Part shown: piece after piece, positions 1 through 64,000 of the stretch
How positions within the stretch are numbered: the stretch's first letter is position 1
Layout of the letters: every line of letters begins with the position of its first letter
DNA from: Asterias amurensis
Taxonomy: Eukaryota > Echinodermata > Asteroidea > Forcipulatida > Asteriidae
Length of the DNA: 64,000 nucleotides
Assembly (NCBI RefSeq): GCF_032118995.1
Contig: NC_092657.1
Coordinates: forward strand, 11,387,891-11,451,890
Reading direction: 5' to 3'
Program-made: the position numbers and the translations under genes
The notes under the pieces: model-generated
What the model was told of the DNA's origin: nothing
The model's input: the letters and a program-made list of their open reading frames with translations, nothing else
Database searches by the model: none

Positions 1-957
1 GATTAACATAAATAAAATAAGAAATTAAGTAGGATAAACAAAACAAAAGTGTATCTGACGACAATACGTAGATCTACTGTTCTTGCAATTATGAATGTAG
101 CTTTACAGTCTTTCCAACTTTGAATCTCCAACTCCAAGTTTGTCAACAAAAGTTAGCATAGTTAAATTAGGCCTGACTGATTAGTGGCTGTATATATTGA
201 GTGCTTGTTATAATTATTTGTAAATTTTACCCGGAGTAGAGTGCCAAAAATAACTAGAGACGGTAATTGGGTGCTGTGTTATAACTCCCTTCAGTTCAGG
301 ATAAAAAAAGAAAAATAAAAAAAAAGGAATAATACAGCACCCCGGTTTCTGGATTAAAATACAGATAAACTTGTTCCGTTCTAAACTTCTATTTCTAAGT
401 GCTTAATTCTTAATGTTCTGCTCTTCGTCAAAGTGTAGATTGTAAATTTTTTTATTGCAGTGTATATGCGAACCCAAGTTGACTAGTTTACTTCCTATTT
501 CGAATCACAGAGCAGCCATGCTTTCATTATGATTAGGTCACATGACCATGTACACTTTACACGTGTGTACATCGAAAAACTGAAAAACAATGTCAAACGT
601 CTTAAAATTAGGATAAAAACCGAGCTGCCCTTACCTTTTTAGACCTACGATCTTCTGCAAAATACACACTTCTTCTGTGAATGGCTCACGTTTCTAAAAT
701 GTAAAGTTATATTTTGGTCTAATTTGCCGTTTTTTGGTGACATTGTGGCAACTACGTTCGGAATGTTTGGAGAAAACAGCATGTCTAAACTTGGCCTAAG
801 ATTAACAAATAGTTGACTTTTGACCCAAGTAAATAAAGAAAACGAACCACTGCGTCATAGATACGCCCACTTAAAAAAATCTGTTTGAATAATTAAATTA
901 AACCAATCAGGGGAGCCGCCTGTTTATCTTGTATGCAAATTAGGCCGTTACTTCCGT
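1..957. other. Left flank, no gene recognised
   Basis: AT-rich non-coding sequence with no long open frame. A weak inverted match (a GGGTGCTGT segment near 268 against ACAGCACCCC near 333) could be a remnant foldback, but I cannot assign it. The sequence stops matching the right side at about 957, which places the outer end of the large transposon there. Confidence 0.5.
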
Positions 958-2803
958 GAAAAAAGGGCATCACAAGTGAAGTTTACGTACTTAATAGTGA
1001 TACAAAGTTAAAAGTCAAGCTCATGTTTTCAAAAACTATGACCTGCACTCGGAAAATAGAAAACAGTGGCATCTATTTTTAAAATTCACAAGAACAACAT
1101 TGTGATTCAATTTTGAAAAATCCCAACAACTTAACAAATCCTCAAACTGAATAGCCCCTTTATGCAATTATTATAAAATGAAATAGAAAGGCAACTGCTT
1201 TTTAAGTATAGAGGCATAACAAACAACAACAGGAGACACGCAACACTTTTTCTTGTACTACTTAATTTATTGTGTAGTAACCCTCTAAACCCTCTAACCC
1301 TCTACAAGACACAGGCTAAGAGTGTTGGGGAAATCCTCAGTGGGGATAGATTTGTCTAACCCTCTACAAAGCACAGGCCAAGCGTAGTCAGGAAATCCTC
1401 AGTTGGGGTAGATTTGTCTAACCCTCTACAAAGCACAGGCCAAGCGTAGTCAGGAAATCCTCAGTTGGGGTAGATTTGTCTAACCCTCTTCAAAACACAG
1501 GCCAAGCGTAGTCAGAAAATCCTAAGTTGGGGTAGATTTGTCTAACCCTCTACAAAGCACAGGCTAAGAGTAGTGGGGAAATCCTCAGTGGGTGTAGATT
1601 TGTCTAACCCTTTACAAGACACAGGCCAAGAGTAGTCAGGAAATCCTCAGTGGGGGTATATTTATCTAACCCTTTACAAGACAAAGGCCGTAGTCAGGAA
1701 ATCCTCAGTGGGGGTAGATTTGTGTAACCCTTTACAAGACAAATGTCAAGAGTAGTGGGTAAATCTACAGTTAGGGTAGATTTGTCTAACCTTTTACAAG
1801 ACACAGGCCAAGAGTAGTGGTGAAATCCTCATTGGGGGTAGATTTGTCTAACCTTCCACAATACACAGGCGAATAATAGTGGGTAAATCCTCAGTGGGGG
1901 TATATTTGTCTTACCCTATACAAGACACGGGCCAAGAGTAGTCAGGAAATCTACAGTTGGGGTAGATTTGTCAAACCTTCCACAAGACACAGGCCATTTG
2001 CTGCAAGACAGAGGCCAAGAGTATTGGGGAAATCTAGTTGGGTAAGTTTTGTTTTACCTTCTACAAGACACTGGCCAAGAGTAGTAAGGTTTTATGCTAA
2101 TAATTATTTTGAGTAATTACCAACAGTGTCCACTGCCTTTAAAGCCCCTAAATCCGCAGACCAATTTAAACAAATTCTGATAACACATCTCTTCCTGTTT
2201 TAAGCTTTTCTCCTTTTCCAATTCTTGTCAAACATCGTGGTGTTTGTGGCTTTTCCGATAAGATGTTGTTGTCTATTGTGCATTTTCAGTTATTGTAAAC
2301 GCTGTGAAAAAGTTTTATACGGGGAGCGTTTCTTAATACCTGTTATTATTATTAATAATATTATTATAATACAGACAATAAGAAAGCCCATTTCGAGGGC
2401 TTTAATGCTGTGACGATTTTGTAGGCAAAACCAGCGGCCAGGAAGTTGGCCTACTACATCAATAATGTAACGCACTGGGATGGGGCAAACTATTGGTGTA
2501 TCAACACTGCGCATGACATAATGCTGACGGAAAATGGTTTGAAATAAATTCTGCGCTGAACTTGACAAAAACTCCGAAGCTATACTAGAGAGACGCAGTT
2601 TGTACCTCTTGCTTCCTGCATATATTATAGACGATGTGACCATCTGTTGACAAAACACTCTATTGACCCATTTCACCTGACGTCATCATCAGAATAATCT
2701 TGGATGCGCCATTTTGGTGGTCAATGTCAACGTGTGTTATTCAGTGAAGTGCGCATTTTTAGGTGACGCGGCGTTTACACGTAAGCCTATTCAGGTTTTG
2801 CAC
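958..2803 (+). repeat. Left terminal inverted repeat of the transposon
   Basis: About 1.85 kb that pairs with 14129-16652 in inverted orientation. The outer end begins GAAAAAAGGGCATCA. The inner match ends in CAGGTTTTGCA at about 2803. It has three parts: about 320 bp of unique outer arm, a minisatellite (1280-2095), and about 700 bp of inner arm. The short matching open frames in both arms (2225-2413 and 14705-14517) are by-products of the duplication, not genes. Confidence 0.88.
1280..2095 (+). repeat. 62-bp minisatellite, left arm (about 13 units)
   Basis: Head-to-tail units of 62 bp, each containing CTACAAAGCACAGGCCAAG, then AAATCCTCAGT and GGTAGATTTGTC. The spacing is seen clearly between 1358 and 1420. 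The inner end of the array (about 2085-2150) runs into a terminal segment of the family A foldback repeat, ending GTGTCCACTGCCTTTAAA. Confidence 0.9.
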
Positions 2804-3222
2804 TGACGTCACGAAACGGCGCGTCAAGTTCACTCGCTGACATGCTGGTGGGCAAAATACCATAATTTTACGTGCAAAACGATAGGCGGTATTTGTAAAA
2901 TTGGATGTAATTGACGATTGAGACTAACTATCAGAGAGCTGATAACGTGATTCATCAAAGTGGTTACTATACTTTTATGTCAGTCAACTGCCGTTGCCAT
3001 GCAAGCGGGAGATGACTTTTATTGAATGTTTTCTTCAGTGTGTGCGATGTATCAATATTGTAGCAATTTTGTGTCGAGTTTGTATCACATTACAAGTTGA
3101 CTCCAGCCGGCGCTTTTTTGTGACCTACACACGCTACAGAGACACTGCTTATAATATTATGCCTCTGCAACGCGACGATCCTGCCTCCTAAATATATAAA
3201 TCCTACTAACTACTATCTCACA
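2804..3222. other. Region between left TIR and transposase exon 1
   Basis: About 420 bp without a supported gene. An AATATATAAAT stretch near 3190 is TATA-like but lies only about 30 bp before the THAP start codon, so I do not call it a promoter. The transposase promoter is expected here or in the TIR. Confidence 0.4.
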
Positions 3223-3399
3223 ATGGTGACTTCGTGTGCTATTTGTGACTGCCAGAATAGACAGGGGAGAAACCCCAAGTCATATTATCGTTTTCCCAGC
3301 GATCCCGAACGGAGAAGGTTGTGGACTGCGGCTCGTAAGAAACCGTTGGGTTGGCAGCCGACAAACAGCAGTCGTGTATGCAGTGATCATTTCATCTCA
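3223..3399 (+). CDS. Transposase exon 1: THAP zinc finger
   Basis: The first exon encodes a THAP DNA-binding domain (residues 1 to about 59). It has the N-terminal cysteine cluster CAICDC, an aromatic YYRFP patch, the invariant Trp in RRRLWTAA, a basic run, and the CSDHF segment giving the second Cys and the His of the C2CH site. The exon ends at a TCAG|GTAAGG donor. THAP domains bind transposon ends in P and ISL2EU elements. The start is the ATG that puts CAIC at residue 5, the usual THAP position. An intron of about 975 bp follows. Confidence 0.82.
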
Positions 3400-4374
3400 G
3401 GTAAGGCTAAAGCTCACATGAAATACCCTTCCTCCTTTTTCATTTCATCCGTGACATCCTTTGGTTGCGATCATGACAACAAGAGTTACTATGAAAAGGC
3501 CTACCTTTATCAGTGAAGATGTTATATAATATGAAAACGGAACACAAACCCAGTCAACGACAGAAAATAGATTACCGAACGGGTCTTTTATTCAACAATT
3601 ACAAAAAAAAAATCACTGTTTTAACTTAACTTCCATCTATCTATCTATGCTGGTACTCATCAGTCAATTTCATTAACACTAAAACAAAAACATCACTACA
3701 GTTTTCAGTCAGCTCTTTATAAAAAATATAACAAACCCAGTACCAGTACGTCCTATAACATTCCTGTGGTTATGAACAAACTGTGTTCCTTCATATTCTT
3801 ACGAACACTACAATTATAATTACTAATTTAATTAGTAATATTATACATAGTGAAGTACTATTTACTAGGCCTACTGAATGTGAAACACACAAAAACTGAA
3901 AGCTAACATTAACAATAACTCTGTAGCTATAGCATGACTGGTCCAGTTCTTTGCTCATTTAAAAGTGCTCGTTCTCTGTGCAATGTAAATGTACAAGTAT
4001 GCACTCTTTTGCAAGCTCAAGAAAGAGAGAGGAAATGGATGAAGAACACTGGGAAAGACTTGCACTTTGAAAATCGTAATAGCAATAATTAATGGTAAAT
4101 AATACAGTACTCTGCACCTATCAATCTTATGTGAGAGTTCAACAAAAAACAGACAATTTTCATTTTGGAAAAAAGAAAAAAAAGGTATTAAAACCTGGAT
4201 TTTTAATTTGTTTGGTAAAAGTGTAGATACCATGAAAATATATGCTCATTGTTGAATATATGCTCATTGTTGAATATATGCTCATTGTTGAATATATGCT
4301 CATTGTTGAATACATTATACAATCGCTCAATACTTTTCCTGTATAAACCTCTTTTTATTGTGTGCTTATTCTAG
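3400..4374 (+). other. Transposase intron 1
   Basis: Runs from donor GTAAGG at about 3400 to an acceptor ending TTCTAG at about 4374. It is AT-rich, with an ATCT microsatellite near 3632-3648 and an 18-bp tandem repeat near its 3' end. No other coding content is seen. Confidence 0.6.
4238..4314 (+). repeat. 18-bp tandem repeat
   Basis: Four copies of AATATATGCTCATTGTTG in a row inside the transposase intron, just before the exon 2 acceptor. The copies are nearly identical, so the expansion is recent. Confidence 0.9.
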
Positions 4375-5490
4375 GAGCCAAAAGCAGTGATCCGTTGTCA
4401 CCAGACTACACACCATCAGTTTGACATCTCCCAAGAAACGACAACATCAAACTTACTTGAGGAGGACAGACTCCAAAAAGAGGAGAAAAGAAGCGAGTGC
4501 TAGATGTGAAGCAGCACAAGGCTTGGTGAATTTGTCATATTCAGAGACTCCGGCAACATCTACTAACTGTACTGCAACATCAACACAAAAATCTAGCTCC
4601 AGCACACCGAATCAATGGGAAGTACAACCAGATCTTAGATTTGCTGACATTACTTCTCTACATGATGAATGTCAGGCTTTACGTAAAGAAAATGCTCTCC
4701 TCAAGACCAAGATCGCAAACCTTTCCATTGATGAAGATTCTCTGCAGAACAATGATGAAAAAGTGAAAACTGTAACTGGTCTGTGTTCATTTCATGTCCT
4801 CACAGAAATACTGGCTCTTATATCTGTTCATTTGAGACCTTCAAAGACTTTATCTAACTTTCAGCAGCTACTGATGACATATATGCGTTTGCGGTTTAAT
4901 ATGAACACTCAATACATTGCATTTGTTTTTGATATTCATGTATCCACTGTATCTCGTATTTTCACAAATGTGTTAAATTTGCTGTATACACAGCTTGTCC
5001 CATTGACAGTACGCTGGCCAGCAAGAGAAGAACTAAGAAAAACAATGCCAAGAAGGAAACATTTCCAAAGTGTTCAAGTGTTATAGATTGTTTTGAAGTT
5101 TTTATTGAGAAACCCTCTTCATTTTCTGCCCGATCACAAACATATTCACATTACAAAGCACACAATACAGTTAAGTATTTGATAAGTATTTCTCCCCAAG
5201 GTACATTTACATTTATTTCTAAGGGTTGGGAAGGCAGAACAAGTGACAAAGAATTAACTGAAAAGTCTGGTTATTTAAAGAAACTATTGCAAGGTGACAC
5301 CGTCTTGGCCGATAGAGGGTTTGACATGCAGGACACATTTGGTGTATATGGTGAAAACTACAAATATGGGCATGTGCTAAATTTAAGGAAATGGGCCAAA
5401 ATATCGAACCAATTGAAAGAAAACAATAGTCTAAATAAACTCATAACTATAAATAAAAGTAAAATGCTCACTCGGTTACATGTATTTTAA
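4375..5490 (+). pseudogene. Transposase exon 2: HTH and DDE domain, broken
   Basis: Continues the THAP exon with a Pro/Ser linker (SPDYTPSV) common after THAP domains. Next come a basic segment, a short coiled coil (around ECQALRKENALLKTKIANL), a helix-turn-helix (YMRLRFNMNTQYIAF, STVSRIF) and the DDE nuclease. The first acidic residue is the Asp of [10 protein letters not shown] (codon 5086-5088). The second is the Asp of LADRGFD (codon 5311-5313). The third, a Glu expected about 60-90 residues later, is absent: the frame diverges after about 5390 and stops at 5490. Single-base frame changes occur near 4420 and near 5055. The product is therefore an inactive relic of a DDE_4-type transposase. 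Assignment of the domains is strong, and loss of function is very likely. Confidence 0.85.
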
Positions 5491-6145
5491 TATGAGATTA
5501 AGTATTTATTATTACGAAACAAGTCTATGAAAGGCTCCATTCTAGTAAAAGATCATGAATATGTTCTGATCTGTGAGAACAATAAGCCTTTTATGATCAT
5601 TACAGCGCATTAATCGTTTCTCAGATTATCAGATACAAATACTTGATTGATCGCTAATCAATAGGGCATTTTAAGACAAAATAACTTGACAGGATGGTTT
5701 GTTCTGTTTCCATTTTTATAACAAGTTGGGATTACAACGACACATGTGTTTAAGGTCATCATCAAGGTATGACTCTACGTAGACACTTAGTAGACATGGC
5801 AAATGGTTTACACTCGGTAATGGTTAAAGAACAGTATCCTATAACTTGTTGTTTCCTAACATACATGTATGCATCATACCAAAAACTTTGAAAATTTGGG
5901 CTCAGGTAGTCATAGAAGTTGCAAAAGAAAAAAACCCACCATATTTGCAAAGAACTGTGTGCTTTCAGATGCTTCCCATGTCTGAAGCCTTTCTCAAATT
6001 TAGATGTTTGGTAAATCAGTACCCTTTATAAATAAACTACACTGATCTGAAGGGTGCTGTTTCAAACACAATCAACAGCTCTCCAGTGCTCTTTACCGAG
6101 ATGGTTGTAATTCTGTGGAATAATTGCCAAAGGTTTACTCTCCCT
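5491..6145. other. Downstream of transposase, no feature recognised
   Basis: About 650 bp with only short open frames. The missing C-terminal part of the transposase is not found here in any frame I checked. A small foldback resemblance between 5500 and 5700 is too weak to call. Confidence 0.35.
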
Positions 6146-6541
6146 TTTAAAGACACTGAAGACTATTGGTAATTGTCAAAGACCAGTCTTCTCACTTGGT
6201 GTATCTCAACATATGCAGAAAATTTCAAATCTGTGAAAATTTGTACTCAATTGGTCGTCGAAGTTGAGATATAATAATGAACGAAAAACGCACAAGTTAC
6301 GCACAAGTTATGTGCTTTCAAATGCTTGATTTCGAGACCTCAGCTGAGGTCTCGAATTCAATTCAAATATTTTAGTGAAAATTTACTTCTTTCTTAAAAA
6401 CCATGTTACTTCAGAGGGAGCTGTTACTCACAATGTTTTATACTATCAACAGCTCTCCATTGCTCGTTGCCAAGTTAGTTTTTATGCCAACAAATCAATA
6501 ATTATTTTGAGTAATTACCAATAATGTCCAGTGCCCTTAAT
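6146..6541 (+). mobile_element. Family A foldback element, copy 1
   Basis: Defines family A. The ends are TTTAAAGACACTG and CAGTGCCCTTAA. Sub-terminal motifs ACTATTGGTAATTGTCAAAG and GAGTAATTACCAATAATGTC are inverted relative to each other. The centre is a palindrome of the type GAGACCTCA...TGAGGTCTC. No coding capacity. Typical of a MITE that spreads using another element's transposase. Confidence 0.8.
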
Positions 6542-6798
6542 AGCACAAACCGTTTCAAAGCACAAAAGATTCTGCATAACAAAATATAAAGGCATGATAT
6601 ACATCAGTAGCTTTGGTGATAATTGAGAAACAAAGTTGTTCAGTTTTTTAAATCTAAAAACTGGTTGTTTGTAAAGTTTATACTGGTGTGAATCCTCAGA
6701 AAAGTGCTGTGGTCTTTTGGATGGTTTGTGTGCATACTCAGGCTATGAACAAGTTGTTAAGTATTCCAGGTATGACAACAGATACTGAACCACTTTCT
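6542..6798. other. Spacer between family A copy and nuclease gene
   Basis: Non-coding. It may hold the 3' untranslated region of the minus-strand nuclease gene, but I see no clear poly(A) signal that I would call. Confidence 0.3.
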
Positions 6799-6879
6799 TT
6801 AATCTGATTGAGATGTCTTAGATTTCTCTCTAATTAACATACACATGTAGCAGTCAGTAAAAGTGAGATTTCTGAAAAA

Positions 6880-7637
6880 TAAATTTACAAAGACTTGAAA
6901 CAAAACACTAATTTTGCCTTCATTTGCTTTCTTTGTCTTAATAAACAATTGTTCCTCTTCCTTTCTACAATCTTTACAGAACCACTTGCGCTTTGGAGCA
7001 ACTTTTAGTTGAACACAGCTCATATTAAACTTTTTTATTTGACATTTATCAGAATAACAAGAGACAAATTGTGCCTTCAAATCTGCTCGTCTGCAGTAGC
7101 ACAACACTGTGGGCTGCCCTTCATTGCCAAAAGTAGCAGTTAAATCCTGCACAGCTAAAGGCTTAGATTGTGTAAACCACTTTCCAATAAATTCAAACAA
7201 AATACAGACTTTATAAAAGGAACAGACCTTTTCTAGTATATATTTAAAGAAATTTGCATTAAATTCTATCCTTTGTATGTGTATCTGTGATGGAGTCCAC
7301 ACAACAAACTGACAGTTCCTCCTTTTGGTTGAATGGAGTTGAGTTTGAATTTGATAGTAATACTGATGATTTTCCTTGCTTGGTCAGATGTTGATAAACA
7401 AAATGAGGGGTCAGCACAAGCAGTCTCCATAGGGACATCCTTCTTACTGTAAGGACATTTAACCTTCAATACACCACCACCACAGCAGTCACAATGCACA
7501 AGGTCATCTGGTGTAGCTCCAATGAAGGGTGTGTCTGGATTGATGAACAACCCAGCATCATTGATAGAGAAGGATGAATGCTTTTATGCTGTGACTTTAA
7601 AATATGCTTCCCTTCGAGTGCGCTCATGATCTCAAAT
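6880..7637 (-). pseudogene. YqaJ nuclease and PHD finger exon of transposon gene 2
   Basis: Reading from 7637 down, the frame gives HERTRREAYF, then an in-frame TAA at 7586-7584. It continues as INDAGLFINPDTPFIGATPD with LVHCDCC, a YqaJ (lambda-exonuclease-like) core. The ExK motif of the family (LEIKCPY type) reads LKVKCPY here, so the acidic residue is a Lys. A frame change occurs near 7380, after which YYYQIQTQL and QFVVWTP restore the YqaJ C-terminal core. A PHD-type finger follows (about 7120-6960): CYC, C, C, then SCV and WFCKDC, with Asn where the metal-binding His is expected. The 3' end is uncertain; an open frame runs to 6799. The domain order is seen, and loss of activity is inferred from the broken frame and substitutions. 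Confidence 0.8.
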
Positions 7638-8177
7638 ACATCCATGAACTATTTAGCATGATCACAAATAAGTAACAATTGATCAAAATGTTTTAAATTA
7701 TCACACAAGTGCCAGTGGAATACATGAAAATATAGCCTGCGTCCTATATCCAACGAGGCATTTGGTATTGTTTGATATGTTATATGTGACGCGGACCAAT
7801 ATAGTTTTCATTATTCCACGAGCACACATGTGATAGCACACATGATTTATCTTCCAGCCTCATTAAGTCAACGTCAAAGTTTAAAGTTTCAGAGCGTTGT
7901 TTCATGACGAACAACGTGCACGTGCAAAGTTTAGAATGTAATTTTTGCACTGACCGTATGCCACTACGTATGCGGAGCTTGACGCATTGACACTCGCAAT
8001 ACGCAGAGAGCATTATACAAACTGGGCCAAATTTCAGAGCTGCTTAAGCAGATAATATAACTTAAGAATTGTCTGCAAAGCAGAAATGAGAAGGATACCA
8101 GTCACAAATTGAACATGTTTGGCTAGTAACCTTATTCTGCGTTATCACATTTTTCTTGTGCTAGCCACTTATTGTGC

Positions 8178-8528
8178 TTAAAGGCAGTGGCTATTGGTAA
8201 TTGTCAAAGACTAGCCTTCACAGTTGGTGTATCTCAACATTATACATAAAATAACAAACCTGCAAGATAATAATGAAATAAATAAACACCCTTGTCACAC
8301 AAAGTTGTGTTTGTTTAGACGGTTGATTTCGAGACCTCAAGTTCTAAATCTGAGGTCTCGAAATCAAATTCGTGGAAAATTACTTCTTTCTCGAAAAATA
8401 TGGCACTTCAGAGGGAGCCGTTTCTCACAATGTTTTATACCGTGAACCTCTCCCCTTACTCGTCACCAAGAAAGGTTTTATGCTAGTAAATATTTTGAGT
8501 AATTACCAATAGTGTCCACTGCCTTAAA
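8178..8528 (+). mobile_element. Family A foldback element, copy 2, in nuclease-gene intron
   Basis: Starts TTAAAGGCAGTGG and ends CACTGCCTTAAA, with the central GAGACCTCA/TGAGGTCTCG palindrome at about 8330-8360. It lies between two exons of the minus-strand nuclease gene, so it either inserted into an intron or adds to the disruption. Just after it, 8531-8553 carries a family B terminal fragment (AAAATTGGGCCCTGGG). Confidence 0.8.
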
Positions 8529-8673
8529 GCAGCTTTATAAAATTGGGCCCTGGGAGTAGGTTATGGCCTGATATCACACACTGATTAGAGCACCTGATTG
8601 GAGGATTAGCGCATATTGGAATCATTAGAAACTGAGAAAGCCAGGTCACATACATAGTATAGTAAGAACGAAC

Positions 8674-8861
8674 CTTGTTGCTGATGTTTCAAACTTATAA
8701 GCATCTGGGTAGCACACTCGTTTGATTAGGGAAACGGATGGTTTGTTTATGCTAGTGTGTGCCGCTGCTTTAATGTTGGATGCGGTTATCCTTCCTGCTC
8801 TCTGCTGGAACCAAATGGGCGATTTGGATTGTTTCTGTGTAGCTTGCTCAAGTACGGCAGC
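8674..8861 (-). CDS. Transposon gene 2, exon with YqaJ N-terminal region
   Basis: Acceptor TTTACAG|GCTGCC at 8861 and donor AACAAG|GTTCG at 8674. The translation contains the family hallmark SPIWFQQRAGRITASN, then VCYPDAYKFETSATR, which in YqaJ-like transposon proteins leads into the HE...AYF segment found in the next exon. No stop occurs in this exon. It joins the SWIM exon upstream and the nuclease exon downstream, the expected order for this protein family. Confidence 0.78.
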
Positions 8862-9319
8862 CTGTAAATAACATTAATATGATTAATGAAGTGCATTCCC
8901 TATGAGTACAAATAGGCCCACTAGATATATTCACCAATATAAATTAAAAAATCATAATCTTAGTAATATTAAAGTCTTATATAGTGCACGTATCTACCAA
9001 CAGGGTACTCAAGGTTCTTAGTATCCTTGATTCTGATTGATCGATCCATAGCAACAAGAGTGTGATTTAAACCTATATTGCACGGCCCATATCACACCCT
9101 GCGTATGGTGTGCTCTATGTCATGGGTCAAGTTTGCTTGTTATGGTGTCCATGATAATTCGATAAATTCAAAACCAACATCGATATTGGCTATACTGTTT
9201 TCAATATCGTATCGTCACGATATTATCGTCATATCGTCCAGGCATTGGCATGTACATGTAGTGCCATTATTATCAATGTTTTTAAACGGTTAACATGAAT
9301 TTGTTTTCAAATATCTCAC

Positions 9320-9835
9320 CTGCTCATCAGTTATGCTTAGTCTTGACAGTACCTCGTCTGCTTTATCCTCCAACTGCTTGTAATTAAGAGTCAAGTTTTG
9401 TGGGTTGTAGTGGGTCACGATAGATGGCGGCAATGAATGTAGCTTAGGTATGAAGTCAGCACTATACTGTGGGAGAGTTGACAACACAGTACTTTTTACA
9501 CCACTATTGTACAATGCCTTGTAGAATTCGTCTCTGGCATGTGTAGAAGGTGGAGGTAAGGGTTTGGCAGATGACTTTGGAGTTGGAACTTTGAAGTTGA
9601 TGTCGGGCCTTGAGAAATCTACATCTGATGCAGGAACACGTATCAACCATCTGCATGGAAGATCAGTACAAGAAGCCCTCACTCTTGATCTGATAGCTGC
9701 TTCAACTGCAAATAGAACAGCAGTGATGTGGGAACAGGTTTCAACCATTCCGGCCATACATGTGCAATGTGCTGTTAGAATGTTTCCATCATCTTTTGCA
9801 GCCACCCATACCTTCAATGAAGCTTCACTTTGTTT
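9320..9835 (-). CDS. Transposon gene 2, SWIM zinc-finger exon
   Basis: Acceptor CTCAG|AAACAA at 9835 and donor GAGCAG|GTGAGA at 9320. It begins KQSEASLKVWVAAKDDGNIL. The SWIM finger is CTCMAG...CSH (CxCx(n)CxH). It continues with an LFAVEAAIRSR helix, a CTDLPCRWL segment and a Pro-rich linker. The open frame is intact for about 172 codons. The 5' exons of this gene must lie between here and the right TIR, but I could not identify them confidently. SWIM fingers in such proteins are thought to bind DNA or partner proteins. Confidence 0.82.
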
Positions 9836-12800
9836 CTGAGAATGTCCAACCTGATGGGTAAATAATTAAAGACTCATATTGGTATATTCATGAAACAGTC
9901 ATTAATGTGTTCTGAAACCATTACTATTCTCTCACAAGGTTCAATTGACTATCAAAAAGTAGATCTTAAACAACAGTTAAAATTGATGCTAGAAAGACCT
10001 TGGAGCTCTTTGGAATGTTCCCATCCAGAGAAACACAGATGTAATATTGGAAGTGCCCAAAGTGGGTGTGGTCCTCCATTCAAGGAGAACAAATCCATGC
10101 AACAAAATGTGTAAATTGCTTTTTAAAGAGCAATTTGCAAAGGATTCTGGGGGTAACATAGGGCCTATGTGTGTGTGTGTGTGGGGGGGGGGGGGCTGCC
10201 ATTGCACCACTTTTTTTTGATCATGCAGTTTACCAATACAATTATTTTTGCCCCTTTTTTCAGCGTGCTATTGCCCCCATCCCTAGATCCTTTATTATCA
10301 GTAGTAGTTGTTATCTTCAGTTCAGCACTGTACGCACTCTACAATACTAGCACTGTACTCGAACTAGATTGTTACCAATCCTTTTAAAACTAAATAATTA
10401 AAATTTTATCACTGTTTTTATAGCCTTGCCCAGCATGGTGACGGTCACTTTGTTGGTGGTAGCTAGTTCTGTAAATGTTGTCAGTAAATGCCAGGTGAGG
10501 GATAATACATGTTAGAATAAACTGATAATTGTGTTGACTCGTATGCCGTGAATCACATCAGGGCGTTACTACAAGAAATGAAAGATTCGTTAATTTAATG
10601 GAGAATCTACTAGTTGTTTAGAGGTACATACAATACATACATGTACATTGCGTACTTAAAGTATGTCATGTCCCGATCACAAGTTGTACTTTGTATAGTA
10701 GTACTGGTACGTAGATCGTACCCAGTACATGCCGTAAGAACAGTGTAAAGTAAATAGGCCTTTTATTACGTTTTTCCAACAATTCAACTTGTACTTACGA
10801 AAGCCGTCATGACATAATGCCGACCTTTTGAAGATCCCACGGCCACATCAACACCAGCAATCAGAAGGTTGACCCCGAGTAATGAGAGGGTGTGTGTATT
10901 AAGTAGGTACAGTCAGTGCGCAAGGGTCAGAAAACCCCTTCATTTCATTTGTTAGATATTCATGACCGTCGCGGCTATGAATATATAATGAGCTCGGAGG
11001 ACGCATTTTAAAAAATCCAATTCGGGAGTATTAAATACTCTAACAGACAAAAACTTTCATAAAACGGAGTAATAATGTTTTCTTGTACCTACAAAAATTA
11101 TTCCATAATTTTATGTATCCAAAAATAAGAAATATGAGACAAAAAACATTACCCTCTTTGTGCAGAAATAATGGTCTTCAAAAACGTCATCTTTTTAATA
11201 TTTAACCAAATTGTGCAGAAGAATTTTACAGATGGACTGTTAGGTAAACTATTGATGTAGTCTTTCGCTGTATTCGTTATTTCCAAGGTAGCTCGAAACA
11301 GTCAAGTTCACCAAAAGAATCCGTCTTCGTCAGCGTGACCGTTCAGAATCGAGAAACCCGCCATGTCTCGCTTGTAAAATGAGAGCCCACACGTGATTGG
11401 TCAAAACATGGACCATGCTCAATGTCCTATGTAACTAGTGTAACCAATCAGCTGCTGTGTAAGGAAACGCTAGTCATTTGCCTAGCGTTTCCGTACACTT
11501 CAGTCATGTCTGGTTCCCTACTTCAAACGTTACACTGATTAATGCGGTGTTGGGTAAACATTGAGGTACCAGGCTTTTCAAAGGATTGTGCATTTGTCTA
11601 AAAGGGATTCGTTTAAAGAAGGTCTGCCGTACAATGGCTAAATCCATTAAAATTATTTTTTGAAGCTTTTTAATATGCCATTCCACCGAAAATAGTATTA
11701 GATATTCGCCGTGGTTTATACCTTGATGAAAGAAACACTATTGCATTTCAAGGGTCCACCATTACTTGCCCATTTTCATGCTTTTATTCTGTGAGGATTG
11801 GTCAATTTGTTAACAACATATTTTTTATTAAACACTGCAACATTCTTTTCTTATTTCATTTATTAATTTATTTATTTGATTCTTTCAGCTGCAGGAATGT
11901 CTCATGCAATTATCCACATTTTCCTTTACAGAGTCTTAATTATTTAAATAATTGTTTAATGCTAGGTCAGCTCGGAGAAAAATTTAAAAAAAGTTGTTAC
12001 AGGAACACCCAGGTATTAGGAGATCTGTAAACATATAAAGTGGAAATTATACTTTCTAATTCAACTAGTTTCTTATTTTCCCTATTATCTATAAACATCA
12101 CAAGCAACTTGCAATACAACATTAAGTACTATTTTTGTCTGCCAATAAATATTGATTAAAATAATGTAATTTATCTTGATGGGAACCCTGTAAAGCAATG
12201 ATTGAACAATGCTTACTCTTTATCTTAAAGTTATTGTACAATACTATTGGCAAAGATCTTTTCGTTGAAAAGCTTACTGATCGTTAAGTTCACATTTGAA
12301 CTATTTTTTCTGTCTCTGATCTGAAATGAAGCTTCACACTTCCTGCGAATGTGAATGCGATACCAATGTTGATACCAAAAGTTCACAAATAACTTGCAGA
12401 GGTTGAATTGTGCGAATATTGCATTGTGCAAATATCGCAACGAAAACAGAGTTGTGATGTAAAATTCAAGTAAAATCCATATCGAATTCACATTCGCAGT
12501 AAGTATGAACCAGGCTTAAGACTTTAAACTTTAAATTAAAAAAATATTCAGAAATATAAATTCACAAGCATGCAAAAGTTTCAACTCAATTCGGGGTCTG
12601 TTAGCTTGAGAAAAAAAAAAACCCCAGCAAAACCTTTCATTTAGTACGAGGTACTAAAGTATCTTGTAAGAAGGTACGAAGTGTCCAAGGTACGAAGTGT
12701 CCAAGGTACGAAGAGTCCCATAGTCACTTCGTACCTTGCAAAGGTACGAAGCGTCTAGGGTGCGAAGAGGCAAAGGTACGAAGTGTCCTGACACCTTTCA

Positions 12801-14128
12801 TCTCGGAAGCCTAGCGATACCAACTACATCTCTGAGCACGGCATTCCCGAACAGTCATAATTACAACACCCCGTAGAAATCTGGCTGGGTTACAACATCA
12901 GGAAGAAACCAGTCAATGTTCAACTTCACGTTCTCCGACAAGTACTTTGTGACGGAATTATCCAAAAGCTAGAAACAACGGTAGATCATCAAGGGTAGGC
13001 CTGAGGTTTGGAGGGAAAAAAAGTATCATAAGATTTTAATTTTACATTGTTTAGATCCCATCATATAGTTATTTAAAAAAAGGTTGACAGAAATAACCAG
13101 GCTAATTCTCATTGTATATGGACCTAAACTGGGGGCACTGTACTCCGTAGCACGCTAATATAAGGTTTGCGATATAAACACATCCGGTTATTAAAAATTT
13201 AACTTTGTATAATAAGATGACAACTAACATGACTAAAGAAACAAATATATTAATGCAATAAAACAAAGTGCAAGTTGAAGACAAAAACTTGTGTATTGTA
13301 AATATCATGTCCAAAATAGCCTAGAACTGTCACTGACTCACTGTGTAGTACGAGCATGGAGGGTCTATTTCTTCCTCCATGGTATAATTATAACAATGTT
13401 TAAAGTTAAACCAGGTCCCTACTAGTACTACTTTCTGATATTTAAAAAAATGTTTTATAAATACATGCCACGACGACGACGAAAGACAAAACAACTAAAC
13501 AGCAGCCCCAGAAAATCGTGTTTACTGTGACGTCACGCAACAATGAGTGCCGCAACAACGGAGAAATTTGTGATTTCTCGTGAAATTACGAGGCCGAAAA
13601 CACGACAACGGTTGAACGTGCAGAAATGAATGTACCATCAATAGGACCGGAAACCCTTCGTCTACCATAATATTGACCTCATTTGTCTCCATTATGCTCG
13701 AAACAGTCAAGTTCACCAAAAATGTGAGGCTATTCTTCGAAAAGTGTGAAAACTTAAGTACACTTCAGTTGAAAATATAAATGTCTTAGAAGGTTAAATT
13801 CGGTAAAAATTGGGTTCTAAATCTACGTTAGATTGTCGAGAAGGCTACTTACCCCACCATGTTGGTCTAACTCTGACGGAAATGTACTTCCCATCGGTTT
13901 GAAGGAGCAGTGTCGGAACGCTCGCATTTTCACGCGAAATCTCGAAGGGGTCCGAGGCCAGCTCTCGCTGCAAATGAAATCGAGCGCTATGCTTCATTAT
14001 CGAGCACGGTGCGCACGGACTGGGTAGAAATGTCAGGGGATTGAACGTCTGGAATTTCTTTAGCATTGACTAACGATGTCATACGGTCTAGCGGAATGAT
14101 GTACGGGTCACAGAAGCCACCTACCAAT
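9836..14128. other. Right interior of the transposon, no gene assigned
   Basis: About 4.3 kb, presumably holding the 5' exons and promoter of the minus-strand gene 2. Candidate minus-strand exon pieces with donor-like ends sit at about 10870-10795 (donor GTAAGT) and about 14060-13850 (donor GTAAGT near 13850). Neither translation is one I recognise. A 26-bp match, both copies beginning CTCGAAACAGTCAAGTTCAC, occurs near 11290 and 13697. A GT/poly-G tract lies at 10168-10195. Confidence 0.35.
12645..12795 (+). repeat. Short tandem and inverted GGTACGAAG repeats
   Basis: Direct copies of AAGGTACGAAGTGTCC around 12670-12720 are followed by an inverted copy (CACTTCGTACCTT, 12725-12738) and then more direct copies to about 12790. 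The mix of direct and inverted units would fold into a hairpin. Confidence 0.8.
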
Positions 14129-16652
14129 TGCAAAACCTGAATAGGCTTACGTGTAAACGCCGCGTCACCTAAAAATATGCACTTCACTGAATAACACACG
14201 TTGACATTGACCACCAAAATGGCGCATCCTAGATTATTCTGATGATGACGTCAGGTGAAATGGGTCAATAGAGTGTTTTGTCAACAGATGGTCACATCGT
14301 CTATAATATATGCAGGAAGCAAGAGGTACAAGGTGCGTCTCTCTAGTATAGCTTCGGAGTGTTTGTCAAGTTCACCGCAGAATTTATTTCACACCATTTT
14401 CCGTCAGCATTATGTCATGCGCAGTGTTGATACACCAATAGGTAGCCCATTCCAGTGCTTTAAATTAGTGATGTAGTAGGCCAACTTACTGGCCGCTGGT
14501 TTTGCCTACAAAATCGTCACAGCATTAAAGCCCTCGAAATGGGCTTTCTTATTGTCTGTATTATAATAATATTATTAAAAATAATAACAGGTATTAAGAA
14601 ACGCTCCCCGTATAAAACTATTTCACAGCGTTTACAATAACTGAAAATGCACAATAAACAACAACATCTTATCGGAAAAGCCACAAACACCTCGATGTTT
14701 GACAAGAATTGGAAAAGGAGAAAAGCTTAAAACAGGAAGAGATGTGTTTTCAGAAGTTTATTAAATTGGTCTGCGGATTTTAGGGGCTTTAAAGGCAGTG
14801 GACACTGTTGGTAGTTACTCAAAATAATTATTAGCATAAAACCTTACTACTCTTGGCCAGTGTCTTGTAGAAGGTAAAACAAATCTTACCCCACTAGATT
14901 TCCCCAATACTCTCGGCCTGTGTCTTGCAGAAGGTTACACAAATCTACCCCCACTGTACCTTTCCTCACTACTCTTGGCATTTGTCTTGTAGAAGGTAAG
15001 ACAAATCTACCCCTACTGTAGATTTCCCCACGACTCTTGGCCTGTGTCTTGCAGAAGGTTAGACAAATCTACCCCAACTGAGGATTAACCCACCACTCTT
15101 GGCCTGTGTCTTGTGGAAGGTTTGACAAATCTACCCCCACTGAGGATTTCCTCACTACTCTTGACGTTTGTCTTGTAGAAGGTTACACAAATCCACCCCC
15201 ACTGTCCCTTTTCTCATTACTCTTGGCATTTGTCTTGTAGAAGGTAAGACAAATTTACCCACACTGAGGATTTACCCACTACTCTTCGCCTGTGTATTGT
15301 AGAAGGTTAGACAAATCTACCCCCCAATGAGGATTTCACCACTACTCTTGGCCTGTGTCTTGTAAAAGGTTAGACAAATTTACCCTAACTGTAGATTTAC
15401 CCACTACTCTTGACATTTGTCTTGTAAAGGGTTAGATAAATCTACCCCCACTGAGGATTTCCCCACTACGCTTAGCCTGTGCCTTGTAGAGGGTTAGACA
15501 AATCTACCCCAACTGAGGATTTCCTGACTACGCTTGGCCTGTGCTTTGTAGAGGGTTACACAAATCTACCCCCACTGAGGATTTCCTGACTACGCTTGGC
15601 CTGTGCCTTGTAGAGGGTTACACAAATCTACCCCCACTGAGGATTTCCTGACTACGCTTGGCCTGTGCTTTGTAGAGGGTTAGACAAATCTATCCCACTG
15701 AGGATTTCCTGACTACGCTTGGCCTGTGCTTTGTAGAGGGTAAGACAAATCTACCCCCACTGAGAATTTCCCCACTACTCTTAGCCTGTGCCTTGTAGAG
15801 GGTTACACAAATCTACCCCAACTGAGGATTTCCTGACTACGCTTGGCCTGTGCTTTGTAGAGGGTTAGACAAATCTACCCTAACTGAGGATTTCCCCACT
15901 ACTCTTAGCCTGTGCCTTGTAGAGGGTTACACAAATCTACCCTAACTGAGGATTTCCTGACTACGCTTGGCCTGTGCCTTGTAGAGGGTTACACAAATCT
16001 ACCCCAACTGAGGATTTCCTGACTACGCTTGGCCTGTGATTTGTAGAGGGTAAGACAAATCTACCCCCACTGAGGATTTCCTGACTACGCTTGGCCTGTG
16101 CCTTGTAGAGGGCTCGACAAATCTACCCCAACTGAGGATTTCCTGACTACGCTTGGCCTGTGCCTTGTAGAGGGTTAGACAAATCTACCCCAACTGAGGA
16201 TTTCCTGACTACGCTTGGCCTGTGCCTTGTAAAGGGTTAGACAAATCTACCCCCACTGAAGATTTCCTGACTACGCTTGGCCTGTGCTTTGTAATGGGTT
16301 ACACAAATCTACCCCCACTGAGGATTTCCCCACTACTCTTAGCCTGGGCCTCGTAGAGGGTTAGAGGGTTTAGAGGGTTACTACACAATAAATTAAGTAG
16401 TACAAGAAAAAGCAGTTGCCTTTCTATTTCATTTTATAATAATTGCATAAAGGGGCTTTTCAGTTTGAGGATTTGTTAAGTTTTTGGGATTTTTCAAAAT
16501 TGAATCACAATGTTTTTCTTGTGAATGTTAAAAATAGATGCCACTGTTTTCTATTTTCCGAGTGCAGGTGATAGTTTTTGAAAACATGAGCTTGACTTTT
16601 AACTTTTTATCACTATTAAGTACGTAAACTTCACTTTTGATGCCCTTTTTTC
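14129..16652 (-). repeat. Right terminal inverted repeat of the transposon
   Basis: Inverted partner of 958-2803. The inner end is at TGCAAAACCTGAATAGG (14129) and the outer end at TGATGCCCTTTTTTC (16652). It is about 680 bp longer than the left arm, almost wholly because its minisatellite has more units. Point differences between the arms (for example the second residue run in the shared short frame) show they have diverged since insertion. Confidence 0.88.
14815..16370 (-). repeat. 62-bp minisatellite, right arm (about 25 units)
   Basis: The same unit as at 1280-2095, on the opposite strand (GACAAATCTACCCC, CTGAGGATTTCC, TTGGCCTGTG, CTTTGTAGAGGG). The units nearest the outer end are more uniform than those near the inner end, as if the outer part expanded later. 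The array begins beside a family A terminal segment at about 14790-14850. Confidence 0.9.
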
Positions 16653-16682
16653 TCAAACGAGCGAAATGTGAAATGTTCTAGT

Positions 16683-17038
16683 TTAATGTGAAGGTGTTTA
16701 GTATAAAACTTTACTTTGTAGTAATGGGGAGAGGTTGATGGTATAAAACATTGTTAAAAACGGCTCCCTCTGAAGTGACATAGTTTTTGAGAAAGAAGTA
16801 TTTTACCACAAATTTGATTTCGAGACCTGAAGTTTTGAATTTGAGGTCTAGAAATCAAGCATCTCAAAGCAAACAACTTCGTGTGACAAGGGTGTTTTTT
16901 TTCTTTCATTATTATCTCGCAACTTCGAAGTCCGATTGAGCTCAAATTTTCACAGGTGTGTTATTTTATGTATATGTTGATACACACCAAGTGAGAAGAC
17001 TGGCCTTTGACAATTACCAATGGTGTCCACTGGCTTTA
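16683..17038 (-). mobile_element. Family A foldback element, copy 3
   Basis: Lies immediately outside the right end of the large transposon. It has the central GAGACCTGA...TTGAGGTCT palindrome (16820-16850), the ACAAGGGTG motif, and ends GTGTCCACTGGCTTTAA. The left end is diverged. Confidence 0.75.
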
Positions 17039-17152
17039 ATGAAAGAATGGATGTTGTTCAATTTTGTGTCTGTGGATGCAGTTATAGTGAACTTGCGGTT
17101 ATGCATGGTCTTCCGATTTGGGAGTAAACAATTCAATGGCACGTACACTGAG

Positions 17153-17327
17153 TGTCAGGTGTGGCGGTTTCAACTTTCCGCCGTGTTCAGTTTTCCGAAT
17201 GACCAAATACGGTAACATTACGTCATGCGACGCCTGCGCACAGCAAGCGAAAGAAGTCAATTGTTTATGCTTTACTGATTCCCGGAATACTGAACACGGC
17301 GGAAGACTGAAACCTCCACACCTGGTC
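17153..17327. mobile_element. Foldback element (family O) upstream of receptor start
   Basis: Inverted arms: GTCAGGTGTGGCGGTTTC and AACTTTCCGCCGTGTTCAG at 17153-17190 pair with CTGAACACGGCGG and GAAACCTCCACACCTGG at 17287-17324. About 175 bp, no coding capacity. It sits about 280 bp before the receptor start codon, so it may lie in the promoter or 5' UTR. Confidence 0.78.
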
Positions 17328-17603
17328 ATGTTCATCGGTATCATACCTTTTTCTTAAAATGGCATCACCCAAACACGGAAATAAAACACAGGTGATGATT
17401 TGATATGTGACTGGGTTTCTAAAAAATCACACCGAATATAAATTTACATCACTTTAAGCTAAGCATAGCTACAGCCCCGACCTCATGATCAGTGAAGTGT
17501 CAAACCTGCATGTAGATTATACCTTTACCAAATCTGCACTGCTGATTAAACAGTGACATTTTAGTCACTGGGATCTGGTGAAAATCGGGGGATAATTGTG
17601 ACC
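17328..17603 (+). other. Presumed 5' region of receptor gene
   Basis: Non-coding sequence before the start codon. I see no convincing TATA box or initiator. A further non-coding 5' exon upstream cannot be excluded. Confidence 0.35.
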
Positions 17604-18662
17604 ATGATGGAGCATAGATTGGGATTAGCAGTCCTGTTCACATCGGTTTTTCTCTGGCTCTACTTCGACAGCGCGTCAGCACAGCGTACAGGGAGCCTGT
17701 CTTTGTATACGATTTCATCTTTCCAAAACCCAGACATCAACACCAACAAACTGAATCATATTCTTCTTCATAGCCAATCGGGTAGTGTGTACGTTGGGGC
17801 GGTTAACGCAGTATATCGGCTCAACAACGACTTGGAACATCAGAGTAATGCCAGTACAACGTCCACTTGCGAAGATGAACGGAATTGTGTAAACCACAAT
17901 GAAATACTCATTGTTGAACCGTTGAGGAATGCACTGATTACTTGTGGGAGCCAGACTGGGCAATGTCAGCTGAGACATATAGAGGAATTGACGGTTACAG
18001 CTGAGATTTATACAATTGTAGCATCAAATGAAGACAAGACAACAATTGGCATCTTGGCACCGGGACCTTGGAACATAGACTGGTTGTATGTTGCTGCTAC
18101 ATTTATAAGTACTTCTCCCAAAAATTCTATTCCTCCAGTATCGAGGAGAGCTTTGGGTCTGGAAGTACCAGTTGCACAACTACTGTTTGCAAGAACAGGC
18201 TATGATACAGTCAATTTCAATAACGGCTATAAGAGTGACCCTTTTGACATAACTTATGTGTATGGCTTTTCATATAACGGTTTTGTTTATTATGTCACTC
18301 ATCAAAATGGCTTGTCCAAAGTGGTACGGGTTTGTCACCAGGCTAACAGGCCAGTGTCAACCCGTCCAGACTTGAATGCCTACACGGAGATTACCATACA
18401 ATGTGGCCAAGGATCGAGTGAGTATCCCTTAGCCCAAGCAGCTCATGTGGGACCAGCAGGACCCAACATCGCTACGTCATTGGGAATTGACTCACGTGTC
18501 TTGATGCTGTATGCAGTCTTCACCAAGGATGACAACTCGGCTCTCTGTATGTTCAGTATGACTGACATCGAAGGTGCATTTCTTACCGCTGTTGATAACT
18601 GCGTTAAGGGGACTGGGGGAGTCAGTGTCAACCTTCTGTTAGGAAATCGCTGTAATTCCTCG
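17604..18662 (+). CDS. Receptor exon 1: signal peptide and most of Sema domain
   Basis: 353 codons, phase 0 at the end, donor TCG|GTAAGT. It starts at the ATG at 17604; an upstream in-frame GTG is not used. The signal peptide is hydrophobic ([16 protein letters not shown]) with cleavage likely after ASA. Sema features: [14 protein letters not shown] (blade 1), CxxxxxxxxCQLR-type disulfide cysteines, and [17 protein letters not shown], which resembles the FVYF strand of MET and plexin. A single large Sema exon also occurs in vertebrate MET. Confidence 0.92.
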
Positions 18663-21600
18663 GTAAGTTCCAGAATTTTGTCAAGCGGGGCACATTTCCT
18701 ACTAAATGTTGACCAGCACGTGTATTTCGCGCCTACACTCCCTTTTTCAGTTTATTTAAAGGCCTACATGACCAAGTTTGATCCGGAAAAACAAAATCAC
18801 CATCCGGCTGCCACATTGTCATTCATTTATCAAAAATTAACAATCTTTTGCAAAAATTTACGAGCTCATTTAGTTAAATAATTTCCCGCCTTTACTTCTT
18901 GCAGAATGCTCCTGATATCACTCCATTCCTCTGTGACACATTCGGGTTGTATACATACGCCGATAATCCCAACGCAGTGGAATCCACACCTTTGCTGAAA
19001 CATGCAGGGACTATGATGTCATCGATAACCACAACCATTGAGCTGGACCATACTGTTGCTTTCATTGGAACTTCATTTGGATCGTTGTTGAAGGTTCGTA
19101 ACTATACCATTTTTTTTTTTTTTTTTTTTTTACAGATTCATGAGTTATATAAGCTTAAGTTAAGGGGACATTACCGATTTTTTTTTTTTGGACATCAAGG
19201 TTGCTGACAGTGTAGGCACTTTATGTAAAGGATTGTCGGCCAAACATTTTCTTGAGATAAATATGAAATTAGTATCTGCTAATTGGTGCACCGATCAACA
19301 AAACAGAATTACAGATTCAGATTCCAACTAGAATTTTCAATCATCATAGGCCTTACTGACCTAAATTTACCACCTATCACTTACCACTTACAGTTTATCA
19401 ATGGTTAAGGGAGGAAAACGCAGCAGACATAACTTTATGTTTGCAAACATTTTGATGTTCTTTTAAAGTAAAATTCATAATTATGGTAATTACAATCAAA
19501 CGAAAATATAACTGCAAAAACTTGATGCCAGTAATATTATTATTGATCAGGTACACATAGAGGGCGGTACATCAGCCCGGCATTACGAGAGCATTGATCT
19601 TGGAGACGCTCCAGTACTCAGGGATATTTCAGTGACTGACACAAATCAACAGATTTATGTCCTTACCGAACAACAGGTGAATTGATCTTAAAGGAACATT
19701 GCATAGTTGTTATTTGCTAACAAGACAGTTGCTGGTAGTAAGCACTTTAGTTAACCCACTTTGTGAAAGAGTCTGTTTCGTGTAAGAGTCGGTTGTGTGT
19801 ACGCGCGCGCGCTTATAAATATATAACGCGCGCGCTTAGAATTAGGTTACGCGCTGTTACTAATAGCTTTGAATTGCGTTCCGCGTGATAACCTTGCGCG
19901 CCCGACACGCGGAAGCCAGCCGGTTATAAACACTGGTCATTCTCAACCGTTTAAACACCCCCACGTGACGCGCTCTCTACCAACATGAGTAGAGAAACTG
20001 TCTGGGGTATTTATGAATGCTTAATTTATCATACACTCAAACATGGCCCTAAGTGAGTAAACTCCGTAAACATTAAGTTTGCAAAGACACTTCTTTCATC
20101 ATAGTTAGCTTAAATTTGTTAATTAATTCAAAGTTATATCTGAAACATCTGAAACTACTGGCTGGTACGGTTGGTCACTTCTGTTATTTTCACTTTTGGA
20201 GGTTTATGTAGACCAAGCAAGTCGGCTGGTGTTCACTTGAGTGAACAAGCTTGCGTAACAATTGACTTAAGGAAATTAAACAATATCGCGCCATTAGTGC
20301 AAAATAATGGAGCGATTTTAACAATAGCATGACGTCACAGGTGTGGGTTAAGTCGCATAATGCCCTCGGTGAACGTGGGTACGAATGTCGCGCACCTCGG
20401 GCATTATCCTATACATAATCCACCATAAAAATATAAACTGACAAACCTGAAGAAGTTTCAGATCGATCGGCCTCTGGGTCACAAGAACATATTGAAAAAC
20501 GATCAGACATTTTTGCATGTCATCGATTTAAAAAAAAAATTAAAATTAGAGATTGAGAGTTTGTGAACAAACTCAAGGTGTTCGGTTTCCGGGAGTAAAA
20601 GCCTGGATTAAAAAACAAATATGACACCTTGCTTTGCTCTCAAGATTTGTAATAAATGATTCAAATTGCAAAAACTGTCAAAACCACATGATAACGTCAT
20701 CTAGTAAAAGTGTATGTTTGGTGACGTCATCGGTAATATTTGTTTTAAACCAGACCTTTGCCAGACTTGTATGGTGTGATGGTAAAGCATCAAAGGATGT
20801 TTATTTCGACCTAAAAGACAATAAACCACGCCCTTTCAAATCATTTCACAGTCACTTCCCGTTTAAACAGGTCAAAAGGTCAACGAAAATTCACCAACAT
20901 ATCCATTTCTGTCAAGTACGTAAAGCCTTTCATATGATGTACAGATTGTCAAAATAGCTTATGTAGTTTAGGAAATATGAACTTAGGAAATATTGACTGA
21001 CGACTGAAGAAAAGACTGTAAGGGACATATATGTTTTAACCGCCTTGAACGAAGACTATTCTTCATGAAGCTTTTTCGCGCTCTATTGATAATATTTAAA
21101 AAAAGAAGTAAAACAAAAACGTGGATCAAAAATAATGATTTTTTGAAATAATAATTTGAATTTGTATTACTCAAGAATGGATGACGTCATCATGACCTAA
21201 CTAACACATTATTCCACTCCTAATGCATATCTAACTATGTGCGAAGTTTCAAGTTCATACGAGTTTGGGAAGTGTGCTTTTGTTCGAGGACAAGGGACGA
21301 AGAGAAGAAGAAGATGAAAATCTGGATTGTTTTATTGATTTGTTTGTACTAAAGTTTTGTTTAATCCGGCAGTTTATTTTAGCAAGACCACTCCTAATTG
21401 CTTGGGCCTTAAGCTTTAACCATTCTGTTTTCTTTGAATGTTTTGTATTGTAACATCCATGTCTGTGCATGGAGGTAGAAATAGATTAGTTTACGTAACG
21501 TCCTTTCCTACTAAAGACATTTTGAAAGGGCTTATGTTATTCCAGAGATTTTTTTTCTTCAAAATATTTAACTCAAAATAACTTGGATAGTTGTTTTAAC

Positions 21601-24600
21601 AAATAATCAAAACAATTGATGATTATGCTAAGTTCAAGAAGTAATAGATATCGTAATACTGACGTGAATTCCGTGGGCCCCAAAACGCCCTTCACCCGGG
21701 GGGAGTGGTCGATCGATGTAACGTCTCTATTCTTCTCGGTGTTTAACCAAAACATGACCATTGTTCGTGATTTTGTACTGTTGTTTTCTCACATAATTAA
21801 AAGTCCCATGAATCACTGAAGTAGGTGGCCATCTCAGCGAAACTTCGTCTTCAATTCCACATTGACCACTAAGCCATCAGAAGGGTAACATTTGAACAAT
21901 TTGACGCTGAAGATTGAAATGAAATCGTTTTCGCAGCGTTCTGCATAGCTATATAGCTCTATGCATATCAAGCTATGGCACAGAGTACAACAAACTTGGC
22001 AGCATGCCACCAAATAAATTATACCTAATACACTACACATGTACGCCACAAGTGTTACGCACAACCAATGGGGAAATTTCGTAGTTCTTTATACAACAAA
22101 TTGTGAATTTTCAAACTCGATTTTGAACCAGAAGACGAGCTCAAAATGGGATTACGTCTGCGAGGCATTTACGGAGTTTTTAACGAACTTTCCGATGATG
22201 TGTCGATTGTAACAACCCATCATGTAGATCAAAAGTTATGATTTTTTGAAATAATAAACTTTGAAAATTCATAACTCAAGAATTGATGACGTCATCGTGA
22301 CATAACTCAAACGGTTTCTTCTCCTTATACGTATCTAACTATGTGTGAAGTTTCAAATTTATTTGTGCTTGGGAAGTGTGATTTGTTTAGCGGACAATCG
22401 CCGCTAATAAGCAGAATGGATGATCACTGGAGCGTGTTCTGCTGCACCGCTTATACACTACACGTTGTGTGCATGCCTACGTGCAATGTTTATGCACATA
22501 CCAATGGGGATTTACGTTGTTCTTTAGACGTGAATTTTGAAATTTTCAACCTCTCTTTTGAGCCGAGAGACAACATCAAAATGGGGTCCTGTCTGTGGGG
22601 CGTTTATGGAGTTTTCAATGACGATTCCGATGATGTTTCGATTGTAAGAATCCATCATGTAGATCAAAAGTTATGATTTTTTGAATTAATAAACTTTGAA
22701 TATTCATAACTCAAGAATTGATGACGTCATCATGACGTAACTCACACTGTTTCTTCTCCTAATAAATCGCTAACTATGTGTAAAGTTTCAAGTTCATACG
22801 AGTTTGGGAAAGGCGCTTTTGTTAGCGGACAAGGGACGCTGAGAAGAAGAAGAAAAAGAAGAAGTAAAACTAGATATAGTGTTTGTAGAAACAAACACTA
22901 GGTGTTCGGCTATTGTTGGGTCAGTGTTTGAATAAATGAAACAAGTATTGTTAATAGCACGTCAAATTACAAAGAAATCAAAACCAAACAGTTTTCTCGA
23001 TGTGTAATAATTTTATGGAAAAAGCATCAAAAAGTGTACATTTCAACCTAAAAGCCTTTGAATACTGCCTTTTCAAAGCATTTTACAGGCTCTTCCAGTT
23101 TAAAAAGGTCAAAAAGTCAAGAGAAGGTCACCAACATACCCATTTTTGTGGAATACGTGAGGCCCTTTCATATGATGTATAGATTGTCAAAATAGCTTTT
23201 GTGTTTGAGGAAACGTGAACTGATGAATAATGGCGACTGGAGAAGAGACTCACTAACCAGAAGGAAATGTTTGTTGAAAACGCCTTGAAAACAGACTAAA
23301 AACGAGGCTATTTATATAGGAGAAAAAAAAAATTAAATACCAAAATAAATAGTACAAATTTTAGTCGCCACGTGGTCTCCCATCGAAATACTGACTGGGC
23401 CCGATTTTGCTTAACCTCGTTGACCGGACGGGAACCGGTGTTTTCAACGCAGTATGGTCGTAGATAAAACCAAGTATTTAAAATTGACATTGTGTTGAGA
23501 ACGCCTCGAACGCAGACTAAAACGATCAACACATGGTGCAGAGCGTGGTTATGCTCCTCAATGCACGGCATACTTACACGTGGTGACCGCAATGCACCGC
23601 ATGCTTACACGTGGTGACAAAGTACATGTACATGTAATCGTAAAATCTTTACGCGCAATCAATGGGGAATTTTGTAGTTCTTTATACATGAATTTTGAAA
23701 TTTTTCAACCCTCTTTGAGCCGGAAGACAAAATCAAAATGGGGTCATGTCTGTGAGGCGTTTACGGAGTTTTGCTGCCATTTCCGATGATGTATTGATTG
23801 TAAAAATCCCTCATGTAGATCTAAAGTTATAATTTTTTGAAATAATAAACTTTGAATGCGTGTATCTCGTCAAATGATGACGTCATCGTGACGTAACAAC
23901 TTTTGCATCATCTACTGGTTATTGTCTGCCTGTGTGCAAAATTTCAACTTAATGCAAGCTTCGCAACTATGCTTTTTCTTGCGGACAATCGACGAGAAGA
24001 AGAATAATAAAAAAAAAAAAAAAATAGATATAGTGTTTGTAGAAACAAACACTAGGTGTTCAGCTATTGTTGGGTCAGTGTTTGAATAAATGAAACAAGT
24101 ATTGTTAATAGCTCGTCAAATTACAAAGAAATCAAAACCAAACAGTTTTCTCGATGTGTAATAATTTTATGAAAAAAGCATCAAAAAGTGTACATTTCAA
24201 CCTAAAAGCCTTTAAATACTGCCTTTTCAAAGCATTTTACAGGCACTTCCGGTTTAAAAGGTCAAAAGGTCAAGAGAAGGTCACCAACATACCCATGTTT
24301 GTGAAGTACGTGAGGCCCTTTCATATGATGTATAGGTAAATTAATAATTTTGCTTGTTACATAAAATAAAATTGAAGAGGATGCCTGAATTGACTAATAC
24401 AATCGGAGTTGGACGAGGTGTAGACTTGATTCAAGTTTTAGATTGTGGTTATTCTTCTGCATCCCAGGCACAAAAAACGCCCCACTATTAGCGATCACGC
24501 CAAGTCGTCTCCCATCCAAATACTGACTGGGCCCGATTTTGCTTAACTTTAGTGACCGGTGTTATCAACGCAGTATGGTCGTAGATAAAACTAATTAATT

Positions 24601-27600
24601 ACTTTTTAAGAAAACTGTAATGTTGAGAACGCCTCGAACGCAGACTAAAACGATCAAAACGTGGTACAGAGCGTGACTATGCTCCTCAATGCACCGCATA
24701 CTTACACGTGGTGACCGCAATGCACCGCTGCTTACACGTGGTGACAAAGTACGTGTACATGTAATCGTAAATTTTTTACGCGCAATCAATGGGGGAATTT
24801 TGTAGTTCTTTATACATGAATTTTGAAATTTTCAACCTCTCTTTTGAGCCGGAAGACAACATCAAAATGGGGTCATGTTTGTGAGGTGTTTACGGAGTTT
24901 TTAATGCCCTTTCCGATGATGTATTGATTGTAAAAATCCCTTATGTAGATCAAAAGTTATGATTTTTTGAAATAATAAACTTTGAATTAGTGTATCTCGT
25001 CAACTGATGACGTCATCGTGACGTAACAACTTTTGCATCATCTACTGGTTATTGTCTACCTGTGTGCCAAATTTCAACTTAATGCAAGCTTCGCAACTAT
25101 GCTTTTTCTTGCGGACAATCGACAGCGAGAAGAATAAGAAAAAAAAGAAAAAAAATAGATATAGTGTTTGTAAAAACAAACACTAGGTGTTCGGCTATTG
25201 TTGGGTCAGTGTTTGAATAAATGAAACAAGTATTGTTAGTATCCCGTCAAATTACAAAGAAATCTAAACCAAACAGTTTTCTCGATGTGTAATAATTTTA
25301 TGGGGAGCATCAAAAAAGTGTACATTTCAACCTAAGAGCCTTTAAATAATGCCTTTTCAAAGCATTTTACAGGCTCTTCCAGTTTAAAAAGGTCAAAAAG
25401 TCAAGAGAAGGTCACCAACAAACCCATTTTTGTGGAATACGTAAGGCCCTTTCATATGATGTATAGATTGTCAAGATAGCTTTTGTGTTTGAGGAAACGT
25501 GAACTGATGAATAATGGCGACTGGAGAAGAGACTAACTAACCAGAAGGGAAATGTTTGTTGAAAACGCCTTGAAAACAGACTACGTACGTAAAGCCCTTT
25601 CATATGATGTATATATATTGTCCAAAAAGCTTTTGTGGTTGAGGACATATGAACTTGTGCATAATGACGACTGGAGAATAGACTAACTAACCGAAAGGGA
25701 AAACGTGTTTGTTGAAAACGCCTTGAAAACAGACTAAAAACGAGGCTATTTATAGGAGAAAAAAAAATTAATTAACAAATTAAATAGTAAAAATTTTGGT
25801 TGCCACGTGCTCTCCCATCGAAATACTGACTGGGCCCGATTTTGCTTAACCTCAGTGACCGGACGAGAACCGGTGTTATCAACGCAGTATGGTCGTAGAT
25901 AAAACCAAGTAATTACTTTTGAAGAAAATTGACATTGTGTTGAGAACGTCTTGAACGCAGACTAAAACGATCAACACGTGGTGCAGAGCGTGGTTATGCT
26001 TCTCAATGCACCGCATACTTACACGTGGTGACCGCAATGCACCGCATGCTTACACGTGGTGACAAAGTACATGTACATGTAATCGTAAAATCTTTACGCG
26101 CAATCAATGGGGAATTTTGTAGTTCTTTATACATGAATTTTGAGATTTTCAACCTCTCTTTTGAGCCGGAAGACAAAATCAAAATGGGGTCATGTCTGTG
26201 AGGCGTTTACGGAGTTTTTGATGTATTGATTGTAAAAATCCCTCGTGTAGATTTAAAGTTATGATTTTTTGAAATAATAAACTTTGAATTAGTGTAGCTC
26301 GTCAACTGATGACGTCATCGTGACGTAAAAACTTTTGTATCATCTACTGGTTATTGTCTACCTGTGTGCAAAGTTTCAACTTAATGCAAGCTTCGCATCT
26401 ATGCTTTTTCTTGCGGACAATCGACAGCGAGAGGAAGAAGAAAAACAAAAAAAAAGAAAAAACCGAACAATAACAAAGAGTTGTTCGGGCTGTTACCCGA
26501 ACACCTAAAAAAAAAAAAAAACGAACAAAATCAAAGAGTTGTTCGGGCTGTTGCCCGAACACCTAAAAAACCGAATAAAATCAAAGAGTTGTTCGGACTG
26601 TTGCCCGAACACCTAAAAACACGAACAAAAATAAGAGGTGTTCGGGCTGTTGCCCGAACACCTAAAAAAACGAACAAAAATAAGAGGTGTTCCGGGCTGT
26701 TGGCCCGAACACCTAAAAAGAAAAAAAAAAACGAACAAAAATAAGAGGTGTTTCGGGCTGTTGGCCCGAACACCTAAAAATATCACTTTCTATTATGAAA
26801 TTACGAGTTCGTAAGACAACACCCTTACACCAGTGCAGGTCTGGTACTTTACGGAGGCAACGAAGGCGATTTCCTCCACGCCCCCTGGTCATTGCATTGG
26901 TGCCCTTGAATTGCTCCCGTAAAAATTTACAATGCCCTCATGGGGTGCCCTTTACTAAGAAGCAACTGCCAATAACAACATGCCTAATGGTGCCCTTGCC
27001 CTTTCAAACACACAGTGATTATATTTAACTTTTGTTTCAGCTTCTGAAACTAAGAGTTGAAATTTGCAATCAGCACACAAGCTGTGAGACGTGTATCGGG
27101 ATGGACGGAGACCCGTACTGTGGATGGTGCACGCTGGAAAACAAGTAAGAACTCAAAGACACTGCACACCTTTGGTAATTGTCAAAGAGTCTTCTCACTT
27201 GGTGTGTCTCAACATAATGCACAAAATAACAGGCCTGTGATTGAACTCAATTGGTCGTCGAAGTTGCGAGATAATAATGAAAAAAAAAAAAAAAAATTGC
27301 CACACGAAGTAGTGTGCTTTCAGATGCTTGATTTCTGGACTTCAAAATCAAATTATGAGGTCTCGAAATCAAATTCAAATAATTTTAAAGGAAAATTACT
27401 TCTTTTTCGAAAACCACGGTACTTCAGAGGGAGCCGTTTCCCACAATGCTTTATACTATCATCAGCTCTCCATTGCTTGTTACCAAGTAAGTTTTTATTA
27501 CAACAATTATTTTGAGTAATAACCAAAAGTGTCTCAGTGAACGATTTTGCCCCAGCAATTTTGCATGAGGACAGTATTTATACTGAACACATTAACTGGG

Positions 27601-30600
27601 CAAACTGAATGATAATAAATGGTGGTTTAAAGCTTATTATGTAAGTTCCTTTAACCATTTTTCTTTAAAAGCCAGTGGACACTTTCTGAACAGAACATAC
27701 ATTAAAAGTTCACAGATTTACAAAGAACTTACAGGGTTTACAGAAGGTATTATGGTGAAACTTCCCTTGAAATATTATTCCATGAAATGCTTTACTTTTT
27801 GAGAAAACATTAAAACACTATTATCAATTCTCGATATCGAGAATAACGGATTTATTTTAAACACATGTCATGACACAGCGAATTGTGCGGAAGCAAGAGT
27901 GGGTTTTCCTGTTAGTTTCTCCCGACTCCGATGACCGATTGAGCCTAAATTTGCACAGGTTTGTTATTTTATATATAAGTTGTGATACACGAAGTGTGGG
28001 TCTTGGACAATACTGAATACCGAAAGTGTCCAATGGCTTTAAATTAAGCTTATATCAAATTGCATGAGTCTGTAAAAAAAAACAAAAAAAAACGCAGAGT
28101 GGTATTAGTTACGAACCTTCAACAACCATCCAGATGAAGTTCCAACGAAGTGTGGGCCTTTGGACATTACTGTTTAATACCGATAGTGTGATTTTTTTAA
28201 TTGAGAACACCCAGTAATTTTCACTAACAACCTTTTCATGTTTTTCCGCAGATGTACCAGACGCTTGGAATGTAAGTTGGCGGATCAATCTACTTACCCT
28301 TGGCTACCGTATAATGAGACTCAGTGTGTGGCTATTAGTAGTGTACATCCATATAGAAGCTTACCGCTTACAGAACCACAGAAGACGGTGAGCCTTGCGA
28401 ACATACATTACTATTATTTACATCTTATTTTAATCAAGCTAGAGATATATTTTCGTTGAATTGAAAGTTGAAAAGTTAGTGTGCAGATTGCAGAACTATG
28501 TGGAAATTGGTCAGAAAATACAGGATACCTCATTAAAGACACTAGACACTAGCAATTATTGTCAAAGACCAGTCTTCTCACTTGGTGTATATCAACATAT
28601 GCACAAAATAACAAACCTGTGGAAATTTGAGCTCAATCGGTCGTTGAAGTTGCGAGATAATAATGTAAGAAAAGATGACATCCTTGTCAGGCGAAGTTGT
28701 GTACTTTCCGATGATTTATTTCGATACCTTAAAAATCTAAATATGAGGTATCGAACTCAAATTCGTAGAAAATAATACTTCTTTCTCGAAAACTATGTTA
28801 CTTCAGAGGGAGTCGTTTCTCAGAATGTTTTAAACTATTAACAGCCCTCCAAGGCTTGTTTCCAAGTAACTTTTTATGCTAAAAATTATTTTGAGTAGTT
28901 ACCAATAGTGACCACTGCTTTAAATGAAAGGGGAAAATATTTATCTCATTTTGATGTTCAGGGTTTGGTCACATAAAAAAACGAGTAATACTGTTAGTGT
29001 TATTTATTTTTATCTTATTTGTTAATAACAAAAACTTCGGGGAAGGGCAAAAGTAAAAAAAAAAATCACATTTATATACATGAAAGGAACACGTTGCCTT
29101 GGATCGGTCGAGTTGGTCTTTGAAAAGCGTTCGTAACCGTTTGTTATAAAATGCATATGCGTAGAAAGGTGTTGTAAAAGTAGAATACAATGATCCACAC
29201 AGACATGCCTCGAAATTGCATGGTTTTCCTTTTACCTCGTCGACTAACATGGTCGGCCATTTATGGGAGTCAAGTTTGCAAAGTAAAAGGAAAACCACGC
29301 AATTTCGAGGCATGTTTGTGTGGATCATTGTATTCTACTTTTAAAACATCTTTCTAACCATATGCATTTTATAACAAATGGTTACAAACACTTTTTATAG
29401 ACCAACTCTACCGATCCAAGGCAACGTGTTCCTTTAAACACTTTAAAATTGCAGTAAAAATTAAAATAAAAGATGGCAAGTAAACAGCAATTACACAAAC
29501 GATATACACATTCAAGAACTACCGTATAAAACATACCTCAATAAAACTAAGGCTCTAAAAGGATTCGGGTACTTGTTCAAAATGTCAACAGATTCCACAC
29601 CAAACCTACAGGGTCCGAAGACAATAACAATAGAAAGCCTTCCCGAAATACCACTTACCGAGGGGCAAAACAGTTCTCGTCCCACGTGGGTCTCGGAATT
29701 CACAATTTCATTAACCTATCTTTCTGTAAAAATGAAGCGCCTTGATAACATTGTTGGTAGATACATTCGCTGTATAAGATTTCGATATTATTACAATAAA
29801 TAATTACTAAAGGCAGTGGTAATTACTCAAAATAATTATTATCATACAACCTTTTTTGATTACGAGTAATGGGGAGAGGTTGATAGTATAAAACATTGTG
29901 AGAAACAGCTGCCTCTGAAGTGACGTAGTTTTCGAGAAAGAAATAATTTTCCACCAATTTGATTTCGAGACCTCAGATTTAGAATTTGAGGTCTAGAAAT
30001 CAAGCATCTGAAAGCACACAACTTCGTGTGACCATGGTGCGACAAGGGTGTTTTTTCTTTCATTAATATCTCGCAACTTCGACGACTGATTGAGCTCAAG
30101 TTTTCACAGGTTTGTTATTTTATGCATATGTTGAGATACACCAAGTGAGAAGACTAGTCTTTGACAATTACCAATAGTGTCCAGTGTCTTTAACCCTGAA
30201 TCCACGGAATATGTTAGGGTGCCTGCTAAGTCCTTCCATGAGCTTTACATAGAGAATTGTGTGATTCATCTATCAATTTCAGATCGTACTGACTGTAAAG
30301 CAACTCCCCGAACTTCAAGAAGGCGAGACCTACTCCTGCAAGTTTAATGATCTGCCGGTGTATCAGGGAACGACAACTGGAAATACTGTCGCATGTAGCA
30401 TTCCTCCACCAATTGATCGGCCAAACCTTCCTCCAAATGGTATATACCCAAGTTGGCATAACTCTAAATTGTTCTATGCAGTGTTATTATAAGGGAATCA
30501 ATGTGTGGTGAAGAGGTTTTCAACTAGTGATTTAAACCCGCACCGAGGCCTGGACTTGATAATTTTACCGAGACGAAGTCGAGGTAAATTATCTAGAACC

Positions 30601-33600
30601 AGGCCTCGGCGGGTTTAAACCACTAGTTGAAAACCGATTCAACACACTTTGTGGTTCCCTTCATAAATACTATTTCGGTCATAAAACATCAACACTTTCA
30701 GTTAAAAAGGTAAAATGAATGCAAAAATTATAATTATTCAATTATTTCTTTCAACACAACACCCCTCCAGCTATGAAATATTTAGGCCCTCGGGTAAACA
30801 ACTCCTTTTAAGGAGCTGCCGTTCGCGTCGCGCGTATCGCGTGATGTTGCACAACTGTTTCAGCCGTTGCTCTCGACCAATAGGAATGAAGAAACTGTCT
30901 TATACGCACAGGTGCAAGCGCGCGTGTCACGCCCATGTTTTAACACTTTTTACTGGTGTTATATCAACCGCTCAAACAACACCTCGTGATGCCCTCTCGA
31001 CCAATCAGAATGGATAAACTGTCTAACGTATTTATGAATTATTATTACTACTATTATTTATTCGGGCATTTCACAAAGAACAATAACAATACATGTAATT
31101 GCTAGTAAGATTATAGTACTAGGAAAAAAAAAATGAAAACAATAAAATAATGTTGAACAGAACTACATAAATGCATACATGCTAAATAATGGCAACTAAA
31201 GCACTGGTCCTGAATGATGATGACTGACATAAGGTTTGGATACAACAAGAAACTTGTGAATAATAGATGAGAGAGTAAGGGTAGATTGTGAAAGGACAGA
31301 AAACATGGTGGGAGGGGAAGAGCAGGAACTAGGGACAGAGACAACCTATTTCAAGCTGGCCATGATGAACAAAAGAGTACTTAAACCCGGTGACTCTAAA
31401 GTGATGTATGTTACAGCCAAGGGGGTTATTTCCTGCTTTGCGGAAGGCCAGCTGTATTTTGCTTCCCATTAACTTTCATTTAACAAAACTCCGCCGGAAA
31501 AGGGTCATCCTTCCTTTCTCACAACGTTTCGATTTTGTCAAATGCTATGGTGATTCAAATGTACACAAAGCCAAATAGTACTTTCAGTCTGAAAGTAGTA
31601 GAAACTTTCCCTTGAATTTTTACTTACTGAGGTGCTGTAGTTTTAAAGAAATGAGTAAAACACATAATTTTCGTCTCAGATTTAGCATGTAAAAACGTAT
31701 CAACCTGTTATGCTATATAGTTTTGGTATAATATCATAACGGGTTTAATGAGATTTTACATGCTAATTTTCGTCTTCCTGAGACAAATTGTGTGACTTGT
31801 TTTACTAATTTTTCAAAAACTACACAACCTCAGTTAGTAATATTTGAAGGGAAGGTATTAACTATCATTATCTTCAAACCCTGTAAGTTTAATGTAAATC
31901 TGTGGACATCTTAAAAAAAGTACCCGAAAAAAGCCAGGCTCAAAATGAGAACTGCCTGGACAACTTTTAAATAGCATACTAAATACGGAATGTACATATT
32001 TTAAATGGAGAGCACTGCATTTCGATGAAATTCTCTGCCTGAAACTATATAAATTTGTGTGTATTTCCTTTCGCGTTGGCAACTTTGTAATTAATGGGCA
32101 GGTGTGTACACATAATGACTGTCTCACTACGGCCTTTTCGAAGCCACGGGTTTAGCTTCGGCTCAGTCAAAAGCCCTGTCAACCTTCATGGAGCTTTTGC
32201 TAAAACAAAACCTCACGATTTCAAAATGACTGAAGGAGCCCGAAGCATAATGCGTGGTTTCACAGGGATTCGTGTTCAAATTTTCTGTTTTTCAGAGGAC
32301 CATGTGTACATGCAGCTTAGTGTTGTTTCCTCGGTTTCCATGGTGGCGTTTATCTCCACCGAGTTCACTTTCTATCAATGTTCACGGCACAAAAGGTAAG
32401 TTTGATCCCATTGTATACTTGCATTCCACTCTAAGCAGACAAAAACCCATTTCTGATGAGCGGGCCATGAAAAACCATGGCACACTAATACACCATTACT
32501 CTAGGTAGGCTACACACTATACACACAACACAGGGGGATTTGGGTGCGTTCGTTTAGCTGCCCTGGGTAGACCTAGGTGTGTGGCGTTTTTTTTTTTTTT
32601 TTTCAGGAAAACCGTGGGTAATTATCTGCACACGTTCGTCTTGGAAAAAAAACCCGCCACACACCGGGGTCTACCCAGGGAAGCTAAACGAACGCACCCA
32701 TTGCTGCCTTAATGGGGCATGGATTGGGGGGGGGGGGGGGGGTTGAGGGGGTGGATAGAGGATTTCAAGTAAAAATATTCTGTTACTCAAGGCATTCCCA
32801 TTGCTTTACTAAATACATGCTTGACTGAAAACGAGGACAAACACAAGACCTTTAGTGTTCTCTTCAGACGCTCCAATCAAGAAGTCGAAGAAAATGTCCA
32901 CCCTCTTACCACAACAGTAAGAAACTCTTTGCAAGCTTCGGTGAGGCCTGCCAGCTGGCACCTTCAAGCCTATAAGGTTAATATCTGATGACAGACAAGC
33001 AGCTTGCCTGGCATTATCAGAGCAGCAGTACGTTGGTACATGTAATATACTGCTAAGTATTGCTTTCAACATTGGTCTATGAGGAAATCCCCTGGAACCT
33101 TGAAACTGTGCCACTCGATATGGATGTAGCATATAAACCGGATAAGTTAGGCCACTCAATTTCTCCATTATGTTTCTCTATCGTATAATTGAGGAAGTCA
33201 AAAAAAGGCTTTCTACTTTATTCATGAGAGGAGTAATTAACAAAAACCGTTAATTGTGCCAAAAAAAAAAAAAAACATGGCAATCTCTCTCCTATGCAGG
33301 GTTCAAGAGTGTTGTCCAAAGGCCCACACATCGTGTATCACAACTTATACATAAAATAGCAAAACTGGGAACAGTTTTGGCTCAATCGGTCAACGGAGTC
33401 GGGAGAAAGTAACGGGAAACCCTACCTTGTTTCCGCACGTTTTGCCGTGTCATGACATGTGTTTGAAATAAATACGTTATTATCGGTGTCGAGGATTGAT
33501 AATTGTTTTAAAGTTTTCTCAAAAAGTAAAGCATTTCATGGAATAATATTTCAAGGGAAGTCATTCACCATTACTTTCTGTAAACCCTGTAAGTTATTTG

Positions 33601-33773
33601 TAAATATGTGAACTTTAAATTTTTGTTCTGTTCAGAAAGTGTCCAATGGCTTATAATGGTGGTTGCCAAGTTGGGTGACAATACTCCAAGGCGCTAAAAT
33701 ATTGGTGTTAATTTAAAAGATAAATTTTGCCGCATGCCCGAAATCGAATGATGTCATTGTTATTACTTGTATT

Positions 33774-33814
<41 letters not shown>

Positions 33815-36800
33815 GACTGTGACTGTGACTGTGACTGTGACTGTGACTGTGACTGTGACTGTGACTGTGACTGTGATTGTGACTGTGACTGTGACTGTGA
33901 CTGTGACTGTGACTGTGACTGTGACTGTGACTGTGACTGTGACTGTGACTGTGACTGTTACTGTTACTGTTACTGTTACTGTTACTGTTACTGTTATTGT
34001 TATTGTTATTGTTATTGTTATTGTTATTGTTATTGTTATTGTTATTGTTATTGTTATTGTTATTATTATTATTATTATTAATAGTATTACTATTATTATT
34101 AATATTGTTATTATTTCCTCTTATTAATCAAATGAATTTCTCCACGCTTTAATGACACATTGGGAATTGATTGTATCTGTACAGTTGTGGCGAGTGCGTA
34201 ACAAGTTCTTGGGACTGTGATTGGTGCGTATTTGACAATACATGCGCCCATCAAAGTACTGACTGTTCCAACGAATTCTCCATTGTCAACGGTCTCAATG
34301 TTGGTGATGTTATTATATTATTTTCCGTTTGTTTAAAGGCACTGGACACCCTTGGTTAATGTCAAAGACAAGTATTCTAACTTTGTGTATCCCAACATAA
34401 TGTATAAAATAACAAGCCTTTGACAATCTTGGCTCAGTTGGTCATCGAATTTGCAAGAGAAAAATGGCACACGTCACGTACAGCATATTTGGAGATTATA
34501 AATATACTGGTATAAATTATAAACATATCAAATGGAGCAAACTCAATAAAGTTTGAGGAAGTATCTTACTATTTGAAACGCATCAAAGGCAGTGGACACT
34601 GTTATAAATGAAGCATCCGAATGCACACAACTTCGTGTGACAAGGGTGATTTTTTTTCATTATTATCCTGCAAGTTCGACGACCAATTGAGCTCAAGTTT
34701 TCACAGGTTTGTTATTTTATGCTTATGTTAAGATACACCAAGTGAGAAGACTGGGTTTTTTTTATAGACAATTACCAATAGTGTCCAGTGTCTTTAAAAG
34801 TAAAACCAGCAAACTCATCTGTGTTTCCTGTTGATAGATTGTTTGTTCAGGATCCAATCATACAAGGCCCTTCCTGCTTTTGTTTTGTTATATTATGTGC
34901 AACACGATCTTTTGTGAAAAGTGCCTATTTATTTACTCGTCGTGTTATGTTTTTTTGTCATCGGTTTGCTTTTTTTTTTCCAATTCGATTCGATAGGGTT
35001 TATTCAAAATATCACAAAATACCCGACAGAAGTTAAAAAGATCTAAACTGGCGTGTTTACATTCGTTATTGTAAACAATAAAAAAAAACATGAACACCCT
35101 GACTTAAAAAGAGAAGAAAAGCTGTAGGCATATTAGAGGACCAGATTTAGACTTTTTTTCATGTTGAGTCACACAAATTGCAAAAGTTTGTTTTATTGTT
35201 GATTCTTGTTTATTGGGTGGTTATTGATGACATATCCAACATCGGACTAGCCTTGCTCAAGGCAGTCGAATTATTCACTCCGAAAAAAGACCGCACTGTA
35301 TAAACCCCACCAGTATTCACTGTGCATAACATCGCACGACACGATGCCCCCGTACACTATCCGCCTGCGGAGGCCGTCAGGCCGACAGCCTTGTAGGGTC
35401 TGTGTTGAAGCCACTGACCTCATAACTATAATAAGCGAACAGTTCCCACGGTCAGCTCATTACCATAATGCCCGCGAAAGACAAGACATGTCTACATCAC
35501 ATACCATCACCACGGACGCTCAGCGAGCATGATAGGCGTGCGTGATTGGACGTCAAAATGAATAATTCATTTGCCTCACATCCTGTGTTGTCTGATAGGT
35601 CTGACGAAAGATATACATATTCATGGACTCCATACTAGCATATCCGAGAGCCCCCCCAATTTTTGCCACTAGTGGACATTTTTCAATACAACACATTAAA
35701 CCCGGAAGTTACACACCCGACAAGGCTGTCGGCCTGACGGCCTCCGCATGCGGTTAGTGGTTCGAGTGCGGATGACTTGTATGCACAGTAGTCGTACGAT
35801 GTGACAGTGTGCAAACGGGTGGGCCATGCGGTGTGATCGCACGCACCACGCACAGGGTATACGGGTGGGTTTACAGCGACGTCTTTTAGGAGCGAATAAT
35901 GCGACTGACTTGAGCTAGGCTAACATCGGACAAGAGTTTCAAGCCAGAAAAGACCTAATTTGCATATTTAAATAATTGTGGTAATTAGCAATCTTTAAGG
36001 TCAATTATCTCTCAAAATATTCATTTTATGGACAAGGTTTGTGTTGGAGGTGAATAGAAACCTGACCTTGACAATCTGAAAAAACATATTTGTATACTCG
36101 ATTGACCCTTCCCAAATAACTAGGTCAAATGTCAGAGGGTTAAACATGGTTTTGTACACTCAAGTGCCTTTACATGGCATATCATGACAGTGTAATAAAT
36201 ACCATAAATAAATTATTCGGGTTGAATTAATCCCCCTGTACCAATTGACATCTATCAATGACATTCAATGAAATAAAATTCACTCAAATGACCTCTCTAA
36301 CCAGCTAGGTCAAAGGTCAAAGGTCAAGCTTTTTCCGTTTACTTTGCCCATCAGGGTGGATACACTCGCATTACAAGTCTTATTATTTTTAAGGTGTCAA
36401 CTTCATGTGATTCAAAAAATCGACCAGACCTGGATTGTTGTCCCTTTTCTCTGGTAACAGACCTTCACCCCCCCCCCCCATCATCAGGTTTGCTTTGTAC
36501 ATTGTCATTGCACACTTTGGTCTGCAAGTTAACCCTGTAGTAGTGGTACCTTGAATCATCAAATGTTGGGTGTAGTTATTTGATTGTGACACTTTGAGAC
36601 TCTTTGCAACCATGTTGAGTGGACGCAAATCAAGGTTTATTCTGACTTTGGCTGAAGATTGACTACGTCATTGTTTGTTTCTTTTAGGTGTTCTTAAAAA
36701 CTGCAGTAGGGGTGGCCTGATATAGTTTCATTTTGCTGATCGATGTATGTTATAGTTCTCCGTCGGTACGTTTGTCCCTGTTTCCATGGCAAAGGTTGAA

Positions 36801-39800
36801 GAAAGCAGCCAACCGTACATAGACGATAGACACACCTGATGAAATGCCTGATGCCATAGAGATAGTCATGTATTTGAAATCCATATCTACTCTATGCAGA
36901 CCTACCAAGTCTCACGCATTAGGCGTGAGACTCACGCATTTGGGCTCTGTCTCACGCTCACACGCACAGCAACCATTTTCTCACGCATTGGGGCCAAACC
37001 GGGAAAAAAATACAAATTTACGACATGCATTGCCAAATCGCGCTCGTGTGTACACAAAACGCAATCTACAATGTTTGCACAATCTTCAGATTGCACGCAG
37101 TTTATCAGAATCCTCATTTTTTGTACAAACTTTGCACAAACAGAGCGCAGATTTGCAGATTGCGCACGCTTTTGCTCTTCCAGCAGGTTCAGCTAAAATT
37201 CGGCAGAGCGCAAAACGCTTGATGCGCACAAGTTTTTCCCGATTCTTTTAGCAAATTCGTTAAATGCGCTCCACTAGCGAATACACAACAGGCAGAAGAC
37301 GTAAGCGGAGGATTTTGGACATCATTTTTAGTCGATTCTTTTTAGTTTGGAAGGAAATAGTCTGACACAATCGTACCTCCACATTAACCATCAATATCTC
37401 CTGTGTACCTCATGTGAGTTTTAATTTTTCTAAAGAGGTTTTTGATCCATTTTGGAACACCTTTTTGTCCACAATTAAATTTCAAATTTAATTTATTTTT
37501 ATTTGTTGTGTTTAAAAAAGAAAGAAAAAAGTTTGGCTGCGATTTCGAAAGGCCTTCTAAAACTGGCACTTTTTTTCGGGGGGGGGGGGGGGGTTGAGCT
37601 TAGAAAAATCTCACGCATAGCTGGCCTCTAGACTTGGCATCTCTGTCTATGCACTCAATAGTGATTGCCGTCTCTGCCTTACCTCACTTCATTGTTCCGT
37701 CACTGATTTGTTTGTTGCTCTGTCATAGCTACTCAGCTTCTCTATCTTTGTTTCTATCTGAGTCAGGCATCCAGCAACTTTGTCCGTCGTGTGTGCCTCA
37801 CCCATCCCGCTGTTCATGTGTGCTTACACCACGCTCTTGAGGTATTAGTTGCAACCCTGGTTGCCTCAACCATTTTTGCCTCCCCTGTCGTTGCCTCCGC
37901 CGTTATTGTGTTAACCCCCTTCTCTTGCCCCCCCCCCCCCTCGTTGTTGCCTACCCGGTTGTTGCCTCCTTAGTCGTTTGGTCCTAAGTTGTTGCCTCCC
38001 CAACGTTTGCCTCCCCCCTTGCTGTTGCCTCCCCTGATTGTCTCCCCTGTTGTTGCCTCCCGTTGCCTCCCCTATTTTTGCCTCCTCTAATAGTCTCCCA
38101 TGTTGTTGCCTCCCGTTGCCTACCCTGTTGATGCCTCCCCTGATGTTGCCTTCCGACCTGTCCTCCCCCATGTTGTCTTCCCAGTTGGTACCTCCTCAGG
38201 TGTTGCCTCCCCCCTCTGGTGCCTCATGTTGTTACCTCCCAACCCTTGTCTCCCTTGTTGTCTAGTTGTTGCCCGCCTGTTGTTGCCTCCATGTTGTTGT
38301 TGCCTCCGCTTATGTTGCCTCCTCATTGTTGCCTCTCCAGCTGGTACCTTTTTAGGTGTTGCCCCCCCCCCCATTCCTCCCAACTTGTGCCTCCCTTTTT
38401 GATGCCTCATTTATATTCCTTAGAGCACTGTTAACTATACTGATGTAGTGTGGCCATCTTCTTTACAAGAATTGTATCATGTAGAGCACCATCCACCATA
38501 CACTTTCCCACTGAGCATAATAGGTGACCGTATTTACCAGCATAGGTAAAATGGTTATTTTGCTATACTTAGAAACTACCTTGGAGGTTATTAGATAAGC
38601 TATTGCCCCGGTGTTTTCTTGACATCCATAAGTAGCTGAGCTTCATTATAGGACAGACTAAGACTTTCCTCTTACAACTTGCTGAGTTCCATGACAAACC
38701 AAACATAAAATGCAAGTACATTGGCAAATTTTATGATACACTCCAGTCTGCACATGCGGATGCTATTAAAACTGCATTGAAACAAGCTGTGGCGTTTAGG
38801 ACGCATCGCAAGTAAGTGGTCTTTTTACAGTGGTATTTTTATTTTGCTGACACGTTGACCATTGGCCTTTGATCTAGATGATGACTATATAGGTCAAATG
38901 GGACAGGGTGGAATCATTCAACCCAAAGAATTCATTAATTATTTATTACACTGCCATGGTACCATGTACAATGCATTTGAGTGGAGAAAACCAATTAAAC
39001 GCACGTTTAACCCCTTGACCTTTGACATACTTATTTACATTCCCAGGGTCAGGTTTCTATTCACCTCTAACACAAACCTTGTCCTTAAAATGAGTAGTTT
39101 TAGAGATAATTGACATTATAGATTGCTAATTACCACCTAATTTAAATATGCAAATTAGGTCACTTCTGGCTTGAAACTCTTGTCCGATTTTGGATATGTC
39201 ATCAATAACCACCCAATAAACAATAATCAGCAATAAAACAAACTTTTGCAATTAGAGTGACTCAATAGTCTAAATCTGGTCCTCTATATGCACAAAATAT
39301 GATAACAATTTGATTAAATTTGATAACAATTTGAAAACAATTTACCCAACTGATACAGATACTTGTTGATTAAATCACCGTTAATTATACAGTTTCACTA
39401 ATGCTGGAACACTAGGCTCTCGTGTGAAAAGTGTCTACAATTTCACTCGTTGTTTTATGTTTTATGTGGCTCTACTTTAGAATCCTGCTGGGGGAGCAAA
39501 CCGAGGACCAACCTTCTGTCCTCAGCTACAACCGCAGTATGGGGAGGTTCTTGTTCCAGTCGACATTCAAAAAGAAATACAAGTCAATGTCTCCAACATA
39601 CCAGACTCCAACGAGGTTTGTCACATTTTGGTATAACTTAAAGGCAGTGGACACTATTGGTAATTACTCAAACATTTGATTAGCATAAAACCTTACTTGG
39701 TATCGATTAATAGAGAGCTGTTGATAGTATAAAACACTGAGAAACGGCTCCCTCTGAAGTGGAGTAGTTTTCGAGAAAAAAGTAATTTTCTACGAATTTG

Positions 39801-42800
39801 ATTTCGAGACCTCAAGTTTAGAATTTGAGGTCTCGAAATCAAGCATCTGAAAGCACACAACTCCGTGTGACAAGGGTGTGTTATCTTTCATTATTATCTC
39901 GCAAAATCGACGACCGATTGAGCTCAAATTTTCACATATTTGTTATTTTATGCATGAGATACACCAAGTGAGATGATGAGATACACCAAGTGAGAAATCT
40001 GGTCTTTGACAAATACAAATAGTGTCTACTGTCTTTAAAGACACTTGACAATAGTGGGAACTGTCAAAGACTATAGTCTTCTCACTTGGTGTATCTCAAC
40101 ATAATGCACATTACTCGTTACCAAGAAAGGTTTTATGCTAATAATTATTTTGAATAAATACCAATAGTGTCCACTGCTTTTAAAGGAACATTACATAAAC
40201 GGTTGGAAGCACAATTGTGAAGACCCTGGCCAGATTAATATGAAACTTAAATGGTCTATAGAAAACGTCCCTTTAAATATTTCTGACTGAAATGTCATAC
40301 TATTTTGATGATAAATAGTTAATCTAATTTCACGTTTGGAGTGGCGTCAGTATAATTATGTGAAACGGGTATTACGCTCAGGTCGTAAATAATCGCCGAC
40401 TGAAAAGTTAAAATTATAAACCACGGAGGGCTTATAATAACAAATAATTTATTGAACTTGAAATGCGCTCTCTCTATGACCAGCCTTTTTCAGAGCCCAT
40501 AGAAAGAAAAAAAAATAATATCTAGACAGGATGTGTTCTTAGCACCAAGTGAAGCAGCTATAGGGGATGTATGCTCGGAGTTAAACAGCTACTTGGGCGG
40601 ATTGTGTTGAATGTAAATGCTGTTTTAACTTGTTTATAATGCACTTGGTCATCATTTTAATGTATGTTTGATATTATGGTGTACACTAAAACTTTTCGTA
40701 ATAATCGATTAAAAAAAAACAGCTACCAACCTACAGGTTTTGAAAAAACTAAAAACACTTCTGCTGTTGACGGCGCGCGTCAAAGGCCAATGCTTTGACG
40801 TCGTTTGAGGGAGTTTGCTTTGTATTACATCCACGCTCCAACAAAGCGGCTTTAAAAAGTGGAGCTCCCAACTGTGACGTTTTGAGAGTAATTGCGTTAC
40901 GGAGAATTTCGCAAATCTTTAAGAAAAGCGATGGATAAGGAGATTCAAAATGTTTTTTTTTTCACAATTGAAATCTATTTATAATCATATGACTCGATTT
41001 CTTTTTTCATTGAAAACAGTTGAAAAGAAATTCAGAAAAGTTTACGACTTGACATTTTCGTTCGAGCAGGTCTTTAAGAAAGTTGGTTCAGTGATAATCA
41101 TGTTACAAAGCGCCTTGATCTACTTTTATTGATATTTGCATTAAAATAGGCAACAAAATATTGTAATTATTTAAGGCAATTGACACTATTGGTTCTCCAA
41201 ATAATAAGCATACAAACTTACTTGGTAACGAGCACTGGAAAGATGTTGAAAATATAAAACATTGTGAGAAACGGCTCCCTCCGAAGTCAGGTAGTCTTTG
41301 AGAAAGAGGTAATGCAATGGTGTTTTGTTCGTTTATTATTCTCTAGTAAACTCAATGACTTAAATACGCCCAAACTTTCTTGAGGTACTATCCTTGTATC
41401 TTGAGACCTATATTGTCTGACGTAAAACAATCATTTTTTTTTTAGATGAGACAATACACGAGTGAAACATCTTTTTTTTTTACTGTTGTAACTCTCATAG
41501 CTCATTCTTTTTCATGCTAGCTCAACTATAAATGTTCCTTGTTAATTGACAACCTGACACAGAGCGTCCAAGCTACTAGAGTATCATATGACGTCATTAT
41601 TTGTAATAGTCGATCGGTAAGTATTACAAGTTGCTAAAAAGGATAAGTAATTAAGTAATAACACGTTACAGACTGTGCAAACATATTTCTTTTCGCATAT
41701 TTAATGTCAAACAGCTAGATCATGTTTTTGTTTGTCTAAACCATTTCGTATTAAAGCACCGTTAATAAGGATCTACTCATTGTATCTCGAGCAAGTCACA
41801 ACTGTGACAGCTCTCACTGACCAATTGGTTTATCATCTGCCACATCTGGAAATCAAATCCACTGGACCTGCTATCCTGTACTGGGGCATCTGTCAACACT
41901 TCAAAGTGGAATCGCAGACTTTGGCGCCCAATTTAGCATGGGGTTAGGAAAAACAATTTAGTTCTTCCAAAGTTAAGTAAATACCATCCACATCTGTTCA
42001 GGATTCTTATAGCATTCATGGAAAGTAAGAGAAGGCATACACACATTTTTGTCTTCATATTTCTAAACGATATTAGTATAATATGCACAGAGCCACATTG
42101 TGAGTGTTCTCACTGATTTACGATTGCACGTTGACAATATATAGGGGGCGCTTTCCAGGGTTATACCCTCAAATCAAATCAAAAAGTAATAATATTAATT
42201 TGTCCCAGATCCAAATTTAACATTATTAAAATTAACACACATAATAAACACAACTCTTACCTAGAAGATCACAGATGATCAATTTCTGAAAACACCTTTT
42301 GTTTTCCTTTTAAGTACACGTATGAGGCGGACGATGTCAAAGAGTTTGTTGCGCAACTGTCAATAAGTTGGAACAATGACCGGGAGCTGGACGATTTCGA
42401 GCTGGACGATTTCAACAAATTTAACGGTGAGCACAAATACAATTTTGTTGTACACAAAAATGGATACCTTTATACGGAGGCTTTTTGTATAGGATTTACT
42501 ATTTTGCCAGGGCAAATAACTTATCCGGGCGAATAACTACTTTATCCGGGCGAATAACTACTTTGTCCGGGCGAATTAATTTTTTGCACGGCCCATTAAC
42601 TATTTCGCCCGGGCCAATTATTATTTTGCCGAAGCCAACTACTATTTTGCAAGGGCAAATAACTTGTCCGGGCGAATAACTACTTTGTCCGGGCGAATTA
42701 AATTTTTGCACGGCCCATTTACTATTTCGCCTGGGCCAATTATTATTTTGCCCAAGCCAACTACTATTTTGCCAGGGCTAATCATTTTTCCGGGCGAATA

Positions 42801-45800
42801 ACTACTTTGTCCGGGCGAATTAAATTTGTGCACGGCTCATTTACTATTTCGCCCGGGCCAATTATTATTTTGCCCAAGCAAACTACTATTTTGCAAAGGC
42901 CAAGTACTATTGCCCGGTCGAATTACAATTTTGCCTGGGCGATTTACTATTTTGCCTGGGCCAATATATTTATTAACCGGGCCATTTACTCATTTTGCCC
43001 GGGCCAATTACCTTTTAGCCTGGGGTCAATTACTATTTTTGGCAAGACGAATTACTTTGCCCGTGTAATTCTCGCGCGAATACACAAACGCTGAAGAATG
43101 TTTGACTAAGTGCATTTGTATATTCCTGGTGAAATGCTAAACACCCAGTTACTTCCCCTCTGAGGTTTCTTTCCAATCAATTCGGGAGTGTTGCTGAAAC
43201 ACGTAGATTTTATGATTTTGGAAGGCTTATATGGGCAGCCATTGGCCTTTAGTTAAAGCCATTATACACTTTCGGTACAGAAAAAAATAAAAAAATAAAT
43301 TCACAGATTTACAAATAATTTACAGGGTTTACAGAAGGTAATGGTGAAAGACTTCTCTTGAAATATTGTTCCATGAAATGCTTTGCTTTGTGAAAACAAA
43401 TATTAAAACAATGTCAATTCTCGATAGCGAGAATTACGGATTAATTTTAAACACATGTCATGACACGGCGAAACGCGCGGAAGCAAAAGTGGGTTTTCCC
43501 GTTATTTTCTCCCGACTCCGATGACCGATTGAGCCTAAATTTTTACAGGTTTGTTATTTTATATATAAGTTGTGATACACAAAGTGTGGGACTTGGACTA
43601 CAGAAAGTGTATAATGGCTTTAAATACAAAAACATATAACAATGTATTTATACAGATTCTCAATTCAGTGGAAGTGAGTATTTCAAGAAATGTGTCATTC
43701 GTTTTTGCAGTTACGCTTTACAAATGCCATGTAGATCGGCTGGACTGCAGTCGATGTTTGTCAGTAGTTACTGCAAGACCGGAACTGAAATGTCGTTGGT
43801 GTGGTACCCAATGTGCGAACATAGAAAACACAGTGTGTTTGAACAGCGCTTTAGCACCAGGTGGTCAGTGTCCGGCACCATATTTAGAAAGGGTAAGAAA
43901 AAGACGTACACTCTAAAAACTCCCGGGTCAGAATTGACCGGGATTTTGGTCCAAGGGGACCAGACCAATTTCTGGGTCATTTTGACCAGAAGTTTGGTTA
44001 AAGTCACCTGGAAATATATATTTTTTTCTTTCAAACATAAGAGTATATGCTTACGAACAATAAAACAATTTTTTTAGTAATTGTTTGTCACGATTTATAT
44101 GTTTAAAAAATATATAAAGTTGTTGGGGGGGCTGACTCCGCCTACCCCTTTTGTGACGTCAAACGAGGCAGACTTTGCCTGCAATGCGTATATTAAACAC
44201 ACGTGGAAAGTACATGTACGTCCAAGTCGTGAGTTGATACATTTCAAAAAGTGTTTTTCTGCATTCAGCAGCAATACACCTGGTCGGCATTGCCGGAAAA
44301 AAAAAAAAAAAAAAAAAAAAAAGTTTTGAAACGTACAAACTCACGACTTGGTCCGTACATGTACTTTGCAATTGTGTTTACTCTACGCATTACAGGCAAA
44401 GTCTGCCTCGATTTACGTCACGAACAGCGCCCTCTCGGGTCGGGGTCTACTCTTAAATTTGTAAATAACATAAGAACTGATTTTTTAAAAACTTAGTTAA
44501 CTGTTTATTCACATTCCACTCATCAAAACACATATATTAGTGACAAAAGCTTTATTTTGAAAAAAATACCACTTCCAGGTGACTTTAAAAGCGGTGATTT
44601 GAGTCGGATTCCGGAACACATTGTCACGGATTCCAGGTCAAACTGATCCAGAAAATGGGTCTGGCCCACTGGGACCCAATTCCGGATCAATTCTGTTCAA
44701 ATAGTTAAATGTGTACACCATGCCCGGTGTGTCCCAATGTTCCCTTCAATCGACAAGCAATGATTGTATGAATATAATGTTGTTTTGATTGCGAATCCCC
44801 ATGTGAAATGTGATTGCGAGGTCAAAATGTGCCCTAAGCCAAAATGTGACCCGCTCGCGATATTCGTTTTCCAGCTCAGTTTCGGCAGAATCAATAGGGG
44901 GCGCTGTTGCGGGGATTTTCTTCATAGAAAAATATATGAGTTATGCATTAACTGTTGCGTGTTGCTTGCTACACAATACTATGATCACACACACACCCAC
45001 GCACACGGGCAAGGCGCTGATGGTGATAATACGATACACCAACAACATGTTTGTCTGTACTGTTGTGTTTTGTTGTATTGTTTCATAATGCCACAATACA
45101 AAGCGTTCATATCCATGGAGGAAAAAAATATGTTCTTCCTTACACATTCATTAATTTTCTGCAATGGGAATTACCAATCACAAGTTACTAGTTTTTAGTG
45201 GTTATTCCCGTTGGTTATTAAATTGTTGACCAAATACTTTAAAGTCACCTGGAAGTGGTATTTTGTCAAAATGAAGCTTTTTCACTGAATAATGTGTTTT
45301 GATGAGTGGAATATAAATAAGCAATTAAATACGATTTAAAACAAATTAGTTTCCATGTTATTTACAAATTTGAAAATAAGCCCGACCCGAGAGGGCGCTG
45401 TTCGTGACGTCAATCGAGGCGCGATGAATCGCATGCAGTGCCAACACAAGATAGTGACGCTTGGCGCAAGCTAAAAACATGCCCTCAAAGTTGAAACAAT
45501 ACCTGATTTGTTTCACGTTAGTCAAATGCTCATTGAGGTTGTTACGTCTTTCAGGTACCTTCTTCGACTTTCCCACTAGCTGGACAAATTGTTGGGATTG
45601 CGTCTTGTTTTAGAAAAGAACTTTTCTCTTCGTGTCAAAATGTGTAGTGTTTTCCGGATTCTCGAAGGACGACGGCTCGAAGTGTTTGCTGCACAGCGCT
45701 GGCAAAGACTTGCAAACTGACCCCATCTTTACTTGTTTTGCTGCATCCATGCAGCAATACACCTGGTAGACATTGCTGGAAAAATGCAAGAAAAAAACTT

Positions 45801-48800
45801 TTTCGAAACGTACAAACTTACGGCTAGGACTTGAATGTACTCGTACGTCCGTACGTGTGTTCGATGTTCGATCAAGGCAAAGTCTGCCTCGATTGAAGTT
45901 ACAAAAGGGGTAGGCGTAGTTACCCGACACAACTTTATTTATTTTTTTAAACGTATAAATTGTTGAAAACAATTACTCAAAAAAATATGTTATTGTTCAG
46001 AAACATATACTCTAATGTTTAAAACAATATATACATATTTCCAGGTGACTTTAACAAGCTGGATTTAACATATAAAATGCTAGATTCAACACTTTTAAAG
46101 TGTAGTCACTTACCGAACTCGTGCAAGTGTTGGATTCAACTATTTAGTTCTTAGAGTGTATAACATTGTGTGTTTGCTTAGTGCACATCTTTAAGGCGTT
46201 TACCAACCAATAGAGTCTGTACGCAATTAAAGGGTCCTTCAGCATGTTTACCACGTGCTCATTGATACACAAGCTTAGAAACACGTATAGTTGTAACGCA
46301 AAAATTGCCCTTTTTTCATTGTCAAAGCCACAATTATTAGCATGCTCAGAACGAGCTAAACAATTAGTCTGCTGCCACCTATTGTTCAACTCGAAAGTCT
46401 CCCATTGTCAACTGGGCCCAATTTCATAAACCCTGTAAGCACACAAATTTGCTTAGCATGAAATCTCTTCCTTAATAAAAACAGGATAACCAACCAAATT
46501 TCTAAATGATTTTCAGGATAAGCTAACAACAGTTGAATGATAGTAACAAGTAATATGCAACAAATTAAAATTTGGTTGGTAATCTTGTTTTTATAAGGAC
46601 AGGTTTGCGGTAACACCATGTGATGACTATCCATAATGAGTTGGGGTGGTTCTGAAAAGAACCGTTGGTTTAACTCTACGTTTCGATCAGTATGCTCTGG
46701 TCGTCTTCAGAGCACACTGATCGAAACGTCGAGTTAAACCAACGGTTCTTTTCAGAACCACCCCTACTCATTAGAGATAGTCATTACTTGGTGTATTTCC
46801 ACCATGCAAAGTTTCAATACTACTAGTCTTGTTTGTATTAAGGAAGAGGTTTCATGCTAAGCAACTTTTTTGTGCTTACATGCTTTATGAAATTGGGCCC
46901 TGTTATCATGAGCTGTTATGATGATTGTTATTTCAGGTAGTTCCTGTATCTGGTCCAATGGAAGGCAATACCGTTATTAAAGTCATCGGAACCAATATCG
47001 GTCACATATTTCAAGACGTCCGAGGTGTGATGGTTGGTCAGCAGCCTTGCGATCTGACTGGACTTGAAGATCAGTACATCACTGGTCAAAGGTGATAACC
47101 CATCTAAAAATAATAGGCTCTTTTCGAAACCACGTCTTCGGCTTTGGATTCGGCTCATGCTAGTCTTTAGTCAAGGCGCTTTAGTCGGGTTGATGTTGTT
47201 TTGTCCTTAATGACATGTTTGGTAATATTGTCAAAGATTGTGTATCCCAACGTATGCTTACAATAATAAATCTGTAAACAATTTGCTCAAAATTGGTCGT
47301 CGTAGTTGCAAGAGAATAGTGAAAGAAAAAGCACCATCGTTGCACAACTTTGTGTGCCCTCCATTGCTCGTTACCAAGTAAGTTTTTGTGCTAACAAGTA
47401 AATTTAGTGACTACCGACAGTTTCCAGTGTCTCTAACAATTAAATTATAGAAACAGAAAACTACTTAATTTGAATAAAATAATGTAAGCCCCAAAATAAA
47501 TCTCTACTCTAGCTCATTCGGCACGTGTCCGTGACGGCCTCATCCTCAAATCACCACCATCACCAAGGCCCAATAGTTTCATGGTTCGGCTATAACCGTA
47601 AGCACAGAATCGACGCTTATCTCTTTTGGATAATGTATTTTAACATTTGAAATTGAAAGAAAATTCAATAGTGATGTATATTTTGTTTCAACACAGTGTA
47701 AGCTGTCTTACAGCTCCAATGAGTCAGTATAGTACGCACTCTGTCACCATCTCAGTGGCTCCTGTCGACGGGGGCGCATCCCTGCAGAGTACGGGGAAAG
47801 TGGACTTCACGTACACGGTAAAACACAAGTTTTTACGCCGAGCAATGGGAGACTTTTGGGACGCTTAGTGGCAGGTACAAGTCATTGTTCTCGGAAATGT
47901 GCGCATATTCAGAACTACGTGAACAATGTAAATTTACCTGGTCTGCTGCCACCAAGCGTTCCAAAGACTCCAATAAAATCGAACAGTTTTATTTTAATTT
48001 TAAAAACAGAAGCACATTTTGGGGAAAACAGTTTCATATTTAAACTTTAAAATTCCCGATATATCTTGAGAGAGGCTGGAATAACATTGAAATACACACC
48101 GAAACAACACGATTCATTTAAAGCAATTGAACATTGGAACAAAACAAAAAAAGGTTCACGGATTTACAAATAACTTAGAGGGCTTACAGAAGGTAATGGT
48201 GAGAGACTTGCCTTGATATTTTATTTCATGAAATGCTGTACTTTTTGAGAAAACATTTAAACAATACAAATTATCGATACGATAATTACGGATTTATTTG
48301 AAACACATGACACGGCGAAACGTGCGGAAACAAGGGTGGGTTTTCCCGTTATTTTCTTCCGACTCCGATGACCGCTTGAGCATCAATTTATATATAGAAT
48401 AACAAACCTGTGAAAATTTAGACTCAATCGGTCATCGGAGTCGGGAGAAAATGGCGGGAAAACCTTACCTTGTTTCCGCACGTTTCGCCGTGTCATGACA
48501 TTTGTTTAAAATAAATCCGTAATTCTCGCTATCGAGAATTGATATTGTTTTAATGTTTTCTCAAAAAAGTAAAGCGTTTCATGGAATAATTTTTCAAGAG
48601 AAGTCTTTCACCATTACCTTCTGTAAATCTTGTAAGTTATTTGTAAATCAGTGGACTTTTTTTTCTGTACCGAAAGTGTATAATGGCTTTAAAAAGGATT
48701 TGGGTACTTTTTACACAAAACACACTTTTCATAGAATAACATTAAACTAACACCGTTTGAAGATAATGATATGAGGAAGCCTACCTCAAAATATTAGTTG

Positions 48801-51800
48801 CTGCGGTGCTGTAGTTTATTGAGAAATGGGTAAAACAACGTAAAGCAAATTCGTTTTTACATGCTAAAATAATGTTCGTATCATGATCCTTCAGACGAAA
48901 ATTATTTTCATGACATTGTTTTACTCATCTGTCAAAAAAAACGGCACCTCAGCAAGTTATATTTCCAGGGAAGGTTTCTACTATCATTATCTTCAAACTG
49001 TGTGAGTTTAGTGTAAATCTGTGGACATTGTGTTTTTTGTCCTCCAAAAAGTACATCTATGAAGATATTTATCTATTTTCTGTGTAAAATTAACAGTTTG
49101 GTCGATCTGGTTGATAATCAAGTACAATACAGACCTTTAACAGTTAAAAAGTTTATTTCTTTAGTTGTGTAATGTTTAGTCAGTTCCTATTGTAAGAATA
49201 TACAACTTCCCATGTTATGGTTAATAGGTCGAGTTTATTCCAGATAATGAGAATCAACTGTTACTTTTGGGCGGCCATCTCATATGAAGAACTAGTGTGC
49301 ATCTGCTCAACGCATTTCACGGCGACCCGTTCAACACGGGAAATTCCCCTCAAATTCACACACTCGGGAGACATTTTCATCAGTTTAAGAAAAGTGATTT
49401 TGTTAAACTTACAAAGTCGCTCGGCATCGTATAGTATATATATTCCTCTTTCGAAACAGTACACTTTTTATATAAACAAGAGCCAGTAAAGAGGGGCACT
49501 TTTTGGTTGAAAAAGATGCATTTTGACTAAAATAATCAGTTTCCTATGCGGGGGTTGTCCCACTAAATTCAATGGCAAACTCGCTAGCAATCTCGCACCA
49601 CCAGAAGTCGCATGGTTTATGAAACTAGATAAAATAAGCTTTCCATCCATGTAACATGTTTTGTGATTGGTGGACTGCAAGAAGGGGCACTTTTTGTGTC
49701 AAATCATGAAGTCCGTTAGAGAGCTTGCACTACCAGAGTCTGGACTACGAGCCATATGGGTAGTGCGTTATGTGGCGGAAAGCTAGACCTCTTCAAACCG
49801 CGCGAAGCACAAACATCGTTTAATCGGAAGCGGAATACGTCGTTTGGCAAAGCTTTTTGCTGTTTTAATCCATCGATCTTTATGCCTCAACAATAAATTT
49901 ATATCTAAGAAGCATTTCGGTTCAACAATGTAGCGTTTTTAATGTCCAAAGGTATATTTGAATCGTGGAATTTTGTGCTTTTCTTCGACTCGAAAATCAC
50001 TCGACGTGGCTGGATTACTACATTTAGTTAATAGGGGTGTTTTTTGCAGAATATGTGGTGGGCATGCCAAAAATGCTAATACTTCGTTAAAAAAATGCCA
50101 AAAAATATGGGACTACATAAAATTATCATTCAACACATTAGTAGAAGGGTCCCATGTCCTTTTTTTGTTAAATGGTGTACAGAAATATCTTGACGAATCA
50201 AGTTTGTTGTGTAACATTAAACAATTTTTGTCACTGTTTATGTAAACTATGTTCAATATTTCTGTATAATAACTGTAATCTACTCTACATATGCGACTTT
50301 CAATGAAATGATTTATAACTCCTACTAACTGCAATGTTTTGTTTTAAATAAACCTTGTGCTTTCCTGCCACTTCTTACAAAGTCTAGAAGTTTGATCCCC
50401 TAAAATCTAAATGAATTGTCCCATTCCTGGCTGTGCACTCGAGCCGTTACACAGTCAGCTCACACACAGCGTGAGGGATTATCTGCTCAAAACGGGGCCA
50501 AAGTTCTTCATATGTATGAGGTGATACGTTGCATTATGGGAAGTAAACACTGGACTTGAGTCAGTCTGCTCATGGCATACTGCTACACCTATAAAGAAAG
50601 TTAGGGTAGTCTTTTCTATTCAATTTGTCTAATCAATCCTTTTTGGTAGAGGGCGGTATCAATGTTGATGCTTTTAAACGAGAAATAATTACACATGTAT
50701 TCATTCGCTTACTATGTATCTACCAGGGCCAAGTTTCATAGAGCTGCTAAGCACGAAAATTTGCTTAGCATTAAATTTATTCCTTGATTAAAACAGAACT
50801 ACCAACAAAATTTCCATATGTTTTATATTGCAATAACTTCATGCTAAGCAAATTGTTGTGCTTAGCAGCTCTATGAAACAGTGCCTTGCAGGATAGTCTT
50901 AGCAAGTCCCGATGATCGTGAAATGTGCCCATATCACTTCAGTTTACTCTTTTTCACAGTGATCAGGAGATCTTCGTAGGGTCCAATGACTTGCCTGATT
51001 CTGGTCCGTACCTCCTCGTTGGTGATATGGTCTTTGTAGGAAATGCAAAGAATCTTCCTGTAGCATCTCATTTATATGGCCTATATTATCTTCTCTAAAG
51101 CGGCTCTTAGAGTCCAGGGCCCAATTTCATGGAGCTGCTTAAGCACAAAGTTGTGATTAAGCAAGAAAATCCTTGCTTAGTAAAATCAGTTAACTGGCCA
51201 AGACTCCTCTCAATCGTTATGCTAAGTAAACAACAGCTAAACACCAGTCACAAGCAATGCATATGGCATGAAAATTTGCCCAGTAACATGTGTAAATTAA
51301 GCAAACTATTTTTTTGCTTAAGCACATTTTTTTGCTACATGAAACTGTGCCTAGGTCCCACAGGCATAGAGGAAGACGGAGATGACCAACGAGCGCATCA
51401 GTCTGACTTTTGAGCTGAGCTTGATGTTCCTGTCATTCCAGATGGGCTTCAGTTTTGTCAGTTGCTATAGACGAGTGTTATGACATTATGGGGGGAAAGG
51501 GTTTCTATGTGTAGCGGTTTACCTCATTACCTTTTTGACTTTCTCGATTTGATGGTAGGATCCAATGATCATGAATTTCCATCCAAGAATTGGACCTGAA
51601 GCTGGCGGTACTCTGATAAACATCATCGGCGTCAATATGGACACTGGTACCGAGGTCCAAGCTATGATTGATACCAATGTATCATGTGCAATCATTCGGT
51701 AAGATACGAAAAAGTCCTCCTCTCTCACTTTGTAACATAGCTTTTTCTATACTTATCTATTTACTTTTGTCGTCTTCAGTCTGATATTTTATTCTTTGTA

Positions 51801-54800
51801 TTTTGTCATCAGTATTTTGTAATGTCATTGTTCGTTTTGTCTTGTCCTTAAGAAGAAACTATTTTACACATACTATTGACTAGCAATGAGTTAACTAGTG
51901 TACGTCTATTCCCCCGTGTGTTATAAAAAAAAATATAATTATAAAAGACCTCTTGCTTGTTCTGTTTTCTGGTTGGCTGAAACACGGTCACGTGTAATGA
52001 ACTAATTATAGTGTAGTGATCGCGCGCGCGTGTTTTGCGGGAACTAGTTCCCGAGCGGGCACTAGTCTTTGTAAATAGTGCCCGGTTAAGGCGCCCTCTC
52101 TTGACTTGAGCCGTGAACAGCAACTACAAAACTTCCTTTATCTTCAAGATTTATGTTCTTGTGTCACATTTAAGACCGAGCTGTTTTATAAAACACTTGT
52201 TGACTGGAAGAATTCGGTAACTAGTGTACGTCTACTCCCCCTCGGGCCTGTGAGTGACCAGAGTAGGGGCCTATTTCCCTCGGCCATTCGGCCTCTGGAA
52301 AAAGGTCGCAATTTTGGTCAATCAAAGTCAATCGGGGGAATAGTTATCTCAGTTACTAGTTAAATCATTGCCAGTCAATTATGTGTATAATAGTAAATTT
52401 GTGGGTACAACCATGTCTAAATATCTTATAAGATATTATGAGTGGGTGTGGGCTCTGAAAAGAGCCGTATTGGTCTCGACGTTTCGAACAGTATACTCTG
52501 TTTCGTCCTCGTTGTTTGGTGGTTTGTTTGTTTGTTTGCTGTATAAAGGATGTTTTCCACAAGCCTCTGCTTACTCTAAGGAACCCCATGCTTTTGCTCC
52601 TCTCTTGTACATAGTTAATTCCAAGTTACTTAAATACACTGGACACTATTGGTAATTGTCAAAGGCCAGTCATCGTACTTGGTGTGTCTCAACAGATGCT
52701 GAAATAACAAACCTGTGAAAACTTGAGCTCGATTGGTCGTCGGAGTTGCGAGATACTATGAAAGAAAAAAACACCTTTGTCACACGAAGTTGTGTGCTTT
52801 CAGATGATTGATTTCGAGACCTCAAATTCTAAACTTGAGGTCCCGAAAACAATTTTGTGGAAAATTACTTCTTTCTCGAAAACTACGTCACTTCATAGGG
52901 AGCCGTCACAATGTTTGTTACTACCAACCTCTCCACATTACTCGTTACCAAGTGAGGTTTTGTGCTGATAATTATAATATGGAAAATCACCAATAGTGTC
53001 CACTGCCTTTAAGTTTTATTTGCTTTAACACCATAGTATTTTTGTTTACTTACTTATGTACTTTTGATTTCGTTACCTTTCTATCTACTGATCATTTATC
53101 ATTTTGTACTGTTTTCCATGACGAGTATGACAACTACTTCATATTGGGTGAACTACTCCTTGTAGGTAACGATGTTGTATTTTTCTTTTTCGTTATTTAA
53201 CATCTTCTACACTGGTTGTTCGATGCAGTATCGGATGGGCCAAATGAATCGAATCACCTTACAAAGATGAAATAATTGTGTTTCAAAAAACGACATGACC
53301 ACTGTAATCAAAAGAGGTACTTGTGTTTTGTTTTGTTTTTATGATAGGCATACCAACACGGCTATTGTGTGTTTCACCGCTGCCTCCACGGTGGGTAAAA
53401 CTGGTCGCATCACTGTTTCATTTGACGGTGCTCTGAGGAGTTCAACTGAAAACTTTACTTTTCAACCCAATCCTGATGTAATTGACATACAGCCCAGGAG
53501 GAGCATCAAGTCGTAAGTTTGTTTAATAATGATAATAATAGTGGCTTCTTATATAGCGCGCATAACCGTTACACAGTGACGCTCCTGACGCTGTAACTAC
53601 AGTATTTCCTGCAACTAGTGTGTAGTACGTTTGAATTATGAGACATGGGCCCTTTTCGAAACCACGGCTTCGGCTTTGGATTTGGCTCAGACTAGCTTGG
53701 CCCCGCGGTTGTTTTGACAATATTGCGCGTGTTTGTTTTCTTTTCGTACGCGCTTAGGGCTCCGTACAAGAGGGCGGAGCTGGAGGCCCAATCCAAAGTC
53801 GAAGCCGTGGTTTCGAAAAGGGCCCTAATACTTTTAGTACAATGCAATAGTTTACAAGGTGACATGGCGCAATGTGCAGCTAATCAAACCAGAAACACCG
53901 GTGCGAATCCATTCTCTTTTCGATAAGTGAACTGGGTTCTTTTTCGTGCGTGTTACGCAACACACGTTGTCAACGGCTTTACGTCCCACCCTAAGGACAA
54001 ATCATCATGTTTACCATGGGGTAAAAAAAAGGACATACAACAGTCACGTTAACACCATATGGTCGCCATCGGCTTCATCCTATCATATCAATTATATAAA
54101 GGGGCCAAGCTGAAGGGGCCCGCTCAACAACCCACATTTTGCCAATAGTTAAACAAATTAATACATATATCTATTTTTTTATTTGACAGCGGTGGACGGA
54201 AACTTACGGTTTAAGGAACTGGTCTATCCGTGAGTAGAGCTACGATGTTTGTCCATCACAAATACGTAAACGATAAAGGGATGGACAACATGTTTGAAGA
54301 AGTAAGTCAAATATTGATGATCCCTATTTTTAGCGGCATTAGTTCAAAAGCATTACTTTTACCTATTTTTTTTTTTTTGAAGCCCGAGAGTTTTGGGATT
54401 TATCGTATAAATTGAGAATAATATGTCCATTCAGGAAGAATTTGGTCCCCTATAGGAATACGCAATCTGAGAAGCGTTACCGCAGTAACGCTTTTAAGTT
54501 TCAAATGTTTGTGCACAAAAACTTATATATTATTTTACATAACTGCATAACTTCGAGGTGAAACGTTTCTCAACATGTTTTTTTTTTTTACTAATTGAAA
54601 GCTGCTGTAAGCTTCTTACCAATAGTTGTTATTTCCATTTTTTTCTTTTAGAGTTTACTAAACGTATATAGACCTTTCTTTTGCAACGTAACAGTCCGAG
54701 TTTTTGCCAACCCACGTTGAAAATCTATGGAAAGCCTTCAATGCAAATCAAAAACAAATCGGTACTGTTTGTAACAATGTTACCAAATTATTCAAAAATT

Positions 54801-57800
54801 GTGTTGATTTTGTTCAAAACTAAACAAATAACTATGTGAGGTATTTTATTAATTGAAAGTTTGTCGAAAATGTTGAATTTGGTTGAAACATATGTAGATA
54901 CGATTGAGTGTTTTACTAACAATCGGCCGACAATGCAAGGCGGTTTGTTTATCAACAAAAGAAAGGTCTTTACCCTCGAATAGAAACTTTTTGACGCAAG
55001 GTGGCGGCAGCAGACTTACCAGGTAAATTTCCATTGTTTACGTAGTTCTGAGCGTGCGCATATGACCGAGAAAAATGGGTTTTACCTAGTAAGTCTGCGG
55101 CCACCAAGCGTCCCAACAATATCCCATTGTGATAACGGCCATTTTGTTTCTACACCATAGTCCTGTGAGACGCATAATGATTCGATCGTGGTTTGCACGT
55201 CCCCGGCCATTAAGCTACCTGATACGATGACGTTATCATGTACTGACGTCACTGTTGGGTTTCAGTTGGATGGATTTGAAATGCTCTTAGAGACAACAGA
55301 ATTCAGCTATTGCTTGGATCCAACTTTTGACAATAACGAAGATCTTGAGGTCTCGGATAAATATTCGCTTCAAATTAAAGTAGGTGTCCCCTTTCATAAA
55401 TTTCCCCTACTTATACACACCATTATAAAGGATTGGTTGAAGAAATCTGTATTTAGACTAAGAGTAACTATAAAACAAAATATTAATAGTAAACTTGCGG
55501 GTACAACCATGGGTAAAATCTCTTTTGAAGGAGTGGTGGCTCTGAAAAGAGCCGGTTTGGTCTCGACGTTTCGAACAGTATACTCTGCTCGTCTCCCTCC
55601 AGCCATACTTGAGTTCCACATCACCAGTGGTCAAGCATTCGCCTGAAGACGAGCAGAGTATACTCTTGGTGGTTAAATTGGCTGCTCATTTGCCGAAATT
55701 GACCGTATACTGTTCGATTTAGCGTACTGTCATTCTTTTTCGTGACACACACGCCCCAAGAAGCGTCTAAGAATTTGAATGCTGCTTTGATAAATATCGT
55801 TACATTGAATGATTGTTTTGTTAAATCGAATGACGCAACATTACATTTGGTACTAATCATAAAACAAAATCGAATGACCCTTTTCAATAGCATTCGATTT
55901 CGCGCGAAATAGAATAGCTTGGTGGTTAAATTGACTGCTCATTTGCCGAAATTGACCGTATACTGTTCGAAACGTCGAGACCAAACCAGCTCTTTTCAGA
56001 GCCACCACTCCTCCAAAAAAGATTTTACCCATGGTTGTACCCCCTAGTTTACTATTAATATTTATATTTATAGTAACTCTTATTCTCCACACCATGCAAA
56101 GCTTCAAACACCATTCACTGTATTTAGACCTTTATTTATATAATTTTGATTTTTGGGGTTGAACAACGAATTCGAACCAACGATCCGCCGATTTAAAATA
56201 AAAATGAATGAAATGCTCACTAAGCGATAAACTCCAAACGGAAAGATGGCTTTATTTATTTCTCATCAACTTTGACATTTCGGATAAAACTTGTTCAAGG
56301 GATGTTTTCTACTATTTTCCTTAACCATCAATACAATACATATTGTTATGGTAATTGATGTTGAACCTCTTCATCTTTAAACAGCAACTTAAGACACAAC
56401 TGTTCACACTTGCTTTCCATACCACTTGAGAATTCCCTCTTTTCCATCTTAACCGGCTCCTTTGAATGGTTTTACACCATATTTAGTGCGCCTTTGTAAA
56501 TGCTGTGTAATTGTTATTATTATTTTAGGGGAAGAGGCTGGAGTTGGCAACCGATAAGTCCGAAGTGTGGGTCACCGTTGGCGACAAAAACTGCACAGTG
56601 ACAGAGCTGGGTAGTATCATTCTCTTTTGTACACTACCCATGGAGCGACCAGGTTCAAATAGTGCTATGGTAAGAATAGTCGTTGTTGAAGTATGTTAAC
56701 CCTAGAAAGCACCCCTGTTTTTTAACGCGCAATCGTGGCTCAGTGAGTGCAGTCATAATGGGGTTTTGTGCATAATAATTGTAACTTAGTTCAGAAATAT
56801 GAGAAAAAACAATTAAGTTATGTTATGCCTTTCCTAACTTTCTACGGATGCTACAACTTTACAAGAATCCTGAGTAGATGTTGATGGTTTTTATTTAATT
56901 TGTTGAAGATTTATTTCTGATTTTTTATTTTATTTCGATGTTTTAGTTTCAAGCTTCAGCATATGTTGATACCTTCTCCTTTGCGCGTGATTTTACCTCA
57001 ACAATCTTTGCATTCAGAATTGATCTCACTCTGTACGTAATATTGTTTGTACAATTTATTTGGTTCTGTATTGGATGTTCTATGGTCTGTGTAGCTAATG
57101 GGAGAATTTGGAACGCTAGGTAGATTGATCATAAAGTTAGGAAGAGTGTGGTGGAATCGACGGCTGTATATCACAACTTTTTTCATTTAAAGACACTGGA
57201 AACTATTGGTAATTATCAAAGACCAGTTTTCTCACTTGGTAGATCTGATCATGTGCATAAAATAACAAACCTGTGAAAACCTGTGTCACACGAAGTTGTA
57301 TGCTTTCAGATGCTTGATTTTGAGACCTTAAAATCTAGTTCTAAGGTCTCGAAACTACGTTACTTCAGTGGGAGCCGTTTTTTCTCCCCGTTACTCGTTA
57401 CCAAGTAAGTTTGTATGCTAATATATATTTTGAGTAATTACCAATAGTGTCCAGTGCCGTTAATGGTCTCCACCCTTGATGTGTTTCTTAGGTTAGATGG
57501 TACGGAAACTTAACCTTTGACATTGGTGAGGTGACCTTTCCTGCAGACGGTGTAACACTGCCATTAGTTATCATCTCATCTGTGGCCATAGCCTTACTCC
57601 TCCTGTCTGTGATCTTAGTTGCCATGTATTTCAAACAAAGGAAACATTTGAAGGGTCGTCATGAGCGTCTGTTAACCCGCATCAGACATTTTCACGAAGG
57701 TACAAGTTTTTTTCCCCCACAAAAAAAGGCCCTTTTTGAAACCATGGCTTCGGCTTTGGATTCGGCTTCAGGCTCCGTCTTCTCTAAACGCGTACGCAAA

Positions 57801-60800
57801 GCACGCGCAAATTGTCAAAACATTCGCGGGGCCAAGCTAGCCTGAGCCGAACCTGGAGCCGAAGCCGTGCATTCGAAAAGGGCCATGTATATCATCATTT
57901 CTACCACCTTTCAATTTGGTTGTATTTGAAAGTGTATTTAAAACAATAAAGAAACAAAACTACGTTTGTGCTGCTCTGTTCCTCAAGTGGCATAACTATT
58001 ACATTTCTGAATTGGATATCACGCAGAGATTCTTAACATGGCCGCAGCTAATGAACAGGCATCACCGAGTACTGAAACTCCGCATTCTATAAAATCTTCA
58101 CAGCAACCAGTCGTTCTCAACAACAGTGTCAACATCGTTCCCGAAGATGTGCAAATTACATTCAACCAGTTGGACATCGGTATATTACTCGGTCAGGGTA
58201 AGCTTTGTAAAAAAATATGTATATCACAGGTTGCAATACATGGAAACGAGGTTGTTTGTTTCAGCTGCTTAGATGTAGTGATATCAACTGATAAATACTG
58301 TGACCAATATTAATATTAATAATAATAACAATTCTTATATAGAAGAGTTTGCGGTAACACCATGTATTGACTTTCTCTAAATGAGTTGGGGTGCTCCTGA
58401 AAAGAACCGTATAGAACCACCCCAACTCATTTAGAGAAAGTCATTACATGGTGTTACCGCAAACTCCTTTATATCTTATTTCCACCATGCAAGGTTTCAA
58501 ATCCTACTAATTCTTATATAGCGCATTTCAGAAAGAACCTTATCAATGCGCTTTACATTAGTGCCTGGGTCATACGGCCAGTAACATCCCTTGTTAATGT
58601 TTCTCGGCTCCCATGGGATTATACAACATGGGCAACTCTTTGTATCGCTCCAAAGGCTTTATTCATTCACACTATCAACGTCTACCCTCGCAGCTACCCA
58701 TTTACATTTCTTTACCGTTCTGTCAATAAAAAGTAATGTGTGAGTCTGTATGAGTATAGCTAAGACGTAGACATTATTTATTTTGAATCACAATCTTATG
58801 TTTTTTTTTTTTTTTTTTTTTTTTTTTTCTCATCTCTTTAATTTAAAGGTGCTTTTGGAAAAGTGTTCAAAGCTGTACTCAGAGACAGCCCCACCGGGCC
58901 ACATCGCACAGTCACTGTTAAAACGGCATCAGGTGAATGTACTTTAGGCCCGATTGAGTAATTTTTGTAGACATCTAAAAGCAAAAAAAAATATGCGCAA
59001 CAAGGGTTTTTCTGTCATTATTCTCTAACTTGCAAATTCGATGACCAGTTGAGCCAAAGTTTCCACAGGTTTGTTATTGTATGCATATGTTTGGATACAC
59101 CAAATGAGAATACTGGTCTTTGACATGTACCAAACGTGTCCAGTGGTTGCCTTTATGTGTTCCTGTTCTTCATTATCACCAAAGTTATTTGAAAACATAA
59201 AGACAAATTAACAAGTTTTGCGTTAATAATCATTTTTACTCATCCACCCACTTCTCATAGATGTCGATGACCCCGGCAACGTCATCAAATTTTTGGAAGA
59301 AGGCCTAAAAATGAAGAATTTTGACCATCCTAATGTGCTTGGGCTCATCGGACTAACCTTTGACCCAGAAGGTCAACCGCTGATCGTACTTCCTTTCATG
59401 GGAAATGGTGATCTCAAGTGTTATCTTGAGAAGTACAAACCTGAGGTAATTTCTTTATTGTCTTTCCAGTACGGGTTGTGAGTAGACTCTTTATTCATAA
59501 TAATAATAATAATAACAATAATTTGGGGGACTAATCATCCTTACTCGCAGCTAAGAGCTGAAGAACGCGGCTACAACACGTTCGAACATACAACCTTACT
59601 TGGTAACGAGTAATGGGGAGAGGTTGATAGTATAAAACATTGTGAGAATAGGCTCTCTCTGAAGTGACGTAGTTTTCGAGAAAGAAGTAATTTTCCGCGA
59701 ATTTGATTTCGGGACCTCAGATTTAGAATTTGAGGTCTCGAAATCAAGCATCTGAAAGCACGAAGCTTCGTGTGACAAGGGTGTTTTTGTGCCATATTTA
59801 TCTCGCAACTTCGACGACCGATTGAGCTCAAATTTTCACAGGTTTGTTATTTTATGCATATGTTGATATACACCAACTGTTAAGGCTAGTCTTTGACAAT
59901 TACCAATATAGTCCAGTGTCTAGAAATGAAAATTATTGCACAAATCCAACCAATGGTTTTTTGTTTGTTTGGCTGAGAACATATGTTTCACCTGTAGTGT
60001 ATGCAGACTCAGTGATCTATTTATAGAATATGATGTCATTGTTTCACGCGAGATCTCGTTGTACGAGAGCTCTGTTGTTTTGCTTTTTTAACCACGTGAA
60101 TAGAACCTGAGTATTGACGCAACCTAACACCCGTTCCTTGGGTGGATTTCACAAAGGTAGTCCTAACTTAGGACTAGTCCTAGGCAATGCTAAAAGATAG
60201 GACCAGTCCTAAGTTAGGATGAGTTACTGGTCCTAACTTAGGATCAGTCCTATCTCTTAGCATTGCGTGGGACTAGTCCTAAGTTAGGACTACCTTGGTG
60301 AAATCCACCCCTTGTCTGTTATGACCTATATTGACGACGTAAGAACACATCGCCCCCTTGCTATAATATTATGCCCTGAATCAGGATTCGTTTTGGTTTG
60401 CATTATTTGAAGGCATTGACGGTTTTGAAGTTCGCCCAACACGTCGCTCTAGGAATGGAGTACCTAGCAGATAGGAAGTTTGTTCATCGGGATTTAGCTG
60501 CGAGAAATTGCCTGTAAGAATAATTAGTTGTTCAGCAGCATAAACATTGAAATACTCTATTATGCTACTCTCACACTAGGGAGAATATGCTAGCGAATGT
60601 GCTTACGAACGGAAATATTTAACAATCGCTCAAACTTCGCAACATTCACCACAAATTCACTACGTTGACAATTCATTCTCCATCTACTTGCGAAGATTGG
60701 TCACTTTATGTTGCTCTCACACGGCGAATATGCTGACGAATATGCTATCGGAAGGACATATTCGACAATCGCTCAAACTTCGCAGCATTCGCCGTGTCTT

Positions 60801-63379: not shown

Positions 63380-63457
63380 GTGAGTCGAGTAAATACTTAT
63401 TATAGACTAGCTTCCAAGTCTGCGATCGCGGTATTTAGTCTACCCGATAGCCAACAC

Positions 63458-63611
63458 ATTATTGGAGAATTTTGGGCGGCTAATCGGTGGCAGCAGACTT
63501 AACAGGTAAATGCATTGTTATCGGTCGTGTGCGCACGCTTAGAACTACATAAACAATGGTAATTTACCAGGTAAGTCTGCTGCCACCTAGCGTCCTAAAG
63601 TATCCCATTGC
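63458..63611. mobile_element. Foldback element (family I), copy 3
   Basis: GGAGAATTTTGGGCGGCTAA then GTGGCAGCAGACTTAACAGG pairs with CCAGGTAAGTCTGCTGCCAC then CTAGCGTCCTAAAGTATCCC. Interior AACTACATAAACAATGG. Confidence 0.82.
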
Positions 63612-63740
63612 CCGAAATAGATTAACCTCCGTCTATTAATTGCGAGTTAGGCGCGTGGTAGCTAATCTGTTGGGTGTTTTCGTGGCTGATGCAGATAAAC
63701 AACCACGATCTCTACTGTAAATCAAGTTTGTTACTTCTGT

Positions 63741-64000
63741 TGCTGCTGTTGTGATGTGTGCTGGCTGCTGTCACTGCTACAGTGTGATTGTTGTTGTTAT
63801 TTGTCGTTGTGTTGTTTGCTGCTGCTGTTTTAGCTGCTGTTGTGATGTGTGCTGGCTGCTGTCACTGCTACAGTGTGATTGTTGTTTGTCGTTGTGTTGT
63901 TTGCTGCTGCTGTTGTGATGTGTGCTGGCTGCTGTCACTGCTACAGTGTGATTGTTGTTGTTTGTCGTTGTGTTGTTTGATGCTGATGTTGTAGCTGCTG
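63741..64000 (+). repeat. GCTGCTGTTGT-type minisatellite, runs off the window
   Basis: Three copies of GTGATGTGTGCTGGCTGCTG followed by TCACTGCTACAGTGTGATTG (near 63752, 63840, 63916), separated by variable TTGTTGTTTGTCGTTGTG stretches. The 3' end is cut by the window. Leu/Cys-rich open frames through it are artefacts. Confidence 0.88.

Follow-up and report, generated by a model that had tools for sequence, protein, structure and literature searches.

A plexin-headed receptor tyrosine kinase gene in the starfish Asterias amurensis, its inverted twin and its probable exchange with plexins

A stretch of 64,000 nucleotides from the starfish Asterias amurensis (NC_092657.1, positions 11,387,891 to 11,451,890; hereafter the window, numbered from its first letter) holds what we consider, with high confidence, to be an echinoderm Met-LP receptor tyrosine kinase gene, forming one arm of a divergent inverted pair, with a tract of its Sema domain converted with a GAP plexin, and belonging to a family whose ectodomains have been repeatedly exchanged. 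The gene would encode a plexin-type ectodomain, one transmembrane helix and a MET/TAM-like tyrosine kinase that replaces the plexin GAP domain. Its domain content makes it near certain that it is a Met-LP, the name that PMC6374515 (Junqueira Alves et al. 2019) gives to a plexin ectodomain with an intracellular tyrosine kinase, although this copy is interrupted.

The gene model consists of 26 exons between 17604 and 63379 on the plus strand, which join in phase into a Sema domain, three PSI domains, IPT repeats, a transmembrane helix and a tyrosine kinase. Read one by one, every exon ends at a GT donor, an AG acceptor precedes each of exons 2-26, and the phases are compatible to 63379. The exons are listed here with the evidence for each, where "twin" is the inverted second copy described below.

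17604..18662 (+): exon 1, signal peptide and most of the Sema propeller (Pfam; twin exon 93.9% identical)
18905..19093 (+): exon 2, Sema (joined frame, twin)
19551..19676 (+): exon 3, end of Sema (joined frame, twin)
27041..27144 (+): exon 4, PSI-1, PYCGWC (Pfam, twin)
28252..28387 (+): exon 5, end of PSI-1 and linker (joined frame, twin)
30283..30439 (+): exon 6, IPT-1, TIG_plexin (Pfam, twin)
32296..32395 (+): exon 7, end of IPT-1 and start of PSI-2 (splice scan, twin)
34185..34299 (+): exon 8, PSI-2, CDWC (Pfam, twin; weak donor GTTGGT, same junction in the A. rubens protein)
39481..39615 (+): exon 9, IPT-2, TIG_2 (Pfam, twin)
41521..41616 (+): exon 10, IPT-2 (joined frame, twin)
42315..42426 (+): exon 11, end of IPT-2 (joined frame, twin)
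43711..43892 (+): exon 12, PSI-3, CRWC (Pfam, twin)
46937..47091 (+): exon 13, IPT-3 (Pfam, twin)
47697..47817 (+): exon 14, IPT-3 (joined frame, twin)
51559..51698 (+): exon 15, IPT-4 (Pfam, twin)
53348..53512 (+): exon 16, IPT-4 and start of IPT-5 (Pfam, twin)
54190..54301 (+): exon 17, IPT-5, interrupted (joined frame, twin)
55161..55379 (+): exon 18, IPT-5/6 (joined frame, twin)
56529..56669 (+): exon 19, IPT-6 (joined frame, twin)
57492..57699 (+): exon 20, membrane-proximal part, transmembrane helix and juxtamembrane part (joined frame, twin)
58027..58197 (+): exon 21, juxtamembrane part and start of the glycine loop (joined frame, twin)
58849..58932 (+): exon 22, kinase, glycine loop and VTVK lysine (Pfam, twin)
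59261..59445 (+): exon 23, kinase, alpha-C and hinge (Pfam, twin)
60413..60513 (+): exon 24, kinase, HRDLAARN (Pfam, twin)
62260..62422 (+): exon 25, kinase, DFG and DYYT activation loop (Pfam, twin)
63243..63379 (+): exon 26, kinase C-lobe, model incomplete at the 3' end (Pfam; the twin has a further terminal exon)

A Pfam search of the joined protein recovered Sema (PF01403, E 1.2e-12), PSI (two stretches), PSI_PlexinA-B, TIG_plexin, TIG_2, TIG (two stretches) and PK_Tyr_Ser-Thr (PF07714, E 7.5e-73, profile 6-231 of 258), and the plexin GAP domain (PF08337) is absent from the eight families listed at E 0.001. The three PSI domains are accounted for by the two PSI stretches and PSI_PlexinA-B, and the CxWC cores that a sequence-only reading of this DNA had placed in exons 4, 8 and 12 were all located there. 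Four of the six expected IPT domains are recognised by Pfam and the remainder rest on the alignment of the ectodomain with plexin-A4 (5l5k; residues 50-1200, E 4e-131), while the transmembrane helix is a hydrophobic stretch in exon 20, judged by eye, with the kinase downstream. Among the single kinase chains in the PDB the best match is MET (about 230 bits), followed by MER (211 bits); a 678-residue chain named EGFR matches the window protein in two stretches that total 281 bits. Pfam, the plexin-A4 alignment and the MET kinase match together support the plexin-type ectodomain on a MET-like kinase that the same reading had proposed.

A protein of A. rubens (P0001) is 93% identical to the window protein over 1148 residues and covers it from inside exon 2 through exon 26 and further. 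That, and the nearby second copy with its 26 exons, puts the architecture far beyond chance. In the best 40 matches listed, counted manually, 27 proteins combine a kinase with plexin-type TIG domains, all of them from starfish or brittle stars, 11 have the plexin cytoplasmic (GAP) domain and two have neither. The kinase is cut by the window end, its profile stopping at 231 of 258, and we do not conclude that the terminal exon is lost from this copy, since the region expected to contain it reads N. We also excluded an extra exon near 29612-29700, because exons 5 and 6 already join in phase and the A. rubens protein has no counterpart; the open stretch there resembles, by eye, the start of exon 6 and is perhaps a decayed duplicate exon.

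Some other elements of the window can be mentioned here. Histone 3' stem-loop matches lie in introns of the gene at 46623-46668 (-), 46739-46784 (+) and 55514-55558 (-), and long three- and six-base repeats at 33770-34112 end about 70 bp upstream of exon 8. Inverted arms at 1246-2802 and 14129-16412, 80-96% complementary and with 62-bp tandem arrays, enclose open reading frames with THAP, HTH_Tnp_4 and DDE_Tnp_4 on the plus strand and YqaJ pieces on the minus strand, one of them just under the Pfam cut-off. These arms and reading frames are the remains of one or more mobile elements.

An earlier description of the architecture would, by the terms of the sequence-only reading itself, speak against that reading, and there is one: it is the architecture called Met-LP in PMC6374515, the only paper of our limited literature search to treat this class by title or abstract. 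According to the consulted parts of that survey, Met-LPs are found in lophotrochozoans, with four more from the starfish Acanthaster planci, they are polyphyletic on Sema plus PSI so that several separate gains of a kinase were proposed, and their ligands are called unknown. The window gene resembles them in its complete plexin ectodomain with a tyrosine kinase, and the A. planci Met-LPs likewise group with their own species' plexin-Bs on Sema plus PSI. It differs in that the window copy carries a stop codon, and those parts of the survey contain neither a kinase tree nor any gene conversion, inverted pair or member from sponges. The inverted twin, the Sema conversion tract, the conflict between kinase and ectodomain trees and the sponge members are what the present analysis adds. 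From MET and RON, with which it shares the Sema start, the transmembrane segment and a MET-like kinase with a double-tyrosine activation loop, the gene differs by having three PSI domains instead of one PSI and four IPTs, and by a kinase that falls outside the Met clade.

We searched the genome (491.5 Mb in 23 contigs, with the window on contig C10) and found the twin head to head with the window copy, running on C10 from 11380734 down to 11338924 on the minus strand with its start about 25 kb away. It has 26 of 26 exons with GT donors, AG acceptors in exons 2-26 and the same coding length, with exons 10 and 11 taken from their first copies it contains no stop, and its terminal exon, which encodes the last part of the kinase plus a tail, is present. 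At C10 11362739-11365184 the twin has exons 10-11-10-11 in this order, all with AG/GT borders, and they are not all usable in frame because the exons are 96 and 112 nt long. A third gene, less closely related, has its exons in the same order on contig C2 at 7.387-7.410 Mb. On the same contig, at 28.94-29.29 Mb, there is an array on both strands with at least 20 matches to plexin-like Sema exons.

The window copy itself is interrupted in exon 17, for which a second acceptor can be found.

54212..54214 (+): in-frame TAA in the fifth IPT region (codon 1039 of 1537; joined frame)
54238..54301 (+): putative alternative exon 17, in frame, skipping the TAA and shorter by 16 codons (splice scan, AG 48 nt downstream)

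This TAA is the only stop in the 26-exon model and the transmembrane and kinase exons lie 3' of it. The position of codon 1039 is open both in A. rubens P0001 and in the twin, whose frame is open across the same 26 exons. That the reading phase runs on through the transmembrane segment into the kinase, as had been claimed, holds for the phases and the splice borders, but the stop precedes the transmembrane helix, and a full receptor cannot be made from the window copy unless the TAA is bypassed or is an assembly error. To regard this copy as a damaged duplicate is somewhat more probable than to assume an error or a bypass, and it would then have lost its function. A functional copy, with the TAA due to misassembly, private to the individual sequenced or avoided through the acceptor 48 nt downstream, is a possibility to be taken seriously, though not the one we would bet on. 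It agrees with there being a single stop in 26 exons, with the AG at 54236-54237 that restores the frame, and with a dN/dS against the twin of 0.22 in the kinase part. Outside the kinase part, however, dN/dS is 0.53-0.82, the window copy has 30 amino-acid changes since the split against 16 in the twin (a plain count, over the sites where A. rubens could serve as reference), and among the 120 matches listed there is no A. amurensis-named Met-LP of high identity.

The two copies are similar enough that one might ask if the twin is the other haplotype, misplaced beside the window copy, and the low silent divergence over exons 2-26 (dS 0.040, with dN 0.0205) and a 7.3-kb block of 99.0% identity would fit that. 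We find it unlikely, as there is no run of N between the copies, exons 10-11 are duplicated in the twin, and the intron insertions differ; for example, about 6.2 kb of intron 3 (20546-26775) is missing from the twin, whose sequence is continuous there. Inside this stretch are 5S rRNA matches above the gathering score at 23349-23465 (-) and 25782-25900 (-), and it is possibly a 5S-derived mobile element.

The ectodomain of the window gene is in layout that of P0002, an A. amurensis GAP plexin with a 100% match over 344 residues in the genome, whose gene is on C2 and not on C10. The two also share a tract of the Sema domain, and differ in that P0002 has a RasGAP where the window gene has a tyrosine kinase and in that exons 17-20 group elsewhere.

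18050..18308 (+): gene-conversion tract of 259 bp in exon 1, Sema (98.1% to the GAP plexin, 84.9% to the twin)

On the 5' side of the tract the window gene is 78.8% identical to the GAP gene and 98.4% to the twin, and on the 3' side 89.2% and 94.6%, respectively. The longest run of sites uniting the window and GAP genes in DNA, with P0002's own exon, is 18, compared to a maximum of 13 in 100,000 shuffles, and three core windows, each of 50 codons, show silent differences of 0.00-0.09 from the GAP gene versus 0.16-0.38 from the twin. A scan of 986 aligned sites had its best 150-site window at residues 94-243, with 143 matches against a maximum of 132 in 5,000 shuffles within conservation classes; for three control pairs scanned in this way, p was 0.27, 0.40 and 0.63. 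Along the protein, identity to P0002 is 82% in exon 1, 71-79% in exons 2-4 and 45-75% in exons 5-16, and on the tail side 22-26% in exons 17, 18 and 20 with 45% in exon 19. The tract is thus very likely shared by gene conversion. As to its direction, the outgroups side with the twin at two of 13 amino-acid sites and with the window and GAP genes at three, the other eight being uninformative.

It could be objected that P0002 is a chimeric gene model. In the DNA of C2, the exons for residues 961-1189, the transmembrane exon and the next two, in which the GAP domain begins (residue 1281), are ordered on one strand, with matches of 98-100% where they do not run into introns. The DNA check covers the stretch between residue 961 and the beginning of the GAP domain, and there the ordered exons speak against a chimera and show the GAP gene to be more than a prediction.

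The near-identity of part of the Sema exon to that of a plexin can also be brought up for another fate of the window copy, i.e. a secreted ectodomain that acts as a decoy and binds ligand without signalling, and the frame is indeed open from the start codon over Sema, three PSI and the first IPTs to the TAA. A stop with many exons downstream is a standard target of nonsense-mediated decay, and here nine further window exons follow it, which makes a decoy quite improbable.

For the ectodomain trees we hand-picked 36 of the 302 sequences, of which 29 had enough sequence for the Sema tree, and left the twin out; the rows are mostly pipeline-predicted proteins, with the Asterias genes checked in DNA. 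In the tree of exons 5-16 the kinase label changes at least nine times, six of them forced by well supported branches, and in the Sema tree six times, five of them forced. GAP plexin P0002 is joined to the pair of the window gene and A. rubens P0001 (100/99), and in the trees of exons 1-3 and of exons 5-16, where the twin is not included, it is the nearest sequence to the window gene after the A. rubens orthologue. Similarly, in Patiria two kinase proteins, P0005 and P0016, form a group with the GAP plexins P0028 and P0029 (100/98; the contigs differ in length), and in sponges the GAP plexin P0224 falls together with two kinase proteins of Halichondria (100/99; the order of the three is weak). 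Constraint tests on 26 starfish, brittle-star and hemichordate rows rejected the nine starfish kinase ectodomains as one clade (p-AU 8e-94), and also the five nearest kinase ectodomains together without P0002 (p-AU 0.010). In exons 17-20, where the program warned of long branches meeting, P0002 instead pairs with the Patiria kinase P0003 (99/97), and P0018 and P0004 are the partners of the window gene (99/98). The block trees conflict and blocks of one gene have different nearest relatives, as exchange or conversion would leave them, and it is likely, judging from these sequences, that kinase and GAP genes have repeatedly exchanged ectodomains.

Kinase domains were found in 280 of the 302 sequences. 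A first tree of 59 domains, hand-picked for spread, gave three clades: echinoderm Met-LPs, sponges, and Met with the lophotrochozoan Met-LPs. A second one was built from 40 of the 59 rows together with MER, AXL and TYRO3 from PDB chains, after 19 rows (long outgroups, Corticium and eukprot kinases, and near copies) had been dropped. The 10 echinoderm Met-LP kinases form a single clade (100/98), Mets and lophotrochozoan Met-LP kinases form another that excludes them (98/97), and the sponge kinases make up the remaining one (100/99). The best tree has the echinoderm clade splitting off ahead of the TAM, sponge and Met kinases, at 93/85, which is under the starred level. Uniting the echinoderm with the lophotrochozoan Met-LP kinases was rejected (p-AU 0.008), and so was uniting them with the echinoderm Met kinases (p-AU 0.024). 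A union with TAM (AXL/MER/TYRO3) was unrejected (p-AU 0.132), and the term MET-class, used in the sequence-only reading, is therefore too strong. The separation of echinoderm and lophotrochozoan kinases agrees with the consulted parts of PMC6374515, and the tree adds that the lophotrochozoan ones fall with Met. Within the Met clade, among molluscs, is also the kinase of P0243, a protein with Sema, PSI, TIG and kinase listed for the mite Halotydeus destructor, which may be genuine or a contaminant, although PMC6374515 found no Met in Ecdysozoa.

The sponge receptors (Halichondria P0048 and Ephydatia P0228) resemble the window gene in having a tyrosine kinase, IPT repeats and three PSI cores (CxWC) spaced by about 150-160 residues, and differ in that their kinases and ectodomains both form separate sponge clades; Pfam gave no Sema hit for either at E 0.01. 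The sponge kinases with plexin ectodomains are intermixed with sponge kinases bearing other ectodomains. In Halichondria panicea, P0048, P0224 and their relatives, which include kinase and GAP forms, are on contigs of equal length, 6,759,720, and so by this measure on one contig. A limited search of the consulted sponge and plexin literature found no description of such receptors.

Two explanations of the architecture had been offered in the sequence-only reading, an ancestral state from which MET descends and a lineage-specific exchange. The first would mean that a plexin gained a kinase once before Bilateria and that MET later lost PSI-2, PSI-3 and two IPTs, while the starfish gene kept them. 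The same architecture in the annelid Paralvinella (P0046), in P0045 and P0121 that group with it, and in the two sponges speaks for this, as does the place of the lophotrochozoan Met-LP kinases inside the Met clade, and a sister relation of the echinoderm kinases to Met and lophotrochozoan Met-LPs was unrejected, with p-AU 0.192, or 0.149 with the sponges added. The rejected union of echinoderm and lophotrochozoan Met-LP kinases goes against it, together with the ectodomains, where those of starfish group with starfish plexins and those of lophotrochozoans with plexin P0127, and with the mixing of the sponge kinases. Given these topology tests, we do not take a preserved ancestor of MET as the leading reading and give it little chance of being true. 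Lineage-specific and repeated exchange between kinase genes and plexins is favoured by the sequences, because the echinoderm kinases are one clade outside Met, kinase-tailed and GAP-tailed starfish ectodomains are mixed, and sponges have the same combination. That two unrelated genes, one plexin-like and one for a kinase, were joined by eye can practically be dismissed, for although the model was built from genomic DNA, the idea is refuted by the A. rubens protein, which spans from the interior of exon 2 past exon 26, and by the twin with all 26 exons in the same order, and many starfish proteins have this architecture.

In the intact relatives, the Sema propeller would grip a ligand, most likely a semaphorin-type dimer, that may pair two receptors so that their kinases could cross-phosphorylate on the DYYT loop. 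With a tract near-identical to that of a GAP plexin on another contig, part of the propeller appears to be kept common to a kinase and a GAP receptor by gene conversion, as seen in the DNA, with a functional meaning that we can only suggest. Behind the ectodomains, which seem to have been repeatedly swapped with plexins, the conflicting trees of mostly predicted proteins point to one starfish and brittle-star kinase lineage. We lean slightly towards the view that starfish have one semaphorin-reading head on two tails, with one kinase lineage having repeatedly swapped ectodomains with GAP plexins and interchromosomal conversion keeping parts of the propeller alike, and that a like alternation of tails on a single ectodomain lineage arose independently in sponges.

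If this is true, the output of the receptor is a swappable module. If conversion keeps the propellers of the kinase receptor and the GAP plexin alike, shared ligands are to be expected, and one semaphorin could thus drive two kinds of output. The kinase tree sets the echinoderm kinases apart from both the lophotrochozoan Met-LPs and the echinoderm Mets, and the sponge proteins put the combination outside Bilateria, which is absent from the 2019 model as given in the consulted parts of PMC6374515. The two matters raised there, what the ligands of Met-LPs are and whether the kinase was gained repeatedly, can now be tested.
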